Shown piece after piece: positions 1 to 64,000 of a stretch of 64,000 bases of DNA (the stretch's first letter is position 1; the number at the start of each line of letters is the position of its first letter). The notes beneath the pieces were generated by a model. That model was not told where the DNA came from, did no database searches, and saw only the letters and a program-made list of their open reading frames with translations. The stretch lies in NCBI RefSeq assembly GCF_020387415.1, contig NZ_JAGWCB010000010.1, positions 682,001 to 746,000 of the forward strand, written 5' to 3'. This stretch comes from Ideonella benzenivorans (GTDB lineage Bacteria > Pseudomonadota > Gammaproteobacteria > Burkholderiales > Burkholderiaceae_C). The translations under genes were made by a program, and so were the position numbers.

Positions 1-501
1 ATCGGCCTGGACCCGGCCTACGCCTACGGGCTGATCCGCCAGGAATCGCGCTTCATCACCAGCGCCCGCTCTGGCGTCGGGGCGAACGGGCTGATGCAGG
101 TGATGCCCGCCACCGCCAAGTGGACGGCCAAGAAGATCGGCATGAGCGACTACCGGCCCGAGCTGCTGTCCGAGCGCTCGGTCAACCTGAAACTGGGCAC
201 CGCCTACCTGAAGCTGGTGCTCGACGACATGGACGGCTCGCAGGCCTTGGCCGCGGCGGCCTACAACGCCGGCCCGAACCGGCCCCGCCGCTGGCGCGAC
301 GGTCCGGTGCTGGAGCCGGCGATGTGGGTCGAGAACGTGCCATTCACCGAAACCCGGGACTATGTCAAAAAGGTCCTCTCCAACGCCACCTACTATGCGG
401 GCCTGATGAGCGGCAAGCCGGCATCGCTGAAGGCCCGCCTGGGCAGCAGCATCGGCCCCCGCACCACCCCGCCCCCGGCACTGGACGCCGACCTGCCCTG
501 A
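1..501 (+). CDS. Lytic transglycosylase, SLT family (C-terminal part, 5' end outside window)
   Basis: This is the last 166 codons of a soluble lytic murein transglycosylase, a periplasmic enzyme that cleaves the MurNAc-GlcNAc bond of peptidoglycan. The visible part is the SLT catalytic domain. The block YGLIRQESRF (residues 9-18 of the fragment) carries the catalytic Glu at residue 15, GLMQVMPATA follows at 30-39, and AAYNAGPNR comes later. A short Pro-rich tail (TTPPPALDADLP) ends the protein. The reading frame is open to the first base of the window, so the N-terminal superhelical region and signal peptide lie upstream. An epimerase-like gene follows 28 nt downstream on the same strand. Slt70-like identity is inferred from the domain; a shorter MltC/EmtA-type enzyme cannot be excluded without the N-terminus. 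Confidence 0.9.
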   Translation: MGLDPAYAYGLIRQESRFITSARSGVGANGLMQVMPATAKWTAKKIGMSDYRPELLSERSVNLKLGTAYLKLVLDDMDGSQALAAAAYNAGPNRPRRWRDGPVLEPAMWVENVPFTETRDYVKKVLSNATYYAGLMSGKPASLKARLGSSIGPRTTPPPALDADLP

Positions 502-529
502 ACGACCACCCACCCACCTCCTGACGCGC

Positions 530-1483
530 ATGGCCCTGAACACGGTGCTCATCCTGGGCGGCAGCGGCTTTGTCGGCCGCGCCCTCTGCGAAACCCTGGT
601 GGACCGCTGGGTGGCCGGGCCGCGGCTGCGGGTGCCCACCCGTCGGCTGTCACACGCCCAGGCCCTGCTGCCGCTGCCGCTGGTGGACGTGCTGCCCGCC
701 GACGTGCATGACGACGCGACACTGGACCGCCTGGTGGCCGGCTGCGATGCGGTGGTCAACCTGGTGGCCATCCTGCAGGGCAGCGAAGCCGCCTTCGAGG
801 CCGTGCACGTGACCCTGCCACGCCGGCTGGCCGCCGCCTGCCAGCGCCAGGGCGTGCGCCGGCTGATCCATGTCAGCGCGCTGGGCGCCGATCCGCAGGG
901 CCCGTCGCGCTACCTGCGCAGCAAGGGTCGGGGCGAGGCCGTGCTGCGCGAGGCCGACCTGGACCTGACCCTGCTGCGCCCCTCCGTCATCTTTGGCGCG
1001 GGCGACCGTCTCCTCAATCTGTTCGCGCAGTTGCAGGCCCTGTTCCCGGTGTTGCCGCTGGCCGGGGCGAACGCCCGCTTCCAGCCGGTCTGGGTGGCAG
1101 ATGTGGCCGCCGCGATCGCCACCTGCCTGGAACGCCCCGCCACCGCCGGCCAGACCTTCGAATGCGCCGGACCCGAGGAAGCCACCCTGGCCCAGCTGGT
1201 GCGGCTGGCCGGCGAGGCCAGCGGCCACCCGCGGCCCATCCTGCCGCTGCCGGCCCCGCTGGCCACGCTGCAGGCCTGGCTGATGGAGCTGGCCCCGGGC
1301 GAGCCGCTGATGAGCCGGGACAACCTGGCCTCGATGACCGTCCCCAACGTGGCCACCGGACAGCTGCCCGGCTTGGCGGCGCTGGGCATCACGCCGACCC
1401 CGCTGCTGGCCGTCGTCCCGGGCTACCTGCGCCCCGGCCAACGCTGTGCGCGGCTGGACGCCTGGCGCGCCCGGCACCGCTGA
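530..1483 (+). CDS. Complex I NDUFA9-like NAD(P)-binding SDR-family protein
   Basis: A 317-residue atypical/extended short-chain dehydrogenase-fold protein. The N-terminal Rossmann motif LGGSGFVG (residues 9-16) binds the dinucleotide. Further in, HVSALGA and a Tyr-x3-Lys pair ([10 protein letters not shown], about residues 125-134) match the atypical SDR group that includes the NDUFA9 accessory subunit of complex I and related epimerase-like proteins. Bacterial members are usually annotated as complex I NDUFA9 subunit family or NAD-dependent epimerase; substrate and role are unknown. The gene sits between the transglycosylase and cca (28 nt either side), so all three may be cotranscribed. 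The start ATG is the first in frame after the upstream stop. The family call is firm, the function is not. Confidence 0.85.
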
Positions 1484-1511
1484 CCTTCCCCATCCCACAA
1501 GGAGCCTGGCC

Positions 1512-2732
1512 ATGCAAGCCTATGTCGTCGGAGGCGCGGTGCGCGATGCGCTGCTGGGGCGGCCGGTGCACGACCATGACTGGGTGGTGGTGGGTGCCAC
1601 GCCCGAGCAGATGCTGGCCGCCGGCTACACCCCGGTGGGCAAGGACTTCCCGGTCTTCCTGCACCCGCAGACGCACGAGGAATACGCCCTGGCCCGCACC
1701 GAGCGCAAGACCGCGCCGGGTTACCACGGCTTCGTCTTCCACGCTGCGCCCGAGGTCACGCTGGAGCAGGACCTGCAGCGCCGCGACCTGACGATCAATG
1801 CCATCGCCCGCGCCGAGGACGGCACGCTGATCGACCCCTGCGACGGCCAGCGCGACCTGGCCGCCAAGGTGCTGCGCCATGTCAGCGCCGCCTTTGCCGA
1901 GGACCCGGTGCGCATCCTGCGCCTGGCCCGCTTCGCCGCCCGCTTCCCCGATTTTTCCGTGGCGCCGGAAACGTTGGCGCTGATGCGCCAGATGGTCGAG
2001 GCCGGCGAAGTGGACGCGCTGGTGGCCGAGCGGGTCTGGCAGGAGCTGGCCACCGGCCTGATGGAGACACGCCCCAGCCGCATGCTGGAGGTGCTGCGCG
2101 ACTGCGGCGCCCTGGCCCGGCTGCTGCCGGAGGTGGACCGCCTGTGGGGCGTGCCCCAGCGGCCCGAGTTCCACCCCGAGGTGGACACCGGCGCCCACCT
2201 GCTGCTGGTGCTGGACCAGGCCGCGCGCCTGCAGGCCCCACTGTCCGCCCGCTTTGCCGCGCTGTGCCACGACCTGGGCAAGGGCACGACCCCGCCCGAG
2301 GAATGGCCGCGCCACATCGCCCACGAGGCCCGCGGCGAACGCCTGACCCGCGAACTCTGCGCCCGCCTGAAGCCACCCGCCGAGTGCAGCGAACTGGCCC
2401 TGGTGGTGGCGCGCGAGCACACCCACATCCACCAGGCCGCCACCTTTGGGGCCGCCGCGGTGCTGCGCCTGTTGGAACGCTGCGACGCCTTCCGCCGGCC
2501 CGAGCGCTTTGAGCTGGCCCTGCTGGCCTGCGAGGCCGATGCCCGCGGCCGCCTGGGCCTGGAACACGCCGACTACCCCAGCGCCCCGCTGCTGCGCCAG
2601 GCCCTGCAGGCCGGGCTGGATGTGGACACCGCCCGCGTGGCGGCCGAAGCCCAGGCCCGCGGCGCCAAGGGCCCGGCCATCGGCGAAGCCATCCACCTGG
2701 CCCGGGCCAACGCGGTGTCGATGGCGATCTGA
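1512..2732 (+). CDS. cca: CCA tRNA nucleotidyltransferase with HD domain
   Basis: The 406-residue enzyme adds or repairs the 3'-CCA end of tRNAs using CTP and ATP. The class II nucleotidyltransferase signature is at the N-terminus: GG at residues 7-8, then the metal-binding Asp pair D21 and D23 in VHDHDW. The tRNA-binding helical region follows. The C-terminal third contains an HD phosphohydrolase domain (H229, then H253-D254 in LCHDLGKG), as in the long E. coli-type enzyme, which also has phosphodiesterase and phosphatase activities. The start at 1512 was preferred to an upstream in-frame ATG at 1446 because it follows an AAGGAG ribosome-binding site and gives the family N-terminus [12 protein letters not shown]; the upstream ATG lies inside the preceding gene. 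Confident. Confidence 0.95.
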
Positions 2733-2844
2733 GCGACACTCGATCGGGTCCGGCGATCGATCCGCCGGGCTCCGACGCTGGGCCCCGTCGACACCACCTG
2801 CCACGGGGTCCTTGCTTTTTCCGCCTCACAAAGGACCTTTCACG

Positions 2845-4941
2845 ATGCCCGTGCCCCGGCACCGCCGCAGCGCCATGTCGCTGCTGGGCGCCACCCTGCT
2901 GTGCGCCCTGCCCCCCCTGGCTGCCTCCGCGATGGAAGGCATGTGGACCCTGGACAACCTGCCCAAGGCCACGCTGGCCCAGAAATACGGCTTCACCCCC
3001 GACGACGCCTGGGTGAACAAGGTGATGCACTCGGCGGCCCGCATGGCCGGCGGCTGCTCCACCTCCTTCGTCTCGGCCGGCGGCCTGGTGCTGACCAACC
3101 ACCACTGCGTGGACAGCTGCCTGGGCGACCTCTCCCGTCCCGGCCAGGATCTGCGCCGCAGCGGCTTCATCGCCCAGCGCCCCGAAGAGGAGCGCCAGTG
3201 CCCGGGCATGGAGCTCAACCGGCTGGAGCAGATCACCGACGTGAGCGCCACCTTCGCCCAGGCCACCGCCGGCAAGACCGGCCAGGCCTACACCGAGGCC
3301 GTCAACGCCACCCGCGCCCGGCTGGAGTCGGCCTGCGTCAACGGCAAGGACGCCACCGTGCGCTGCGATGTGGTCACGCTCTACCAGGGCGGCGCCCGCC
3401 ACCTCTACCGCTACCACCGCTACCAGGACGTGCGCCTGGCCTTCGCGCCCGAGGTGGCCATCGGCGCCTTCGGCGGCGACCCGGACAACTTCGACTTCCC
3501 GCGCTATGACCTGGACATGGGCCTGCTGCGCGTCTACGAGAACGGCCACCCGGCGGCCACGCCCGAGTTCTTCCCGCTCAACCCGCGCGGCCCCGAGGCC
3601 GGCGAGCTGGTCATCACCGCCGGCAACCCCGGCCGCACCCAGCGCCTGCTGACCGTGGCGCAACTGGAGACGCTGCGCGACGTGGACCTGCCCCAGCGCC
3701 TGCTGCGGGAAGCCGAGCAGCGCGGCCTGCTGAACCAGTACGGCACGGAGGGGCCGGAGCAGGACCGCCTGGCCCGCAAGGCGCTGCGCTGGATCGAGAA
3801 CGGCTTCAAGGCGCAGTACGGTCAGCTCGAGACCCTGCGCGACCCCGAAGTGATGGCCCGCAAGCAGGCCGAAGAGGCCGCGCTGCGCCAGTTCGCCGCC
3901 AACCAGCCGAACCTGAAGGACACGCTGGGCGCCTGGGACGACATCGCCCGCGCCGCCCGGGTCTACCGCGAGATCCAGCCGCACCTGGCCTACACCGAAG
4001 GCGCCCAGGGCTACTGGACGGATTACCACGGCTGGGCCCGCACCCTGGTGCGCGCCGCGACCGAGCGCGCCAAGCCCAGCGGCGAACGCCTGCCGGAGTT
4101 CGCCGATGCGGCCCTGCTGGCCACCGAGCGCCACCTGCTCGCGCCCAAGCCCGTGGCACCGGCCCTGGAAAAGGTGAAGCTGGCCTGGTCACTGGCCCAG
4201 ATGCGCCAGTGGCTGGGCGCGGACGACCCGCTGGTGCGCCAGGTGCTGGGACGCAAGTCACCGCAGGCGCTGGCCACCGAGCTGGTGGATGGCACGACCC
4301 TGGGCGACCCGAAGGTGCGTCAAGCCCTGTGGCAAGGCGGTGCCGCTGCCATCGCGGCCTCGCAGGATCCGTTCATCCGCCTGGCCCTGGCCACCGACGC
4401 GCAGGCCCGCGCCCTGCGCGCCCGCGAGGAGAACGAGGTCGAGGCCGTGCAGACCCGCGCGGCCGAGCAGATCGCCCGGGTGCGCTTCGCCCGCACCGGC
4501 ACCTCGGTCTACCCGGACGCCACCTTCTCGCTGCGCCTGAGCTTCGGCGAGATCCGCGGCTTCAAGAAGAACGGCCAGCCCGTGGCCCCCTTCACCGAGA
4601 TCGGCGGCACCTTCGCCCGCGCCACCGGTGAAGACCCGTTCGCCCTGCCCCAGAGCTGGCTGACCGCCCAGCCGGCCCTGAACCCGGCGCAGCGCTTCAA
4701 CATGGTCAGCACCAACGACATCATCGGCGGCAACTCGGGCAGCCCGTTGATCAACCGCCGCGGCGAGCTGGTGGGACTGATCTTCGACGGCAACCTGGGC
4801 TCGCTGGGGGGCGCCTACTGGTATGACGAAGCCGACAACCGTGCGGTCAGCGTGCATGCCGGCGCCATCCTGGAGACCCTGGACAAGGTCTACCACGCCG
4901 ACCGGCTGGTGCAGGAACTGAAGGCCGGCGCCGTCCACTGA
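2845..4941 (+). CDS. S46 family dipeptidyl-peptidase (DPP7/DPP11 type)
   Basis: A 698-residue exported serine peptidase of MEROPS family S46, which releases dipeptides from the N-terminus of peptides in the periplasm. A signal peptide covers about residues 1-30 (Arg-rich start, LLGATLLCALPPLAASA). The chymotrypsin-fold triad is visible: His in LTNHHC (residues 86-87), Asp224 in FPRYDLDMG, and Ser631 in GGNSGSPLIN. Length matches the family (about 700). The start is the ATG after AAAGGACC; in-frame codons upstream belong to the end of cca read in another frame. The DPP7 versus DPP11 preference (hydrophobic versus acidic P1) depends on an S1-pocket residue I cannot assign confidently. It lies alone between cca and a convergent operon. 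Confidence 0.9.
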   Translation: MPVPRHRRSAMSLLGATLLCALPPLAASAMEGMWTLDNLPKATLAQKYGFTPDDAWVNKVMHSAARMAGGCSTSFVSAGGLVLTNHHCVDSCLGDLSRPGQDLRRSGFIAQRPEEERQCPGMELNRLEQITDVSATFAQATAGKTGQAYTEAVNATRARLESACVNGKDATVRCDVVTLYQGGARHLYRYHRYQDVRLAFAPEVAIGAFGGDPDNFDFPRYDLDMGLLRVYENGHPAATPEFFPLNPRGPEAGELVITAGNPGRTQRLLTVAQLETLRDVDLPQRLLREAEQRGLLNQYGTEGPEQDRLARKALRWIENGFKAQYGQLETLRDPEVMARKQAEEAALRQFAANQPNLKDTLGAWDDIARAARVYREIQPHLAYTEGAQGYWTDYHGWARTLVRAATERAKPSGERLPEFADAALLATERHLLAPKPVAPALEKVKLAWSLAQMRQWLGADDPLVRQVLGRKSPQALATELVDGTTLGDPKVRQALWQGGAAAIAASQDPFIRLALATDAQARALRAREENEVEAVQTRAAEQIARVRFARTGTSVYPDATFSLRLSFGEIRGFKKNGQPVAPFTEIGGTFARATGEDPFALPQSWLTAQPALNPAQRFNMVSTNDIIGGNSGSPLINRRGELVGLIFDGNLGSLGGAYWYDEADNRAVSVHAGAILETLDKVYHADRLVQELKAGAVH

Positions 4942-4951
4942 CGGTGGCCCC

Positions 4952-4978
4952 GGGGCGGGCGTGCAGAACGCCTGCCCC
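4952..4978. terminator. Bidirectional stem-loop between convergent genes
   Basis: An 11-bp stem with one G.T wobble (GGGGCGGGCGT / ACGCCTGCCCC) and a 5-nt loop sits between the stop of the S46 peptidase and the convergent DUF2905 gene. There is no T-run on either side, so it may be a transcript-stabilising or weakly terminating hairpin rather than a canonical intrinsic terminator. Confidence 0.45.
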
Positions 4979-4996
4979 GCCTTCAGCCGCACGGCC

Positions 4997-5188
4997 TCAG
5001 AGCAGCAGCCCGATCACGCTGGCGATCAGCCCCAGCACGACACTGCTGGCCAGCGGAAGGAAGAGCTCGCGGCCGAACAGGCGCAGCCGGATGTCGCCGG
5101 GCAGGCGGCCCAGGCCGATCTTCTGCAGCCAGGCACCGGCGCGGTTGAAGATCAGCAGGGCGATCAGGAAGACCAGCATCCAGCGCAT
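4997..5188 (-). CDS. DUF2905 family small membrane protein
   Basis: A 63-residue membrane protein with two hydrophobic segments, about residues 2-18 (MLVFLIALLIFN...) and 40-62 (FLPLASSVVLGLIASVIGLLL). They are separated by the conserved cytoplasmic-looking loop LGRLPGDIRLRLFGRE typical of DUF2905. Function is unknown for the family. The start was placed at 5188 because GAAAGAG lies just upstream and it gives the usual family length; an upstream in-frame ATG at 5221 would overlap the preceding gene by 23 nt. It follows the methyltransferase gene by 10 nt, so the two are probably one transcript. Confidence 0.8.
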   Translation of the reverse strand: MRWMLVFLIALLIFNRAGAWLQKIGLGRLPGDIRLRLFGRELFLPLASSVVLGLIASVIGLLL

Positions 5189-5198
5189 CGTGGCTCTT

Positions 5199-6314
5199 TC
5201 AGAGGCGGTGGGTGCGGTCACCCTCGGTGAAGCCGAGCGGGTCCAGGTCCAGCCCGGGCGCGCCCAGCGCGATCACCTTGAACAGCTCGCCCATCTCGTG
5301 CTCGTCCACCAGCTTGAGCGCCATGGTCTTGGTCTTCAGGTCGGCCGCGGCCATCAGGTCCAGCAGGCCGCAGTTGAACAGGAAGCGCGCCTGGCTGGTG
5401 TAGCCCAGCACCTGCAGCCCGGCCTCCTGCGCGGCCAGCGCGATGCCGGTGAAGTTCACGTGGGCGGTGATGTCCTTCTCGCCCGGGCGGTCCAGCGGAT
5501 CCGGGTCGGCCTGGTGGGCGGCGTGGCACATCAGCGTGCCCTGGTGGCGCTGCGGGTGGTAGTACTCGGCCTCCGGGAAGCCGTAGTCGATGAAGAAGGC
5601 CGCGCCGGCCTTCAGGTGACTGGCCAGGCTGCGCACGAAGGCCTCGGCCTGGGGGTGGATCTCGGTCACCGTGCCGGGCAGCACCGGGCCGTCGAAGGGA
5701 ATGGCGAGCTCGGTCGGCCGGTCGGCGAAGACCAACTGGCCCTCGTGCCAGACCACGCCGCGCTCCAGCCATTGCGTGCCATCGTCGCTGCGCACCAGCA
5801 GCTGCACCGGCATCGCATCCAGCACCTCATTGCCCAGCACCACGCCGCGCATCTCGGCGGGCCAGGCGTCCAGCCAGCGCACCGTGTCGCCAAAGCGGGC
5901 CAGGCGCTGGGCCTGGCGCGCGCGCAACGTGCCCGACAGGTCCACGATGCTGTAGTGGTCCAGCGCCACGCCGGCGGCGGCCAGGGCGTCCAGCACCTGC
6001 TCGGCCAGCGCGCCGGAGCCGGCGCCGAACTCGAAAACCTCCCGCGTGCCACTGGCCTGCAGCGCCTGCGCCACCTGCAGCGCCAGCGCGCGGCCGAACA
6101 GCGGCGACAATTCGGGGGCGGTGACGAAATCACTGCCGCTCTCGGGCAGCCAGCCGAATTTGCGGCTGCTGTTGGCGTAATAGCCCAGGCCCGGGGCGTA
6201 CAGGGCCTCGGCCATGTAGCGGTCGAAGGGCAGCCAGCCCCCTTCGGCCTCGATGGCCGCACGCAGGCGTACGGTCAGGGCCGCCGATACACTGTCGGGT
6301 TCGCTTGTTGGCAT
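5199..6314 (-). CDS. SAM-dependent methyltransferase, MidA/NDUFAF7 family
   Basis: A 371-residue class I SAM-dependent methyltransferase of the COG1565 group. In eukaryotes the NDUFAF7/MidA member methylates an arginine of a complex I subunit; bacterial substrates are not established. Visible features are the N-terminal family block FDRYMAEALYAPGLGYY, the SAM-binding motif EFGAGSGALAEQ (motif I), and GNEVLDAMPV. The start MPTSEP at 6314 was chosen over an ATG at 6344 because the latter falls inside the divergent SDR gene region and adds a non-family leader. It faces the SDR gene head to head, with start codons about 20 nt apart, so their promoters must overlap the coding starts. Family confident, substrate unknown. 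Confidence 0.85.
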   Translation of the reverse strand: MPTSEPDSVSAALTVRLRAAIEAEGGWLPFDRYMAEALYAPGLGYYANSSRKFGWLPESGSDFVTAPELSPLFGRALALQVAQALQASGTREVFEFGAGSGALAEQVLDALAAAGVALDHYSIVDLSGTLRARQAQRLARFGDTVRWLDAWPAEMRGVVLGNEVLDAMPVQLLVRSDDGTQWLERGVVWHEGQLVFADRPTELAIPFDGPVLPGTVTEIHPQAEAFVRSLASHLKAGAAFFIDYGFPEAEYYHPQRHQGTLMCHAAHQADPDPLDRPGEKDITAHVNFTGIALAAQEAGLQVLGYTSQARFLFNCGLLDLMAAADLKTKTMALKLVDEHEMGELFKVIALGAPGLDLDPLGFTEGDRTHRL

Positions 6315-6334
6315 CGCGAGATTGTAGGTTTGGC

Positions 6335-7144
6335 ATGTCCTCATCCCCGCCCACCCCGCCGCATTCCCCTTTCCCCCACCGTCCGGTCGCCCTGGTGACC
6401 GGTGCGGCGCGGCGCATCGGCCGGCAGATCGCGCTGGAGCTGGCCGCGCACGGGCATGACGTGGCGGTGCACTGCCACCACTCCCGCGCCGAGGCCGACG
6501 CCACCGCGGCCGAGCTGCGCGCGCTGGGTGCCCGGGCCGCCGTGGTGGTGGCCGACCTGGCCGACGAGGCCGGCTGCCGCGGCCTGGTGCCGCAGGTGCT
6601 GGACCGCTTCGGCCGGCTCGACGCGGTGGTCAACAACGCCTCGCTGTTCGCCTACGACAGCGCCCAGACGGCCGGCAGCGCCCAGCTGGAACGCCACTGG
6701 CGCACCAACACCGCGGCGCCCATCGCGCTGGCCCAGGCCCTGGCGGCCCATGTGGCCGAACGCGAGGGCCAGGGCTGCGTGGTCAACCTGCTGGACCAGA
6801 AGCTCTGGAACCCCAACCCGGACTACTTCTCCTACACGCTGAGCAAGGCCGCACTGCGCGAGGCCACCGTGCTGCTGGCCCAGGCGCTGGCGCCGCGGGT
6901 GCGGGTGGTGGGCGTGGCCCCCGGCGTCACCCTGCTGTCGGGCCCGATGTCGGCCGAGGAGTACGCCAAGGCCCACCGCATGACGCCGCTGGGGCGCTCC
7001 TCCACCCCCGAGGACGTGGCCCGCGCGGTGCGCTACCTGATCGAATCCCCTGCCATCACGGGCACCACGTTGATCGTGGACGGTGGCCAGCACCTCGCCG
7101 CCCAGGCGCGCGACGTGCTGTTCCTGGCCCAAGAGAAAGATTGA
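6335..7144 (+). CDS. SDR oxidoreductase, pteridine reductase / FolM-like
   Basis: A 269-residue short-chain dehydrogenase. The cofactor motif reads TGAARRIG (residues 21-28), the TGx3RxG variant found in pteridine reductase PTR1 and dihydromonapterin reductase FolM rather than the common TGx3GxG. NNAS follows, then the catalytic Tyr-x3-Lys in YFSYTLSKAAL, and a C-terminal VDGGQ. The next gene is folB (dihydroneopterin aldolase), 2 nt away, so a role in reducing dihydropterin or dihydrofolate is likely; this rests on motif plus context. An in-frame ATG at 6305 exists, but the 6335 start gives the usual distance to the Rossmann motif. It is divergent from the methyltransferase. Confidence 0.85.
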   Translation: MSSSPPTPPHSPFPHRPVALVTGAARRIGRQIALELAAHGHDVAVHCHHSRAEADATAAELRALGARAAVVVADLADEAGCRGLVPQVLDRFGRLDAVVNNASLFAYDSAQTAGSAQLERHWRTNTAAPIALAQALAAHVAEREGQGCVVNLLDQKLWNPNPDYFSYTLSKAALREATVLLAQALAPRVRVVGVAPGVTLLSGPMSAEEYAKAHRMTPLGRSSTPEDVARAVRYLIESPAITGTTLIVDGGQHLAAQARDVLFLAQEKD

Positions 7145-7146
7145 CG

Positions 7147-7548
7147 ATGACCTCCGCCCTCTCCCTTCCCAGCCTGCGCGACTGCCGCCGGCTCTTTCTG
7201 CGCAACTACGAGGTGCGCATCAACATCGGCGTGCACGAATTCGAGAAGCGCGGCGAGCAGCGGGTGCTGATCAACGTGGATCTGTACGTGCCGCTGGCCG
7301 TCTCCACCCCGGCCCGTGACGAGCTGGAGGAGGTGCTGGACTATGACTTCATGCGCCGCACCATCGCCGAGCGGGTCTCGCAAGGGCACATCCAGCTGCA
7401 GGAGACGCTGTGCGACGACGTGCTGGCCCGCATGCTGGCCCACCCCAAGGTGCGCGCCGCCCGTGTCTCGACCGAGAAGCCCGATGTCTACCCCGACTGC
7501 GAGTCGGTGGGCTGCGAAGTCTTCGGCCTGAAGGAACCCCAGGAATGA
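7147..7548 (+). CDS. folB: Dihydroneopterin aldolase
   Basis: A 133-residue FolB. It converts 7,8-dihydroneopterin to 6-hydroxymethyl-dihydropterin and glycolaldehyde in folate synthesis. The family pattern is visible: [28 protein letters not shown] (catalytic Glu of the GVHxxE block), the segment DYDFMRRTI, and the C-terminal [20 protein letters not shown] with the conserved Lys-Pro. The ATG at 7147 follows AGAAAG in the overlapping end of the SDR gene; a TTG two codons earlier is also in frame but less likely. Its stop overlaps the ttcA start as ATGA, indicating translational coupling in an SDR-folB-ttcA operon. Confidence 0.93.
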
Positions 7549-8510
7549 ACGCGATGAACGACACCACCGCCCCGGTGCTGACCGAGGCCGAGGCGGCCGC
7601 CGCCGAGGAGGCCCGCAAGGCCAAGAAGCACGCCTTCGAGATGAACAAGCTCAGCAAGCGCCTGCACCGCCAGGTCGGCCAGGCGATTGCCGACTTCGCC
7701 ATGATCGAGGACGGCGACAAGGTGATGGTCTGCCTGTCCGGCGGCAAGGACAGCTACTCGATGCTCGACATCCTGATGAACCTGCAGAAGCGGGCGCCCA
7801 TCCGGTTCGAGATCGTCGCGGTCAACCTGGACCAGAAGCAGCCGGGCTTCCCCGCCGAGGTGCTGCCCAACTACCTGAAGGGCGTGGGCGTGCCCTTCCA
7901 CATCGAGACGCAGGACACCTACTCCATCGTCAAGAAGCACATCCCGGAAGGGCAGACCATGTGCAGCCTGTGCTCGCGGCTGCGCCGGGGCATCCTCTAC
8001 CGCGTGGCGCGGGAGCTGGGCTGCAACAAGATCGCGCTGGGCCACCACCGCGACGACATGGTGGTCACGCTGCTGATGAACATGTTCTTCGGCAGCCGCA
8101 TGAAGGGCATGCCGCCCAAGCTGGTGACGGACAACGGCGAGTTCATCGTGATCCGCCCGCTGGCCTATGTGGCCGAGACCGACCTGGAAACCTGGGCCGC
8201 GCACCGCGAATTCCCGATCATCCCCTGCAGCCTGTGCGGCAACCAGGACAACCTGCAGCGCGTGACCATCAAGCGCATGATCCGCGAGTGGGACAAGGCA
8301 TACCCCGGCCGCATCGACAACATGTTCACCGCGATGGGCAACATCACGCTCTCGCACATGATGGACCGGAACCTCTACCCCTTCACCAGCCTCCAACCGA
8401 CGGGCCGGCCCGATCCGCAGGGCGACAAGGCCTTCGACGAGGACGAAGAGGAGGGTTGCGGCACGCCCCCGGGCGGCGCCGTGCAGACCATCCGGCTGGA
8501 CAAGCTCTGA
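7545..8510 (+). CDS. ttcA: tRNA 2-thiocytidine(32) synthetase TtcA
   Basis: A 321-residue 4Fe-4S enzyme that activates C32 of certain tRNAs with ATP and replaces O2 by sulfur. The PP-loop SGGKDS is at residues 65-70. Two CxxC pairs, C140/C143 (MCSLCSR) and C228/C231 (CSLCGN), provide the cysteines for the iron-sulfur cluster and sulfur transfer, all as in TtcA. The start overlaps the folB stop (ATGA). The C-terminus has an acidic stretch (DEDEEEG). Neighbouring folate genes do not explain its job; the pairing with folB looks like simple operon packing. Confidence 0.95.
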
Positions 8511-8554
8511 GGCAGCGCCACAATCGTCTCGTTCCAAGCTTGGGAGCCAATGCA

Positions 8555-9169
8555 ATGCGTGCCATGGACATCTGCCGTCATCTCTGCCGCCCGGCGCTCG
8601 CGCTGGGCCTGGCGGCCAGCCTGGGGTTGAGCGGCTGCGCCGCCTTCAACACGATGAACGTCGAGGTCAGCAGCTTCGGCAACTGGCCCACCGAGCGCCA
8701 CGTCGGCACCTATGCCTTCGACCGCCTGCCCTCGCAGCAGGCCCAGGAAGACAAGCAGCAGGCCCTGGAAGACATGGCCCGCCCGGCCCTGGAAGACGCG
8801 GGCTTCACCGCCGCCGCCGAAGGGCAGAAGCCCGATGTGCTGGTGCAGATCGGCGCCCGCTGGGACCGCGCCGACCGCTCGCCCTGGGACGACCCGCTGT
8901 GGATGCACCCCTGGGGCCCGCGCTGGCGCATGACGCCCTGGGCTGGCCCGGGTTGGGGCTGGGGCTACTACCAGCCCGAGTACACCCGCGAGGTGGCCGT
9001 GCTGATCCGTGACCGCGAGAGCGGCGCCGCGCTCTACGAATCGCGCGCGAGCACCAACGGCAGCACCACCGGCGGCCGCAGCCTGTTCGAGGCCATGTTC
9101 CTGGCCGCGATGAAGGAGTTCCCAGCCGTGGACGGCAAGCCGCATTCGGTGAACGTGACCCTGCCCTGA
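8555..9169 (+). CDS. DUF4136 family lipoprotein
   Basis: A 204-residue predicted outer-membrane or periplasmic lipoprotein. The signal peptide ends in the lipobox LSGC, with Cys at about residue 28. The body matches DUF4136: an N-terminal strand-rich segment (SSFGNWPTERHVGTYAFDRLPS), VLVQIGARWDR, and a C-terminal FEAMFLAAMKEFP. A Trp/Pro/Gly-rich loop (WMHPWGPRWRMTPWAGPGW, about residues 112-130) is conspicuous. Function is unknown for the family. The ATG at 8555 follows GGGAG by 8 nt; ATG 8564 is an alternative. It stands alone between ttcA and glmU. Confidence 0.8.
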   Translation: MRAMDICRHLCRPALALGLAASLGLSGCAAFNTMNVEVSSFGNWPTERHVGTYAFDRLPSQQAQEDKQQALEDMARPALEDAGFTAAAEGQKPDVLVQIGARWDRADRSPWDDPLWMHPWGPRWRMTPWAGPGWGWGYYQPEYTREVAVLIRDRESGAALYESRASTNGSTTGGRSLFEAMFLAAMKEFPAVDGKPHSVNVTLP

Positions 9170-9193
9170 ACCGGCTGCCCCCGCGGCCAGCGC

Positions 9194-9227
9194 CGATAAT
9201 TCCCGCTTCGCCATCCCCTGGGATGGC
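9194..9227 (+). promoter_or_regulatory. glmU promoter element with overlapping dyad
   Basis: A -10-like GATAAT (9194-9199) is followed, where transcription should begin, by a perfect inverted repeat GCCATCCC-CT-GGGATGGC (9210-9227). The glmU start codon lies 21 nt further on. The dyad could be a repressor site or a short leader hairpin. No convincing -35 was found. Inference only. Confidence 0.35.
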
Positions 9228-9248
9228 CTGGACAAGGAAACTCTCTCC

Positions 9249-10643
9249 ATGGCGCTGAACGTCGTCATCATGGCCGCGGGCAAGGGCACCCGCATGCGCT
9301 CGGCCCGGCCCAAGGTGCTGCACACCCTGGCCGGTCAGAGCCTGCTGCAGCATGTGCTGCAACGCGCCGCCGCGCTGCAGCCGCAGCGCACCCTGGTCAT
9401 CACCGGCCACGAGGCCGAACAGGTCGAGCGCCACGTGAGCGCCACGGCCCCCGAGGTGCGCTGCGTGCGCCAGCAGCCCCAGCTGGGCACCGGCCACGCG
9501 GTGCTGCAGGCCAGCCCCGCGCTGGACGGCACGGCCAGCACCACGCTGATCCTGAACGGCGATGTGCCGCTGATCGAGCCGGCCACCGCCCGCGCCCTGG
9601 CCGAGGCCAGCGGCGGCGAGCGCCTGGCCCTGCTGACGGTGGTGCTGGACGACCCGACCGGCTACGGCCGCATCGTGCGCAGCGCCGACGGCCCCCAGGT
9701 GCAATGCATCGTCGAGCACAAGGACGCCAGCGAAGCCCAGCGCGCCATCCGTGAGGTCTACACCGGCATGATGGCCGCCCCCACCGCCGCGCTGCAGCGC
9801 TGGGTGGCCGCGCTGAAGAACGACAACGCCCAGCAGGAGTACTACCTGACCGACATCGTCGCGATGGCGGTGGCCGAGGGCGTGCCGGTGGTGGCGGCCC
9901 AGGCGGCGGACGAGACCGAAGTGCTGGGCGTCAACAGCCCCACCCAGCTGGCGGACCTGGAGCGGCGCCTGCAGCGCCGCCAGGCCCAGGCCCTGCTGGA
10001 GGCCGGCGTGCGCCTGGCCGACCCGGCCCGCTTCGACCAGCGCGGCACGCTGGCCTGCGGGCAGGATGTGGAGATCGACGTCAACTGTCTCTTCGAAGGC
10101 AAGGTGACGCTGGGCGACGGCGTGCGGGTGGGCGCGAACTGCGTGATCCGCAACGCCACGATCGCCGCCGGCGCGGTGATCCACCCCTTCACCCACATCG
10201 ACGGCGAACAGGCCGGCGTCACCGTAGGCGAAGGCGCGCTGATCGGCCCCTTCGCCCGCCTGCGCCCCGGCGCGGTGCTGGGCCGCGGCGTGCACATCGG
10301 CAACTTCGTCGAGGTCAAGAACAGCACGCTGGCCGACGGCGCCAAGGCCAACCACCTGGCCTACCTGGGCGATGCCACGGTGGGCGAGCGGGTCAACTAC
10401 GGTGCCGGCAGCATCACCGCCAACTACGACGGCGCCAACAAGCACCGCACCGTGATCGGCGCGGATGTGCATGTGGGCAGCAACTGCGTGCTGATCGCCC
10501 CGGTCACCCTGGGCGAGGGCGGCACCATCGGCGGCGGCTCCACCATCAGCAAGGACACGCCGCCGGGCCAGCTCACCGTGGCCCGGGCCCGCCAGGTCAG
10601 CCTGGGTGGCTGGACCCGGCCGAAGAAGACGCCGAAGCCCTGA
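9249..10643 (+). CDS. glmU: Bifunctional GlcN-1-P acetyltransferase / GlcNAc-1-P uridylyltransferase
   Basis: A 464-residue GlmU making UDP-GlcNAc for peptidoglycan and lipopolysaccharide. The N-terminal pyrophosphorylase domain shows MAAGKGTRMRSARPKVLH (residues 8-25), the GTGHAVLQA block and LNGDVPLI. The C-terminal left-handed beta-helix acetyltransferase domain shows hexapeptide repeats (e.g. GALIGPFARLRPGAVLG), NFVEVKNSTL and the conserved ANHLAYLGDATVGERVNYGAG. Length matches the family (about 455). The start is preceded by AAGGAAA. Its 3' end overlaps the convergent DUF2087 gene by 47 nt. Confidence 0.97.
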   Translation: MALNVVIMAAGKGTRMRSARPKVLHTLAGQSLLQHVLQRAAALQPQRTLVITGHEAEQVERHVSATAPEVRCVRQQPQLGTGHAVLQASPALDGTASTTLILNGDVPLIEPATARALAEASGGERLALLTVVLDDPTGYGRIVRSADGPQVQCIVEHKDASEAQRAIREVYTGMMAAPTAALQRWVAALKNDNAQQEYYLTDIVAMAVAEGVPVVAAQAADETEVLGVNSPTQLADLERRLQRRQAQALLEAGVRLADPARFDQRGTLACGQDVEIDVNCLFEGKVTLGDGVRVGANCVIRNATIAAGAVIHPFTHIDGEQAGVTVGEGALIGPFARLRPGAVLGRGVHIGNFVEVKNSTLADGAKANHLAYLGDATVGERVNYGAGSITANYDGANKHRTVIGADVHVGSNCVLIAPVTLGEGGTIGGGSTISKDTPPGQLTVARARQVSLGGWTRPKKTPKP

Positions 10644-11238
10644 GCCGCTGCGTGAAGGCCGCGCGGGCGGCCTCGCGTTCCGGCGCCAGGGCCCGCGCAC
10701 CGTCGCGCTGCCGCTGGCGTTCCCGCCAGGCCGCCATCAGGGCGCGGGCCTCGTCGTCGGGCCGGGCCGGCAGCTTCCAGTAGGCCGAGCAGTCGGACTC
10801 GCGCGCCAGCAGCCGGTGGTTCACCAGCTCACGCCGCAACGTCACATGGTCGCCGAAGGCATTGGCGGCCTTCAGCACCGTGTTGACCTCGGCCTCGGTG
10901 TAGCGGCGCCGGGGCTCGAAGCGGGCCCACAGCGGCCACAGGATCAGGCGCTGCACGCTGTACTTGGCCGGCCAGCGCTGCAGGCGGCCAGCGGCGTCAA
11001 ACTGCTGCAGCGCGCGCCGGGCGGTGTCGCTCAACGGCAGGGGCGCCGCGTCCATCGGCGGCACTGGTGGCGCACTGGCCTGCAAGGCCTGCAGGTTGCG
11101 ATAGCCCGCCGCACGGGCGATCTGGTTCAGGAACTGGAGGTGGCTGGGCGGCGTGGGCTGCTCCGCCAGGGCGCGCGCCAGCTGGCGCGCAAAGGACGAC
11201 AGGTCGGCAATGACCAGCGGGGTGGTTTCTCGGGCCAT
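10597..11238 (-). CDS. DUF2087 domain-containing protein
   Basis: A 213-residue protein whose middle third matches DUF2087: ILWPLWARFEPRRRYTEAEV, then a helix and THLRREL-like DHVTLRRELVNHRLL ending SAYWKL (about residues 115-170). DUF2087 is a winged-helix-like domain, often linked to small transcriptional regulators. The N-terminal part (residues 1-60) resembles no domain I know but contains LQFLNQIARAAGYRNLQALQA, a pattern seen in other proteobacterial members. The start at 11238 is preceded by GAGGAGCAG and is preferred to an in-frame ATG at 11346. The C-terminus overlaps the convergent glmU. Function unknown. Confidence 0.75.
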   Translation of the reverse strand: MARETTPLVIADLSSFARQLARALAEQPTPPSHLQFLNQIARAAGYRNLQALQASAPPVPPMDAAPLPLSDTARRALQQFDAAGRLQRWPAKYSVQRLILWPLWARFEPRRRYTEAEVNTVLKAANAFGDHVTLRRELVNHRLLARESDCSAYWKLPARPDDEARALMAAWRERQRQRDGARALAPEREAARAAFTQRLRASASSSAGSSHPG

Positions 11239-11458
11239 GAAGGCTGCTCCTCGGGTGGGCAGCGGCGGGGACAAGGCCAAGCGCACGCACGCCCGGCTCG
11301 GGGGTCGTCGACTTGCCGAAGACCCACCGCCACCGTCCGGACCCATCGGGCCAGGGCAGATACTCGTGAGAAACGGACCATGAAGGCAGGTTTAGCTCGC
11401 GGAGAACCGCGCGACGACGCCTGGGTGAACTGCCGACCAGGCCCGCAGTCTAGCCGAT

Positions 11459-12316
11459 TCAGCCGCCCTGCGAGCGACGGTAGACCTGGACGGCCAGCAG
11501 CAGGTCCTGCCAGGCCTTGGCCTTCTCGGTCGGCTGGCGCAGCAGGTAGGCCGGGTGGTAGGTCACGATCACCGGGATGCCCTGGTGCTCATGCACCTTG
11601 CCGCGCAGCCGGCCCACCGGCTCTTCGGTGTGCAGCAGCTGCTGGATGGCGAAACGGCCCATGGCCAGCAACACCCGGGGCTGCACCAGCGCGATCTGCC
11701 GCTGCAGGTACGGGGTGCACTGCGCCAGCTCCTCGGGCAGCGGGTTGCGGTTGCGCGGCGGCCGGCACTTGAGCGTGTTGGCGATGAAGACCTGGTGCGC
11801 GGCATCGGCCTCGCTGCGGGTCAGGCCGATGGCCTTCAGCATGGCGTCGAGCAGCTGACCGGCCGCGCCGACGAAGGGCTCGCCCTGCTTGTCCTCCTGC
11901 TCGCCCGGCGCCTCACCGACGATCATCCACTCGGCCGCCGGGTTGCCCACGCCGAACACGGTGTTCTTGCGGCTCTCGCACAGCGCGCAGGCCTGGCAGC
12001 CGGCCACGGCCGCCCGCAGCGCCGGCCAGTCCATCGTGGCCACCGGGCCGTCGGCCCGCCCGGCCGGCGCCGAAGGCGCAGCCACCACGGGCACGGCGAC
12101 GTCGGCCACAGGGGACCCGGCGGCCCGGCGGGAAGGCGCGGGAGGCGTCTTGACCACCGAAACGGGCCGCTCGGCAGGCCGCTCCAGCGGCGGCTCCACT
12201 GCCTCGGACCGCGTCGCCGGGGCGGTGGAAGCCTCCGGCCCGGCGGTCGACGCCGGCGACCAGACCTTCAGGCCCATGCCTTGCAGCAAGGCCTGCTGAC
12301 GCTCAGTCCACGGCAT
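11459..12316 (-). CDS. Uracil-DNA glycosylase, family 4 (4Fe-4S)
   Basis: A 285-residue enzyme that removes uracil from DNA. The catalytic domain starts near residue 96. Candidate cluster ligands are C110/C113 (CALC), C184 (TLKCRPP) and C200 (AQCTPYL), giving the CxxC...C-x15-C pattern of family 4. Motif [17 protein letters not shown] (residues 134-150) is the uracil-pocket motif, and [10 protein letters not shown] is the second active-site motif. Residues 20-95 are a low-complexity Ala/Pro/Val linker joining a short N-terminal peptide ([16 protein letters not shown]) to the enzyme. The start overlaps the rimI stop by 14 nt, so tsaB-rimI-udg form one operon. Confidence 0.93.
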
Positions 12317-12806
12317 GGCTGTCTCCCTCCGGGTCCGACAAGGGGAGCCGCATCACGATGGCGTCCTCCCGCCCCTGCACCGCCGGGTAGTAGCCCTTGC
12401 GGCGCCCCACGGTCTCGAAGCCGTGGCGCAGGTACAGCTGCAATGCGCGGGCATTGCTCTCCCGCACCTCCAGCCACAGCTGCAAGGCCCTCAGGGCCCG
12501 GGCTTGGTCAGCCAGGTGGGCCAGCAAGGCCCGGGCATGGCCCCGCCCCTGTTCGGCCGGCGCGACGGTGATGTTGAGCAGGTGCATCTCCTCCACCCCC
12601 TCCATCGCCACGTAGTAGGCCAGCAGCGGCCCACCCGGCGCGGCCCGCAGCGTCCAGGCCAGATGGCCGGACGACAGCGAATCGATGAAATTGCCGCGCG
12701 TCCACGGGAAGGCATAGGCCTGCTGTTCGATGGCCGTGACCTCGTCCAGGTCCCGCACCGTCATCGGTTGCACCCGCGGGTCAGCCCCAGCCGCCGCCCC
12801 CGTCAT
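12303..12806 (-). CDS. rimI: Ribosomal-protein-alanine N-acetyltransferase RimI
   Basis: A 167-residue GNAT acetyltransferase. RimI acetylates the N-terminal alanine of ribosomal protein S18. The acetyl-CoA binding motif is EQGRGHARALL (about residues 85-95), and RESNARALQLYLRHGFETVGRRKGYY is the characteristic C-terminal motif (LExRxSNxxAxxLYxxxGF). The start overlaps the tsaB stop (ATGA at 12803-12806). The tsaB-rimI pairing is common in proteobacteria and supports RimI over a generic GNAT. A short N-terminal extension (AGADPRVQPMTVRD) means MTVRD, some 15 codons in, is an alternative start. Confidence 0.9.
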   Translation of the reverse strand: MTGAAAGADPRVQPMTVRDLDEVTAIEQQAYAFPWTRGNFIDSLSSGHLAWTLRAAPGGPLLAYYVAMEGVEEMHLLNITVAPAEQGRGHARALLAHLADQARALRALQLWLEVRESNARALQLYLRHGFETVGRRKGYYPAVQGREDAIVMRLPLSDPEGDSHAVD

Positions 12807-13543
12807 GGCTGGGCTCCACCCCCGGCCGACGCGGCCTGGGCCTTCAGGGCCTCGCGTTCGGCCGTGGTCAGGGCCACCTTGTCGCGCAGGTAGACCGGCA
12901 GCGCCGCCTCGGGCGGCTGGCCTTGGCCATCGGCCCAAGCCTCGCGCGCCAGGCGCAGCGCCGCGCTGGCGCGGTCCTGCGGCGTGTCCCAGACCCGGCT
13001 GCCCGGCGGCAGCGGCAGGCGCTCGCCAAAGGCCGCCGGGGCATTGCCGGCCAGCCGCAGCGGCGCGCTGCCAAAGCGAGCGACCAGCGTCGGCAGGTCC
13101 GACAGGTGTGGCGCCACCACGGCCTGCCAGCGCCCGGCCTGGCGGCGGTAGGCGGCGGCATAGACCTCGTCCATGCGAGCGTCCATCGCCACCCACAGCA
13201 GGGCCTCGGGCGCCTCGTCCAGCGCCCCCTGGGCCCGGGCGTCCTCGGCCACGATCAGCAGGCTGTCCAGCGCCAGCACCGGCTTGCCGGCCCCAAAGGC
13301 CAGCCCCTGGGCCACCGACACCGCGGTGCGCAGGCCGGTGAAGGCGCCTGGCCCCTGGCCGAAGGCCACGGCATCCAGCTCGCCCACCGTCAACCCAGCC
13401 TGGGCCAGCAGGCCCAGCAGGTCGGGCACCAGCGTGGCCGAGGCCAAGGCCCCGCCCGCGGCGTTGAGGGTCCAGCTCGCCTCCCCGTGGGCCACCGCCA
13501 CGGCCAGCTGCTCGGTGGCGGTGTCCAGCGCCAGCAGTTTCAT
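12803..13543 (-). CDS. tsaB: tRNA N6-threonylcarbamoyladenosine synthesis protein TsaB
   Basis: A 246-residue ASKHA-fold protein that partners TsaD (with TsaE) to form t6A37 in ANN-decoding tRNAs. The family start MKLLALDTATEQLAVAV is clear, followed by VAFGQGPGAFTGLRTAVSVAQGLA and ALLWVAMDARMDEVYAA. The start at 13543 was chosen because it gives this N-terminus; a GTG 20 codons upstream is unlikely. A Sua5/TsaC protein of the same pathway lies at 16174-17166. Followed by overlapping rimI and udg; divergent from dacB. Confidence 0.94.
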   Translation of the reverse strand: MKLLALDTATEQLAVAVAHGEASWTLNAAGGALASATLVPDLLGLLAQAGLTVGELDAVAFGQGPGAFTGLRTAVSVAQGLAFGAGKPVLALDSLLIVAEDARAQGALDEAPEALLWVAMDARMDEVYAAAYRRQAGRWQAVVAPHLSDLPTLVARFGSAPLRLAGNAPAAFGERLPLPPGSRVWDTPQDRASAALRLAREAWADGQGQPPEAALPVYLRDKVALTTAEREALKAQAASAGGGAQP

Positions 13544-13636
13544 CGGCAGATCAGAGGCAGGCGCCGCGGCACCAACAGGCGGCGGCAGGGGTCGGGAGAG
13601 CACATCCCGTCAGTGTAGCCGTGCGATCATCCCGGC

Positions 13637-15085
13637 ATGACTGGATGCCCTCCCCGCCCGCGTCGGCACCGGCTGGCGGGCCTGCTGCTGGTGCTGTGCC
13701 TGCCCAGTGGGCTCCTGGCCCAGACCGGCCCACTGCCGGACACGGTGCGCGAGGCGCTGCGGCGGGCCCAGGTGCCGGAGGACACGCTCTCGGTCGTGGT
13801 GCAGGAGGTGGACAGCGGCCGCACACGGCTGAGCCAGCGCGCGGATCAGCCGCGCAACCCGGCCTCGGTGTTCAAGCTGGTCACCACCTACGCGGCCCTG
13901 GACCGGCTGGGGCCGGCCTGGACTTGGCAGACCCCGGTGCTGCTGACCGGCCCGGTGCACGACGGCGTGCTCGACGGCTCGGTGGTGCTGCGCGGCACCG
14001 GCGACCCAACCTGGGTGCTGGAGCGGGTCTGGCTGCTACTGCACCACCTGCAGCAGCGCGGCGTGCGAACCATCCGGGGCGACATCCTGCTCGACCGCAG
14101 TGCCTGGCAGCTGCCGCCGAGCTCGGCCGCCGACTTCGACGGCGAGACCAGCAAGGCCTACAACGTGCAGCCCGACGTGCTGCTGCTGAACTTCAAATCG
14201 CTGACGCTGCGCTTCGAGCCGCAGCCCAGCCAGGGCGTGGCCCGGGTCAGCGTCGAGCCGGCGCTGGATGGCGTGGACCTGCCGGCCACCGTGCCGCTGA
14301 GCCCCCGCCCCTGCGGCGACTGGCGCAGCGCGCTGCAGGCGGACTGGCGCGACCCGCTGCGCATCCAACTGGCCGGCGGTTTCGGCGCGGACTGCGGCGA
14401 AAAGACCTGGCCGGTGGCCTATGCCGACCCGACCAGCTACAACGCGCGGCTGCTCACCGCGCTGTGGCGCGAGATGGGCGGCCGGCTGGAGGGACAGGTG
14501 CGCGAGGGCTCGACCCCCGCCACGACACCGACCTGGACCGAAGACTCCCCGCCGCTGGCCGAGGTGGTGCGCGACATCAACAAGTTCAGCAACAACCTGA
14601 TGGCCCAGCAGCTCTTCCTGAGCCTGGGCGCGACGCTGCGCCCGGACAACCGGCAGCCGGCCGGGCCGGACGATGCCCGGGCCGTGGTGCGGGCCTGGCT
14701 GGCCGAGCGCCTGGGGGCCGCACAGGCCGCGCAGATCACGGTGGACAACGGCTCGGGCCTGTCCCGCGAGACCCGCATCAGCGCCGCGCAACTGGCCCAG
14801 CTGCTGCAGCAGGCCTGGCGCAGCCCGGTGATGCCGGAGCTGGTCAGCTCGCTGCCGGCCAGCGGGGTGGATGGCACGCTCAAGCGCTCCACCGTCAGCG
14901 GCGGCCGTGCCCACCTGAAGACCGGCTCGCTGCGCGACGTGACGGCCCAGGCGGGCTTTGTGCTCTCACGCAGCGGCCGCCGCTATGTGCTGGTGGCGCT
15001 GGTGAACGCCCCCCAGGCCAGCCGCGCCCGCCCCGCACTGGAGGCCCTGACCCAGTGGGTCATGGACGACAGCCCGGGCCCCTGA
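13637..15085 (+). CDS. dacB: D-alanyl-D-alanine carboxypeptidase/endopeptidase (PBP4)
   Basis: A 482-residue periplasmic class C penicillin-binding protein, family S13. It trims terminal D-Ala and cleaves peptide cross-links. A signal peptide covers residues 1-29 (LAGLLLVLCLPSGLLAQ). The active-site motifs are present: SVFK (S77 nucleophile, K80) in NPASVFKLVTTYAAL, SNN in INKFSNNLMAQQ, and KTG in LKTGSLRDV. The insert between SxxK and SxN is the long one typical of PBP4. Length matches the family. It is transcribed alone, divergent from tsaB-rimI-udg and convergent with the GDSL-like gene 15 nt away. Confidence 0.95.
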   Translation: MTGCPPRPRRHRLAGLLLVLCLPSGLLAQTGPLPDTVREALRRAQVPEDTLSVVVQEVDSGRTRLSQRADQPRNPASVFKLVTTYAALDRLGPAWTWQTPVLLTGPVHDGVLDGSVVLRGTGDPTWVLERVWLLLHHLQQRGVRTIRGDILLDRSAWQLPPSSAADFDGETSKAYNVQPDVLLLNFKSLTLRFEPQPSQGVARVSVEPALDGVDLPATVPLSPRPCGDWRSALQADWRDPLRIQLAGGFGADCGEKTWPVAYADPTSYNARLLTALWREMGGRLEGQVREGSTPATTPTWTEDSPPLAEVVRDINKFSNNLMAQQLFLSLGATLRPDNRQPAGPDDARAVVRAWLAERLGAAQAAQITVDNGSGLSRETRISAAQLAQLLQQAWRSPVMPELVSSLPASGVDGTLKRSTVSGGRAHLKTGSLRDVTAQAGFVLSRSGRRYVLVALVNAPQASRARPALEALTQWVMDDSPGP

Positions 15086-15100
15086 GCCTCCGCCCTCCCG

Positions 15101-16135
15101 TCAGAACGGGTTGCTCTCGGCCCGGGTGATCGCCAGGTTGCCCAGCTGCACATGGGCCATGTAGGCGTTCAGATGGAACCCATCCACCCACAGATTCTTG
15201 GTGGCCGAGGTGTCGCTGGTGGCGGTGTTCGTCGTGCAGGTCAGCAGCGTGCCGGAACCACTGAGATAACCATTGCTGTCCGCGGACGCGGCATCGGTGT
15301 CGGAGACATGCAGCGTGTTGCAGGCCGGCGTGCTGTTGTCATAGCCCCCGTACTGCACCAGGTTGGCCACGGTGTCATTGAAGGTCAGCAGGCCGATCTT
15401 GCTGCCGTCGTTGAGCAACTTGTTGCGCAGCCCCTCGTTGAAGTCATCCGACAGGTCGGTCAGCAGGCTGGCTTCCGACGAGCCCAGGCTTTGCGCCCAG
15501 GGGGTCGAGCCCAGCTCGAACACCTGCCCCACCAGCACCCGGGCCCCGGTGTCGGCCAGGCTGTTGACCAGGCTGCCCACCCGTTGGCCGCGAGCGTAAG
15601 CCTCTGCCTTTTTATCAGCCGTCGAGCTGTAAGTGACGTTGTCCTTGTAGATCTCGACGACGTCGTTCATGCCGACCCAGACCGTCACCAGATCCTTGCT
15701 GCCCAGCGCGTCATGCGCGATGTTGGACTGGAAGCGGGTCACCTGCGCCTCGACCGCCCGCTCGGTGGCCCCGTAGCCCGCCATCATGTAGGCATTGATC
15801 GCGCTGCTGGCCACGCTGTTCGGGTTGCATTCCTTGAACACCAGCCCATAGTTGGAGGCCAGCTTCTGCACCCAGATCAGGCGGCTGCTGTCGCTGCACT
15901 TCACGGTGTTGTTGCTGGTGTCGGTGCTGTCCAGCCCGTTCATCGCGTAGCTGTAGCTGTTGCCGTTGCCATTCACGTCCACCAGCGTGCTGAACTCGTC
16001 ACCGAACACGACCAGCCGGGCGGGCACGAACGTGTCGTAGTGCGAGGTGCCGCCCCCGCAGGACGCCAGCAGCCCGGCCGAGCACCCGACGGCGGCGAGA
16101 ACACGCCACAGGCGGGCAGGCATTGCGAATTTCAT
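15101..16135 (-). CDS. GDSL/SGNH-hydrolase-like lipoprotein with altered nucleophile motif
   Basis: A 344-residue exported lipoprotein (lipobox LLASC, Cys26). It shows the SGNH-hydrolase layout: block I VVFGDEFST (residues 42-50), block III WVGMNDVV, and block V WVDGFHLNAYMAHVQLG with the Asp-x-x-His pair. The nucleophilic Ser of GDS is Glu47 here (GDE, codon GAG), and the only nearby Ser is two residues on (S49). The protein may therefore be catalytically altered, use the shifted Ser, or belong to a GDE subfamily. The sequence is Asn/Ser/Thr-rich, typical of secreted proteins. It follows the purE-purK-sua5 genes by 38 nt; no functional link is evident. Confidence 0.78.
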   Translation of the reverse strand: MKFAMPARLWRVLAAVGCSAGLLASCGGGTSHYDTFVPARLVVFGDEFSTLVDVNGNGNSYSYAMNGLDSTDTSNNTVKCSDSSRLIWVQKLASNYGLVFKECNPNSVASSAINAYMMAGYGATERAVEAQVTRFQSNIAHDALGSKDLVTVWVGMNDVVEIYKDNVTYSSTADKKAEAYARGQRVGSLVNSLADTGARVLVGQVFELGSTPWAQSLGSSEASLLTDLSDDFNEGLRNKLLNDGSKIGLLTFNDTVANLVQYGGYDNSTPACNTLHVSDTDAASADSNGYLSGSGTLLTCTTNTATSDTSATKNLWVDGFHLNAYMAHVQLGNLAITRAESNPF

Positions 16136-16173
16136 CTTGGCTCCAGTTCGTCAGTCGAGGGGGTCCGGGGCCA

Positions 16174-17166
16174 TCAGGTGGCCGCGGCCCGTTGCAGTCG
16201 ATCGCGCACCCCTTCCCACGCAGGCACGGCGGGCGGGGTCTCGATCCAGATCAGTGCCGCGCCGCTGGCGTCCAGTTCCCGCAGGGCGGCAAACAGTTCG
16301 TGGGCGGTGGCGGCGGCGTCCTCCGGCATGGGCCGGAATGGCATCGCCGCCGAGGCCGGACGGACGGTGCGCGAATATAGCGCCACCGGCGGCCGCCCAT
16401 CGGCCCCCGTCGGCGGCAGCACCGCCAGGGCCTGGCGCAGGTGGCCAGCGTCCATCAGGCGGACCTGGGCGCGCGGCGCGTAATGGGACGTCAAGGTGCC
16501 CGAGGCCCGGGGCGCCGCCGCATCGCGTTCCTGCAGCGGCTCGCCCAGCGCGGCCTCCAGCTCGGCCCGCGTGAGCCGGCCCGGCCGCAGCAGCACCGGA
16601 TGGGCCCGGGTGCAGTCAACGATGGTGGATTCAATGCCCACCTCGCAATCGCCGCCGTCGAGCACCAGCAGGTCCGGCTCGAACTCGCCGGCCACGTGGG
16701 CGGCACGGGTGGGGCTGACCCGGCCGAAGCGGTTGGCGCTGGGGGCCGAGACGCCCGGCACGCCCAGCGCCGCGGCCGCGCGCAACAGCGCCTGGGCCAC
16801 CGGATGCGAGGGGCAGCGCAGGCCGATGCTGTCCTGCCCCCCGGCCGAGGCCGTGGCCACCCCGGGGCGGCGCGGCACGATCACCGTCACCGGCCCGGGC
16901 CAGAAGGCCTGGGCCAGGCGGCGGGCAGAGGCCGGCCAGGCGGCAGCAAAGGCGGCGGCCCCCGCCTCGTCGGCCACATGGACGATCAGCGGATGGCCCA
17001 CCGGCCGCCCCTTGGCGGCGTAGATCTTCGCCACCGCGGCATCGTCATCGGCCCGGGCGCCCAGGCCGTAGACGGTCTCGGTCGGCAAGGCCACCAGCTC
17101 GCCCGCGGCCAGGGCCTGGGCCGCGCGTTGCAGCGCGGCGGGATCATTCCCCTGCAGTACGGGCAT
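16174..17166 (-). CDS. L-threonylcarbamoyladenylate synthase, Sua5 type
   Basis: A 330-residue enzyme that makes threonylcarbamoyl-AMP from threonine, bicarbonate and ATP, the first step of t6A tRNA modification. The N-terminal YrdC domain includes LVALPTETVYGLGA, KGRPVGHPLIVHV, and SAPSANRFGRVSPT. The length beyond 210 residues, with the junction ASGTLTSHYAPRAQV, shows the additional C-terminal Sua5 domain rather than the short TsaC form. It starts 3 nt after the purK stop, so it is probably cotranscribed with purE-purK. TsaB is encoded 3 kb away. Confidence 0.92.
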   Translation of the reverse strand: MPVLQGNDPAALQRAAQALAAGELVALPTETVYGLGARADDDAAVAKIYAAKGRPVGHPLIVHVADEAGAAAFAAAWPASARRLAQAFWPGPVTVIVPRRPGVATASAGGQDSIGLRCPSHPVAQALLRAAAALGVPGVSAPSANRFGRVSPTRAAHVAGEFEPDLLVLDGGDCEVGIESTIVDCTRAHPVLLRPGRLTRAELEAALGEPLQERDAAAPRASGTLTSHYAPRAQVRLMDAGHLRQALAVLPPTGADGRPPVALYSRTVRPASAAMPFRPMPEDAAATAHELFAALRELDASGAALIWIETPPAVPAWEGVRDRLQRAAAT

Positions 17167-17169
17167 GGT

Positions 17170-18351
17170 TCAGAAGACCGGCAGACCCAGCACGGCACAG
17201 GCCTGCAGGGCGGTGGCGCGGGCGGCCTCAGGCGTTTCGGCGGTGATGGTCAGATGGCCCATCTTGCGGCCACGGCGGGCGCTGGTCTTGCCATACAGGT
17301 GCAGGTGCACGCCCGGCAGCGCCAGCAGCTGCTCCCAGGGTGGCGTGAGGGGTTCATCGCCATCGCGGAACCAGAGGTCGCCCAGCAGGTTGAGCATCAC
17401 GGTGGCCGAATGCAGCCGCGGCATCACCAGCGGCAGGCCGGCCATGGTGCGCACCTGCAGCGCGAACTGCGACAGGTCGCAGGCATCGATCGTGTAGTGG
17501 CCGGAGTTGTGGGGCCGCGGCGCCATCTCGTTGGCCACCAGGGTCGAGCCGCCCTGGCCATCGTCCACCACAAAGAACTCGACGCACAGCACGCCGACAT
17601 AGCCCATCTCGGCGGCGATCTTGCCCGCCCGCTCGACCGCCTGGGCGGCCAGCGCCGGTGGCACCTGCGGGGCGGGCACCTGGGTTACCGCCAGGATGCC
17701 GTCACGGTGCAGGTTCTGCTGCACCGGGAAGTGGACGATCTGGCCATCGGCCCCGCGGGCGACGATGACGCTCAGCTCCCGCTGCAGCGCCAGGCGCTTT
17801 TCCAGCACACAGGGCACCTGCCGGAGCTCGGACCAGGCGGCCACCAGCTCGGCCCGGTCGGCCACACGCACCTGACCCTTGCCGTCGTAGCCCAGGCGGG
17901 CCGTCTTCAGGATGCCCGGCAGCAGCGTGTCGTCCACCGCCGCCAGTTGCTCGGCCGTCTCGATCACCGCGAACGGGGCGCAGGGCACGCCGGAGGCGCA
18001 GAAGTGCGCCTTCTCGGCCGCGCGGTCCTGGCAGATCGCCACCGCCTCGCCAGCCGGGGCCACCGGCCGGCGGGTCGCCAGCGTGCGCAGCGCCTGGGCC
18101 GGCACATTTTCGAACTCGGTCGTGATCGCATCGGCCGCGTCGGCCAGCTGGTTCAGGCCGGCGGCATCCAGGTAGTCGGCCTGGATGTGCACATGCGAGA
18201 CCAGCCCGGCCGGGCTGGCCGGGTCCGGGTCCAGCACCGCGGTGCGGTAGCCCATGGCCTGGGCCGCATGCACAAACATGCGGCCCAGCTGGCCGCCGCC
18301 CATCACGCCCAGCGTGGCGCCGGGCTGCAACAAGGTCAGGGGAGCGGCCAT
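17170..18351 (-). CDS. purK: 5-(carboxyamino)imidazole ribonucleotide synthase
   Basis: A 393-residue ATP-grasp enzyme that carboxylates AIR to N5-CAIR in purine synthesis. Seen: the N-terminal Rossmann start ATLGVMGGGQLGRMF, KTARLGYDGKGQVRV, CVLEKRLALQRELSVIVAR, and the ATP-grasp C-terminal block NEMAPRPHNSGHYTIDAC. Length is usual for PurK. It follows purE by 1 nt, and the two enzymes act in sequence. Confidence 0.96.
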   Translation of the reverse strand: MAAPLTLLQPGATLGVMGGGQLGRMFVHAAQAMGYRTAVLDPDPASPAGLVSHVHIQADYLDAAGLNQLADAADAITTEFENVPAQALRTLATRRPVAPAGEAVAICQDRAAEKAHFCASGVPCAPFAVIETAEQLAAVDDTLLPGILKTARLGYDGKGQVRVADRAELVAAWSELRQVPCVLEKRLALQRELSVIVARGADGQIVHFPVQQNLHRDGILAVTQVPAPQVPPALAAQAVERAGKIAAEMGYVGVLCVEFFVVDDGQGGSTLVANEMAPRPHNSGHYTIDACDLSQFALQVRTMAGLPLVMPRLHSATVMLNLLGDLWFRDGDEPLTPPWEQLLALPGVHLHLYGKTSARRGRKMGHLTITAETPEAARATALQACAVLGLPVF

Positions 18352-18352
18352 G

Positions 18353-18862
18353 TCAGACCAGATCCTGCGTCATGGCCCGCGCCGCCTCGGTCTGGCGGGC
18401 GCGGAAGGCTTCCAGCTGTGCGCGCAGGGCCGGGTCGCGGTTGGCCAGCATGGCGACGGCAAACAGCGCCGCATTGGCCGCGCCACCGGTGCCGATCGCA
18501 AAGGTGGCCACCGGAATGCCCTTGGGCATCTGGACGATGGAGTGCAGAGAATCGACGCCCTGCAGGTGGCGGCTGGCCACCGGCACCCCCAGCACCGGCA
18601 CCACCGTCTTGGCGGCCAGCATGCCCGGCAGGTGGGCGGCGCCACCGGCGCCGGCGATGATGGCCTGCAGCCCCCGGGGCGCGGCCTGCTCGGCGTAGGC
18701 GAACATGTCATCGGGCATGCGGTGCGCCGAGACCACGCGGGCCTCATAGGACACGCCGAACTCGGCGAGAATCTGGGCCGCAGCCTTCATGGTCTCCCAG
18801 TCGCTGGAAGATCCCATGACGATGCCGACCACGGGCGCAGTTGCGGGCGAGGCGCTGTTCAA
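18353..18862 (-). CDS. purE: 5-(carboxyamino)imidazole ribonucleotide mutase
   Basis: A 169-residue class I PurE converting N5-CAIR to CAIR. Diagnostic segments are [14 protein letters not shown] (phosphate-binding), [15 protein letters not shown] with the active-site His, [17 protein letters not shown], and [18 protein letters not shown]. It heads the purE-purK-sua5 operon and is divergent from the thioredoxin-TPR gene across a 115-nt gap that must carry both promoters. Confidence 0.96.
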
Positions 18863-18977
18863 GGCTTCATGCTCCGATCACGAAACCCCGGATTTTAGGC
18901 CGGGCTTGTTTCCCCCGTGTTCAGCCCCATTTGCTGCCCGGCGCCGCTGACGCCGGCCCCCACAGGAATCCGAGACC

Positions 18978-19946
18978 ATGATTGACATCACCATCGAGAA
19001 CTTCCAGACCGAGCTGATCGAGGCCTCCCGGCAGCAACCGGTGCTGCTGGACATCTGGGCGCCCTGGTGCGGTCCGTGCAAATCCCTGGGCCCGGTGCTC
19101 GAAAAGCTGGAGACGGCCTACGCCGGCCGCTTCCTGCTGGCCAAGCTCAACAGCGACGAGCAGCCCGAGATCGCCGGCCAGCTCAGCCAGGCCTTCGGCG
19201 TGCGCTCCATCCCCTTCTGCGTGATGTTCTCCGGCGGCCAGCCGGTCGACGGCTTCGTGGGCGCCCTGCCCGAGGCCCAGATCCGCGAGTTCCTGGACAA
19301 GCACGTGCCCAGCCCGGAGGCGCTGGACGCCGAGGCCGAGGTGCAGGAAGCCGAGGCCATGCTGGCCGACGAGAGCCATGACATCGAGAGCGTGCTGGGC
19401 AAGCTGCAGGAGGCTGTGGCGATCGACCCGGCCAACGACGTCGCCCGGCTGGACTACCTGAAGGTGCTGCTGGGCCTGGCCCGCACCGAGCCCGAGCGCG
19501 TGGCCCAGGCCCGCGCCGCCTTCGAGCCCGCCGCCGTCAAGGTGATGACGGACAGCCGCTTTGCCGCCATCGAGCGCTGGCTGGAGGCCGCCGAGGCCGT
19601 GCAGCAGGCCCCCGACCTGGCCACGCTGGACGCCGCGATCGCCGCCAACAAGCGCGACTTCACGGCCCGCTTCCTGCGTGCCCAGCAGCTGTTCGTGACC
19701 GGCCAGCTGACCGACGCGATGGATGAACTGCTGGAAATCATCATGCGCGACAAGGCCTGGCAGGACGAGGCGGCGCGCAAGACCTATGTGGCCATCCTGG
19801 AGCTGATGACCAAGCCGGCCCCCAAGGCCGGGCCCGAAGCGGCCCCCAGCGGCAGCACGCTGGAGATTGCCGGCCGGGCCGCCGTGGCCCCCAGCGATCC
19901 GGTGCTGGACCAGTACCGCCGCAAGCTCAGCATGGCGCTGTTCTGA
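18978..19946 (+). CDS. cnoX: Thioredoxin-TPR co-chaperone, CnoX/YbbN family
   Basis: A 322-residue cytoplasmic protein: thioredoxin domain (residues 1-110) with active site WCGPC (C31, C34), then a TPR-like helical region to the end. CnoX (YbbN) holds unfolding proteins during oxidative stress and delivers them to GroEL/DnaK. E. coli CnoX has lost the first active-site Cys (SxxC), whereas this protein keeps a full CGPC and is probably redox-active. The start follows AGGAATCC. Its 3' end overlaps the convergent TPR gene by 20 nt. Confidence 0.88.
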   Translation: MIDITIENFQTELIEASRQQPVLLDIWAPWCGPCKSLGPVLEKLETAYAGRFLLAKLNSDEQPEIAGQLSQAFGVRSIPFCVMFSGGQPVDGFVGALPEAQIREFLDKHVPSPEALDAEAEVQEAEAMLADESHDIESVLGKLQEAVAIDPANDVARLDYLKVLLGLARTEPERVAQARAAFEPAAVKVMTDSRFAAIERWLEAAEAVQQAPDLATLDAAIAANKRDFTARFLRAQQLFVTGQLTDAMDELLEIIMRDKAWQDEAARKTYVAILELMTKPAPKAGPEAAPSGSTLEIAGRAAVAPSDPVLDQYRRKLSMALF

Positions 19947-21042
19947 GCCCGGCCAGGGCCTGGTTCAGCGCCTCGCGCCAGAGGCGCTGGCTGTCCCGGT
20001 AGGCCGCGAGGGCCGCGTCGGCCAGGGCCTGGTGGTGCTGGGCCTCGTCGGCCCGTCCCAGTTCAGCGAACACCCGGGCCAGGCGCGCATGGGTGGCGGC
20101 GCAATCGTCCGGGTCGAACTGGGCGTCAAGGCACTTGGCCGCCTGCCGGGCGTCCTTGAGCGCCTCCCGCGGGCGATCGCGCCGCAGGTGGCACCAGGCC
20201 CGCTCAGCGACGAAGCGCGCCTCGCGGTGGGCCATGCCCTCGGCCTTGGCGCGGGCCAGGTGGCGGTCGAACAAGGCGGTGGCCTCGTCCCAGCGCCCCA
20301 GCACCACCAGCAGCTGGGCCCGGCCCTGCAGCGGCACCATGGCCTGGAGCGCCGAAGCCCCGGCGCCCCAGTCATAGTGGGCGGTCGATTCGGCCTCCAG
20401 CAGCGCGCGGTGCGCCGCTTCCAGGTCGCCCCGCCCGAAGGCGTCATCCAGCCCGATGCCCGCCGCCCGCATCGCCGCGATGTTGTGCAGCAGCGCGCTG
20501 ATCATCGAGGTGTCGCCCTCGGCGCTGGCGTGCTCGCGGGCGCTCTGGTACCAGGCCTGCGAGCGCGCGTCGTCGCCGGCAAAGCGGTAGGCATCGGCCA
20601 GCACCAGCGCCACCCGGGCCCGGGCGGCGTGGTGGTCGGGCCCGGCCAGCGTCAGGGCCTCGCGCACCTGGGCCGCCAGGGCGGGCAGGCGCGAGGCATT
20701 GAAGTTCAGGGTGGCCATCCAGCCCAGCACCAGCGCCTGCAGCGGGGTGTCCCCGGCCTCCTGCGCCAGCGCCAGGGCGCGCTGGAACTTGGCCATGGCC
20801 TGGGGCGCGATCGACGCGAAATGGTCGATCTGGCCATCCACCAGGCTGACCCAGGCCGTCAGACGTGGGTCGCGGCGGCGCTGGGCCAGGCTGCGCAGGC
20901 CGTTGAGCGCAAAGCGGGCGTCGGCCAGCTGGCCCTGACGGGCCAGCGCGCCGGCCCGCTCGGCCTTCAGGCATTCCCGTTGCAGAGGGTCGTCCGCGGC
21001 GGCGATCGCGGCGTCCAGCCGCGCCACCAGTCGGGAGGCCAT
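19927..21042 (-). CDS. TPR-repeat protein of unknown function
   Basis: A 371-residue, almost entirely helical, Ala-rich protein with degenerate tetratricopeptide repeats (for example AMAKFQRALALAQEAGDTPL, ARSQAWYQSAREHASAEGD, and RWDEATALFDRHLARAKAEG). There is no signal peptide, membrane segment or catalytic motif, so it is probably a cytoplasmic scaffold or a stray sensor domain. The repeat style resembles the TPR region of some diguanylate-cyclase or adenylate-cyclase-linked proteins, but no such domain is present here. It lies 8 nt upstream of the purC stop on the same strand, running away from it; no clear functional link. Confidence 0.7.
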   Translation of the reverse strand: MASRLVARLDAAIAAADDPLQRECLKAERAGALARQGQLADARFALNGLRSLAQRRRDPRLTAWVSLVDGQIDHFASIAPQAMAKFQRALALAQEAGDTPLQALVLGWMATLNFNASRLPALAAQVREALTLAGPDHHAARARVALVLADAYRFAGDDARSQAWYQSAREHASAEGDTSMISALLHNIAAMRAAGIGLDDAFGRGDLEAAHRALLEAESTAHYDWGAGASALQAMVPLQGRAQLLVVLGRWDEATALFDRHLARAKAEGMAHREARFVAERAWCHLRRDRPREALKDARQAAKCLDAQFDPDDCAATHARLARVFAELGRADEAQHHQALADAALAAYRDSQRLWREALNQALAGLRTAPC

Positions 21043-21050
21043 GTCCCGAC

Positions 21051-21947
21051 TCAGCGGGTCAGGCGATCCAGCGCTTCGCGGTACTTCGATGCGGTGCGCT
21101 CAATCACGTCGGCCGGCAGGGCGGGCGCCGGGGCCTTCTTGCCCCAGGGCTGGCCGTTCACCGTGGCCTGCTCCAGCCAGTCACGCACGAACTGCTTGTC
21201 ATAGCTGGGCGGGTTGGTGCCTTCCTGGTAGCCCTCGACCGGCCAGTAGCGCGATGAGTCGGGCGTCAGCACCTCGTCCATCAGGGTCAGCGTGCCGTCC
21301 ACGTCCAGACCGAATTCGAACTTGGTGTCGGCGATGATGATGCCCTTGGTCAGGGCGTAGGCGGCCGCCTCCTGGTAGAGGCGGATCGCCACCTCGCGCA
21401 CATGGGAGGCCAGCTCGCGGCCCACCATGTCGGCCATGCGGTCGAAGGAGATGTTCTCGTCGTGCTCACCGGCCTCGGCCTTGGTGGCCGGGGTGAAGAT
21501 CGGCTCGGGCAGCTTGGAGGCATTCTTCAGGCCGGCCGGCAGGGCCACGCCGCAGACCGACTGGCTCTGCTGGTATTCCTTCCAGCCGGAGCCGGCCAGG
21601 TAGCCGCGCACCACGGCCTCGATCGGCAGCGGCTTCAGGCGCTTGACCAGCATCGAACGGCCACGGACCTGGTCCACCTCGTCGGGGGCGACCACCGATT
21701 CCGGCGCTTCGCCGGTCAGGTGGTTGGGCACCACATGGGCCAGGCGCTCGAACCAGAACAGGGCCATCTTCGTCAGCAGCTCGCCCTTGCCGGGGATGGG
21801 TTCGCCCATCACCACGTCGAAGGCCGACAGCCGGTCCGAGGCGATCATCAGGATGCGGTCGTCACCGACGGCGTAGTTGTCGCGGACCTTGCCGCGGGCC
21901 AGCAGCGGAAGGGAGTGCAGGGAACTCTGGAGCAGCGCGGTAGCCAT
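21051..21947 (-). CDS. purC: Phosphoribosylaminoimidazole-succinocarboxamide synthase (SAICAR synthase)
   Basis: A 298-residue enzyme joining CAIR and aspartate with ATP in purine synthesis. Visible motifs: [33 protein letters not shown] (N-terminal nucleotide loop), [34 protein letters not shown], and [16 protein letters not shown]. The start [16 protein letters not shown] at 21947 matches the family N-terminus in Burkholderiales; in-frame ATGs at 21977 and 21992 would run into the terminator of fba. Confidence 0.95.
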
Positions 21948-21993
21948 GGCGTGACGAAAGTGAGGAAAGCGCGTCATTTTAGGCCGGCGCACG

Positions 21994-22029
21994 AAAAAGC
22001 GGCCGCACCCTCGCGGATGCGGCCGCCTT
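21994..22029 (-). terminator. Intrinsic terminator of fba
   Basis: On the minus strand a 9-bp stem (GCGGCCGCA / TGCGGCCGC) with a 10-nt loop is followed by five T residues, 21 nt after the fba stop. It sits just upstream of purC and separates the two transcripts. Confidence 0.85.
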
Positions 22030-22049
22030 GTTCAGGGGAGACGCGGGGC

Positions 22050-23114
22050 TCAGATCACCTGCTGGGCCAGCGCGCCGCTGGCGTAGCGGGCGGCCATGGC
22101 CTCCAGCGCCACGCCCTGGATCTTGCTGCCCTGGCCTTCGCAGCCGAACTCCAGATAGCGCTGCTTGCAGACCTGCTTGGCCGCCTCGCGGGCCGGCTTG
22201 AGCCACTCACGGGCGTCGAACTTGTCCGGGTTCTCCGCCAGGAACTTGCGCACCGCACCGGTCATCGCCAGGCGGATGTCGGTGTCGATGTTGATCTTGC
22301 GCACGCCGTACTTGATGGCTTCCTGGATCTCCTCGACCGGCACGCCGTAGGTCTCCTTCATCTTGCCGCCGTACTGGTTGATGATGGCCAGCAGGTCCTG
22401 CGGCACCGACGACGAGCCGTGCATCACCAGGTGGGTGTTGGGGATGCGGGCGTGGATCTCCTTCACGCGCGAGATGGCCAGGATGTCGCCGGTGGGCTTG
22501 CGCGAGAACTTGTAGGCGCCGTGGCTGGTGCCGATGGCGATCGCCAGCGCGTCCAGCTGCGTGGCCTTGACGAAGGTGGCGGCCTCTTCCGGGTCGGTCA
22601 GCATCTGGCTGTGGTCCAGCTTGCCGGCCGCGCCGATGCCGTCTTCCTCGCCGGCATCGCCGGTTTCCAGGTTGCCCAGGCAGCCCAGTTCACCTTCGAC
22701 GGTGACGCCCACCTTGTGGGCCATGTCCACCACCTTGCGGGTCACCTCGACGTTGTAGTCGAAGGACGACGGCGTCTTGCCGTCTTCCATCAGCGAGCCG
22801 TCCATCATCACCGAGCCGAAGCCCAGGCCGATCGCGCCTTCGCAGACCTTGGGGCTGGTGCCATGGTCCTGGTGCATCACCAGGGGGATGTGGGGGTACA
22901 TCTCGCTGGCGGCCAGGATCAGGTGCTTGATGAACGGCTCCCCCGCGTACTTGCGGGCGCCGGCGCTGGCCTGCAGGATCACCGGTGCGCCCACCTCGTC
23001 GGCCGCCGACATCACGGCCTGGACCTGTTCCAGGTTGTTGACGTTGAACGCGGGGATGCCGTAGCCGTTTTCGGCGGCATGGTCCAGCAGTTGGCGCATC
23101 GAGACGAGAGGCAT
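22050..23114 (-). CDS. fba: Fructose-bisphosphate aldolase, class II (Calvin/glycolysis type)
   Basis: A 354-residue zinc-dependent aldolase. It interconverts fructose-1,6-bisphosphate with DHAP and glyceraldehyde-3-phosphate. Zinc-ligand and active-site blocks: [11 protein letters not shown] with the metal His, [33 protein letters not shown], and [12 protein letters not shown], plus [11 protein letters not shown]. This is the subtype usually annotated fructose-bisphosphate aldolase class II, Calvin cycle subtype. It belongs to a lower-glycolysis block with pyk, maeB and pgk. Its upstream region carries tandem repeats that may be an operator. Confidence 0.95.
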
Positions 23115-23154
23115 GGTCGGCTCCAGAAAGAGGGATAGAGAGAAATGGGAGGGA

Positions 23155-23198
23155 CGCGGTAACTGCGCCGTAACTGGCTGAATTCTAGTGTTCTAGTG
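23155..23198 (-). repeat. Two adjacent tandem repeats upstream of fba
   Basis: On the plus strand CGCGGTAACTG (23155-23165) is directly followed by CGCCGTAACTG (23166-23176), 10 of 11 bases identical and one helical turn apart. Six nt later TTCTAGTG occurs twice in tandem (23183-23190, 23191-23198). They lie 41-84 nt before the fba start codon, where regulator sites are expected. Confidence 0.5.
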
Positions 23199-23204
23199 GG
23201 GGGC

Positions 23205-24635
23205 TCAGGCCACCCGGCAGACCTTGAGCATGTTGGTGCCCCCGGGCGTGCCCATCGGCTCCCCACAGGTGATGGCATAGGCGTCCCCCGGCCGCAGCAC
23301 GCCGCTGGCCACCAGCAGCCGCTCGGCCTCGGCCAGGGCCTGGTCGCGGTCGGTGTAGCGCGGGATCAGCACCGGCCGCACGTTGCGGAACAAGGCCATG
23401 CGGCCCTGCGCGACCGGCTGGCTGGTCAGGCCGTAGATCGGCACGTGGATGTTGTGCCGGCTCATCCACAAGGTGGTGGAGCCCGATTCGGTCAGCGCCA
23501 GGATGGCCTTGCAGCCCAGGTGGTGCGCCGTGAACAGCGCGCCCATCGCAATGGCCTGGTCGATGCGGCCATAGATGCGGTCGCTGAAGCGCGCGTCCAG
23601 GCTGAGGTCTTCCGAGCGCTCGGCCTCCTCGGCGATGGCGGCCATGGCCTGCACCGTCTCGACCGGGTACTTGCCCGCCGCGGTCTCGGCGCTGAGCATC
23701 ACCGCATCGGTGCCGTCCAGCACCGCATTGGCCACGTCCGAGACCTCCGCCCGGGTCGGCACCGGGTTCTGGATCATCGACTCCATCATCTGCGTGGCGG
23801 TGATGACCACCCGGTCCATCTCGCGGGCCATGCGGATCATCTTCTTCTGCAGGCCCGGCACCGCGGCATTGCCCACCTCGACGGCCAGGTCGCCGCGGGC
23901 CACCATGATGCCGTCGCTGGCCTTCAGGATGGCCTCCAGCTGCGGAATGGCCTCGCTGCGCTCGATCTTGGCGATCATCGCCGGCTTGTGGCGCCAGGGC
24001 TCGCCCGCCACATTGGCCAGCTGGCGGGCCATTTCCATGTCGGTGGCGTTCTTGGGAAAGCTCACCGCCAGGTAGTCGCACTGGAAGGACATCGCGGTCT
24101 TGATGTCCTCCATGTCCTTGGCGGTCAGGGCCGGCGCGGTCAGGCCACCGCCCTGCTTGTTGATGCCCTTGTTGTTGGACAGCTCGCCACCGACGGTGAC
24201 GACGGTGTGCACCTGCTCGCCCTGCACCCGGTCCACGGTCAGCACGATCAGGCCGTCGTTGAGCAGCAGCACGTCGCCGGGGCGCACGTCGCGGGGCAGC
24301 TCCTTGTAGTCCAGACCGACGCCATCCAGGTCGCCCGGCGCGGTGCGGGCCGCGTCCAGCACAAAGGACGCGCCAGGCGTCAGCATCACCTTCCCCTCGG
24401 CGAACTTGCCGACCCGGATCTTGGGGCCCTGCAGGTCGGCCATCAGCGCCACCGGCCGGCCCAGCCGGGTGGCGATCTCGCGCACCCGGGCCGCCCGGTC
24501 AATGTGGTCCTGGGCGCTGCCGTGGCTGAAGTTGAGCCGGACCAGGTCCACCCCGGCGACGATCAGCCGCTCCAGGACCGCGGGGTCGTTGGAAGCGGGG
24601 CCGAGGGTGGCGACGATCTTGGTGGCACGGGACAT
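23205..24635 (-). CDS. pyk: Pyruvate kinase
   Basis: A 476-residue enzyme converting PEP and ADP to pyruvate and ATP. Motifs: ATKIVATLGPAS at the N-terminus, LVRLNFSHGSAQDH, IAKIERSEA with the active-site Lys, MVARGDLAVEVG, and TATQMMESMIQNPVPTRAEVSDVANAVLDGTDAVMLSAETA. Length fits the bacterial enzyme. A -10-like element and an inverted repeat at 24659-24689 lie just upstream. fba follows 90 nt downstream. Confidence 0.96.
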   Translation of the reverse strand: MSRATKIVATLGPASNDPAVLERLIVAGVDLVRLNFSHGSAQDHIDRAARVREIATRLGRPVALMADLQGPKIRVGKFAEGKVMLTPGASFVLDAARTAPGDLDGVGLDYKELPRDVRPGDVLLLNDGLIVLTVDRVQGEQVHTVVTVGGELSNNKGINKQGGGLTAPALTAKDMEDIKTAMSFQCDYLAVSFPKNATDMEMARQLANVAGEPWRHKPAMIAKIERSEAIPQLEAILKASDGIMVARGDLAVEVGNAAVPGLQKKMIRMAREMDRVVITATQMMESMIQNPVPTRAEVSDVANAVLDGTDAVMLSAETAAGKYPVETVQAMAAIAEEAERSEDLSLDARFSDRIYGRIDQAIAMGALFTAHHLGCKAILALTESGSTTLWMSRHNIHVPIYGLTSQPVAQGRMALFRNVRPVLIPRYTDRDQALAEAERLLVASGVLRPGDAYAITCGEPMGTPGGTNMLKVCRVA

Positions 24636-24658
24636 GGGCAGCGGTCTCCTGGCAGGTC

Positions 24659-24689
24659 GCGCGGGAGATCCCGCGCGTTGCCGATTATC
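24659..24689 (-). promoter_or_regulatory. pyk promoter element with operator-like dyad
   Basis: Reading the minus strand, GATAAT (24684-24689) resembles a -10 box. The predicted start point abuts a perfect inverted repeat, GCGCGGG-N4-CCCGCGC (24659-24676). The pyk start codon is 23 nt further on. This arrangement (dyad at the start point) is typical of repressor operators, but a leader hairpin is equally possible. Confidence 0.4.
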
Positions 24690-24728
24690 CGCAGCCCCGG
24701 CGGCCGCAGGGGCCGCTCAGCCCGCCGC

Positions 24729-27047
24729 TCAACCGGCCGTCTTGGCCGCCGCCACGTCGGCCGAGGCCAGCGCGGTCATGTTGACCACCCGGCGCATCGA
24801 CGCCGAGGGCGTCAGGATGTGGGCCGGTGCCGCGGCGCCCAGCAGGATCGGGCCCACCGTGACGTTGTGGCCGGAGGAGACCTTCAGCACGTTGAACAGG
24901 ATGTTGGCCGCATCCAGGTTGGGCAGCACCAGCACATTGGCCGCGCCATGCAGGGTCGAGCCCGGCAGACGGGTTTCGCGCACCGATTCGGACAGCGCCG
25001 CGTCGCCCTGCATCTCGCCATCGCACTCGATGTGCGGGGCGCGCTGCACGAACAGATCCCGCGCCGCGCGCACGCGCTTGGCACTGGGCCGGTTGGAGCT
25101 GCCAAACATCGAATGGCTCAGGAACGCCACCTTGGGCGGCACGCCGAAGCGCTGGACCTCCTCGGCCGCCATCTGGGCGATGCTGGCCAGCTCTTCGGCG
25201 GAGGGCAGCTCGTTGACGAAGGTGTCGGTCAGGAACAGCGTCTGCTGGTCCATGATCAGCGCGTTCATCGTCGCCAGCGTCGAGACGCCGGGGCGGGCAC
25301 CGATCACCGTGCTGACGTGGTCGAAATGGGCGTCGAAACGCCCCACCAGGCCACACAGCATCGCGTCGGCATAGCCCAGCTTGACCAGCAGGCTGGCGAT
25401 CAGCGTGTTGGAGCGGCGCACCGCGGCCTTGGCGGCCTCGGGCGAGACGCCTTCGCGGCCCATCAGCTTGTGATAAGCCTCCCAGCACGCGCGGAAGCGC
25501 GGGTCGTCCTCTGGGTTGACCAGCTCGAAGTCCACACCGGGCTTCAGGCGCAGGCCGGCACGTTCGATGCGCATCGCGATCACCGCCGGGCGGCCGATCA
25601 GGATCGGCTTGGCCAGGCCTTCGTAGATCACCTCCTGCACCGCGCGCAGCACGCGCTCGTCCTCGCCCTCGGCGTAGACGACGCGGGCCGGCGCGGCCTT
25701 GGCGGCCACGAACACCGGGCGCATGAACATGCCGGTCTGGTAGACATACTGACCCAGGCTGACGCGATAGGCCTCCAGGTCGGTGATCGGCCGGGTGGCC
25801 ACACCGGACTCGGCGGCGGCGCGGGCCACCGCCGGCGCGATGCGCAGGATCAGGCGGGCATCGAACGGGGTCGGGATCAGGTAGTCCGGGCCAAAGCGCA
25901 GATCCTTGCCAGCGTAGGCGGCAGCCACCTCATCGGAAGGCTCGGCCTTGGCCAGCGCGGCGATCTCGTGCACGCAGGCGACCTTCATCGCCTCGGTGAT
26001 CTTGGTGGCGCCGCAGTCGAGCGCGCCGCGGAAGATGTACGGGAAGCACAGGACGTTGTTGACCTGGTTCGGGTAGTCCGACCGGCCGGTGGCGATGATG
26101 CAGTCCGGGCGCGCCGCCTTGGCGATCTCGGGGCGGATCTCCGGCTCGGGGTTGGCCAGCGCCAGGATGATCGGGTCGCGGGCCATGGTGCTGACCATCT
26201 CGCCGGTCAGCACGCCGGCGGTGGAGCAGCCCAGGAAGACATCGGCGTCCTTGACCGCATCGGCCAGGGTGCGGCCGGCGGTCTTCTGGCAGAAGCGCTG
26301 CTTGGATTCGTCGAGCTTGCCGGCCAGCGCGTCGGCGCGCTCGCTCTGGATCAGGCCCTTGGAGTCGCAGACGAAGATGTTCTCGGTCTTCACGCCCAGG
26401 CTGACCATCAGGTCCAGGCAGGCGGTGGCGGCGGCACCGGCGCCGGAGACGGCCAGCTTGACCTCGCTGATCTTCTTGCCCACCAGTTCCAGGCCGTTGA
26501 GCAGCGCGGCACTGGAGATGATGGCCGTGCCGTGCTGGTCGTCGTGGAAGACGGGAATCGAGAGACGCTCGCGCAGCTTCCTCTCGATGTAGAAGCACTC
26601 GGGGGCCTTGATGTCCTCGAGGTTGATGCCGCCCAGCGTGGGCTCCATCGCCGCGATGATGTCGACCAGCTTGTCGGGGTCGTGCTCGGCCAGTTCGATG
26701 TCGAACACATCGACGCCGGCGAACTTCTTGAACAGGCAGCCCTTGCCTTCCATCACCGGCTTGCCGGCCAGCGGGCCGATGTTGCCCAGGCCCAGCACGG
26801 CGGTGCCGTTGGTCACCACGCCGACCAGGTTGGCGCGCGAGGTGTAGTCGGCCGCCAGCGAAGGGTCCTCCTCGATCGCCAGGCAGGCATAGGCCACACC
26901 GGGCGAATACGCCAGGCTCAGGTCACGCTGGTTGGCCAGCGGCTTGGTCGCCGTGACGGCGATCTTGCCGCGCGTCGGGCTGCGGTGGTATTCCAGCGCA
27001 GCGTCGCGCAGGGCTTGTTCGGCAGGCGAAAGAGAAGGCTTGGTCAT
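24729..27047 (-). CDS. maeB: NADP-dependent malic enzyme fused to a phosphotransacetylase-like domain
   Basis: A 772-residue MaeB. The N-terminal malic enzyme domain (to about residue 430) oxidatively decarboxylates malate to pyruvate. It shows [51 protein letters not shown], and the Rossmann segment [16 protein letters not shown]. The C-terminal part (about 435-760) is a phosphotransacetylase fold ([26 protein letters not shown]-like segment, and [15 protein letters not shown]); in MaeB this domain is regulatory, responding to acetyl-CoA. The start at 27047 was chosen over an ATG at 27164 because it gives the family N-terminus. It sits between pgk and pyk, linking malate to the pyruvate pool. 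Confidence 0.95.
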
Positions 27048-27165
27048 GAACGATGGCGTCAAAAAGGTGCGTGGATGCCAGGGGCCCCGATGGCCGGAGG
27101 CATCCGCGGCAGCGGACGCACAATCTATTCCTGACCGAGGGCGGTTCCCCTTGTCGGGGGTCAAT

Positions 27166-27182
27166 CATGCATAACTTGCATG
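27166..27182 (-). promoter_or_regulatory. 17-bp inverted repeat upstream of maeB
   Basis: CATGCA-TAACT-TGCATG is a perfect dyad 119-135 nt upstream of the maeB start and 52 nt after the pgk stop. A TTGACC that could be a -35 box lies just downstream (minus strand, about 27159-27164). It is operator-like; no regulator is known to me. Confidence 0.35.
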
Positions 27183-27233
27183 ACGCCATGTCCCACGCCG
27201 GAGCGGCCCTCCCGGCCGCGGCCGGCCCCGGTC

Positions 27234-28427
27234 TCAGCCCTGGGCGCGCTTGCTCAGGATCTCGAAGGCCGGCAGGGTCTTGCCTTCCAACACCTCCAGG
27301 AAGGCGCCGCCGCCGGTGGAGATGTAGCCGACATCCTTCTCGATGCCGTACTTGGCGATCGCCGCCAGGGTGTCGCCACCGCCGGCGATGCTGAAGGCGT
27401 CGCTGTTGGCGATGGCGCGGGCGATGGTCTCGGTGCCGTGGGCGAAGGCATCGAACTCGAACACGCCCACCGGGCCGTTCCAGACGATGGTGCCGGCGGC
27501 CTTGAGCCGGTCGGCCAGCAACGCGGCGGTCTTGGGGCCGATGTCCAGGATCAGGTCGTCGTCGGCCACCTCGGTGGCCGCCTTCACGGTGGCCGGCGCA
27601 TCGGCGGCGAAGGTCTTGGCGCAGACCACGTCCACGGGGATGGGCACCTCGGCGCCACGGGCCTTCATGGCCGCCATCACCGCCAGCGCCTCGTCCGTCA
27701 GGGCCGGCTCGGCCAGCGACTTGCCGATCTTCAGGCCCGCGGCCAGCATGAAGGTGTTGGCAATGCCGCCGCCGACGACCAGGCCATCGACCTTCTCGGC
27801 CAGCGACTGCAGGATGGTCAGCTTGGTCGAGACCTTGGAGCCCGCGACGATGGCGACCAGCGGACGCTTGGGCTGGGCCAGGGCCTGGGTGATGGCGTCG
27901 ATCTCGGCGGCCAGCAGCGGGCCGGCGCAGGCCACCTTGGCGTATTCGGCGATGCCGTAGGTGGTGCCCTCGGCGCGGTGGGCGGTGCCGAAGGCGTCGT
28001 TGACGTAGATGTCGCACAGCGCGGCCATCTTCTTCGCCAGCTCGGGGTTGTTCTTCTTCTCGCCCTTGTTGACGCGGCAGTTCTCCAGCAGTACCACCTC
28101 ACCGGGGGCCACGTCCACGCCATCGACCCAGCCGGACAGCAGCTTGACCTCCCGGCCCAGCAGCTCGGACAGGCGCTTGGCCACCGGGGCCAGCGAATCC
28201 TCGGGCTTGAACTCGCCCTCGGTGGGGCGGCCCAGGTGGGAGGTGACCATCACCGCGGCACCGGCCTTCAGGGCCATCTCGATGCAGGGCACCGAGGCGC
28301 GGATGCGGGTGTCCTCGGTGATGTGGCCCGCGTCATCCAGCGGCACGTTCAGGTCGGCACGGATGAAGACGCGCTGGCCCGCCACATGGCCTTGGGCGAC
28401 GAGGTCGGCGAAACGGATCACGTTCAT
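27234..28427 (-). CDS. pgk: Phosphoglycerate kinase
   Basis: A 397-residue enzyme transferring phosphate between 1,3-bisphosphoglycerate and ADP. Motifs: [13 protein letters not shown] (substrate-binding Arg/Asp), [72 protein letters not shown], and [16 protein letters not shown]. The 28427 start gives the family N-terminus MNVIRFADL; an ATG 44 codons earlier runs into the azlD end. Together with pyk and fba it forms a lower-glycolysis block. Confidence 0.96.
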
Positions 28428-28471
28428 GGTCGGTCGGGGGATGTAATGACGATGAAACCCGTATTGTCGCG

Positions 28472-28810
28472 TCAGCCACCGGTCCAGCCCAGCCCCAGGC
28501 GCAGCACCAGCATCACCGCCGTCCCGCAGACGATGGTGCCCAGGATGTCGCGCCGCCATGCGAACCAGCCCGCCGCCGCCACGGCGCCCCAGAGCCGCGG
28601 CTCCTGCCAGGTGTTCAGCAAATGCCCCTGCGTGAGCACGACCTCGGGCGCGACCACGGCCACCAACGCGGCCAGCGGTGCGTAGCGCAAGGCGTCGCGC
28701 AGCCAGCCGGGCATCGGCACCTCCCGGCGCGGCAGCAGGAAGAAGCCGCGCGTCAGGATGGTGATCGCGGTCATGCCAATGAGCGTCAGCCAGGTCTCCA
28801 GCGCGCTCAT
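28472..28810 (-). CDS. azlD: AzlD family branched-chain amino-acid transport protein
   Basis: A 112-residue inner-membrane protein with about four hydrophobic segments ([64 protein letters not shown]). It belongs to the AzlD family, the small subunit that works with AzlC in exporting branched-chain and related amino acids. The ATGA overlap with azlC shows translational coupling. Specificity cannot be read from sequence. Confidence 0.85.
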
Positions 28811-29556
28811 CACAGCTCCTTGCGCTGAGCCAGCAGGCGGCCGGCCGGGGCCAGGCGGTCCATCACCAGCCCCACGGCCAGGGCCGCGGCGATGGCCACC
28901 ACGATGTTGAGCTTGAGCGGCAGCGCGTAGGCCGCCACCGCCGCGCAGGCCGCCACTGCCGCCGCGACCCAGGTGGCCCGGTCGACCAGCAAGGAGCCGG
29001 TCAACCCCAGCAGCGCCAGCGTGCCGGCAAAGCCCAGGCCCCATTCGGTCGGGATGTGGTGGGCCAGCACGATGCCCAGCACCGAGAAGCCCTGCCAGCC
29101 CAGCCAGTTCACCGTCGCGCCGCCCCAGTAATAGGCCCACTGCCCGTCCTGCGGCACCGGGTCCGGGAAACGCTTCAGGAACATGACGTAGTTCAGGTCG
29201 CCCGCCAGGTAGGCGTGGGCCACCTTCTGCCAGAACGGCCGGTGGCCGAAATACGGCCGCCAGCCGGCACTGAAGATCACGAAGCGCAGGTTCACGCAGG
29301 CCGCCGTGGCCCAAACCAGCCACATCGGCGCGCCCTGCACGATCAGCGGCAAGGCCGCGAGCTGGGCGCTGCCGGCAAAGACCAGGAAGGTCATGGCCAG
29401 CGAGAGCGGCACGCCCAGGCCGCTCTTGACCATGGCCACGCCAGTCACCAGGCCCCAGGCGCCGATGCCCAGCGAGGCACTGCCCAGGTCCCGGAAGCCG
29501 CGTGCAAACTCAGGTTGCCGCCACAGCGGCAGGGAACCGGGACTGTCTTCAAGCAT
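28810..29556 (-). CDS. azlC: AzlC family branched-chain amino-acid exporter subunit
   Basis: A 248-residue polytopic inner-membrane protein. The AzlC signature [15 protein letters not shown]-like segment ([16 protein letters not shown], about residues 48-63) and [16 protein letters not shown] are clear, followed by several C-terminal hydrophobic helices. It forms the large subunit of the AzlCD exporter. The start is [12 protein letters not shown]; longer in-frame alternatives run into the HiPIP gene 55 nt upstream. It might be read through from the dehydrogenase-HiPIP unit, but no functional link is evident. Confidence 0.85.
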
Positions 29557-29611
29557 CCGGCCATTGTGGCGCAGGGGCTGGGCGCTGCGCCCCGGCAGGG
29601 CCTCTCGCGCT

Positions 29612-29944
29612 TCAGCCCGGCTTCTTGACCCAGGCGTTGCACCAGCCGTTGGCGTGCACCTGCTTGCGGCCGAACATCGCACAGCCACCCCATTCGTCGG
29701 TGGCGGCGCCCTGGAAGAAGCTGCAGTCCATGCAGCGCTGCGAGGGCTGGTGCTTGGGGAACTTGGCGCTGTCGACCTGGGTGGTGTCGTGCTTGTAGCC
29801 CAGGGCCACGGCGGTTTCGTCGGTTTCCTCCAGGTGCTTGACCGGCAGGGCCGCCAACGCCGATTCGGACAAGGCGGCGCCCGCACCGGCCACACCCAGG
29901 GCCTGGATCATGAAGACACGACGGGAGAAGAAAGTGGCGTTCAT
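29612..29944 (-). CDS. High-potential iron-sulfur protein (HiPIP)
   Basis: A 110-residue periplasmic 4Fe-4S electron carrier. The signal peptide starts SRRVFMIQALGVAGAGAAL, a Tat-like twin-Arg pattern as expected for a cofactor-loaded HiPIP. Cluster cysteines are C71, C74, C88 and C102 (CMDCSFFQG...GGCAMF...GWCNAW), matching the family spacing. It follows the quinoprotein dehydrogenase by 94 nt on the same strand, suggesting that it accepts electrons from the alcohol-oxidation chain or passes them to a terminal oxidase; that role is inference. The start at 29944 is preferred over an ATG at 30019. Confidence 0.92.
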   Translation of the reverse strand: MNATFFSRRVFMIQALGVAGAGAALSESALAALPVKHLEETDETAVALGYKHDTTQVDSAKFPKHQPSQRCMDCSFFQGAATDEWGGCAMFGRKQVHANGWCNAWVKKPG

Positions 29945-29981
29945 GTTGCTGCTCCAACCGGACCAACGTGCAGCCCGGCCT

Positions 29982-30006
29982 GGGAGGGGACCTCCGGCCC
30001 CCTCCC
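29982..30006 (-). promoter_or_regulatory. Intercistronic hairpin between dehydrogenase and HiPIP genes
   Basis: A perfect 8-bp stem (GGGAGGGG / CCCCTCCC) with a 9-nt loop lies between the two genes. It has no T-run downstream, so it looks like a differential-stability or processing element rather than a terminator, allowing unequal HiPIP and dehydrogenase levels. Confidence 0.4.
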
Positions 30007-30038
30007 CGATCAAAGACAAATGGGAAGGAAAAGGCGGC

Positions 30039-31784
30039 TCAGCTCTTGGGCAGCTTGAACACCCACATCATGCCGCCCTGTTCCAGGAAGTTGACCCGCT
30101 TGGCCACCTCGCCCCCCCACAGCGGCACGGCGCCCCCCCAGCCCGAGGCCACGGCCACGTACTGCTCGCCGTTCTGCTGCCAGGTGATCGGGGGCGCCAC
30201 GATGCCGGAGCCGGTCTGGAACTGCCAGACGACCTTGCCGGTCTTGGCGTCCGCGGCCTTCAGGTAGCCCTCCGGCGTGCCCCAGAAGACCAGGTTGCCG
30301 CCGGTGGTCAGCACGCCGCCCCACAGCGGCGCGTTGTCCTTGACCTCCCAGACGATCTTGCCGGTCTTGGGGTCCACCGCGCGCAGCGCACCGATGTAGT
30401 CGTCGTTCAGCGGCTTGATGGTGAAGCCCGCGCCCAGGTAGGCCGCGCCCTTCTTGTAAGCCACCGGCTCATTCCAGATCTCCATGCCCCATTCATTGGA
30501 CGGCACGTAGAAGAGCCGGGTTTGCGGGCTGTAGGCCATCGGCATCTGGTTCTTGCCGCCCAGGAAGCCCGGCGCCGCGAAGACCTCGCTGCCCTTCTTG
30601 CCGTCGCCTGCGGTCGGGTCACCCGGGCGGTTTTCCGGCACGAAGTTCGGCCGGCCGGTCTTCATGTCGACGCCGGTGGCCCAGGTGATCTTCTTGACGA
30701 AGGGGAAGGCGTTCTGCAGCTTGCCGGTGGTGGCGTCCAGCACGTAGAAGAAGCCGTTGCGGTCGGCCTTGGCGCCCAGGCGCTTGCCGTCCTGGTCGTA
30801 GGTGATGAACTCGTTGGCGCCGTCGAAGTCCCAGCTGTCGTTGGGCGTGCCCTGGTAGTGCCAGACGATCTTGCCGGTCTTCACGTCGATGGCGACGGTG
30901 GAGCAGGAGAACAGGTTGTCCCCCTTGCGCAGGTGGCTGTTCCAGGGGGCGGGGTTGCCGGTGCCGAAGTAGGCCAGGCCGGTCTTGGCATCGTAGGTGC
31001 CGCCCAGCCAGGTGGCCGAGCCGCCGGTCTTCCACAGGTCGCCCGGCCAGGTCTGGTTGACGGTGCCGGAGATGCCGTTCTCCTTCTTGGTGCCGTCCTT
31101 GTCCCAGATGTAGCCCATGTGGCCTTCGACGGTCGGGCGGGTCCAGACCAGCTTGCCGGTCTTGGGGTCGCGCGCCTCGACGCGGCCGACCACGCCGAAC
31201 TCGCCGCCGGAGACACCGGTCAGCAGCAGGCCGTTGGCGATGATGGGCGCGGCGGTGGCCGAGTAGCCCGCGGCGTAGTCGTCGATCTTGGTCTTCCAGG
31301 CCAGCTCACCGGTGTCCTGCTTCAGGGCCACCAGCTGGGCGTCCAGCGTGGCGAAGATCACCAGGTTGTCGTAGAGCGCCGCGCCGCGGTTGATCACGTC
31401 GCAGCAGGGCATGATGCCCTCGGGCAGACGGTGCTCGTACTTCCAGAGCTTCTTGCCGGTGGTCGCATCCAGCGCATAGAGGCGCGAGTACGAGCCGGTC
31501 ACGAACATGCGGCCGTTGTAGACCACCGGTTGGGATTCCTGGCCGCGCTGCTTCTCACCGCCGAAGGAGAAGGCCCACGCGGGGGTCAGCTTGCTCACAT
31601 TGCTGGTGTTGATCTTCTTGAGCGGCGAGAAACGCTGGCCTTGCGGGGTGCCACCCCAGCTCAGCACATTGCCCGAGGCCGAAGACTCGGTGTCGATCAT
31701 CTGGTCGGTCACGCCGGCGGCGTGGCTGCTGGCCGCCGTGGCCAGGCCGATGGCCATCAGCAGGTTCAAGAGAGTCGGTCGCAT
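30039..31784 (-). CDS. PQQ-dependent alcohol dehydrogenase, predicted lanthanide type
   Basis: A 581-residue periplasmic quinoprotein of the methanol/ethanol dehydrogenase family (eight-bladed propeller), oxidising alcohols with PQQ and giving electrons to cytochrome c. The signal peptide is residues 1-22 ([15 protein letters not shown]). The vicinal-disulfide cysteines are C127-C128 (PCCDV). The active-site block is WDFDGANE: catalytic Asp319 followed by Asp321 at +2, the position where lanthanide-dependent enzymes (XoxF, PedH) carry Asp and calcium enzymes carry Ala or Ser. Trp-docking style repeats ([22 protein letters not shown]) recur through the protein. No cytochrome domain is fused. 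A strong RBS (GGAG) and a sigma-54 promoter lie upstream. It is closer to the ExaA/PedE/PedH type than to methanol-specific MxaF by overall look; substrate not decidable here. Confidence 0.93.
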
Positions 31785-31854
31785 GTTGTCTCCTCGTGGG
31801 TGGATGCCGCCCGGTGGACCGGGCTGGCGACGCAGTTGAGCGCCGTCAAACAGC

Positions 31855-31869
31855 GCAATGTCCGTGCCA
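31855..31869 (-). promoter_or_regulatory. Sigma-54 (-24/-12) promoter of the alcohol dehydrogenase
   Basis: On the minus strand TGGCAC-GGACA-TTGC matches the sigma-54 consensus TGGCAC-N5-TTGC exactly, with 10 nt between the GG and GC dinucleotides. The predicted start point is near 31843, leaving a leader of about 60 nt to the ATG at 31784. It shares the surrounding GGCCATGGCAC with the cytochrome promoter at 42870. Confidence 0.85.
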
Positions 31870-31974
31870 TGGCCGGGGCCGGTTTCCGGGGCCTGCGCCG
31901 GGCTGCACAGGCCGGTTTCTCCACGGGTTTCCCCGTTCGATCGCTCCAGGGTTGCTACAGGCTTGAGCAGACGG

Positions 31975-32004
31975 TGTCCCAGGCCGGCGCGCCGCGGCGG
32001 GACA
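31975..32004 (-). promoter_or_regulatory. Candidate activator site upstream of the dehydrogenase promoter
   Basis: An inverted pair TGTCCC (31975-31980) and GGGACA (31999-32004), 18 nt apart, lies 106-135 bp upstream of the -24 element, within enhancer range for a sigma-54 activator. The same half-sites recur upstream of pqqA and of the cytochrome gene. Inference from recurrence. Confidence 0.45.
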
Positions 32005-32011
32005 GCCCGGC

Positions 32012-33001
32012 TCAGCCCCTGCGCCCCGGCCAGCCGGGGCTGGCCCAACGCTGGCCGGTCTTGTCGACGGTCATCACCGCCACGCCCCAGGCCCGCGCCA
32101 CGGCCGCGGCCCCCTGTGGGCCGGCCATGAAGACGACCTTGGTCAGCGCATCGGCCAGGGCGCCCTCGTGCGCCAGCACGCTGACCTCGGCGAAGGCGGG
32201 CGGCGAGTCGCCGCTGCGCGGGTCCAGGATGTGGTGGTGGCGGAAGTCCGGCGTGAAGCAGCTCGGGTTGTCGGCCGAGGTGGCCAGGCAGGCGCCCTGC
32301 AGCCCCACCCGGTCCACCCAGGCATCGGCCTGACGCGGGTCGGCCACCGCCAGCGTCCAGGGCTGACCCTGGGCGTTGCGGCCCTGGGCGGCCCATTCGC
32401 CGGCATCGACCAGGGCATGGGCCACGCCGTGGCGGCGCAGCAGCTGGGCCGTCAGGTCGGCCGCATGGCCCTGGGCAATGCCGTTGAGCGTGACGCCCAT
32501 GCCCGGCCGCGCCAGGCGGATCTCGTTTGTTGCCAGCTGCAGGCCCTGCCAGCCCACCCGGGCGCGGGCGGCCTCGCGCTCGGCGGCGGTGGGCAGGCGA
32601 CCGGCCTGGCGGCAGCGGTCATACAAGGCCCAGAGCGGTTGCACCGTGACATCGAAGCTGCCCCCGCTGCGCGCCGAGATGGCCTGGGCGCGGCGCAGCA
32701 GGCCCAGCAGTTCGGCCGGCGGATGCGCCAGCCGCCCTTCGCGGTTCAGGCGCGAGAGCGCGCTGTCCGGGTCGAACAGGTTCATCTGCCCATGCAGGCC
32801 TTGCAGCAGGGCCACCGCGCCGTCCAGCGCCTCGCGCAGGCGCTCCGGGTCGGCATGGGCCGCCTGCAGGCTCAGCGTGGTGCCGAAGCCCAGCAGCGAA
32901 CGGGTGTCCCAGTGCAGGGGCTCGGCTCCCGCCGCGGCACGGGCCACGGCCGGGGCCAGCAGTGTCCCCAGGGCGCAGCGGAGGAACTGATGTCGGCGCA
33001 T
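32012..33001 (-). CDS. apbE: FAD:protein FMN transferase (ApbE)
   Basis: A 329-residue exported flavin transferase. ApbE attaches FMN from FAD to a Thr/Ser of FMN-binding domains such as those of NqrC, RnfG and NosR. It has a signal-like N-terminus (residues 1-24). Family motifs: [71 protein letters not shown], and [10 protein letters not shown]. The C-terminal metal-site region is intact. It lies 18 nt after the NosR-like gene, whose FMN-binding domain is the obvious target. ApbE in a pqq gene cluster is unusual. Confidence 0.93.
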
Positions 33002-33019
33002 GGCAAACCTCCTGCGGGT

Positions 33020-35185
33020 TCAGGCCGGCGCACGGCCGGGCTGCTGGGCCGACACCGCGCGGATCGGGATCACCCGCTGGCGCGCCTGGGCGATCAGCGG
33101 GGCACAGCGGGCCGGGTCGTCGTGGATGGCCACGCAGTCCAGGCACTGGAAGCACTCGGCGTAGTCCACCGTGCCCTCGGGCGCGATGGCCTGGTAGTGG
33201 CAGCGGTGGCGGCAGGTCTGGCAGGGCGTGCCGCACGCCATGCGTCGGGCGATCCAGTCCCAGCGGCGCAACCGGCCCAGCAGGGCCAGGCCGGCGCCCA
33301 AGGGGCACAGGTAGCGGCAGAAGCCCTTGTAGAGAAACAGCGACAGGGCCAGCAGCGCCACCGCCCAGGCCACCGCCGGCCCCGCCCGCTGGAAGCCCAG
33401 GGTGATGGCCGTCTTGAAGGGCTCGAACTCCACCACCCGGTCCACCCAGGCGCCGTGCACCGGCGCCACGGCGGCCACGCCGACGACCGCCGCCAGCACG
33501 ACGTACTTCAGGCGCTTGAGGCGCCGGTCCCAGGTTCTGTGCAAGCGCCGGGGCTTGATCCCCAGACGCTGCCCCAACTGCGACACCAGCTCCTGGAAGG
33601 CGCCGAAGGGGCACAGCCAGCCGCAGAAGGTGCCACGGCCCCACAGCACCAGGCTCACCGCCACCACGGCCCACAGCGCCACCGTCATCGGGTCCAGCAG
33701 GAAGAAGCCCAGGCCGCGCCCCTCGCGCAGGGCCTGGATCAAGGCCGTCAGGTTGACGATGGAGAGCTGCCCCTGCGCCCACCAGCCGATGAAGCCCAGC
33801 GTGAACAGCAGGAAGCCCACCCGCGCCCGCGGCAGCCAGTGCGGCCGGCTCACCCACACCGACGGCCGCAGCAGCGCAGCGCCCAGCAGGGCCAGCGCCA
33901 CGGCCAGCACGGCCAGATCCGGCAACCGGCTCTTCCAGGCCGCCACCCAGGGTGCCTGCGGCGGCTCGGGGCGGATCAGCTGGTCCTCCGGCAGGCGGTA
34001 GCGCAGCGTGAAGTCGCGGGCGATCTTCTCGACGAAGCCCGAGCCCTTGCTGCGCACCACCCGCAGGCCGAAGTCCAGCGGCTGGCCCGGGTCCAGCCCG
34101 GCCGCGCCGATGACGCGCATCACCTTGGCGTCGCGGCCGTTCCAGCCGGGCGGCAGCTTCAGCGGCTCGTCCAGGTCCAGGTCACGCAGCTCGATCGAGA
34201 GCTCGCCCTGGTGCAGGTTCAGGCGGTCGGGCACCGCACCGCGGGTGAAATCCTCGCCCACGAAGCTGTAGCCCGACAGCGGCACCACCAGCAGCGCCTG
34301 GTCGCCCGGGTCCAGCCGCCCTTTCAGATGCGCCCAACCGGCCTCGCTGAGCAGGTTGCGGCCGACGATGGGCGCGCTCAGCCAGGCCACCGCCAGCTCG
34401 GCCAGCGGCGGCGCACCCGGCGGCGCCGGCTGCTCCACGCCGCTGCCGGCAAAGGCCTGCTCGCCCTTGGCGGCGCCCACGGTCAGCACCTTCAGCAGGC
34501 CCGCGCGCTGCAAGGCCGCCGCGTCCATCGGCCGCCAGCGGTCCTCGCGCACCCGGGCCAGGCTGGCCGGGTCGGTGCCACCGGCCCAGCCCATCTTGGC
34601 CCGGGCCACCTGCAGCGCGGCGGACAGCACGCTCTGGTTGACGATGCGCACCGAGGCGGTGGCCTTGGCCACCCCGTCAAAGGTGACGTTGGCGCTGCTG
34701 GCCTGCACGCCGCGCGGCCCCGGTCCACCGATGCGCACCGACTGGCGCAGCGACAGGCCCTTGTACTGCTCGACGAAGTGCAGCAGCGGTGCCGGCCCCA
34801 GGCCATCGACGAACACCGGCTCATGCTGGGACACCACCTGCACATCGACCAGGCGGCCCTGCGGGTCCAGCACGATCAGCAGGTCCACCGGCGTGCCGGA
34901 GAAGCCCGGCAGCGCGGCGAAATCCACCGACTCGAAGACGTAGCCGGCCAGCGAGCGGGAGGTGGTCTCCGGCCGGAACACCGGCCAGACCGGCAGCTGC
35001 GCATCGCGCTCGCCCAGCACCAACGGCGCCGGCAGCCGGGCTTGCAGCGCCGCCGCATCCAACTGCCCCGCCCAGCCCGGCAGGCTGGCCAGCAGCAGCC
35101 AGACGGCCGTCCAGGCGGCCACCCCGTGGCGGCCGATCGCCACCGCCCGCAGCCACAGGCGCAGGGCCACGGTGGGGGCGCTCAT
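33020..35185 (-). CDS. NosR/NirI-like FMN-binding, 4Fe-4S polyferredoxin membrane protein
   Basis: A 721-residue membrane redox protein. Order of parts: signal/first helix (residues 10-40); periplasmic FMN-binding domain (about 60-190), where FDGVAKATASV keeps the Thr (T176) expected to be flavinylated by ApbE although the usual SGAT reads AKAT; a further periplasmic region; then transmembrane helices from about residue 400. Two CxxxCP motifs follow (FCGWLCPFG and FCRYLCPLG), and a cytoplasmic double-cluster segment CGTPCQTCRHRC and CFQCLDC...CAP. NosR carries electrons for nitrous oxide reductase, but no nos genes are visible. The start overlaps the stop of the ABC permease (ATGA), and apbE follows, so it is tied to the pqq operon. 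Role in alcohol oxidation is inference. Confidence 0.88.
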   Translation of the reverse strand: MSAPTVALRLWLRAVAIGRHGVAAWTAVWLLLASLPGWAGQLDAAALQARLPAPLVLGERDAQLPVWPVFRPETTSRSLAGYVFESVDFAALPGFSGTPVDLLIVLDPQGRLVDVQVVSQHEPVFVDGLGPAPLLHFVEQYKGLSLRQSVRIGGPGPRGVQASSANVTFDGVAKATASVRIVNQSVLSAALQVARAKMGWAGGTDPASLARVREDRWRPMDAAALQRAGLLKVLTVGAAKGEQAFAGSGVEQPAPPGAPPLAELAVAWLSAPIVGRNLLSEAGWAHLKGRLDPGDQALLVVPLSGYSFVGEDFTRGAVPDRLNLHQGELSIELRDLDLDEPLKLPPGWNGRDAKVMRVIGAAGLDPGQPLDFGLRVVRSKGSGFVEKIARDFTLRYRLPEDQLIRPEPPQAPWVAAWKSRLPDLAVLAVALALLGAALLRPSVWVSRPHWLPRARVGFLLFTLGFIGWWAQGQLSIVNLTALIQALREGRGLGFFLLDPMTVALWAVVAVSLVLWGRGTFCGWLCPFGAFQELVSQLGQRLGIKPRRLHRTWDRRLKRLKYVVLAAVVGVAAVAPVHGAWVDRVVEFEPFKTAITLGFQRAGPAVAWAVALLALSLFLYKGFCRYLCPLGAGLALLGRLRRWDWIARRMACGTPCQTCRHRCHYQAIAPEGTVDYAECFQCLDCVAIHDDPARCAPLIAQARQRVIPIRAVSAQQPGRAPA

Positions 35186-36054
35186 CCGGCCAGTCCCCGG
35201 CCGCCAGCGCGCCCCAGCCCGCGGCGCGGGTCGTAGGCCCAACAGGACAGCGCGAAACAGACAACCAGCGTGCCCAGCACGACCCACGGTGACGCCCCGG
35301 CCGACTGGCCGTGGAAGGCGAAGCGCATCCACTCCACCGCATGGGTGAAGGGATTGAGCCGAGCCACCGCGTTGACCCAGCCGGCGCCAGAGGCCTGCAG
35401 CTTCCACAGCGGGTAGAGCGCGGTGGACAGGAAGTACAACGGGAAGATCACGAAATTCATCGCCCCGGCGAAGTTCTCCAGCTGGCGCACCGTGACCGAG
35501 AGCAGCAGCCCGAGGGCGGCCAGCATCAGCGCGCTGGCCAGCAGCGCCCACGCTCCTTGCAGCGCCGCCAGGGGCTGCCAGGGCAGCGTGCTGCCCATCA
35601 GCGCCGCCACCGCCAGAAAGGCGGCCACCTGCACCAGGCTCAGCACCGCGGCCGCCAGCAGCCGGGCCGCCAACAGCAGTGGGCGCGGCAGCGGCGCGGT
35701 CAGCAGCAGGCGCATCAGGCCCATCTCGCGGTCGTAGACCAGCGCCAGCGAGGACTGCATGCCGTTGAACAGCATGACCATGCCCATCAGCCCGGGCAGC
35801 ACATAGGTGGCGTAGTCCACCGCAGCGCCGTAGGGCGCGGTGGGCTGGCCACCCAGGTCATGGCGGAAGCCCGCGGCGAACACCGCCAGCCACAGCAGCG
35901 GCCGCACCAGGGCCGAGACCAGGCGGCCGCGCTGCTGCACAAAGCGCTGCAGTTCCCGCCCGACGATGGCCCCGACCGCCCCGGCGACGTGAGCCAGGGC
36001 GGTGCGACGGCGCGGCAGCGACGCGAACACGGTGGCGGAATGGGGCGAACGCAT
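35182..36054 (-). CDS. ABC-2 type transporter permease, PedC-like
   Basis: A 290-residue inner-membrane permease with about six helices. The ABC-2 pattern is visible in VLPGLMGMVMLFNGMQSSLALVYDREMGLMRLLLTAPLPR and the later FVIFPLYFLSTALYPL...LNPFTHAVEWMRFA. Permeases of this kind occur beside PQQ-dependent alcohol dehydrogenases in Pseudomonas ped and similar clusters, with unknown cargo. The ATP-binding subunit is immediately upstream (39 nt) and the NosR-like gene overlaps downstream. The N-terminal 20 residues look unlike family, so a start a little downstream (e.g. inside VGRELQRF) is conceivable. Confidence 0.87.
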   Translation of the reverse strand: MRSPHSATVFASLPRRRTALAHVAGAVGAIVGRELQRFVQQRGRLVSALVRPLLWLAVFAAGFRHDLGGQPTAPYGAAVDYATYVLPGLMGMVMLFNGMQSSLALVYDREMGLMRLLLTAPLPRPLLLAARLLAAAVLSLVQVAAFLAVAALMGSTLPWQPLAALQGAWALLASALMLAALGLLLSVTVRQLENFAGAMNFVIFPLYFLSTALYPLWKLQASGAGWVNAVARLNPFTHAVEWMRFAFHGQSAGASPWVVLGTLVVCFALSCWAYDPRRGLGRAGGRGLAG

Positions 36055-36093
36055 GGCGGCGGGCGGTGGGGTGGACGGTGGCCGGGACGGAAC

Positions 36094-36810
36094 TCAGTGC
36101 CGGGTGGCGTGCAGAAAGGCCGCTTCCAGGGTGTCGCCCCCCAAGGTCCGGGTGACTGCCTCGGGCGGGCCATCGGCCAGTAACTGGCCGTGGTGCAGCA
36201 CCAGCACCCGGTCGGCCTGGGCGGCCTCGTCCACCAGGTGGGTGGCCCACAGCACGGTCAGGCCGTGCTCGCGCACGCCGGCCTGCAGGTCGGCCAGCAG
36301 CTCCTGGCGCGAACGCGGGTCCAGACCCACGGTGGCCTCGTCCATCAGCAGCAGGGCCGGGGCGTGCAGCAGGGCCCGCGCCAGCTCCACCTTGCGGCGC
36401 TGCCCGCCCGAGAGTGCGCGCGCCGGCCGGTCCAGCTGCTCGGTCAGCCGCAGGCGCCGGGCCAGCGCCTCAATGCGGTCCTGCGCGTCGGCCGCCACCA
36501 GGCCGTGCAGGCGGGCATGGAAGAACAGGTTGCGCCGCACGGTCAGGTCCAGGTCCAGCGAGGGCTGTTGGAACACCACGCCCAGCCGCGCCAGCGCCCG
36601 GGTGGGCTGGCGCGCCAGCGAGCAGCCGGCCACGCTCACCTCGCCCTCGTCGGCCGCGAACAGGCCGCTGAGCACCTGGAACAGCGTGCTCTTGCCAGCG
36701 CCATTGGGGCCCAGCAAGGCGGTGAAGCTGCCCGCCGGGATGTCCAGATCCAGGCGGTCCAGGGCCACCAGGGTGCCATAACGCTGGGTCAGCCCCCGCA
36801 CGCTCAGCAT
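36094..36810 (-). CDS. ABC transporter ATP-binding protein of PQQ alcohol-oxidation cluster
   Basis: A 238-residue ABC ATPase. Walker A GPNGAGKST (about residues 35-43), signature LSGGQRRKVELARALL, Walker B LLLMDEATVGLD, and H-loop ATHLVDEA are intact. Its length fits the ATP-binding subunit that accompanies PQQ-dependent alcohol dehydrogenase systems. Its start overlaps the end of pqqE by 7 nt and it precedes the PedC-like permease, so the transporter is made with the PQQ biosynthesis proteins. What it transports is not known; export of a toxic intermediate or PQQ has been speculated for the family. Confidence 0.92.
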   Translation of the reverse strand: MLSVRGLTQRYGTLVALDRLDLDIPAGSFTALLGPNGAGKSTLFQVLSGLFAADEGEVSVAGCSLARQPTRALARLGVVFQQPSLDLDLTVRRNLFFHARLHGLVAADAQDRIEALARRLRLTEQLDRPARALSGGQRRKVELARALLHAPALLLMDEATVGLDPRSRQELLADLQAGVREHGLTVLWATHLVDEAAQADRVLVLHHGQLLADGPPEAVTRTLGGDTLEAAFLHATRH

Positions 36811-38006
36811 GCCCCGGCCGGCGTGGAGACCGGGTCCGCAGAGAGGGCCAGGGAGGCGGCGTCCCCGCGGAACACCAACCCGCCCGCCTTGGCCGCGCCG
36901 GGCACGAAGCGCAGCGGTGCCGTGGTGGCAGCGCCGCGCTGGCGGGCACCGTCGAGCACGGCATCGATCAGTCCGCGGGCCGGGCTCTTGGGGCAGACCG
37001 GGTCGGTGGCCGCGGCGTTGCCCGTCACCAGGAAGGCCTGGCAGCGGCAGCCCCCCATGTCGGTGTGGCGCTCATCGCAGCTGCCGCAGGTCGGGTCCAT
37101 CCAGTCCTGGCCCCGGTAGGCATTGAAGCCGCGGCTCTCGAACCAGGCGTCATGCACCGGGGTGTCGCGCAGGTTGGGAAGGTCCAGCCCGGGCAGCATC
37201 CGCGCGCTGTGGCAGGGCAGCGCCACACCATCGGGCGCCACCACCAGGAACACCGATCCCCAGCCGGCCATGCAGGGCTTGGGCTTGGCGTCGGCGTAGT
37301 CGGGCGAGACCCACAGCACCTTCATGCGCGAGACGCCGCGCTCGCGGTAGGCCATGACCATCGCCTCGGCGTCGCGCAGCTCGTCGCGGGTGGGCATCAG
37401 GGCCTCGCGGTTGAGCCAGGCCCAGCCGTAGTACTGGGTGTTGGCCAGCTCCAGGTAGTCCGCGCCCATGCGGTCGGCCATCTCGATGATGCGGCCCACA
37501 TGCGGCAGGTTGAAGCGGTGCATCACGCAGTTGAGCACCATCGGGTAGCCCAGCGACTTGATGATGCCTGCCACCTTGTTCTTGAGCTCGAAGGTGCGGG
37601 TGGAGCTGATGAAGTCGTTGAGCTCGCGGGTGGAGTCCTGGAAGGAAAGCTGGATGTGGTCCAGGCCGGCTGCCTTCAGCGCCCGGGCCCGGGCCTCGGT
37701 CAGGCCCACGCCCGAGGTGATCAGGTTGGTGTAGTAGCCCAGGCCGTGGGCGTGGGCCACCAGTTCCTCCAGGTCCTCGCGCAGCAGCGGCTCGCCGCCG
37801 GAGAAGCCCAGTTGCACCGCCCCCATCGCCCGTGCCTCGGCGAGCACCCGCTTCCAGGTCGCGGTGTCCAGCTCCTGGTCATGGCGGGCGTAGTCCACCG
37901 GGTTGGAGCAGAAGGCGCAGTGCAGCGGGCAGCGGTAGGTCAGCTCGGCCAGCAGCCAGAACGGCGGCTTGGTCGTGGCCGGGGATGGGGCGGTGAGCGG
38001 GGCCAT
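36804..38006 (-). CDS. pqqE: PQQ biosynthesis radical SAM protein PqqE
   Basis: A 400-residue radical SAM enzyme that, with PqqD as peptide chaperone, forms the carbon-carbon link between Glu and Tyr of PqqA. The radical SAM cluster motif is CPLHCAFC (Cx3Cx2C, about residues 26-33), followed by GFSGGEPLLR. The C-terminal SPASM-like region has the auxiliary-cluster cysteines (CGSCDERHTDMGGCRCQAF and a later CPKS). The C-terminus runs about 30 residues beyond the usual end. The start follows the pqqD stop by 29 nt; the ABC ATPase overlaps its 3' end. Confidence 0.97.
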   Translation of the reverse strand: MAPLTAPSPATTKPPFWLLAELTYRCPLHCAFCSNPVDYARHDQELDTATWKRVLAEARAMGAVQLGFSGGEPLLREDLEELVAHAHGLGYYTNLITSGVGLTEARARALKAAGLDHIQLSFQDSTRELNDFISSTRTFELKNKVAGIIKSLGYPMVLNCVMHRFNLPHVGRIIEMADRMGADYLELANTQYYGWAWLNREALMPTRDELRDAEAMVMAYRERGVSRMKVLWVSPDYADAKPKPCMAGWGSVFLVVAPDGVALPCHSARMLPGLDLPNLRDTPVHDAWFESRGFNAYRGQDWMDPTCGSCDERHTDMGGCRCQAFLVTGNAAATDPVCPKSPARGLIDAVLDGARQRGAATTAPLRFVPGAAKAGGLVFRGDAASLALSADPVSTPAGAC

Positions 38007-38035
38007 GGTGTCAGTCTCCGGGGGCCTGTCCGCGC

Positions 38036-38308
38036 TCAGACCAGCCAGCCGTGCTCGCCGGCCTGCCCCAGGAAGGACTGCACGTCGTCGGCCAGCCCGG
38101 TCTGCTGGAAGCACTGTTCCAGGTCCGCGATGATGGCGGCCACATCGCGCTGGCCATCGCAGCGGCGCAGGATCTCGGCCGCCGGCGTGTTGAGCCGCAC
38201 CATGCCCTCGGGGTAGAGCAGCACCCAGGCCTCTTGCGCCGGCTCGTACTGCAGGCGAAACAGCGGCGCGATGCGCGGCGACACAGACAGCGGCAGGGAT
38301 GCGTTCAT
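38036..38308 (-). CDS. pqqD: PQQ biosynthesis peptide chaperone PqqD
   Basis: A 90-residue PqqD (RRE-like fold) that binds the PqqA peptide and presents it to PqqE. Family features: [44 protein letters not shown]. The start overlaps the pqqC stop by 4 nt (ATGA). It is a separate gene here, neither fused to pqqC nor to pqqE. It works in the cytoplasm with PqqE, encoded 29 nt downstream. Confidence 0.95.
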
Positions 38309-39072
38309 GGCCGGCGCTCCTCGGGCAGATCATCGGGATAGGCGCGCTCGATGGCGTCGAGCATGCACCACAGCACATCGAGCTTGAAATCCAGGATCTC
38401 CAGCGCCCGCTCCTGGCGGGCCCGGGTGCTGCACCAACGCCGCGCCACTTCCAGGCCGTGCTCCACGTCGCGCGTGGCCAGCGGGATGCGGCTGCGGAAG
38501 TAGCCCAGGCCCTCGGGCTGGATCCAGGGGTAGAGCGAGGGCCAGCCGGCCAGGCGGTCGGCGTGGATGCGCGGCGCGAACATCTCGGTCAGCGAGGAGA
38601 TGGCGGCTTCCTCCCAGGGCGACTGGGCGGCGAAGTTCAGATAGGCATCGACCGCGAAGCGCACGCCCGCCTGCACGTGGCGGTGGCTCCAGAGGTCCTC
38701 GCGGGCCAGACCGGTGGCCTCGCCCAGGCGGCTCCAGGCCTCGATGCCGCCGGCGTTGCTGCCCTCGTAGTCGCCCCGGCCATCGTGGTCCAGGATGCGC
38801 TCGACCCAGCGGCGCCGCTCCTCGCGGTCCGGGCAGTGGGCCAGCACCGCCGCATCCTTCTGCGGAATGCGGACCTGGTAGTAGAAGCGGTTGGCCACCC
38901 AGCCGCGCACCTGGAAAGGCGCCAGCTCGCCGCGGTTGAGGCGGCCGTTGAAGGGGTGGTGGATGTGGTAGCGCGATTCGCGCGCGCGCAGCCGGGCCTC
39001 GAACTCGGCCCAGCCCCAGGGGCTGCGCTCGTCGAAGGCCGGGGGGGCACTGTCAAAGACCAGGGCGTTCAC
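38305..39072 (-). CDS. pqqC: Pyrroloquinoline-quinone synthase PqqC
   Basis: A 255-residue cofactor-less oxidase catalysing the final eight-electron oxidation and ring closure to PQQ. Family blocks: [18 protein letters not shown] (N-terminal His/Asn), [34 protein letters not shown], and the [18 protein letters not shown] region with active-site His residues. Its start overlaps the pqqB stop by 4 nt. Length matches family (about 250). Confidence 0.96.
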
Positions 39073-40001
39073 AGCGTGATCTCCATGCCGTCGTAAGCCA
39101 CCTCGACACCGCGGGCGGTCAGCAGGGCGCGCTGCGCGCTGCCTTCGTCCAGGATGGGGTTGCTGTTGTTGATGTGGATGAGCACCTTGCGGCGCGCCAG
39201 GGTGGTCTGCAGCACGTCCAGCATGCCGGGGCGTCCAGGCTGGCCGGTCTGCGGCAGGTGGCCCATCTCGGCGGCGGACTTGGCACTCAGGCCGGCGGCC
39301 TGCATCTCGTCTTCGCGCCAGAAGGTGCCATCGACCAGCAGGCAGTCGGCTCGGCGCATCCAGCCCAGCTCCAGATCGCCCACTTCGGCCAGGCCGGGGG
39401 AATAGAACAGGGTCTGGCCGTCGCGCCGGTCCTCGATCAGCAGCGCGATGTTGTCGCCCACCACCTGCTCGCGCCGATGCGGCGAGTACGGCGGCGCCTT
39501 GCCGGGGATGGCGATGGCGGTGAAGGCCAGGTCCTCGAAGCCGGGGATCTCGAATTCGGCGCTCTGCTGCTCGCCGCCCACCGGCACCATGTGCCAGCGG
39601 GTGCCGCAGTAGTGCTCCAGCACATTGAGCAGGGGCAGGCCGGTGGTCAGGTCCTCGAACACGCAGGGCGTGGCGTAGAGGTCGATGCGCGGGCCTTCAC
39701 GCAGCCCCAGCAGGCCGGTGACGTGGTCGATCTGCGCATCCATCAGCACCACCGCCTCGATGGGCGTGTGGCGCAGCCCCTGGCGCGGATGCAGGGGGGG
39801 ATGCTGCCGGATCTGCGTGCCGATGTCCGGCGAGGCATTGAGCAGCACCCAGCGCTCGCCATCGGGCGAGACGGCAATGGAACTCTGGGTGCGGGCGTGG
39901 GCGGCGATCCGCCCCTGCCGCTGGCCGGCACACAGGGCACAGTTGCAGTTCCACTGCGGGAAGCCGCCACCCGCACCGGAGCCGAGCACGAGAATCTTCA
40001 T
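39069..40001 (-). CDS. pqqB: PQQ biosynthesis protein PqqB
   Basis: A 310-residue metallo-beta-lactamase-fold protein, proposed to hydroxylate the cross-linked Glu-Tyr intermediate. The N-terminus [21 protein letters not shown] is diagnostic. The metal-binding motif appears as [13 protein letters not shown] rather than canonical HxHxDH, as is usual for PqqB, and [10 protein letters not shown] is present at the C-terminus. The start at 40001 gives the family N-terminus; the in-frame ATG at 40076 lies in the pqqA-pqqB gap. A stem-loop precedes it. Confidence 0.96.
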
Positions 40002-40041
40002 GGTGTGGTGACCCAGAGGGTTCGTGGGAAGGGGTGGCCAG

Positions 40042-40063
40042 GCCGAGGGGGCACGCCCCCGGC
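40042..40063 (-). promoter_or_regulatory. Stem-loop between pqqA and pqqB
   Basis: A G/C hairpin (GGGGGC / GCCCCC, extended by GCC/GGC across a 2-nt bulge) sits in the 85-nt gap after pqqA. No T-run follows, so it could be a partial attenuator or a 3'-stabilising structure giving more pqqA transcript than pqqBCDE, as described for pqq operons elsewhere. Confidence 0.5.
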
Positions 40064-40086
40064 TGCCACCCGGCACAGGCCGACGC

Positions 40087-40161
40087 TCAGCGCGCGGCGA
40101 TGTACATCGTGATTTCGAAGCCGAAGCGCAGGTCTTGGTAGGCGGGGGTGGTCCAGGTCAT
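40087..40161 (-). CDS. pqqA: PQQ precursor peptide PqqA
   Basis: A 24-residue ribosomal peptide, too short for most gene finders. It starts [16 protein letters not shown] and carries the substrate residues Glu16 and Tyr20 (spacing E-x3-Y) that PqqE cross-links to build PQQ. It ends IAAR. The start follows GGAGACCTCC. It heads the pqqABCDE operon and has its own sigma-54 promoter 67 nt upstream. Confidence 0.96.
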
Positions 40162-40227
40162 GGAGGTCTCCATCAGGGTCGGTCTGTTGCCGGCGTGGGC
40201 CCATCCCGCGCCAGACACCGATCCTTT

Positions 40228-40243
40228 TGCAAAGCCCATGCCC
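40228..40243 (-). promoter_or_regulatory. Sigma-54 (-24/-12) promoter of pqqA
   Basis: On the minus strand GGGCATGGGCTTTGCA matches TGGCAC-N5-TTGC at 8 of 10 defined positions, with the invariant GG and GC spaced by 10 nt. The expected start point is near 40217, about 56 nt before the pqqA ATG. Weaker than the other two sites but correctly placed. Confidence 0.75.
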
Positions 40244-40386
40244 TTTCACCTCGAACCGGTGGGGTTTAGGGGTTCATCCCGAGCGCCGCCCGCCCTTCGC
40301 CCGAGCAGCCCCGCCGTGAGCGCGGGTTTGCCTGCATGCCCACCGTCGCGGCGGACGCCGCGCCCTGCCCGGACCGGTCCCCGGGG

Positions 40387-40444
40387 TGTCTCAGGCTGGG
40401 ACAGCCCAGGGACAGCCACCGCCGCGCTGGCACAGGGTTGTCCC
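40387..40444 (-). promoter_or_regulatory. Candidate activator-binding cluster upstream of pqqA
   Basis: Four related half-sites: TGTCTC (40387), GGGACA (40398), GGGACA (40409) and TGTCCC (40439). The first two form an inverted repeat TGTCTC-AGGCT-GGGACA. The cluster is 144-200 bp upstream of the promoter, a normal enhancer distance for sigma-54 activators. Confidence 0.45.
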
Positions 40445-40467
40445 CAGCCGCCGCCGGCCTGCCCCGT

Positions 40468-42627
40468 TCAGAGCTTCTGCGTCCAGCGCAGCTTGCGGTA
40501 GATGGTGTTGCGGCTGATGCCCAGCTGCTTGGAAGCCAGCGAGATGTTGCCCTGTGCGGCCTCCACAGCCGCCCGGATCAGGTCGATCTCGGCCTCGCCC
40601 AGGGTGCGCGGCCCGGCCGGCGCCGGCTCTGCCACGGCACTGGCGGGCACAGCGGCGGCCGGCTCGGCGAACACGGGCTCGCCGCGCGCGGCCCAGGGCG
40701 CCGCCGCCCAGACCGGGCGCTCGACGGGCCGGGGCGCGGCAGACGGGACGGCGGCGGCTGGCGCCGGCATCTGGCGGCGCACGTCATCCAGGAAGTCGTC
40801 GGACAGATGCTGTTCGGTGATCAAAGGCTCGCCGGCGGCCATCACGGCCGCGGTGCGCAGCACGGTCGCCAACTGGCGCACGTTGCCGGGCCAGTGGTAG
40901 TGCAGGAACATCGCCATCACCGCGGGGCTGATCTCCAGGCTGCCCGACACCCCCAGCGCGCTGAGGATGCGCCGCGCCACCACCGCCAGGTCGCTGCGGT
41001 CCCGCAGGGCCGGCAGACGCACCACCAGACCATTGAGCCGATAGTAGAGGTCCTCGCGGAACTTGCCCTGTTCGATCATGCCGCGCAGGTCGCGGTGGGT
41101 GGCGCTGACCACCGCGATGTCCACCGGGATGGACTTCTGGCTGCCCAGCGGCGTGACGCAGCGCTCCTGCAGCACGCGCAGCAGGTGGGCCTGCAGGCCC
41201 AGCGGCATGTCGCCGATCTCGTCCAGGAACAGCGTGCCGCCATTGGCCTGCACAATGCGCCCGGTGGCCCCCTTGCGCCGTGCGCCGGTGAAGGCCCCCT
41301 CCTCGTAGCCAAACAGTTCGGCCTCGATCAGCGTCTCCGGGATGGAGGCACAGTTCACCGCGACGAAGGGCTGCTTGGCCCGCTCCGAATCCTGGTGGAC
41401 CGCACGCGCCAGCAGCTCCTTGCCGGTCCCCGTCTCGCCCAGGATCATCAGCGGAATGTCGCGGTTGAGCACCCGCTGCACCTTGCGGACCACGGCCTCG
41501 ATCTGTGCATCGCCCGTGGCCAGGTAATGCAGACCCGACAGGCGGGACTCCCCACCCAGGGGATCGGCCCGCAGCGCGACCGACTCCGGCGCTGCGGCGC
41601 GGGCCGCCGGCATCACGGACACCTCCGCGGCCTGCGCTGCGCCCGTCAGCGGCTCCGTTCCCAGCGGGATTTCCGCCACTGGGGTGAGCCGGTGCAACGC
41701 CCCGCTGATGCGGGGGCTGGCATGCAGCTGGCGCCCATTGGACAGCTGCAGGCGCATGGGTTGAGCCAGCGGCGCGCGCAAGTGGTCCACCAGCATGCCC
41801 GCGCTGATGTTGAACAGGCTCTCCAGCGTGTGCAGCCGCACCGCCGCGCTGCTCATGTCCAGCAGGTCGAGCGCGGCCCGGTTGGCCCCCTGGATGCGGC
41901 CGTCCGGCGCGATCACCACGATGCCTTCCAGCAAGGTGCCGATGAACTCAGGCCGGATGTGGAAGTGCAGACGCAACCGGTCCCCGCTGTCATCGGTCAG
42001 CCAGTGGTTCTCGATCATGCGGGCCGACATGCGCACCAGGCCCATGGTGTGCTGGTGGTAGGAGCGCTGATCGCCGCTGACATCCAGCACCCCCAGGATG
42101 TTGCCCCGCGGATCGAAGATCGGCGCGGCCGAGCAGGTCATGAAGCTGTTGACATGCATGAAGTGCTCGGTGGCATGGACCAGGGTCGGCCGCTCCTCCA
42201 CCAAGGCCGTGCCCACCGCGTTCGTGCCCTTGGACTGCTCGGCCCAGTTCACCCCGGGCGACAGGGCCACCTTGTGAGCCCGCCCCATGAAGCCGTCGTC
42301 CCCCACTGTGTGCAGGACAGTGCCCTGCGCGTCGGTGAGCGCGATCATGCTCTCGGTGTTGACGATCTGTTCGAGCAGCAGCTCCATCACCGGCGCGGCC
42401 CGGCTCAGCAGGCGCAGGTTGCGGTCCCGGGCCACGCTCAGGTCACCGCGCAGCATGGGCTCGAAGTCCGGCCGCTCCACGCGGGACAGGCCCAGCGCCG
42501 CGCAGCGCAGATGGGACTGCTCGATGCGCTGGACCCGCGCCCGCACCTCCGCCGTGGGCGAAGTCCAGCCCCCCGCCCGCCCGCCGGTGTGCTCATCGGT
42601 CGAAGGCTCGCCCGTCGAGATCGTCAT
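40468..42627 (-). CDS. Sigma-54-dependent Fis-family activator, AcoR-like
   Basis: A 719-residue enhancer-binding protein. The N-terminal third is a GAF-like sensor (about residues 80-230, with VNSFMTCSAAPIFDPRGNILGVLDVSG, as in AcoR-type regulators), followed by a PAS-like segment (VVIAPDGRIQGANRAAL). The AAA+ domain has Walker A GETGTGKE (397-404) and the sigma-54 contact loop GAFTGA (444-449), with FLDEIGDMPL. The C-terminus is a Fis helix-turn-helix (GNISLASKQLGISRNTIYRKLRW). The start at 42627 follows AGGAGAACC; an ATG 13 codons earlier is less likely. It lies between two sigma-54 promoters, and a third is 9 kb downstream, so it probably senses an alcohol-related signal and drives the whole PQQ locus. 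Confidence 0.92.
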   Translation of the reverse strand: MTISTGEPSTDEHTGGRAGGWTSPTAEVRARVQRIEQSHLRCAALGLSRVERPDFEPMLRGDLSVARDRNLRLLSRAAPVMELLLEQIVNTESMIALTDAQGTVLHTVGDDGFMGRAHKVALSPGVNWAEQSKGTNAVGTALVEERPTLVHATEHFMHVNSFMTCSAAPIFDPRGNILGVLDVSGDQRSYHQHTMGLVRMSARMIENHWLTDDSGDRLRLHFHIRPEFIGTLLEGIVVIAPDGRIQGANRAALDLLDMSSAAVRLHTLESLFNISAGMLVDHLRAPLAQPMRLQLSNGRQLHASPRISGALHRLTPVAEIPLGTEPLTGAAQAAEVSVMPAARAAAPESVALRADPLGGESRLSGLHYLATGDAQIEAVVRKVQRVLNRDIPLMILGETGTGKELLARAVHQDSERAKQPFVAVNCASIPETLIEAELFGYEEGAFTGARRKGATGRIVQANGGTLFLDEIGDMPLGLQAHLLRVLQERCVTPLGSQKSIPVDIAVVSATHRDLRGMIEQGKFREDLYYRLNGLVVRLPALRDRSDLAVVARRILSALGVSGSLEISPAVMAMFLHYHWPGNVRQLATVLRTAAVMAAGEPLITEQHLSDDFLDDVRRQMPAPAAAVPSAAPRPVERPVWAAAPWAARGEPVFAEPAAAVPASAVAEPAPAGPRTLGEAEIDLIRAAVEAAQGNISLASKQLGISRNTIYRKLRWTQKL

Positions 42628-42669
42628 GTCGGTTCTCCTGCCACCCGCGAACGGGCTTGTCTCCATCGG

Positions 42670-42753
42670 TGTCCCGGGTCAACCCTGAGGGCGCTTGTCC
42701 CTCGGCTGCCCAAGACTGTTCATTCCTGCAACAGGGATCAGGTCCCATGTCTC
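42670..42753 (+). promoter_or_regulatory. Candidate activator sites upstream of the cytochrome promoter
   Basis: TGTCCC at 42670-42675 and 42696-42701 and TGTCTC at 42748-42753, with an intervening dyad CTGTT-N9-AACAG (42716-42734), lie 117-200 bp upstream of the -24 element. TGTCTCAG is also found in the pqqA cluster. The site definition is inferred from recurrence in three regions. Confidence 0.4.
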
Positions 42754-42869
42754 AGAAGGCCGTCCACCAGGTCGTCACCTGCGCCACAGAGGCCGCGAAG
42801 CGATTCAAGCAGATGCCCGGACCGGAGGGAATCCGTGCAACAACTGTTCCCGCGTGAAGCATTTGGCCA

Positions 42870-42884
42870 TGGCACATGGTTTGC
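42870..42884 (+). promoter_or_regulatory. Sigma-54 (-24/-12) promoter of the cytochrome-MoxJ genes
   Basis: TGGCAC-ATGGT-TTGC is an exact consensus match with correct GG-N10-GC spacing. The expected start point is near 42896, giving a leader of about 37 nt to the ATG at 42933, which has a GGAGA ribosome-binding site. Confidence 0.87.
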
Positions 42885-42932
42885 GTTGGACGGCGGTACG
42901 GGACCTCACATCCACAAACAGGAGACAAGCAC

Positions 42933-43439
42933 ATGACCCCGACCGCTTCCCGCCAACGATTGGCCCCTCTGGCGCGCTGGGCCCGCCTGGGCACCCTGCT
43001 GTGCAGCCTGGGCGCCGCCGGCCTGGCCGCCTGGGCCCACGGCGACGTGACCCCGCAGCCGATCGACACCACCGGCCTGCCCAACCTGGGCGAAGGCTGG
43101 CGCACCGAGAACCCCTACAGCGGCAATGAGCTGGCGATCCGCGTTGGCACGTCCGGCTTCAACCAGAACTGCGCCCGCTGCCATGGCCTGGAGGCCATCT
43201 CCGGCGGCATCGCGCCCGACCTGCGCCGGCTGGACAACGACTGCGTGGGCATGCCCGACGCCGATCAGCGCAAGGCCTGCAAGACGGAGATGGACGAGTA
43301 CTTCATCACCACCGTGCGCCATGGCCGCACCCGCAACGGCGCGGTCTACATGCCGCCGTTCGAGGGCGTGCTGAGCCAGGAGGCCCTCTGGACCATCAAG
43401 GCCTACCTGGAAACCCGTCGCGAAAAGCCCATGCCCTGA
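42933..43439 (+). CDS. Four-cysteine c-type cytochrome of alcohol oxidation (PedF-like)
   Basis: A 168-residue periplasmic monohaem cytochrome c. The signal peptide is about residues 1-35 (LGTLLCSLGAAGLAAWA). Haem attaches at CARCH (80-84); Met107 or the Met in VYMPPF is a candidate axial ligand. Two extra cysteines, C104 and C116, flank GMPDADQRKA, the pattern of the four-cysteine cytochromes linked to methanol and alcohol dehydrogenases (cytochrome c-550 PedF in Pseudomonas). It probably accepts electrons from the quinoprotein dehydrogenase encoded 11 kb away on the other strand. First gene of a three-gene plus-strand unit. Confidence 0.9.
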   Translation: MTPTASRQRLAPLARWARLGTLLCSLGAAGLAAWAHGDVTPQPIDTTGLPNLGEGWRTENPYSGNELAIRVGTSGFNQNCARCHGLEAISGGIAPDLRRLDNDCVGMPDADQRKACKTEMDEYFITTVRHGRTRNGAVYMPPFEGVLSQEALWTIKAYLETRREKPMP

Positions 43440-43458
43440 GCGGGCAGGAGGTTCTCCC

Positions 43459-44301
43459 ATGCACACCACCGATCGGAGCCGCCGCGCCCTGCTGCGCGGC
43501 CTGGCCGCGGCCGCGCTCGTCAGCCCGCTGTGGCCGGCGGCGGCCACCACCCTGACCCAGGTGCGCGAACGCGGCACCCTGAAGGTCGGGCTCTACAACG
43601 ACATGCCGCCGTTCCACCAGAACGGTCAGGGCATCGACGTGGATCTGGCCCGGGCCCTGGCTGACGCGCTGGGCGTGAAGCTGGCCCTGCTGCCCTTCAA
43701 CGCCGACGACAACATGAACGACGACCTGCGCAACATGGTCTGGAAGGGGCATTACCTGGGCTATGGGCCGGCCGACGTGCTGCTGCACGTGCCGGTGGAC
43801 GGGCCGCTGATGGACGCCAACCCGCAGGTGCTGATCTTCGGCCCCTATTGCCGCGAACGCGTCGCCATCGCCCGCCGGCTGGACGCCCTGCCCCGGCTGG
43901 ACACGCTGACCCCGCTGGTCGGCCAGCCGGTGGCGGTGCCCGGCCAGACACTGGCGGGCTGGCTGCTGATCGGCGCCAACAACGGCCTGCTGCGCGACAC
44001 CCTGCGCACCCAGTGGAAGGACGGCACCGAGGCCGCCCGCGCCCTGTTGCAGGGTGAGGTGGTGGCCGCCGCCGGGCTGGCGTCCGAGCTGCAGAGCGTG
44101 ATCCAGAGCGACCCGCGCTACGCCATCACCCCGCTGCCGATGCCCCGTGCCCCACGCGATGGCTGGGCCGTGGGCATGGCCGTCAAGCGCGATGCGCAGG
44201 ACCTGGCCGAAGCCCTGAGCGGCGCGCTGGGCACCCTGGGCCAGAACGGCCGGATGCGCCAGATCTTTGCCCAGCAGCACCTGCCCTGGCAGGCCGCCTG
44301 A
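43459..44301 (+). CDS. MoxJ-like periplasmic substrate-binding protein linked to quinoprotein dehydrogenases
   Basis: A 280-residue exported protein of the type 2 periplasmic-binding fold. The N-terminus has a Tat-like SRRALLRGLAAAALV. The domain begins LTQVRERGTLKVGLYNDMPPFHQ and includes GIDVDLARALADALGVKLALL. Homologues are encoded beside methanol and alcohol quinoprotein dehydrogenases (MoxJ/XoxJ group), where they are thought to help mature or activate the enzyme rather than transport a solute. It lies 19 nt after the cytochrome gene. That it assists the dehydrogenase here is inference from context. Confidence 0.85.
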   Translation: MHTTDRSRRALLRGLAAAALVSPLWPAAATTLTQVRERGTLKVGLYNDMPPFHQNGQGIDVDLARALADALGVKLALLPFNADDNMNDDLRNMVWKGHYLGYGPADVLLHVPVDGPLMDANPQVLIFGPYCRERVAIARRLDALPRLDTLTPLVGQPVAVPGQTLAGWLLIGANNGLLRDTLRTQWKDGTEAARALLQGEVVAAAGLASELQSVIQSDPRYAITPLPMPRAPRDGWAVGMAVKRDAQDLAEALSGALGTLGQNGRMRQIFAQQHLPWQAA

Positions 44302-44339
44302 ACCGCCCCTTCCGAACAACACCCCGAGGAGACACTACG

Positions 44340-44738
44340 ATGACCCGATTCCTGCCCCTGCTGGCCGCGGCACTGCCGCTGGCCCTGGCCGCCACCCAAC
44401 CGGCCCTGGCGGCCGACAACAACGATGCGGTGATGAAGGCCCTGGCCACCCACAGTGGCTGCTTCACCTGCCACCATGTGGAGCCGGGCTCCAAGGGGCC
44501 TGACGGCATGGCCCCGATCGGGCCGGACTGGCAGGACGTGGCGGACAAGTACCGCGGCAACCCCGACGCGCTGGACGCCCTGACCCACACGGTGATGACG
44601 GGGTCCAACCCCTATGCCAGCCACTGGAAGGGCCGGGTCAGCGGCCTGGCCATGCCGCCCAATGCGGTGGCGGTGTCTGAAGCGGATGCGCGTCGGCTGG
44701 TGCAGTGGATTCTGTCGCTGCCACCCGCCCAGAAGTGA
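44340..44738 (+). CDS. Small c-type cytochrome
   Basis: A 132-residue periplasmic monohaem cytochrome c. The signal peptide is residues 1-24 (LLAAALPLALAATQPALA). The haem motif is CFTCH (about 41-45), and the axial Met is probably in GLAMPPNAV. It resembles cytochrome c551/c552 carriers. It is the third gene of the plus-strand unit behind the sigma-54 promoter, 38 nt after the MoxJ-like gene, and could pass electrons on to an oxidase. The RBS is GAGGAGAC. Confidence 0.9.
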   Translation: MTRFLPLLAAALPLALAATQPALAADNNDAVMKALATHSGCFTCHHVEPGSKGPDGMAPIGPDWQDVADKYRGNPDALDALTHTVMTGSNPYASHWKGRVSGLAMPPNAVAVSEADARRLVQWILSLPPAQK

Positions 44739-44755
44739 CCGCGTGAGTGAGCGCA

Positions 44756-44784
44756 TGAGCGCCGCACCCGTGCGGGGGCGCTCA
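44756..44784. terminator. Stem-loop between convergent cytochrome and lipoprotein genes
   Basis: TGAGCGCC / GGCGCTCA form a perfect 8-bp outer stem with an inner GCAC/GTGC pair. It lies 18 nt after the cytochrome stop and overlaps the stop of the convergent lipoprotein. There is no T-run, so it is terminator-like only. Confidence 0.45.
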
Positions 44785-45168
44785 GTGCTTGGCGTGGCTG
44801 TCGGCCGGGGCCGCATCGGCCCCATCGGCATCCCCGCCACCATCGCCCCCGTCGACCGGGTCGGATGCCTCGCGGGCCTTGGGCTTGGCGACATCTTCCG
44901 GCTTGAGCTGCGGCGGCACGGCGTCGAGCTTGTTCTCGCGCATGTACTCGTCCATCTCCCGCCAGCCGGCGTAGACGGCGGCCTTGTCGGCCTTGCGGTT
45001 GAGCAGGTAGCAATCCTCGATCGCCCGCCCGCCATTGCGGCAGGCGCCACCGATGGCCTTGCCCTCGGCCTCGCGCTTCTCGGCCGTCACCTTGGGCGTG
45101 TCGATGCCCAGCTGGTCACAGCCGGACAGCAGCAGGAACGTGGCGAGCAGGAAAGGAACGGATCGCAT
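44782..45168 (-). CDS. Small hypothetical lipoprotein
   Basis: A 128-residue predicted lipoprotein: MRSVPFLLATFLLLSGC gives a lipobox with Cys17. The mature part is charged. It has a central segment with paired cysteines (IGGACRNGGRAIEDCYLLN) and a Gly/Asp/Ala-rich C-terminal tail (DGGDGGGDADGADAAPADSHAKH). I do not recognise a domain. The start at 45168 is preferred to a GTG at 45186 because it begins at a proper signal peptide. It lies between the PQQ locus and htpX with no evident connection. Confidence 0.65.
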   Translation of the reverse strand: MRSVPFLLATFLLLSGCDQLGIDTPKVTAEKREAEGKAIGGACRNGGRAIEDCYLLNRKADKAAVYAGWREMDEYMRENKLDAVPPQLKPEDVAKPKAREASDPVDGGDGGGDADGADAAPADSHAKH

Positions 45169-45260
45169 GGCGGGCCCCGAAAGCACAAAGGGAACGGTTG
45201 CCCGTTCCCTCTGGATATCGGCCCGCCTGGCGGCGGACTTGAGCCCGTCCGCCGCGCGGC

Positions 45261-46121
45261 TCAGGCGCGCCGGCCCTGGGCCTGCGCCAGCGCCATCAGG
45301 CGTTCGACCCGCTCCTCGGTGGACGGGTGGGTCGAGAACAGCCCGCTCAGGCCCCGGCCCGACAGCGGGTTCATGATCATCATCTGCGCGGTTTCCGGGT
45401 GGGCCTCGGCCGTCTCCAGCGGAATGCCCTGGGCGTAGCGCTGGATCTTCTGCAGAGCGCTGGCCAGCGCCACCGGGTCGCCGGAGATCTCGGCCCCACC
45501 CCGGTCGGCCTCGAACTCGCGGGCCCGGCTGATGGCCATCTGGATGAGGCTGGCGGCGATCGGTGCCAGGATCATGACCAGGATCGAGACGATGGGGTTG
45601 ACCGGCCGGCCTTCCTCGTCCCGCCCGCCGAAGATCATCGCGAAGTTGGCCAGCATGCCGATCGCACCGGCCATGGTCGCGCTAACGGTCGAGATCAGGA
45701 TGTCGCGGTGCTTCACGTGGGCCAGCTCGTGGGCCATCACGCCGCGCAGTTCGCGCTCGCTCAGCACCCGCAGGATGCCGGTGGTGGCCGCCACCGCCGC
45801 GTGATCCGGGTTGCGGCCGGTGGCAAAGGCGTTTGGCGCGTCCTCGTTGATCAGGTAGACGCGCGGCATCGGCAGTCCGGCATTGGCCGCCAGCTCCTGC
45901 ACCAGGCGGTAGAACTGCGGCGCGGTCTGGGCGTCGACCTCCTGCGCGTTGTACATGCGCAGGACCATCTTGTCGGAAAACCAGTAGCTGAAGAAATTCA
46001 TCCCCAGCGCCAGCAGCAGCGCCAGCACCATGCCCTGCTGGCCGCCCAACAGGCGGCCAATGGCCATGAACAGCGCCGTGATGGCAGCCATCAGGACGGC
46101 TGTCTTCATCAGGTTGAACAT
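45261..46121 (-). CDS. htpX: Protease HtpX
   Basis: A 286-residue inner-membrane zinc metalloprotease (M48) that degrades damaged membrane proteins. N-terminal hydrophobic segments ([37 protein letters not shown]) are followed by the zinc motif HELAH (in [14 protein letters not shown]) and the downstream metal-ligand Glu region [15 protein letters not shown]. Length fits. In other bacteria it is envelope-stress induced; no such promoter is recognisable here. Downstream of def-fmt on the same strand. Confidence 0.95.
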
Positions 46122-46209
46122 TGCGGGTGCACTCCTTCAGAGCGATTCAAACACAGTGTGGTTCAGATGCGGCCGGCGGGCCAAAGTTCAACCGGCCAGT
46201 CGACCCAGC

Positions 46210-47211
46210 TCAGTGCAGGGGACCGGCCGAGGGCGGCACCAGCACTTGGCCCAGCAGCGTCGGGCGGGCCTGCAGCAGGGCCGAGGCCGGCTGACGCCGT
46301 CCGCCCGGCCGCTGGAGGGTCAGGACCTCCAGGCCCCCTTCACCGCAGGCCACGGTGAAGCGGTCCGGCGCCACCGAGACCACCGTCCCCGGCGTGCCGG
46401 TGACCTCCGGTCGGCAGCGGGCCTGCCAGATCTTGACCAGTTCGCCCTCGCAGACCAGCGTGGCGCCGGGGAAGGGATCAAAGGCGCGGATGCGGCGCTC
46501 GATCACCACGGCCGGCAGCTGCCAGTCGATCGCGCTCTCGGCCTTGTCGATCTTGTGCGCGTAGCAGACCCCCTCGGCCGGCTGGGGCTGGGCCACCAGC
46601 GCACCGGCCTGGGCGTCCCGCAGCGCCTGCACGATCAACCGCCCCCCCAGCGCCGCCAGGCGGTCGTGCAGGCAGGCGGTGGTGTCGTCGGGCCGGATCG
46701 GCTCCTCGGCCGTCAGCAGCATGTCGCCCGTGTCCAGGCCCTCGTCCATCTGCATCACCGTGATGCCGGTCACGGCATCCCCGGCTTCGATGGCCCGGTG
46801 GATCGGCGCCGCGCCGCGCCAGCGCGGCAGCAGCGAGGCGTGGATGTTCAGGCACCCCAGGCGCGGCCATTGCAGCACCCAGGCCGGCAGGATCAGGCCA
46901 TAGGCCGCCACCACCATCACGTCGATGGCGGCGGCGTCCAGCGCGGCCCGGGCGGCGGCGGCCTCGTCCGGGTAGCGTCCATCCAGCCGCAGGCTGCGCG
47001 GCTGGGCGATCTGCGCCCCGAGGGACAGGCCCAACTGCTTGACCGGCGATGGGGTCAGCTTCATGCCGCGCCCAGCCGGGCGGTCCGGCTGGGTCAGCAC
47101 CAGGGGAATGGTGAATCCGGCATCGCGCAGGGCCTGCAGTGCCACCGCGGCGAATTCAGGCGTGCCAGCGAAGGCCACCCGCAGCGGGGTGGCGGAAGAC
47201 GGTGCGTTCAT
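46210..47211 (-). CDS. fmt: Methionyl-tRNA formyltransferase
   Basis: A 333-residue enzyme that formylates Met-tRNA(fMet) using 10-formyltetrahydrofolate. Motifs: [56 protein letters not shown] (catalytic Asn/His), [14 protein letters not shown], and [10 protein letters not shown] in the C-terminal tRNA-binding domain. It follows def by 11 nt, the usual def-fmt pair for initiation and its reversal; the initiator tRNA itself is encoded at 57 kb. Confidence 0.96.
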
Positions 47212-47222
47212 GCGGGCCGACC

Positions 47223-47738
47223 TCAGCGGCGCTTCTGCTCTTCGCGGGTGCGCTTGAGCATCTTGGCCTTGATCCGCTCCCGCTTGAGCGGGCTGAGGTA
47301 CTCGACGAAGACCTTGCCCAGCAGGTGGTCCATTTCGTGCTGCACGCAGACCGCGGCCAACCCCTCGACCGCCATGTCGTAGGACTGCCCATCGCGGTCC
47401 AGCGCCCGCACCGTGACCCGCGCATGGCGTTCCACCGCATCGTAGATGCTGGGCACCGAGAGACAGCCCTCGTCGCCCACCACCCTCTCCTCGCTGACCT
47501 CGATCAGTTCCGGGTTGATCAGCACCCGGGGCTCATCGCGGCCTTCCGAGGTGTCCATCACGATCAGCCGACGGTGCACATCCACCTGGGTGGCGGCCAG
47601 GCCCACGCCCTCGGCGGCGTACATGGTTTCCAGCATGTCGTCGATCAGGCGCCGAAGGGTGTCATCCACCTCGTCCACCGGGGCAGCCACGGTGTGCAGG
47701 CGGGGGTCGGGGTAGCGAAGAATGGAAAGCTGAGCCAT
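47223..47738 (-). CDS. def: Peptide deformylase
   Basis: A 171-residue metalloenzyme removing the N-formyl group from nascent proteins. The three motifs are present: [19 protein letters not shown] (metal Cys) and [12 protein letters not shown] (HExxH). The start at 47738 gives the family N-terminus [15 protein letters not shown]; an ATG 18 codons earlier lacks support. First gene of def-fmt, divergent from the LysM gene across 261 nt. Confidence 0.96.
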
Positions 47739-47919
47739 GAAGACACGAAAAATGGTTGCCGATGGCAGACCGAAACTGTGGAGCCGGTGCAACGTCCGGT
47801 TTCAACCCAAGCCCGTCAGGGTGGGTTTCGTCGTACCGATTTCATTGCGACATCAAGGGTTTAGGGGCAGAATTTGCCAGACTTTCTCATGATCGTCCCG
47901 CCCTGGTGTTTGCCAAGAT

Positions 47920-47934
47920 GTGCATGCCATGCAC
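47920..47934. promoter_or_regulatory. 15-bp perfect palindrome in the def/LysM divergent region
   Basis: GTGCATG-C-CATGCAC is a perfect inverted repeat in the 261-nt gap, 66 nt before the LysM gene start. It has the size of an operator for a dimeric regulator. No partner is known to me. Confidence 0.35.
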
Positions 47935-47999
47935 GAATTGCAAGCCGGGATTGTTGCACCGTCACCGTATTCCGGCTCATTGCCCGGGAGTGTCCACAC

Positions 48000-49148
48000 A
48001 TGAGCCGTACGCTTGCACGCACCGCTGTTTCTGCCACCCTGCTGGGCCTGGGCGCTCTGTGGGTCGGCCCGGCCGGCGCAGCCACCTATCCCGTCACGCC
48101 CGGCCAGCGCGCCACGGCCCAGGAAGTGGCCCAGGCGGGGGTGCCGCTGTCCGAGCTGGCGCCCAACGCCCCGGACAGCTACACCGTCAAGAAGGGCGAC
48201 ACGCTGTGGGACATCTCCAAGCTCTACCTGCGCAAGCCCTGGCGCTGGCCGGAGCTGTGGGGCATGAACCTGCAGCAGATCCACAACCCCCACCTGATCT
48301 ACCCCGGCCAGGTGCTGTACCTCGACAAATCCAACGGCCGCGCGCGGCTCAGCCTGGCACGGCCGCTGGCGTCGCGGGACGGCCGGCTGTCGCCGCAGGT
48401 CCGCGCCGAGCCGCTGGTCAGCGACGCGATCTCCTCGGTGCCGATGGACCTGATCGGCCCGTTCCTGACCGACGCCATCGTCTTCGAGACCAATGAACTG
48501 GCCACCGCCCCGCGCATCGTCGCCACCCAGGAAGGGCGGGTGCTGCTGGGCCGCGGCGACAAGGCCTATGTGCGCGGCGACGTCACCAACGCCCGCATCT
48601 GGCAGATCTTCCGCGAGCCCAAGCCGCTGGCCGATCCGGACACCGGCGCGGTGCTGGGCTTCGAAGCCCGCTATGTCGGCACCGCCGATCTGGTCCAGGC
48701 CGCGGACGAACAGCACGTTCCCGAAGGCGGCGCGGTCGTGCCGTCGACCTTCCAGATCGCCCAACTGCGTGAAGAAGCCAGCGTGGGCGACCGCCTGGCC
48801 CCGCTGCCCGCCAAGGATTACAGCCCCTTCGCCCCGCATGCGCCGACGGCCCCGGTGGCCGGCCGCATCATCTCGATCTACGGCGACGGCCTCAACGCCG
48901 GGCAGAACCAGATCGTGGCCCTGAACCGCGGGCTGCAAGATGGCATGGAACGCGGCCATGTGCTGGCCCTGTGGACGGCCGGCACCACCCGGCCCGACCC
49001 GACGGACCCCGAGCACACCATGCTGCAGCTGCCCGACGAGCGCAACGGCCTGCTGTTCGTCTTCCGCGTGTTCGAGCGCGTCTCCTACGCCCTGATCATG
49101 CATGTGCAGAACCCGGTGAAGCCGGGCGATCGCTTCTCGCAACCCTGA
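48000..49148 (+). CDS. LysM peptidoglycan-binding domain protein
   Basis: A 382-residue exported protein. The signal peptide is residues 1-28 (AVSATLLGLGALWVGPAGA). A single LysM domain follows: SYTVKKGDTLWDISKLYLRKPWRWPELWGMNLQQIHNPHLIYPGQVLYL (about residues 60-108). The rest (about 110-382) is a strand-rich, undefined region including GDRLAPLP and AGRIISIYGDGLNAGQNQIVALNRG. In Burkholderiales this gene commonly precedes dprA. It probably anchors in the cell wall; its precise role is unknown. The start has a weak GGGAG, and the ATG is preferred to one 42 codons upstream. Confidence 0.87.
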   Translation: MSRTLARTAVSATLLGLGALWVGPAGAATYPVTPGQRATAQEVAQAGVPLSELAPNAPDSYTVKKGDTLWDISKLYLRKPWRWPELWGMNLQQIHNPHLIYPGQVLYLDKSNGRARLSLARPLASRDGRLSPQVRAEPLVSDAISSVPMDLIGPFLTDAIVFETNELATAPRIVATQEGRVLLGRGDKAYVRGDVTNARIWQIFREPKPLADPDTGAVLGFEARYVGTADLVQAADEQHVPEGGAVVPSTFQIAQLREEASVGDRLAPLPAKDYSPFAPHAPTAPVAGRIISIYGDGLNAGQNQIVALNRGLQDGMERGHVLALWTAGTTRPDPTDPEHTMLQLPDERNGLLFVFRVFERVSYALIMHVQNPVKPGDRFSQP

Positions 49149-49160
49149 GCCCCGGTCCGG

Positions 49161-50321
49161 GTGAGCGCCCCGTTCCGTCAGCCAGTGTCCTCGGACCGGC
49201 CAGACCGTCTCGGCTGGCTCGTCCTGACCCAGACCCCTGGTCTGGGGCGTGAAGCCCAGCGCCGCCTGCTGGCCGCCCTGGGCGCCCCTGAGGCGGTGCT
49301 TTCAGCCTCGGAGGCGGTCTGGCGACAGGTGGCCGGCCCGGCGGCGGCCCAGGCCCTGTCGGCCCCCCGGGCGGCCGCGCACGAGCAGGCCTTGCGGACG
49401 CTGGACTGGCTGGACGCGCAGCCCACCACCCGCCATCTGCTGGCCCTGGGTGACCCCGGCTATCCGGCCGCCTTGCTGCACACCGCCGATCCCCCGCTGC
49501 TGCTGTACGCACTGGGCCACTCTGGCCGGCTGCAGGCCCCCTGCGTGGCCATTGTCGGCAGCCGGCATGCCACCGCCCAGGGCCTGGACCTGGCACGCGA
49601 CTTCGCCCGGGCCCTCGCCCAGGCCGGGGTGTGCGTCGTCTCCGGGCTGGCCCTGGGCATCGATGGCGCGGCCCATGAGGGCGCGCTGGCCGCCGGCGGG
49701 GCCACGGTGGCCGTGGTCGGCACGGGTCTGGACCGCGTCTATCCCGCCCGGCACAAGGCCCTGGCCCATCGCATCAGCGAACAAGGCCTGCTGCTGAGCG
49801 AGTTCCCGCTGGGGGCCCCACCCCGGGCAGAGCACTTTCCGAGCCGCAACCGCATCATTGCCGGGCTCAGCCTGGGCACGCTGGTGGTGGAGGCGGCACT
49901 GCGTTCCGGGTCGCTGATCACCGCCCGCCTGGCCGGCGAAATGGGCCGCGAAGTGTGGGCCATCCCGGGCTCCGTGCTGTCGGCCCAGGCACGGGGCTGC
50001 CACCAGCTCATCCGCGACGGGGCCGCGCTGGTCGAGACCCCCGAGGAACTCCTCGACGCCCTGCGCGGCCTGCAGGGTGGCGTCCTGCCCCACCCCACCC
50101 TGTCCGCACCGGCCGAGCCCACCGGGGGCGCGCCGGGGGCTGCCGCCACGGAGGATGCCTTGCTGGCCGCCATGGGCCACGATCCGCTGACCCTGGACAC
50201 CCTGGTGGCCCGCACCGGCTGGCCGGTGGACCAGCTGCAGGCCCGCCTGCTGACCTTGGAGCTCGACGGCGAGATCGCCCGTCTGCCCGGGGGGCTGCTG
50301 CAGCGCCGCGGCCGCGGCTGA
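49161..50321 (+). CDS. dprA: DNA-processing protein DprA
   Basis: A 386-residue protein that loads RecA on incoming single-stranded DNA during natural transformation. The Rossmann-like core is clear: VAIVGSRHATAQGLDLARDF, VVSGLALGIDGAAHEGAL, PARHKALAHRI, FPSRNRIIAGLSLGTLVVEA, and GREVWAIPGSV. The C-terminal winged-helix DprA_WH segment is GHDPLTLDTLVARTGWPVDQLQARLLTLELDGEIARL. The start is a GTG 13 nt after the LysM gene stop. Presence implies competence potential but is widespread. Confidence 0.95.
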   Translation: MSAPFRQPVSSDRPDRLGWLVLTQTPGLGREAQRRLLAALGAPEAVLSASEAVWRQVAGPAAAQALSAPRAAAHEQALRTLDWLDAQPTTRHLLALGDPGYPAALLHTADPPLLLYALGHSGRLQAPCVAIVGSRHATAQGLDLARDFARALAQAGVCVVSGLALGIDGAAHEGALAAGGATVAVVGTGLDRVYPARHKALAHRISEQGLLLSEFPLGAPPRAEHFPSRNRIIAGLSLGTLVVEAALRSGSLITARLAGEMGREVWAIPGSVLSAQARGCHQLIRDGAALVETPEELLDALRGLQGGVLPHPTLSAPAEPTGGAPGAAATEDALLAAMGHDPLTLDTLVARTGWPVDQLQARLLTLELDGEIARLPGGLLQRRGRG

Positions 50322-50383
50322 GCCCCCCAACACCCAGCCCGGCGCAGGCCTTTTCGGGCGCTGGCGTGCCTTTGGCACTCGGT

Positions 50384-50389
50384 TATAGT
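50384..50389 (+). promoter_or_regulatory. -10 box placing the transcript start at the smg start codon
   Basis: TATAGT lies 6 nt before the ATG of smg (50396), so transcription should begin at or near the A of the start codon. No ribosome-binding site precedes this ATG. Together this suggests a leaderless mRNA, at least from this promoter. Confidence 0.45.
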
Positions 50390-50395
50390 CAGCCC

Positions 50396-50851
50396 ATGTT
50401 TGATGTGCTGGTCTACCTGTACGAGAACTACTGGCGGCCTGACGCCTGCCCGGATCACGAGCAGTTGTCGCGCAAGCTGTCGGCAGTGGGTTTCGAAACC
50501 GATGAAATCCAGGAGGCTTTGAATTGGCTGGACGGCCTGACGGCCACGACGGACACCGCGCCCGCGGGTCTGCCCGGCAAGGACAGCATGCGCATCTACC
50601 AGCCCCGGGAGCTGGAACTGCTGGGCGAGGAATCGATCGGCTTCATCAGCTTCCTGGAGTCGGCTGGCGTGCTGCCGCCGCCCCTGCGCGAGATGGTCAT
50701 TGACCGCGCCACCGCGATTGGCAGCGGCCCGCTGGAGTTGGACGACCTGAAGATCATCATCCTGATGGTGTTCTGGAGCCTGGGCGAGGAGCCCGACGCG
50801 CTGATCCTCGACGAGCTGTTCGTCGCCCCGGAAGACCGGCTGATCCACTGA
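50396..50851 (+). CDS. smg: Smg (DUF494) family protein
   Basis: A 151-residue cytoplasmic protein of the Smg/DUF494 family, conserved near dprA in proteobacteria; function unknown. The family start MFDVLVYLYENYW and the segments EEIGFISFLE-like EESIGFISFLESAGVLPP, and LDDLKIIILMVFWSLGEEPDALILDELF are visible. It lies 74 nt after dprA and ends at a strong terminator. No Shine-Dalgarno sequence is seen upstream. Confidence 0.92.
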   Translation: MFDVLVYLYENYWRPDACPDHEQLSRKLSAVGFETDEIQEALNWLDGLTATTDTAPAGLPGKDSMRIYQPRELELLGEESIGFISFLESAGVLPPPLREMVIDRATAIGSGPLELDDLKIIILMVFWSLGEEPDALILDELFVAPEDRLIH

Positions 50852-50860
50852 CCCTCCGCG

Positions 50861-50885
50861 ACGGCTGCCTCGGCAGCCGTTTTTC
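50861..50885 (+). terminator. Intrinsic terminator of smg
   Basis: A perfect 9-bp stem ACGGCTGCC / GGCAGCCGT with a 2-nt loop is followed by a run of T, 10 nt after the smg stop. It closes the LysM-dprA-smg direction and also lies before the end of the convergent DUF1631 gene. Confidence 0.92.
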
Positions 50886-50906
50886 ATGGGGCGCTCGCCG
50901 CGTCGG

Positions 50907-53456
50907 TCAGTGCACCAGGCGATCCGGGTCGGCGCTGATCTTGCGCAGCGCATCCCGGGTGGCCGCCATGGTCAGGGGCTCGTCCTCGACCGGCAGCAGC
51001 AGGCCGGCCTGCAGGAAGGCCGCCAGGCGGGCCTTCTGGAACAGCACGCAGCGGCCCTGCGGCGAGGCGAAGAGTGACAGCTGCTTGTGCATGCCTTGCC
51101 AGACCAGCCGCACCGTCTCATGCCGGTTGCGGAAATCCAGCGTGTAGGCACTGCCCACCTCGAGTTCGCTGGCCGCAGCCAGCATGGTCGGCCCCGGCAT
51201 GGAGCCGCCCTCCGCGACGATGTCCAGCCCTTCGTGCTGGTGATTGGCCTCGTCCAATACCCAGGCGTCGTCCAGCTCGAAGTCGTCGTCGGGCAGCATT
51301 TCCTCAATGGTCTCGAGGCGTTGCTTGAGTTGCTCCAGCTGCTCGTTGGACATGCTGACCGAGCGCGCACTGAAGGCCGCGGTGAGGGCCTGGTTCAGCG
51401 CCTTGATCGCATCCTCCTGCCGGCGGGCATCCAGGCCGGCCGCCGCCATGCCCTGACGCACGGTCCCCAGCAGCGGGGGCAGGCGCCGGATCACCTCGGC
51501 CCGCTCCTCGCGCGTGGTCTTGGCCGAGGCCATCCACATCAGGTCGGCCGCCGCATCCCGCACCGCCTTCACCTCCGCGCCCTGTGCGCCATGGCGCACC
51601 GCAGTGGTGGCCAGCACATCGGCCCAGATGTGGAACAGGAAGTCGCGCACGCCGTCCTGCACCGGCACATCGTTGAGCATCTTGCGCAGCTCGATGGTGT
51701 ACTGGATGGCCAGCGTCTCCCGCTGCTCGATCTGCTGCGCCAGCGACACGCCGGCCTTGGCCGCCTCGTTGTGCTCGCGAAAGTACTTCTCGAGGAACTT
51801 CTCGAATTCGTTGAGCACCGCCTGGAACACGCGGCGACCGGTGTCCGGGAAGGCCTCGACCACCTGGACCACGCGCCGGATCTCGGCCTCCAGCGGGGTG
51901 CCGATCAGGTCGGCATTGCCTTCGAAGCCCATCACGCAGGCGCCCATGCGGTCGATCAGCCGCCGGGCCGGATGGTCGGCACCAGAGAAAAAGTCAGGCT
52001 CGGCCAGCGCCACCCGCAACACGGGCATCTGCAGGCGCGCGAACCAGACCCGCAGCGCCGCCGGCACGCGCTCGTCGGTCAGGATGCTCTGGAACAGCAG
52101 GGCCACCAGCTCGACCGTGGCCCGCTCTTCCGGCGTGGCCGCGGCCTGCTTGAGGGCCTGTTGGCGCTCGCGCAGCTCGGCGATCAGGCGGGCCGGCGTC
52201 GGCGCAGCCTCACCCGCCGCCCCTTGGGCCGCCACCTCGGCCGCCACCCGCTGCTGCACCTGCCCCATGGCCTGCGACAGTTGCTGCGACGGCGCCCGCC
52301 CGGGCACCTGCTGCAGGAAGCCGGGCACGTGCTGCTCGACGATGTCGCCAAAGCGCTGCAACACCACGTCGCCCCGCGGCAGCGAGCCGGGGGACTGCCG
52401 GGTCATCAGGCGCGTCTCTTCGTCCAGGCCGATGCGGCCGCTGGCCCCCGTCCACCGGCCACCGGTCGTGGTCAGCCCGGGGCTGTCCGCCGCCGCTCCG
52501 CCGCCGGACAGCCCGTCCGCGCGGCCGCCCCCCAGACCGCCCGGCGTGGAGGCCACGCCGTCGGTGCGGAAATCCACCCCCGGCCGAAGGGTCAGCCCCG
52601 GGGCCCGGCCCCGGCCGGACGCGCTGCGCGCATCGCCCCCGCCCTCCCCGCCGCCCAGGCTGGCGGGCATCATCCGGGCGATGTGGGCCCCCAGCGGCGG
52701 CGCCTCCGTGACACCGAAATGCCCGGACACCGGCCCGGTCGTCGCGCCCATCCGGCTGTCCTGCACATCCAGCGGGGCCGCCCCCGTGGTGCGCCCCTCC
52801 GTCCGGCGGATGAAGGGCCGCAGATCCACCTGTGGCAGCACACCGCGCTCGACCAGCCAGCTGTTGGTGTCGTGGAAGGCCCCCTCCAACAGGTCGGAGC
52901 AGGCCTTCTGCAGGTCCGTCTCCAGGGCGCGCCAGGCGTCCATGTCCATCCCGGCGTCGAGCCAGGCGCGGACGATGCACCGCGCCAGCATTTGCGGCCG
53001 GAACAGGTCGTCATCCTCCAGATCCGGCTGCGCGCTGAGCTGCCCCAGTCGGGCCCGCAGGTCCGCGAACTCCCAGGTCGTGCGGTCCAGCAGGGCCAGC
53101 GTCAGCCGGGAGATCAGGATGTTGCGGGTGACGGTGTCGTCATCCACCAACTGCAGCCCGCCGTCGGTGCTGAGCCCGGCGGCCAGGGTGGTCAGGGCAT
53201 GCCCGGCCCCCGGAGACTGGAGCTGCTCGCGGACCTGTTTGCCGATTCCGGGCAGCCACTGGCGGCCATGCCGCATCAGGCCCTGCAGCATGTCGGCCCG
53301 CTGCTGTGCCACCGCCCGTTCGGCGGGCGTGTCGTTGAGGACCTGGGCGGCCCGCATCGCCGCCTCCAGCAACGGCTGCAGGTCCTTCAGAACGAGGTCG
53401 GCGAAATAGCGTCGCGCCTCGTCCAGCGAGGGCAGGCCGGCTGCGGCTACGGGCAT
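50907..53456 (-). CDS. DUF1631 family protein
   Basis: An 849-residue cytoplasmic protein of the DUF1631 family, found mainly in beta- and gammaproteobacteria; function unknown. There is no signal peptide or membrane segment. Long helical stretches flank a central Gly/Pro-rich low-complexity region (about residues 255-365, e.g. MMPASLGGGEGGGDARSASG). The C-terminus has a beta-rich part (MPGPTMLAAASELEVGSAYTLDF...RLVWQGMHKQLSLFASPQGRCVLF) resembling a PilZ-like or OB-like fold, which is the conserved end of the family. It follows secF by 35 nt on the same strand, but there is no known functional connection. Confidence 0.85.
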   Translation of the reverse strand: MPVAAAGLPSLDEARRYFADLVLKDLQPLLEAAMRAAQVLNDTPAERAVAQQRADMLQGLMRHGRQWLPGIGKQVREQLQSPGAGHALTTLAAGLSTDGGLQLVDDDTVTRNILISRLTLALLDRTTWEFADLRARLGQLSAQPDLEDDDLFRPQMLARCIVRAWLDAGMDMDAWRALETDLQKACSDLLEGAFHDTNSWLVERGVLPQVDLRPFIRRTEGRTTGAAPLDVQDSRMGATTGPVSGHFGVTEAPPLGAHIARMMPASLGGGEGGGDARSASGRGRAPGLTLRPGVDFRTDGVASTPGGLGGGRADGLSGGGAAADSPGLTTTGGRWTGASGRIGLDEETRLMTRQSPGSLPRGDVVLQRFGDIVEQHVPGFLQQVPGRAPSQQLSQAMGQVQQRVAAEVAAQGAAGEAAPTPARLIAELRERQQALKQAAATPEERATVELVALLFQSILTDERVPAALRVWFARLQMPVLRVALAEPDFFSGADHPARRLIDRMGACVMGFEGNADLIGTPLEAEIRRVVQVVEAFPDTGRRVFQAVLNEFEKFLEKYFREHNEAAKAGVSLAQQIEQRETLAIQYTIELRKMLNDVPVQDGVRDFLFHIWADVLATTAVRHGAQGAEVKAVRDAAADLMWMASAKTTREERAEVIRRLPPLLGTVRQGMAAAGLDARRQEDAIKALNQALTAAFSARSVSMSNEQLEQLKQRLETIEEMLPDDDFELDDAWVLDEANHQHEGLDIVAEGGSMPGPTMLAAASELEVGSAYTLDFRNRHETVRLVWQGMHKQLSLFASPQGRCVLFQKARLAAFLQAGLLLPVEDEPLTMAATRDALRKISADPDRLVH

Positions 53457-53491
53457 GGATGGCGCCAGTGGCGAGGTGATGTGCGTCGACT

Positions 53492-54532
53492 CTACACCAC
53501 GGCTCCGGTGTTGGGATCGCTCGGATCGGCATCCTTGCCGCCGGCGCCACCGCCCTTGACCAGGTCATCCCGGGTCACCCCCAGCCACATCGCGATCGCC
53601 GCGGCCACGAAGACCGAGGAGTAGATGCCGAACAGGATGCCGATCGTCAGCGCCACCGCGAAGTAGTGCAGCGTCGGCCCACCAAACAGCAGCATCGACA
53701 GCACCATCATCTGGGTCGAACCGTGGGTGATGATGGTCCGGCTCATGGTGCTGGTGATGGCGTGGTCGATCACCTCGTGGGTGTTCATCTTGCGGAATTT
53801 GCGGAAGGCCTCGCGAATCCGGTCGAAGATCACCACCGACTCGTTGACCGAGTAGCCCAGCACCGCCAGCACCGCCGCCAGCACCGAGAGCGAGAACTCC
53901 CACTGGAAGAAGGCGAAGAAGCCCAGGATGATCACCACGTCGTGCAGGTTGGCGATGATGGCCGCGACGGCGAACTTCTTCTCGAAGCGGATCGCCAAAT
54001 AGCCCACGATGCCCAGCACCACAAAGATCAGCGCCTTGCCGCCATCCCAGACCAGTTCCTCGCCCACCGAGGGGCCGACGAACTCGGTGCGCGACAGCGT
54101 CAGCGGCTCGGCACTGCCGGCTTCGCAGGCCTTGCGGCTGACCTGTTCCCCCTGCGGGGTGGTGTACTGGCGGTCGGCCACCGTGCCGTTCTCCGCCAGG
54201 CACAGCTGGGTGAAGACACGGGTGGCCAGTTCCTGCGGCTTGGCGTCCTTGCTGACCGGCAGGCGGATCATCACGTCGCGCGAGGTGCCGAAGTTCTGCA
54301 CCTGCACATCGCCAAAGCCCAGTTGCTGAACCACGCCCCGCACCCGCCCCAGATCGGCGGACTGGGCGTACGACACCTCCAGCACGGTGCCGCCAGTGAA
54401 CTCGTTGGACAGGTGCAGGCCGCGCGTGAACAGGAAGAACACCGCGGCCACGAAGGTGACGGCCGAGATGACATTGAACACCAGCGCGTACCGCATGAAC
54501 GGGATGTCGCGCCGAATACGGAAGAATTCCAT
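53492..54532 (-). CDS. secF: Protein translocase subunit SecF
   Basis: A 346-residue inner-membrane protein that works with SecD and YajC to use the proton gradient in late protein export. It starts MEFFRIRRDIPFMRYALVFNVIS with the first helix, then the periplasmic P1 head, then VGEELVWDGGKALIFVVLGIVGYLAIRFEKKFAVAAIIANLHDVV and VLGYSVNESVVIFDRIREAFRK, the SecF signature. It lies 36 nt after secD in the yajC-secD-secF order. Confidence 0.96.
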   Translation of the reverse strand: MEFFRIRRDIPFMRYALVFNVISAVTFVAAVFFLFTRGLHLSNEFTGGTVLEVSYAQSADLGRVRGVVQQLGFGDVQVQNFGTSRDVMIRLPVSKDAKPQELATRVFTQLCLAENGTVADRQYTTPQGEQVSRKACEAGSAEPLTLSRTEFVGPSVGEELVWDGGKALIFVVLGIVGYLAIRFEKKFAVAAIIANLHDVVIILGFFAFFQWEFSLSVLAAVLAVLGYSVNESVVIFDRIREAFRKFRKMNTHEVIDHAITSTMSRTIITHGSTQMMVLSMLLFGGPTLHYFAVALTIGILFGIYSSVFVAAAIAMWLGVTRDDLVKGGGAGGKDADPSDPNTGAVV

Positions 54533-54568
54533 GGTGAAGCCTCGTGGGAGACGTTGCGTGGCGCCGGA

Positions 54569-56461
54569 TCAGTGGGCGTCGGAAGACGGCGGCTGAACCG
54601 CGGCGGTGCCCTCAGGGCGCCAGATCTGCCCAATGGACACCGACTTGAGCTTCTTCTGCCGGCCGTACCAGAGGTTCACCAGCCCGCGCGAGAACATCAC
54701 GGCCGAGAACATCGAGGTCAGGATGCCCAGGCAGTGGACGACCGCAAAACCGCGCACCGGGCCGGAACCGAAGGCCAGCAGCGCCAGACCGGCGATCAGC
54801 GTGGTGATGTTCGAGTCCAGGATGGTGGCCCAGGCCCGTTCGTAGCCGACATGGATGGCCGCCTGCGGCGAGGAGCCGGCACGCAGCTCTTCACGCACGC
54901 GTTCGTTGATCAGCACGTTGGCGTCGATGGCCATGCCCAGTGCCAACGCGATGGCCGCGATGCCGGGCAGCGTCAGCGTGGCCTGCAGCATCGACAGGAT
55001 GGCGACCAGCATCAGCAGGTTGAAGGCCAGGGCCAGCGTCGAGAACACGCCGAACAGCGCGTAGTACAGGCACATGAACACCGCGATGGCGGCAAAGCCA
55101 TAGGCCAGGCTGTGGAAGCCCTTGGTGATGTTCTCCGCCCCCAGGCTCGGGCCGATCGTGCGTTCTTCGATGATCTCCATCGGCGCGGCCAGCGAACCGG
55201 CGCGCAGCAGCAGGGCCGTGTCGTTGGCTTCCTGGGTGCTCATGCTGCCGGAGATCTGGAAGCGCGAGCCCAGCTCGCCCCGGATCACCGGCGCCGTCAC
55301 CACCTCGCCCTTGCCCTTCTCGAACAGCAGGATGGCCATGCGCTTGCCGATGTTGTCGCGCGAGACGTCGCGGATGATGCGCGCGCCCTTGGCGTCCACC
55401 GTCAGGTGCACCGCCGGCTGCTGGTGGTCGTCAAAGCCGGGCTGGGCGTCGGACAGGTTCTCGCCCGTCAGGATGACCTGGCGCTTGACCACCAGCGGGC
55501 CACCGCCGCGCTCGACGTAGAGCTCATCGCCAAACGGCACCGGGCCGGAGCCGGTGGCCGCCGCGGCTGCCTCAGCGCTGTCGTCCACCATGCGCAGTTC
55601 CAGCGTGGCGGTGCGGCCGATGATGTCCTTGGCCTTGGCGGTGTCCTGCACCCCCGGCAACTGCACCACCACCCGGTCCAGGCCCTGCTGCTGGATCACC
55701 GGCTCGGCCACGCCCAGCTCATTGACCCGGTTGTGCAGCGTGGTGATGTTCTGCTTGAGCGCCGCCTGCTGGATCTTCACCGCGGAGGCTGGCTTGAGCT
55801 CGCCCGTCAGGGCCAAGTCGCCATTGGCGCCGGCGGCGGGGGTCCACTGCATTTCCGGCTGGGTGTCCGTCAGCAAGGCCAGAGCCTGCTGGCGGATGGC
55901 GTCGTCGCGGAAGTTGATGACGATGGCGTTGCCATTGCGGCTGATGCCGGTGTGGCGGATGTTCTTGTCGCGCAGCGCGGTGCGCACATCCCCCGTCATC
56001 GACTCGGCCTTCTTGTCCAGCGCGGCCTTCATGTCCACCTGCATCAGGAAATGCACGCCCCCGCGCAGATCCAGGCCCAGGTACATGGGCAGCGCATGCA
56101 GGCTGGTGAGCCACTGAGGCGAGCGTGACACCAGGTTCAGCGCCACGATGTAGGACGGGTCGGCCGGGTCGGCGTTGAGCGCCTTGGTCAGCGCGTCCTT
56201 GGCCTTCAACTGGGTGTCGGTGTCGGCAAAGCGTGCCTTCACTGAATTGCCCTCGAACTGGACATAGTCCGCGGTCAGACCGGCATCGGTGATCACCTTG
56301 CCGACCCGCGCCTCCAGCGCCGCATCGACCTTGAGCGTGGCCTTGCCACTGGACACCTGCACCGCAGGCGCCTCGCCGTAGAAGTTCGGCAGGGTGTAGA
56401 CGAGACCGATGACCAGCGCGAGCGCCAGCACGGCATATTTCCACCAGGGATAGCGATTCAT
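54569..56461 (-). CDS. secD: Protein translocase subunit SecD
   Basis: A 630-residue inner-membrane subunit of the SecDF pump. N-terminal helix PWWKYAVLALALVIGLVYTLPNFYG, conserved D4-type motif LGLDLRGGVHFLMQVDM, the large periplasmic head, and the membrane domain with ITKGFHSLAYGFAAIAVFMCLYY and GIAAIALALGMAIDANVLINERVREEL. The start at 56461 is chosen over an ATG 25 codons upstream, which enters the yajC gap. yajC lies 96 nt upstream. Confidence 0.96.
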   Translation of the reverse strand: MNRYPWWKYAVLALALVIGLVYTLPNFYGEAPAVQVSSGKATLKVDAALEARVGKVITDAGLTADYVQFEGNSVKARFADTDTQLKAKDALTKALNADPADPSYIVALNLVSRSPQWLTSLHALPMYLGLDLRGGVHFLMQVDMKAALDKKAESMTGDVRTALRDKNIRHTGISRNGNAIVINFRDDAIRQQALALLTDTQPEMQWTPAAGANGDLALTGELKPASAVKIQQAALKQNITTLHNRVNELGVAEPVIQQQGLDRVVVQLPGVQDTAKAKDIIGRTATLELRMVDDSAEAAAAATGSGPVPFGDELYVERGGGPLVVKRQVILTGENLSDAQPGFDDHQQPAVHLTVDAKGARIIRDVSRDNIGKRMAILLFEKGKGEVVTAPVIRGELGSRFQISGSMSTQEANDTALLLRAGSLAAPMEIIEERTIGPSLGAENITKGFHSLAYGFAAIAVFMCLYYALFGVFSTLALAFNLLMLVAILSMLQATLTLPGIAAIALALGMAIDANVLINERVREELRAGSSPQAAIHVGYERAWATILDSNITTLIAGLALLAFGSGPVRGFAVVHCLGILTSMFSAVMFSRGLVNLWYGRQKKLKSVSIGQIWRPEGTAAVQPPSSDAH

Positions 56462-56557
56462 GGACCGTTCGCGGACGCCAGCCCGCGCCATGTGACGACG
56501 GGGCGACACCGCCCCGTCCAGGAACGCCCCCGACAAGCGGGAGCGTCTGTGTTGTGC

Positions 56558-56881
56558 TTACTTCAGCGTGCCCTTGGGCAGCACGCGCGTGACCGATTGG
56601 CGCTGCATCTGCACTTCCACGCCCTGGGCGATCTCCACGTGGACCACGCCCTCGCCCACCTTGGTGATGCGCCCCATCATGCCGCTGCCCACCACCACTT
56701 CGTCACCCTTGCTGAGGGCGTCGATCATGGCCTTGTGCTCCTTCTGCTGCTTGATCTGGGGCCGGATCATGATGAAGTACAGCGCCACCAGCATGATGAC
56801 CAGCGGCAGGTACTGAACCAGGCCCGCCAGGCCACCGGCCGGCGCGGCAGCGTCCGCAGCGTAAGCGTTGGAGATGAACAC
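56558..56881 (-). CDS. yajC: Preprotein translocase subunit YajC
   Basis: A 107-residue single-pass membrane protein that associates with SecDF. One hydrophobic helix (LVQYLPLVIMLVALYFIMIRP) is followed by the signature QIKQQKEHKAMIDALSKGDEVVVGSGMMGRITKV. The start is a GTG at 56881 after AAGGAATCAAGAC, giving MFISNAYAADA; longer in-frame starts lie upstream without a ribosome-binding site. First of yajC-secD-secF. Confidence 0.93.
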   Translation of the reverse strand: MFISNAYAADAAAPAGGLAGLVQYLPLVIMLVALYFIMIRPQIKQQKEHKAMIDALSKGDEVVVGSGMMGRITKVGEGVVHVEIAQGVEVQMQRQSVTRVLPKGTLK

Positions 56882-57028
56882 GTCTTGATTCCTTTGTCGT
56901 GAGGTGCGCGCGACACGCGCGCACCGGTCCAGCATGAAGGTGCCCGTGCGGGCACGTGAGCGGGCCATTGTAGGGCGTGGTCACGACGCTCCCCGGGAGC
57001 GCCCGACCCGCCTTTCGCGGGCCCCAAG

Positions 57029-57065
57029 CAAAAAAGCCCCCGGCACTTGCGCGCCGAGGGCTTTT
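57029..57065 (-). terminator. Intrinsic terminator after the initiator tRNA
   Basis: On the minus strand a stem AGCCC-CGGC / GCCG-GGGCT (one bulge) is followed by TTTTTT, 11-47 nt after the tRNA 3' end. It separates the tRNA from yajC. Confidence 0.9.
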
Positions 57066-57074
57066 GCTGAAGCT

Positions 57075-57152
<78 letters not shown>

Positions 57153-57164
57153 ACTGAAGCTGTA

Positions 57165-57194
57165 ATTATGGCATGGAAGTTTTCTCAGAGTCCA
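57165..57194 (-). promoter_or_regulatory. Likely sigma-70 promoter of the initiator tRNA
   Basis: On the minus strand CATAAT (57165-57170) is a good -10 box, 12 nt before the tRNA 5' end, with TGGACT (57189-57194) as a -35 candidate 18 nt upstream. The -35 box lies inside the 3' end of dsbD. Confidence 0.45.
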
Positions 57195-59059
57195 GTCTTT
57201 TCCAAAGTTTTTTCAAAGACCTCGACGGACTCGAATCCGACGGCCCGCACGCCGGTCTCCCGGCCCTGGGCATCGAAGAAGATCATGCCTGGGGGGCCGA
57301 ACAGCTGGAAGCGCTGCAACAGTGCCTTGTCGTCCGGGTTGTTGGCCGTCACATCCGCCTGCAACAGCAAGGCCTTGGACAGGCGGGCCGCGATGCCCTG
57401 ATCGCTGAAGGTGAAACGCTCCATCTCCTTGCAGGCCACGCACCAGTCAGCATAGAAGTCCAGCATCACCGGGCGGTCGGTGGACTGCAGCAGTTGATCG
57501 AGCTCGGCCACGGTCCGCACGCGCCGGAAATTCGTCGCCGTGGCGGGCGTTGCGGCCGAGGCCCCGGCCCAGTGCCGCAGCGGCTGCAGCGCATCCGTAC
57601 CACCCGACGCAGCCCCCGCCAGCTGCATCACCCCATAGGCCAGGGCCGCAACACCCGCCGCCCGCTGCAGCCAGACCCGTGGCGACGCCGCATGGGGATG
57701 GGGATCGAAAGGCCGCAGCATGAAGCCGATCACCAGCAGCAGCGCCGCCCAAGCCGCCAGGGCCAGAACGGGTGGCAGGGCCGGCTGAGCCACCCACAGC
57801 GCCACCCCCACCAGCACCAGGCCGAAGAAGCGCTTGACGGTGTGCATCCAGGCGCCGGACCGCGGCAGCCAATGGCCGGCGGAGGCCCCCAGCAACAGCA
57901 GCGGCATGCTCATCCCCATCGCCATCGCGAACAGGGCCGAACCGGCCAGCACCACGTCGCGGCTCTGGCTGAGAAAGACCAACGTGCCAGCCAGCGGCGC
58001 GGTCACACACGGGCTGACGATCAGCGCGGACAGCCCGCCCATCAGGAACACCCCGACGAACTGCCCACCCGGCAGGCGGCGCGACAGACCGTCCAGCCGG
58101 TTCGAGAACCCATGGGGCAGGCGCAGCTCGTACACATCGAACATCGCCAGGGCCAGCACCAGCAGCAGCCCGGCGAAGCTGAGCACCACCCAGGGACGCT
58201 GCAGCGCGGCCGCCAGCCCTTCGCCAGCCAGCCCGGCCGCCACGCCCAGGGCCGTGTAGAGCAGCGCCATGCCCAGGGCATAGGCCACGGCCAGCAGGAA
58301 GCCCTTGTGGCGGCTGACCTCGCCACTGCCGGCGATGATGGACGAGAGGATGGGCAACATCGGCAACACACACGGCGTGAAGGCCAGCAGCAGGCCCATC
58401 AGCCAGAAGCCGCCCACCACGGCCCACCAATGGCCGCCACGCAGCAGGGCCTCGATGCGATTGCCCGGCGCGGTCGTCGCCTCGGACGCCGAAGAGGCCA
58501 ACGGCGCCTCGGCCCGCACAGCAGCCCCCTGGGCCGAGGGCACGGGCGTGGCCACGGGGACGTCACCATCGCCCAGCGGCGTCGCCGAGCCGGCGCCACC
58601 CGTCCCCAGCGTCACCCGATAGGCCCGGGTGACGGGGGGGTAGCACAGCCCGGCTTCGGCGCAACCCTGGTAGGTCACGCGCAGCGTGAACGGACCGCTG
58701 GCCTGCGTCACCGGCAGCGTTGCCGCCACGGCCGCATGGTAGATCTCGACGTTCTTCTGGAAGGTGGTGTCGAATTTGACCGTCCCCTGGGGCAGCACCG
58801 CCTCACCCAGGGTGGCCCCGTCTGCCTCGAACTTGAAGTGCTCGCGGTAGAGGTAGTAGCCCGGCGCGATGTCGAAATGCAGGCCCACAGCCTGTGCTTC
58901 GGCCCTGGGCGCCGCCAGCACAAAGGCCTGCTCGGGATCCAAGAACTGGTCATCGGCCGCCCGGGCGGCCCCCGAACAGGCCCACAACCCCAGCAAAAGC
59001 CAGCACAACACCGGCCACAGGCCGGCACGAAAACGGACAAGGGAATGCGACAGCGTCAT
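57185..59059 (-). CDS. dsbD: Thiol:disulfide interchange protein DsbD
   Basis: A 624-residue inner-membrane protein that passes electrons from cytoplasmic thioredoxin to periplasmic disulfide isomerases and cytochrome c maturation. Order: signal peptide (1-34), N-terminal periplasmic domain with C133 and C139 (YQGCAEAGLCYPP), eight-helix membrane domain containing LLLAFTPCVLPMLPIL and IVSPCVTAPLAG, and the C-terminal thioredoxin-like domain with C540/C543 (DWCVACKEME). The start at 59059 is supported by the rplQ terminator sitting just upstream, which excludes longer forms. It may serve the several c-type cytochromes of the window. Confidence 0.96.
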   Translation of the reverse strand: MTLSHSLVRFRAGLWPVLCWLLLGLWACSGAARAADDQFLDPEQAFVLAAPRAEAQAVGLHFDIAPGYYLYREHFKFEADGATLGEAVLPQGTVKFDTTFQKNVEIYHAAVAATLPVTQASGPFTLRVTYQGCAEAGLCYPPVTRAYRVTLGTGGAGSATPLGDGDVPVATPVPSAQGAAVRAEAPLASSASEATTAPGNRIEALLRGGHWWAVVGGFWLMGLLLAFTPCVLPMLPILSSIIAGSGEVSRHKGFLLAVAYALGMALLYTALGVAAGLAGEGLAAALQRPWVVLSFAGLLLVLALAMFDVYELRLPHGFSNRLDGLSRRLPGGQFVGVFLMGGLSALIVSPCVTAPLAGTLVFLSQSRDVVLAGSALFAMAMGMSMPLLLLGASAGHWLPRSGAWMHTVKRFFGLVLVGVALWVAQPALPPVLALAAWAALLLVIGFMLRPFDPHPHAASPRVWLQRAAGVAALAYGVMQLAGAASGGTDALQPLRHWAGASAATPATATNFRRVRTVAELDQLLQSTDRPVMLDFYADWCVACKEMERFTFSDQGIAARLSKALLLQADVTANNPDDKALLQRFQLFGPPGMIFFDAQGRETGVRAVGFESVEVFEKTLEKTGL

Positions 59060-59121
59060 GGGCAGTCTGACGGCGCGCAGGCGCCGCGGTTCCAGGCTTT
59101 CCGGGGGCGAACCCGAAAAAG

Positions 59122-59150
59122 AAAAAGGGCCAGCCGAGGCTGACCCTTTT
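59122..59150 (-). terminator. Intrinsic terminator of rplQ
   Basis: Minus-strand stem GGGTCAGCC / GGCTGGCCC (one mismatch) with a 2-nt loop, followed by TTTTT, 38 nt after the rplQ stop. It ends the ribosomal gene region before dsbD. Confidence 0.9.
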
Positions 59151-59187
59151 CGAGCGTGATGCCAAGGCCCCCAGGGGCTCACGGCAT

Positions 59188-59586
59188 TTATTCGGCGGCC
59201 GCAGCCTCGGCCGGAGCGGCCGCCTCTTCGGGGCGGTCCACCAGCTCGACGAACGCCATCGGGGCATTGTCACCGACGCGGAAACCCATCTTCAGGATGC
59301 GGGTGTAGCCGCCCGGACGGGTGTTGTAGCGCTGGGCCAGCTCGGTGAAGAGCTTGGTGACGATGTCGCGATCGCGCAGGCGGGCGAACGCCAGACGACG
59401 GTTGGCGACGCTGTCCACCTTGGCCAGGGTGATCAGCGGCTCGACGACGCGGCGCAGTTCCTTGGCCTTGGGCAGGGTGGTCTTGATGGCTTCGTGCTGC
59501 AGCAGCGAGACGGACATGTTGCGCAGCATGGCAGCGCGGTGTTCGCTCGTGCGGTTCAGCTTGCGCAGGCCGTTACGGTGACGCAT
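59188..59586 (-). CDS. rplQ: 50S ribosomal protein L17
   Basis: A 132-residue large-subunit protein. It starts [24 protein letters not shown], the invariant L17 N-terminus, and contains [21 protein letters not shown] and [28 protein letters not shown]. The C-terminus is a short Ala/Glu-rich tail ([14 protein letters not shown]). Last gene of the alpha-operon region, 116 nt after rpoA, followed by a terminator. Confidence 0.98.
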
Positions 59587-59702
59587 GGTGCTTTCCTTTC
59601 TCTTTATGGAACCCCGGCCGGATCAGGTACCGGGGTGTGCACAGTGCCCTGGATGGGCGGTTGGCGAGGCCAGCTCTCCTTGCCGGCCCCGGAAACAATG
59701 GG

Positions 59703-60695
59703 TCAGCGCTTGTCCAGACCCTGCGGCGGCCAGTTCTCCAGGCGCGAGCCCAGGGTCAGACCACGCGAGGCCAGCACTTCCTTGATTTCGTTGAGCGACT
59801 TGCGGCCCAGATTCGGGGTCTTCAGCAGCTCGGTCTCGGTGCGCTGGATCAGGTCGCCGATGTAGTAGATGTTCTCGGCCTTCAGACAGTTGGCCGAACG
59901 CACCGTCAGCTCCAGCTCGTCGACCGGACGCAGCAGGATCGGGTCGAACACCGCCGCGCTCTTGGCGCCTTGATCGCCGCTGAACGAAGCGATGTCACCC
60001 GCGTCCAGCTGGGCGAAGACGGCCAACTGCTCGACCAGGATCTTGGCCGAGGCGCGGATCGCTTCCTCGGGCGAGATGGCGCCGTTGGTCTCGATCTCCA
60101 TGACCAGCTTGTCCAGGTCGGTGCGCTGCTCCACGCGGGCGTTCTCGACCGCGTAGCTGACGCGCTTGACCGGCGAGAACGAGGCGTCCAGCACGATGCG
60201 ACCGATCGACTTGGTCGGCTCATCGGCATAGCGGCGCAGGTTGCCCGGCACGTAGCCACGGCCCTTCTCGACCTTGATCTGCATGTCCAGCTTGCCACCC
60301 TGGGCCAGGTGAGCGATCACATGGTCGGGGTTGACGATCTCGACATCGTGCGGGGTCTGGATGTCCGACGCCTTGACGGGGCCTTCCCCCTCCTTGCGCA
60401 GGACCAGGGTGACTTCGTCGCGGTTGTGCAGACGGAACACCACGCCCTTCAGGTTCAGCATGATGTTCACCACGTCTTCGGCCACGCCGTCGATGGTGGA
60501 GTACTCATGCAGCACACCGGCGATCGTGACCTCGGTCGGTGCGTAACCCACCATCGACGACAACAGCACGCGGCGCAGCGCGTTGCCGAGCGTGTGGCCA
60601 TAGCCCCGCTCGAACGGCTCCAGCGTGACCTTGGCGCGGTTGCCGCCCAGGGGCTCCGCAACGATGGCTTTGGGTTTCAGCAGATTCGTTTGCAT
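59703..60695 (-). CDS. rpoA: DNA-directed RNA polymerase subunit alpha
   Basis: A 330-residue RNA polymerase alpha subunit. N-terminal assembly domain: [29 protein letters not shown]-terminal DNA- and activator-binding domain: [48 protein letters not shown]. The alpha-CTD would contact UP elements and activators. It is preceded by the rpsD terminator, so it may have its own promoter in the 68 nt before its start or depend on read-through. Confidence 0.98.
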
Positions 60696-60763
60696 GTAAG
60701 TCCTGTTCCTCTCAATACCCTCGGCTCGTTACACCGATAAGGCTGACGGACCACGCCGGAAGC

Positions 60764-60800
60764 AAAAAAACCCGCCGCGGAACCGGCATGCCGCAGCGGG
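60764..60800 (-). terminator. Intrinsic terminator between rpsD and rpoA
   Basis: On the minus strand a stem CCCGC-GCGG / CCGC-GCGGG (one mismatch) with a 10-nt loop is followed by seven T, 41 nt after the rpsD stop. It looks fully functional, which is unexpected inside the alpha operon. Confidence 0.85.
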
Positions 60801-60840
60801 GTCGCCCAGGCGCCCGAACGGGCACCGGTACGTTGGATCA

Positions 60841-61464
60841 TCAACGCGAGTACAACTCGACGATCAGCGATTCATTGATTTCGGAACCGAACTCATCGCG
60901 GTCCGGCACCTTCTTGAACACGCCTTCCATCTTGGAGATGTCGACTTGCACCCAGGCCGGCAGACCGATGGAGTCAGCCAGCTTCAGGGCGTCAGCGACG
61001 CGCAGCTGCTTCTTGGCCTTCTCGCGGATCGCGATCACATCACCCACCTTGACCTGGTACGAGGCGATGTTCACCACGATGCCATTCACGGTCAGCGCCT
61101 TGTGCGACACCAGCTGGCGCGCTTCGGCACGGGTCGAACCGAAGCCCATGCGATAGACGACGTTGTCCAGGCGGGTTTCCAGCAGGCCCAGCAGGTTGGC
61201 ACCGGTGTTGCCCTTGCGACGCTCGGCCTCGGCGAAGTAGCGGCGGAACTGACGTTCCAGCACGCCGTACATGCGCTTGACCTTCTGCTTCTCGCGCAAC
61301 TGCAGACCGAAGTCAGAGGTGCGGGAACCGGAAGTACGGCCATGCTGGCCCGGCTTGGATTCGAACTTCGCCTTGTCGCTGATGGCGCGACGGGCGCTCT
61401 TCAGGAACAGGTCAGTGCCTTCGCGGCGAGACAGTTTCGCCTTGGGGCCAAGATAACGTGCCAC
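60841..61464 (-). CDS. rpsD: 30S ribosomal protein S4
   Basis: A 207-residue primary 16S rRNA-binding protein. It starts [26 protein letters not shown] and contains the S4 RNA-binding domain ([31 protein letters not shown]). In E. coli S4 also represses its own operon by binding mRNA. Here it is preceded by a 239-nt gap with a promoter and hairpin, and followed by a terminator. Confidence 0.98.
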
Positions 61465-61627
61465 TGCAGTGTCCTTTGTCTAATCTGACGCGACCCGACC
61501 GAAGGCTGCACAGGCAACGGCACGGCGGACCACGCAAGTCTGGCGGGTATTGTTGGATGCGCTCAGACGGTGGCGTCCTGCACAGGCGCGCAAGACACGC
61601 GGCTGTATCGGACTGAGAGTTGAAACA

Positions 61628-61655
61628 GCCGACGGCGAATTGCTCCGCAGTCGGC
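61628..61655 (-). promoter_or_regulatory. Leader hairpin upstream of rpsD
   Basis: GCCGAC / GTCGGC arms enclosing a 16-nt GC-rich loop region form a hairpin in the roughly 200-nt leader of rpsD. It is followed by a few T on the minus strand (CTGTTTC), not a full terminator. It is a candidate for autoregulatory structure. A direct repeat CTGCACAGGC (61506-61515 and 61578-61587) lies in the same leader. Confidence 0.4.
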
Positions 61656-61672
61656 GTTTCAGGTAACTCTAA

Positions 61673-61702
61673 ATTATAGCGAGGGCAGCGCCCTCACTGC
61701 AA
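61673..61702 (-). promoter_or_regulatory. Sigma-70 promoter for rpsD
   Basis: On the minus strand TTGCAG (61697-61702), an 18-nt spacer and TATAAT (61673-61678) give a strong promoter starting 2 nt after the rpsK stop. The spacer contains a perfect dyad GAGGGC-N3-GCCCTC (61681-61695). The predicted start near 61666 leaves a leader of about 200 nt. Confidence 0.7.
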
Positions 61703-61703
61703 G

Positions 61704-62108
61704 TTAGATGCGGCGACGCTTTTGGGGGCGGCAGCCGTTGTGCGGGATCGGGGTGATGTCCGAGATCGAGTTGATCCGGATGCCCAGCGAAGCCAGCGCA
61801 CGCACCGAGGACTCGCGGCCGGGGCCCGGGCCCTTGATGCGCACGTCCAGGTTCTTGATGCCCTGCTCTTGCGCAGCGCGGCCGGCCATTTCGGCAGCCA
61901 CCTGGGCAGCGAACGGGGTCGACTTGCGCGAGCCCTTGAAGCCCTGACCACCCGACGACGCCCAGGACAGCGCGCCGCCCTGACGATCGGTGATGGTGAT
62001 GATGGTGTTGTTGAACGACGCGTGCACGTGGGCGATGCCGTCCGCCACGTTCTTGCGGACCTTCTTGCTCACACGCCGCGCGGCGCTGTTGGCAGGGGAC
62101 TTGGCCAT
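61704..62108 (-). CDS. rpsK: 30S ribosomal protein S11
   Basis: A 134-residue protein of the 30S platform. Conserved text: [43 protein letters not shown] and [22 protein letters not shown], ending with the S11 C-terminus [15 protein letters not shown]. It follows rpsM by 36 nt. A strong promoter for rpsD begins right after its stop. Confidence 0.98.
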
Positions 62109-62144
62109 GTCTTTATCTCTTCAGATGTTCGGTTCGAGCCGGGC

Positions 62145-62510
62145 TCACTTCTTCAGCGCGGCAGCACCCTTGCGCGGACCCTTGCGGGTACGGGCATTGG
62201 TACGGGTGCGCTGGCCGCGCATCGGCAGACCACGGCGATGACGGAAACCGCGGTAGCAGCCCAGGTCCATCAAACGCTTGATGTTCATGGACTGTTCGCG
62301 GCGCAGGTCGCCTTCGATGGTCAGCTTGCTGACTTCGTCCCGGATCTTTTCCAGGTCGCCGTCAGTCAGGTCCTTGACCTTCTTCGAAAAGGGGATGCCG
62401 ACCGCTTCGCAGATCTTCTGCGCCGTCGTACGGCCGATGCCGTAGATGTAGGTCAGACCGATTTCCGCGTGCTTTTGCGGCGGAATGTTGATACCAGCAA
62501 TACGTGCCAT
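62145..62510 (-). CDS. rpsM: 30S ribosomal protein S13
   Basis: A 121-residue protein of the 30S head. It starts [28 protein letters not shown] and ends with the basic tail [23 protein letters not shown]. It lies 26 nt after rpmJ, in the usual rpmJ-rpsM-rpsK order. In E. coli the S4 repressor site is just upstream of rpsM; I see no obvious equivalent in the short gap here. Confidence 0.98.
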
Positions 62511-62536
62511 GGTGCTTCCTTGGATTCGCTCTCAGC

Positions 62537-62650
62537 TCAACCTTGCCGCTGCTTATGGCGGGGGTCGGTGCAGATCACGCGCACCACGCCGTGGCGGCGG
62601 ATGATCTTGCAATTGCGGCACATCTTCTTCACAGATGCTGCGACTTTCAT
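62537..62650 (-). CDS. rpmJ: 50S ribosomal protein L36
   Basis: A 37-residue protein, easily missed because of its length. It reads [15 protein letters not shown] at the start and carries the zinc-binding residues C11, C14, C27 and H32, so it is the zinc-containing (C+) form. It lies between infA and rpsM, its standard position. The start is preceded by GGAGAAG. Confidence 0.97.
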
Positions 62651-62677
62651 GATCTTCTCCTTGACCTTCTCTAACAC

Positions 62678-62896
62678 TCACTTCGCCCGGAAGACGATGC
62701 GAGCGCGACTCAAATCGTAAGGCGTCATCTCGACCGTCACCCTGTCACCCGGCAGGATCCGGATGTAGTGCATCCGCATCTTGCCGGAGATGTGACCCAG
62801 AACCACATGCCCATTTTCCAGTTTGACCCGGAAGGTGGCGTTGGGCAGGTTTTCCAGAACTTCACCCTGCATCTGGATGAGGTCGTCTTTCGCCAT
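62678..62896 (-). CDS. infA: Translation initiation factor IF-1
   Basis: A 72-residue OB-fold factor that binds the 30S A-site. It reads [24 protein letters not shown], then [20 protein letters not shown] and [19 protein letters not shown] at 62896 is the usual start; an ATG two codons upstream is also in frame. It lies between secY (28 nt) and rpmJ (27 nt). Confidence 0.97.
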
Positions 62897-62924
62897 GTTC
62901 AACCCACGCTGAACCGTAGCCTGT

Positions 62925-64000
62925 TCAGCTTGCCTTGAAATTCGCCTTCTTCAGCAATGATTCGTACTGCTGACTCATCACGTAAGACTGCACCTGGGCC
63001 CAGAAGTCCATCGTCACCACCACGATGATCAACAGAGAGGTGCCGCCGAAATAGAACGGCACGTTGTACTTCAGAACCAGGAACTCGGGCAGCAGGCACA
63101 CCAGGGTGATGTAGATCGCGCCGGCAAAGGTCAGACGCGAGAGGATCCTGTCAATGTGCTTGGCTGTCTGATCACCAGGACGGATCCCGGGGATGAAGGC
63201 ACCGCTCTTCTTCAGGTTGTCGGCCGTTTCCCGGCTGTTGAACACCAGGGCCGTGTAGAAGAAGCTGAAGAACACGATCATCGCAGCGTAGAGCAGCACG
63301 TAGATCGGTTGTCCCGGCGACAGGGCCGACGAGATGTCCTTCAACCAGCGCATGTTGTCACCGGTGGCGAACCAGCCCACCACCGTCGCCGGCAGCAGGA
63401 TGATCGACGACGCGAAGATCGGCGGGATCACGCCCGACATGTTCAGCTTGAGCGGCAGGTGCGACGATTGACCGCCATACACCTTGTTGCCCACCTGACG
63501 CTTGGCGTAGTTCACCAGGATCTTGCGTTGACCGCGCTCGACGAACACCACCGCAAACGTCACCAGGACGACGATCGCCAAGATGAACAGACAGGCGATC
63601 ACGCTCATCGCACCGGTGCGCACCAGTTCGAACAGACCCCCGATCGCACTGGGCAGGCCCGCCGCGATACCGCCGAAGATCAGGATCGAGATGCCGTTGC
63701 CCAGCCCGCGCTCCGTGATCTGCTCACCCAGCCACATCAGGAACATGGTGCCGGCGACCAGGCTGACCACCGTGGTGATCCGGAAGCCGAAGCCGGGGTC
63801 CAGCACCAGCCCCTGCGAGCCCTCCAGCGCCAGGGCGATGCCCAGCGACTGGAAGATGCCCAGCAACAGGGTACCGTAGCGCGTGTACTGGGTGATCTTG
63901 CGACGACCGGCCTCACCTTCCTTCTTCAGTGCCTCCAGGCTCGGCACCACGTAGGTCATCAACTGCATGATGATCGAGGCCGAGATGTAGGGCATGATGC
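62925..64000 (-). CDS. secY: Protein translocase subunit SecY (5' end outside window)
   Basis: The C-terminal 358 or so residues of the SecY channel; the start lies beyond the window (full proteins are about 440). The frame is open to base 64000. Visible: [23 protein letters not shown] (helix 2-3 region), [58 protein letters not shown], the [19 protein letters not shown] loop, and the cytoplasmic [28 protein letters not shown]. It precedes infA in the spc-to-alpha junction. Confidence 0.98.

Follow-up and report, generated by a model that had tools for sequence, protein, structure and literature searches.

A predicted sigma-54 regulon for PQQ-dependent alcohol oxidation in Ideonella benzenivorans and its candidate enhancer palindrome

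The locus considered here (positions 29612–44738 of the window, that is, of the whole 64,000-nucleotide stretch of Ideonella benzenivorans DNA that was analysed) combines genes of PQQ-dependent alcohol oxidation with a gene for a sigma-54 activator. The question is whether this activator switches on the entire gene set from sigma-54 promoters, as was proposed in a preliminary description made from the sequence alone.

Gene content and the local activator

The genes of the locus are as follows.

29612–29944, minus strand: HiPIP-like protein, named from sequence, 3' of the dehydrogenase gene on the same strand
30039–31784, minus strand: PQQ alcohol dehydrogenase, PedH-like, with the WDFD lanthanide signature
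32012–33001, minus strand: ApbE-like flavin transferase, score under the curated cut-off of the model
33020–35200, minus strand: NosR-like membrane protein, start approximate, score under the curated cut-off, Fer4_5 match
35182–36054, minus strand: ABC permease, TIGR03861 (PedC-type)
36094–36810, minus strand: ABC ATPase, TIGR03864 (PQQ-alcohol dehydrogenase-linked)
36804–38000, minus strand: pqqE, start approximate
38036–38308, minus strand: pqqD-like ORF, named by position, size and sequence
38305–39072, minus strand: pqqC
39069–40001, minus strand: pqqB
40090–40173, minus strand: pqqA
40468–42666, minus strand: activator with a GAF domain, a sigma-54 AAA+ domain with GAFTGA and a Fis-type HTH
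42933–43439, plus strand: c-type cytochrome 1, divergent from the activator
43459–44301, plus strand: periplasmic binding protein, SBP_bac_3 family
44340–44738, plus strand: c-type cytochrome 2

All genes named in the preliminary description (pqqABCDE, two ABC parts, the NosR-like and ApbE-like proteins, the dehydrogenase, the HiPIP-like ORF and the cytochromes) were recovered, and the identified cluster genes are PQQ, transport, cytochrome and dehydrogenase genes. A HiPIP-like homologue also adjoins the dehydrogenase gene in L009, L093 and L094.

The regulator carries the expected GAFTGA loop together with GAF, sigma-54 activation and HTH_8 domains, and thus has the AAA+ domain and the Fis-type HTH of an enhancer-binding protein; among the matches listed, it scored under the cut-off of every NCBIfam model. 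Its ORF spans 40468–42666, the start at 42627 given earlier being a later in-frame ATG. A homologue adjoins the cytochrome 1 gene in 28 of 29 family-level loci, divergently in 27 of them. When genomes of the genus were compared by their best activator match (43% identical in G008), the activator–cytochrome pair was present in 10 of 13; a PedH-type dehydrogenase was found in nine of these ten genomes and in none of the other three.

The best solved matches of the dehydrogenase are 6zcv (820 bits) and 6zcw (818 bits), which we take to be structures of PedH, versus 655 bits for 1flg. An extra aspartate two residues after the catalytic one (DxD) is the lanthanide signature. The enzyme is closest to PedH and has this residue in its WDFD motif; judging from these features, it is probably lanthanide-dependent.

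The −24/−12 elements and their conservation

Three −24/−12 elements are considered.

31855–31869, minus strand: element of the PQQ alcohol dehydrogenase gene, TGGCACGGACATTGC, exact, predicted 5' end at about 31843
40229–40243, minus strand: probable element of pqqA, GGGCATGGGCTTTGC, 8 of 10 positions matching, GG-N10-GC intact, predicted 5' end near 40217
42870–42884, plus strand: element of the first cytochrome gene, TGGCACATGGTTTGC, exact, predicted 5' end at about 42896

All have the GG-N10-GC spacing within TGGCAC-N5-TTGC, the pqqA copy with two mismatches. Both exact elements lie precisely where they had been placed before. Genome-wide rarity was gauged by counting exact matches, with the reversed pattern as a control: the 4.49-Mb genome, which has one rpoN match, contains 23 exact matches versus 6 for the reversed pattern. 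Three lie in the window, and two of these immediately precede the PQQ genes; other exact sites precede nifH, a homocitrate-synthase-like gene and a class-V aminotransferase gene, among others. No sigma-70-like promoter was found in 29500–45000, where the strict consensus is expected only 0.5 times by chance, so that sigma-70 control is weakly rejected.

The dehydrogenase element is identical in L093, L094, L009 and L131. In one set of relatives the site was present in 14 of 14 cytochrome upstream regions. In a second set it was found upstream of 13 of 18 cytochromes and 11 of 15 dehydrogenases, versus 434 of 19400 random segments. The latter is the fair control; another one from the larger set (868 of 10800) is inflated, as it was drawn from short loci in which the promoters themselves lie. 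In other genomes, an element with at most one mismatch precedes 28 of 29 family-level cytochrome orthologues, one of these 28 sites being ill placed (L229, at −9), and 21 of 24 order-level dehydrogenase orthologues. The 29 cytochromes are the non-self loci listed; in all, 54 of 200 genomes matched, our own included. The dehydrogenases of L010 and L204, whose upstream regions are absent, were left out before counting. Sites with at most one mismatch are lacking at the dehydrogenases of L011, L186, L190 and L205 (64–76% identical), at those of L032 and L036 (34–38% identical), at a fragment in L054, at the cytochrome of L235 and at five distant cytochromes.

Within the genus, exact elements precede all nine further PedH-type dehydrogenases, whereas an element with at most one mismatch occurs at only one of 13 other PQQ dehydrogenases. 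The motif WDFD was read in eight of the nine PedH-type enzymes, and WDFS, presumed to mark the calcium type, in the five enzymes of class 2.

The pqqA element requires separate treatment. It starts at 40229, not at 40228, and was overstated earlier, not being convincing from the sequence alone: matches with at most two mismatches are not rare (85 in the window versus 101 expected from shuffles), hence the site rests on comparison. Three congeners (L093, L094 and L171) have exactly the same element. Two further pqqA genes of the cluster type are also preceded by a site, in Variovorax sp. WS11 by one with a single mismatch and nearly the same spacing to pqqA (−67 to −70), and in G015 by an exact one. 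In the set compared with random segments, only two of seven pqqA upstream regions contained a site with no more than one mismatch. The region near pqqA lacks such a site in eight congeners that carry a different pqq operon, one of them having a two-mismatch match 321 bp upstream; cofactor synthesis is therefore not always in the regulon. The preliminary description had named loss of the −24/−12 dinucleotides in gene-keeping relatives as counter-evidence. The outcome favours the proposal at the dehydrogenase and cytochrome genes; at pqqA it does so only where the pqq genes belong to this cluster.

A palindrome as the candidate enhancer

Both exact elements are preceded by a 17-bp palindrome TGYTCCA-N3-TGGARCA, which had been overlooked earlier, and a looser copy is found at pqqA.

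31953–31969, minus strand: predicted enhancer palindrome of the dehydrogenase promoter, TGCTCAAGCCTGTAGCA
40387–40403, minus strand: possible enhancer palindrome of the pqqA promoter, TGTCCCAGCCTGAGACA, one mismatch to the longer, looser consensus, not matching the shorter pattern
42717–42733, plus strand: predicted distal enhancer palindrome of the cytochrome promoter, TGTTCATTCCTGCAACA
42845–42861, plus strand: promoter-proximal palindrome, TGTTCCCGCGTGAAGCA

The proximal copy starts 25 bp before the cytochrome −24 element, an unusual position for an enhancer.

When dyads were searched exhaustively, the palindrome came out on top, with 10 of 30 promoters against a control mean of 0.33. For the held-out test only promoters having a −24/−12 site with at most one mismatch were taken, and 47 of 49 were retained, L189 and L216 being omitted because their genomes belong to the discovery set. 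The palindrome was found in 26 of the 47 at gap 7, in 0–4 at other gaps and in one for the reversed pattern; allowing one mismatch, it is absent at the remaining 21, as well as at three of the nine further same-genus dehydrogenases. The other 21 exact sigma-54 sites of the genome have no copy of it within 300 bp. A stricter pattern has six matches genome-wide, three of them at this locus, a proportion that is partly circular since the pattern was derived from sites that it then found; the held-out test is not circular. No convincing sigma-54 site was seen near the other three matches (C13:614711, C14:515498 and C19:109266), the last having a two-mismatch match nearby.

Presence of the palindrome largely follows the recognition helix of the activator. 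The helix GNIS-ASK-LGISRNTIYRKLR is common to nine of 11 compared loci with the palindrome, and a clearly different helix is found in five of six compared loci without it. The exceptions are L013 and L014, with the palindrome and a less similar helix, and L015, with a fairly similar helix and no palindrome. These comparisons speak for a link between the activator and the palindrome, the putative enhancer of these promoters.

Regulon model, alternatives and known systems

Conservation of the elements, the shared palindrome and its absence at the 21 other exact sites support the earlier proposal of a coherent sigma-54 regulon, and we consider it very probable, on sequence grounds, that the locus is one such regulon, in which the local activator on palindromes opens three promoters. 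A dimer of the activator (40468–42666) would bind the 17-bp palindromes upstream of the promoters and, upon binding of a signal, presumably an alcohol or its aldehyde, to the GAF domain, would assemble into an AAA+ ring. The GAFTGA loops would then remodel RNA polymerase–sigma-54 waiting at the −24/−12 elements of three operons, whose predicted extents are pqqABCDE-ABC-nosR-like-apbE, dehydrogenase-HiPIP and cytochrome 1-binding protein-cytochrome 2.

That the elements are mere chance matches in GC-rich DNA is extremely improbable. Two-mismatch matches are indeed common, and among 20 further exact matches scored in this genome, nine fall within coding-like ORFs (a rough measure), but conservation far above the control and the contrast with paralogous dehydrogenases argue against chance, and for the dehydrogenase and cytochrome sites conservation refutes it. 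The regulon may comprise the dehydrogenase and cytochrome promoters only, the pqqA element being a look-alike and the pqq operon being served by another promoter; the two mismatches, the chance-level frequency of such matches in the window and the eight congeners lacking the element agree with this. Nevertheless, four cluster-type genomes share the identical element, which in each of them is preceded by a loose palindrome at a distance of about 160 bp, and better-matching sites occur in Variovorax and G015, so we regard the narrower regulon as unlikely.

Other alternatives concern the protein that acts on the promoters. Another activator could bind the palindromes, alone or alongside the local regulator, which would then have a different or overlapping role. 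A candidate is a 57% identical paralogue (G000:C9:109757-111763) with a similar recognition helix, GNVSLAARQLGVSRNTVYRALR. However, it is the homologue of the local activator that adjoins cytochrome 1 across the family, and the paralogue adjoins moeA and a T2SSE-type ATPase gene in a 19.5-kb region with no exact palindrome and no sigma-54 site of at most one mismatch; this makes such an arrangement quite improbable. Alternatively, sigma-54 could act with a LuxR-type two-component regulator, the GAF activator being secondary. The precedent is exaA of Azospirillum brasilense, which Singh et al. (2017, J Bacteriol, as cited in PMC6115532) placed under sigma-54 and a LuxR-type regulator. Since the conserved partner next to the promoters is the GAF/AAA+ activator, we give this option very little credence.

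Because of the same precedent, sigma-54 control of a PQQ dehydrogenase is not new in kind, and the circuit, earlier called a distinct solution, is a variant. As with exaA, a PQQ alcohol dehydrogenase gene is here predicted to be under sigma-54. The variant lies in a GAF/AAA+/Fis enhancer-binding protein with a palindromic enhancer instead of a LuxR-type response regulator, and in the inclusion of cytochromes and probably cofactor synthesis. The locus shares a PedH-type dehydrogenase, PQQ genes and a PedC-type ABC permease with the Pseudomonas ped/exa systems (PedS2/PedR2, AgmR). There, according to PMC6115532, pedE and pedH are controlled via PedS2 and the LuxR-type PedR2. Sigma-54 may not be wholly absent from these systems, as a 2026 review (PMC12997753, available in part) counts sigma-54-dependent CbrB among the relevant proteins and states that CbrAB may activate yiaY.

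Partial texts describe three further systems. BmoR of Thauera butanivorans is an alcohol-responsive activator of a sigma-54 promoter, its target being an alkane monooxygenase (PMC6366067). In Ralstonia solanacearum, growth on ethanol needs rpoN1, and AcoR-like Rsc3129 is predicted to control the aldehyde dehydrogenase exaC; the part of PMC4676750 available contains no PQQ dehydrogenase promoter or enhancer. A Bug-Burkholderia symbiosis region encodes a sigma-54-dependent Fis-family regulator, upregulated in symbiosis, and also has genes for PQQ synthesis, for a PQQ alcohol dehydrogenase and for a binding protein; the corresponding part of PMC9088363 contains no promoter or enhancer analysis. 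No published description of this regulon or palindrome was found in the literature searched, which covered few subscription journals.

The model predicts the promoters, the activator and the 17-bp site that would switch on PQQ alcohol oxidation across many genera. It ties sigma-54 control to the PedH-type (lanthanide) enzyme and not to the same-genus WDFS (presumably calcium) type. A bolder extension, which we hold to be doubtful, is that throughout this order, probably the Burkholderiales, a dedicated sigma-54 activator with an enhancer code of its own is coupled to the lanthanide-type enzyme but not to the calcium-type paralogue. The choice of the rare-earth enzyme would then be made at sigma-54 promoters, the GAF domain reading alcohol or even lanthanide status. 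The proposed regulon would offer a testable alternative to the two-component model from Pseudomonas and a candidate alcohol biosensor.

Gene order and sigma-54 elements at the locus

The genes of the PQQ locus are listed below. Its nearest named relatives are found in Variovorax sp. WS11 (on a plasmid) and in a Piscinibacter assembly.

Genes of the locus (coordinates, strand, description)
40173–40090, minus: pqqA, the start of a closely ordered minus-strand pqq block
downstream of pqqA, minus: pqqB, pqqC, pqqD-like ORF and pqqE, in close order
after pqqE, minus: PQQ-linked ABC ATPase (TIGR03864), in close order
with the ABC ATPase, minus: PedC-type ABC permease (TIGR03861), in close order
end of the minus-strand block, minus: NosR-like protein, then ApbE-like protein, in close order
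31784–30039, minus: PQQ dehydrogenase, after the ApbE-like gene and separate from the pqq block
after the dehydrogenase: HiPIP-like ORF
42666–40468, minus: activator, facing away from cytochrome 1
opposite side of the activator, plus: cytochrome 1, SBP_bac_3 protein, cytochrome 2

The preliminary description placed exact TGGCAC-N5-TTGC elements before the dehydrogenase and cytochrome 1, and an 8-of-10 match before pqqA. These were found at 31855–31869 (−), 42870–42884 (+) and 40229–40243 (−), respectively. Genome-wide, 23 exact sites were counted vs 6 with the reversed pattern, and 371 vs 271 when one mismatch was allowed; the exact class is strongly enriched, while looser classes carry little weight by themselves. 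We inspected ten genes following other exact sites. Among them were nifH and genes for a homocitrate-synthase-like protein and a class-V aminotransferase (loci L119, L120 and L121), the kind of target that genuine sigma-54 promoters would have; these genes suggest that the organism fixes nitrogen. A rough measure of coding potential places 9 of 20 other exact sites within coding-like ORFs, so not all exact sites are promoters. There is one rpoN match in the genome. The sequence GGGAACAGTTGTTGC at 42837–42851 (−), with GG-N10-GC intact, is oriented toward the activator gene and is a possible self-control promoter; two-mismatch matches of this kind occur at chance level.

Conservation of the elements in relatives

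In the first comparison, the site preceded 14/14 cytochrome genes, the window counted (13 exact, one with a single mismatch), five of six dehydrogenases (four exact; locus L011 lacks it) and 5/5 pqqA genes, three of them in a two-mismatch version. The second comparison covered fetched loci, the window excluded, at a threshold of ≤1 mismatch. Sites were found before 13/18 cytochrome-like, 11/15 dehydrogenase-like and 2/7 pqqA genes; of 19400 random segments, 434 had one. The five cytochrome genes without a site are distant homologues (27–50% identity). At the order level, 21 of 24 dehydrogenases had the site (15 exact; 17 genera by table count), and at the family level, 28 of 29 cytochromes did (17 exact; 21 genera), one of the 28 (L229) having its site badly positioned, at −9. 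With the thresholds applied, dehydrogenase matches occur in 26/399 genomes (19/159 genera) of the order, and cytochrome matches in 54/200 genomes (40/141 genera) of the family.

Nine of nine further same-genus dehydrogenase orthologues (80–97%; the ninth from genome G023) have an exact site between −86 and −104; counting L093, L094 and the window, this holds for all 12 orthologues found in the genus search. Among 13 other PQQ dehydrogenases of the same genomes (five at ~54% identity, eight at 40–45%), one has a site at ≤1 mismatch. In genomes G003, G004, G007 and G022 the dehydrogenase is on a different contig from the activator–cytochrome pair, or ~2 Mb away. The metal site reads WDFD in all eight same-genus orthologues read of the nine, WDFS in all five ~54% identical enzymes, and WDFD or WDYD in 25/25 order-level orthologues. 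Since DxD also occurs in several distant class-3 PQQ dehydrogenases, a promoter of this type cannot be predicted from the motif by itself. Among solved structures, 6zcv and 6zcw, which we take to be Pseudomonas putida PedH, match best.

A candidate enhancer palindrome and its putative activator

The regions upstream of 30 promoters were searched for all 5-base half-sites with gaps of 3–11. TGTTC-N7-GAACA ranked first among the dyads, occurring at 10 promoters (control mean 0.33); TGCTC-N7-GAGCA and TGTTG-N7-CAACA surfaced with the same gap. The relaxed TGYTC-N7-GARCA (≤1 mismatch) occurred at 19/30 (control mean 0.90, maximum 4), these counts not being independent because some of the promoters come from close relatives. 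In the 47 held-out promoters it was found in 26 (11 exact), as compared with 0–4, none exact, for the same half-sites at other gaps, 1 for the reversed pattern and 0.85 on average for shuffled sequences. Of 42 distinct sites, 37 have T at position 11 and 34 have G at position 12, both positions outside the search pattern, and the consensus was therefore extended to TGYTCCA-N3-TGGARCA. A stricter pattern has six matches in the genome, three at these promoters, a partly circular count; the relaxed palindrome is absent (0/21) within 300 bp upstream of the genome's 21 other exact sigma-54 sites. It is present at 6/9 further same-genus dehydrogenases. The pqqA copy (40387–40403) fits only a longer, looser consensus. 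A third exact element of the window, at 61197–61211 (+), has no palindrome, and no coding-like ORF was found just downstream of it.

In cytochrome promoters from several genera (11 of 50 sites; window 42845–42861; L009, L010, L208, L209, L210, L217, L228), the distance from the start of a palindrome to the −24 element is exactly 25 or 26 bp, much shorter than is usual for an enhancer; at some loci no other palindrome was found.

The activator contains GAF, sigma-54 AAA+ and HTH_8 domains, with GAFTGA present. Its homologue adjoins cytochrome 1 at 28 of 29 family loci compared (27 divergent; tandem in L211) and was not found there in L212. The helix GNIS-ASK-LGISRNTIYRKLR is common to 9/11 compared loci with the palindrome, while a clearly different helix beginning with W is found in 5/6 without it. 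The association is blurred by L013 and L014 (14/22 helix matches, palindrome present) and L015 (17/22, absent). Judged by best activator match, 10/13 genus genomes have the activator–cytochrome pair; of the 13, G005 and G012 were judged from just the stretch around that match, and G008 from the match itself. A PedH-type dehydrogenase is found in nine of these ten and in 0/3 others; the exception is G002, whose assembly is 80% complete.

Paraburkholderia loci L013 and L014 encode a different PQQ dehydrogenase (40%) with a one-mismatch sigma-54 site and, 105–116 bp upstream of it, TGCTCCACGATGCAACA, close to the window's palindrome. Distant PQQ dehydrogenases (34–40%) at L027, L033, L046, L051 and L054 have sites with ≤1 mismatch and related activators nearby; the palindrome is absent from their promoters. 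It looks as if sigma-54 control of PQQ dehydrogenases may have arisen or diverged several times. A second activator paralogue has a T2SSE-type ATPase gene and moeA close by, both in G005 and in the genome of the window, and three other congeners have homologues (L104, L101 and L107–L109 in all).

The pqq block, the likely inducer and known systems

The two-mismatch pqqA site is common to four cluster-type genomes (window, L093, L094, L171). In Variovorax sp. WS11 the counterpart is CGGCACACCTCTTGC, almost equally far from the gene, and in G015 the site is exact. No site was found near pqqA in eight congeners whose pqq operon is of another kind (51–54% PqqB), one of which has a two-mismatch match 321 bp upstream. 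Our reading is that cofactor synthesis would have entered the regulon where pqq entered the cluster; of the three promoters, this is the one with the weakest case. PqqB (pqq operon 38036–40173) is 95–96% identical in three congeners, 81% in the plasmid locus of Variovorax sp. WS11 and 51–54% in eight other congeners; this unevenness suggests horizontal movement of the block.

In G012 (L103, 11260–15090), an aldehyde dehydrogenase gene that has a one-mismatch −24/−12 site is followed immediately by an activator homologue (60%), an arrangement resembling the AcoR–ExaC pair of R. solanacearum. Given this homologue and BmoR, described in PMC6366067 as an activator responsive to alcohols, the most probable inducer is an alcohol or an aldehyde.

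The elements in the preliminary description are correctly identified, and the proposed sigma-54 regulon is well supported, as judged from sequence, for the dehydrogenase and cytochrome promoters, and likely for pqqA. Excerpts of earlier papers describe sigma-54 control of the A. brasilense PQQ alcohol dehydrogenase gene exaA with a LuxR-type regulator (PMC6115532), an rpoN1 requirement for ethanol in R. solanacearum (PMC4676750) and, for the bug-Burkholderia region, PQQ genes accompanied by a sigma-54 Fis regulator (PMC9088363); PQQ does not occur in the main text of a sigma-54 survey (PMC12316311). The contrast drawn earlier with LuxR-type control of Pseudomonas ped systems is not absolute, since an excerpt of PMC12997753 counts CbrB, a regulator that depends on sigma-54, among the proteins of relevance to the ped cluster. 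The arrangement is previously known sigma-54 catabolic regulation in a new form.
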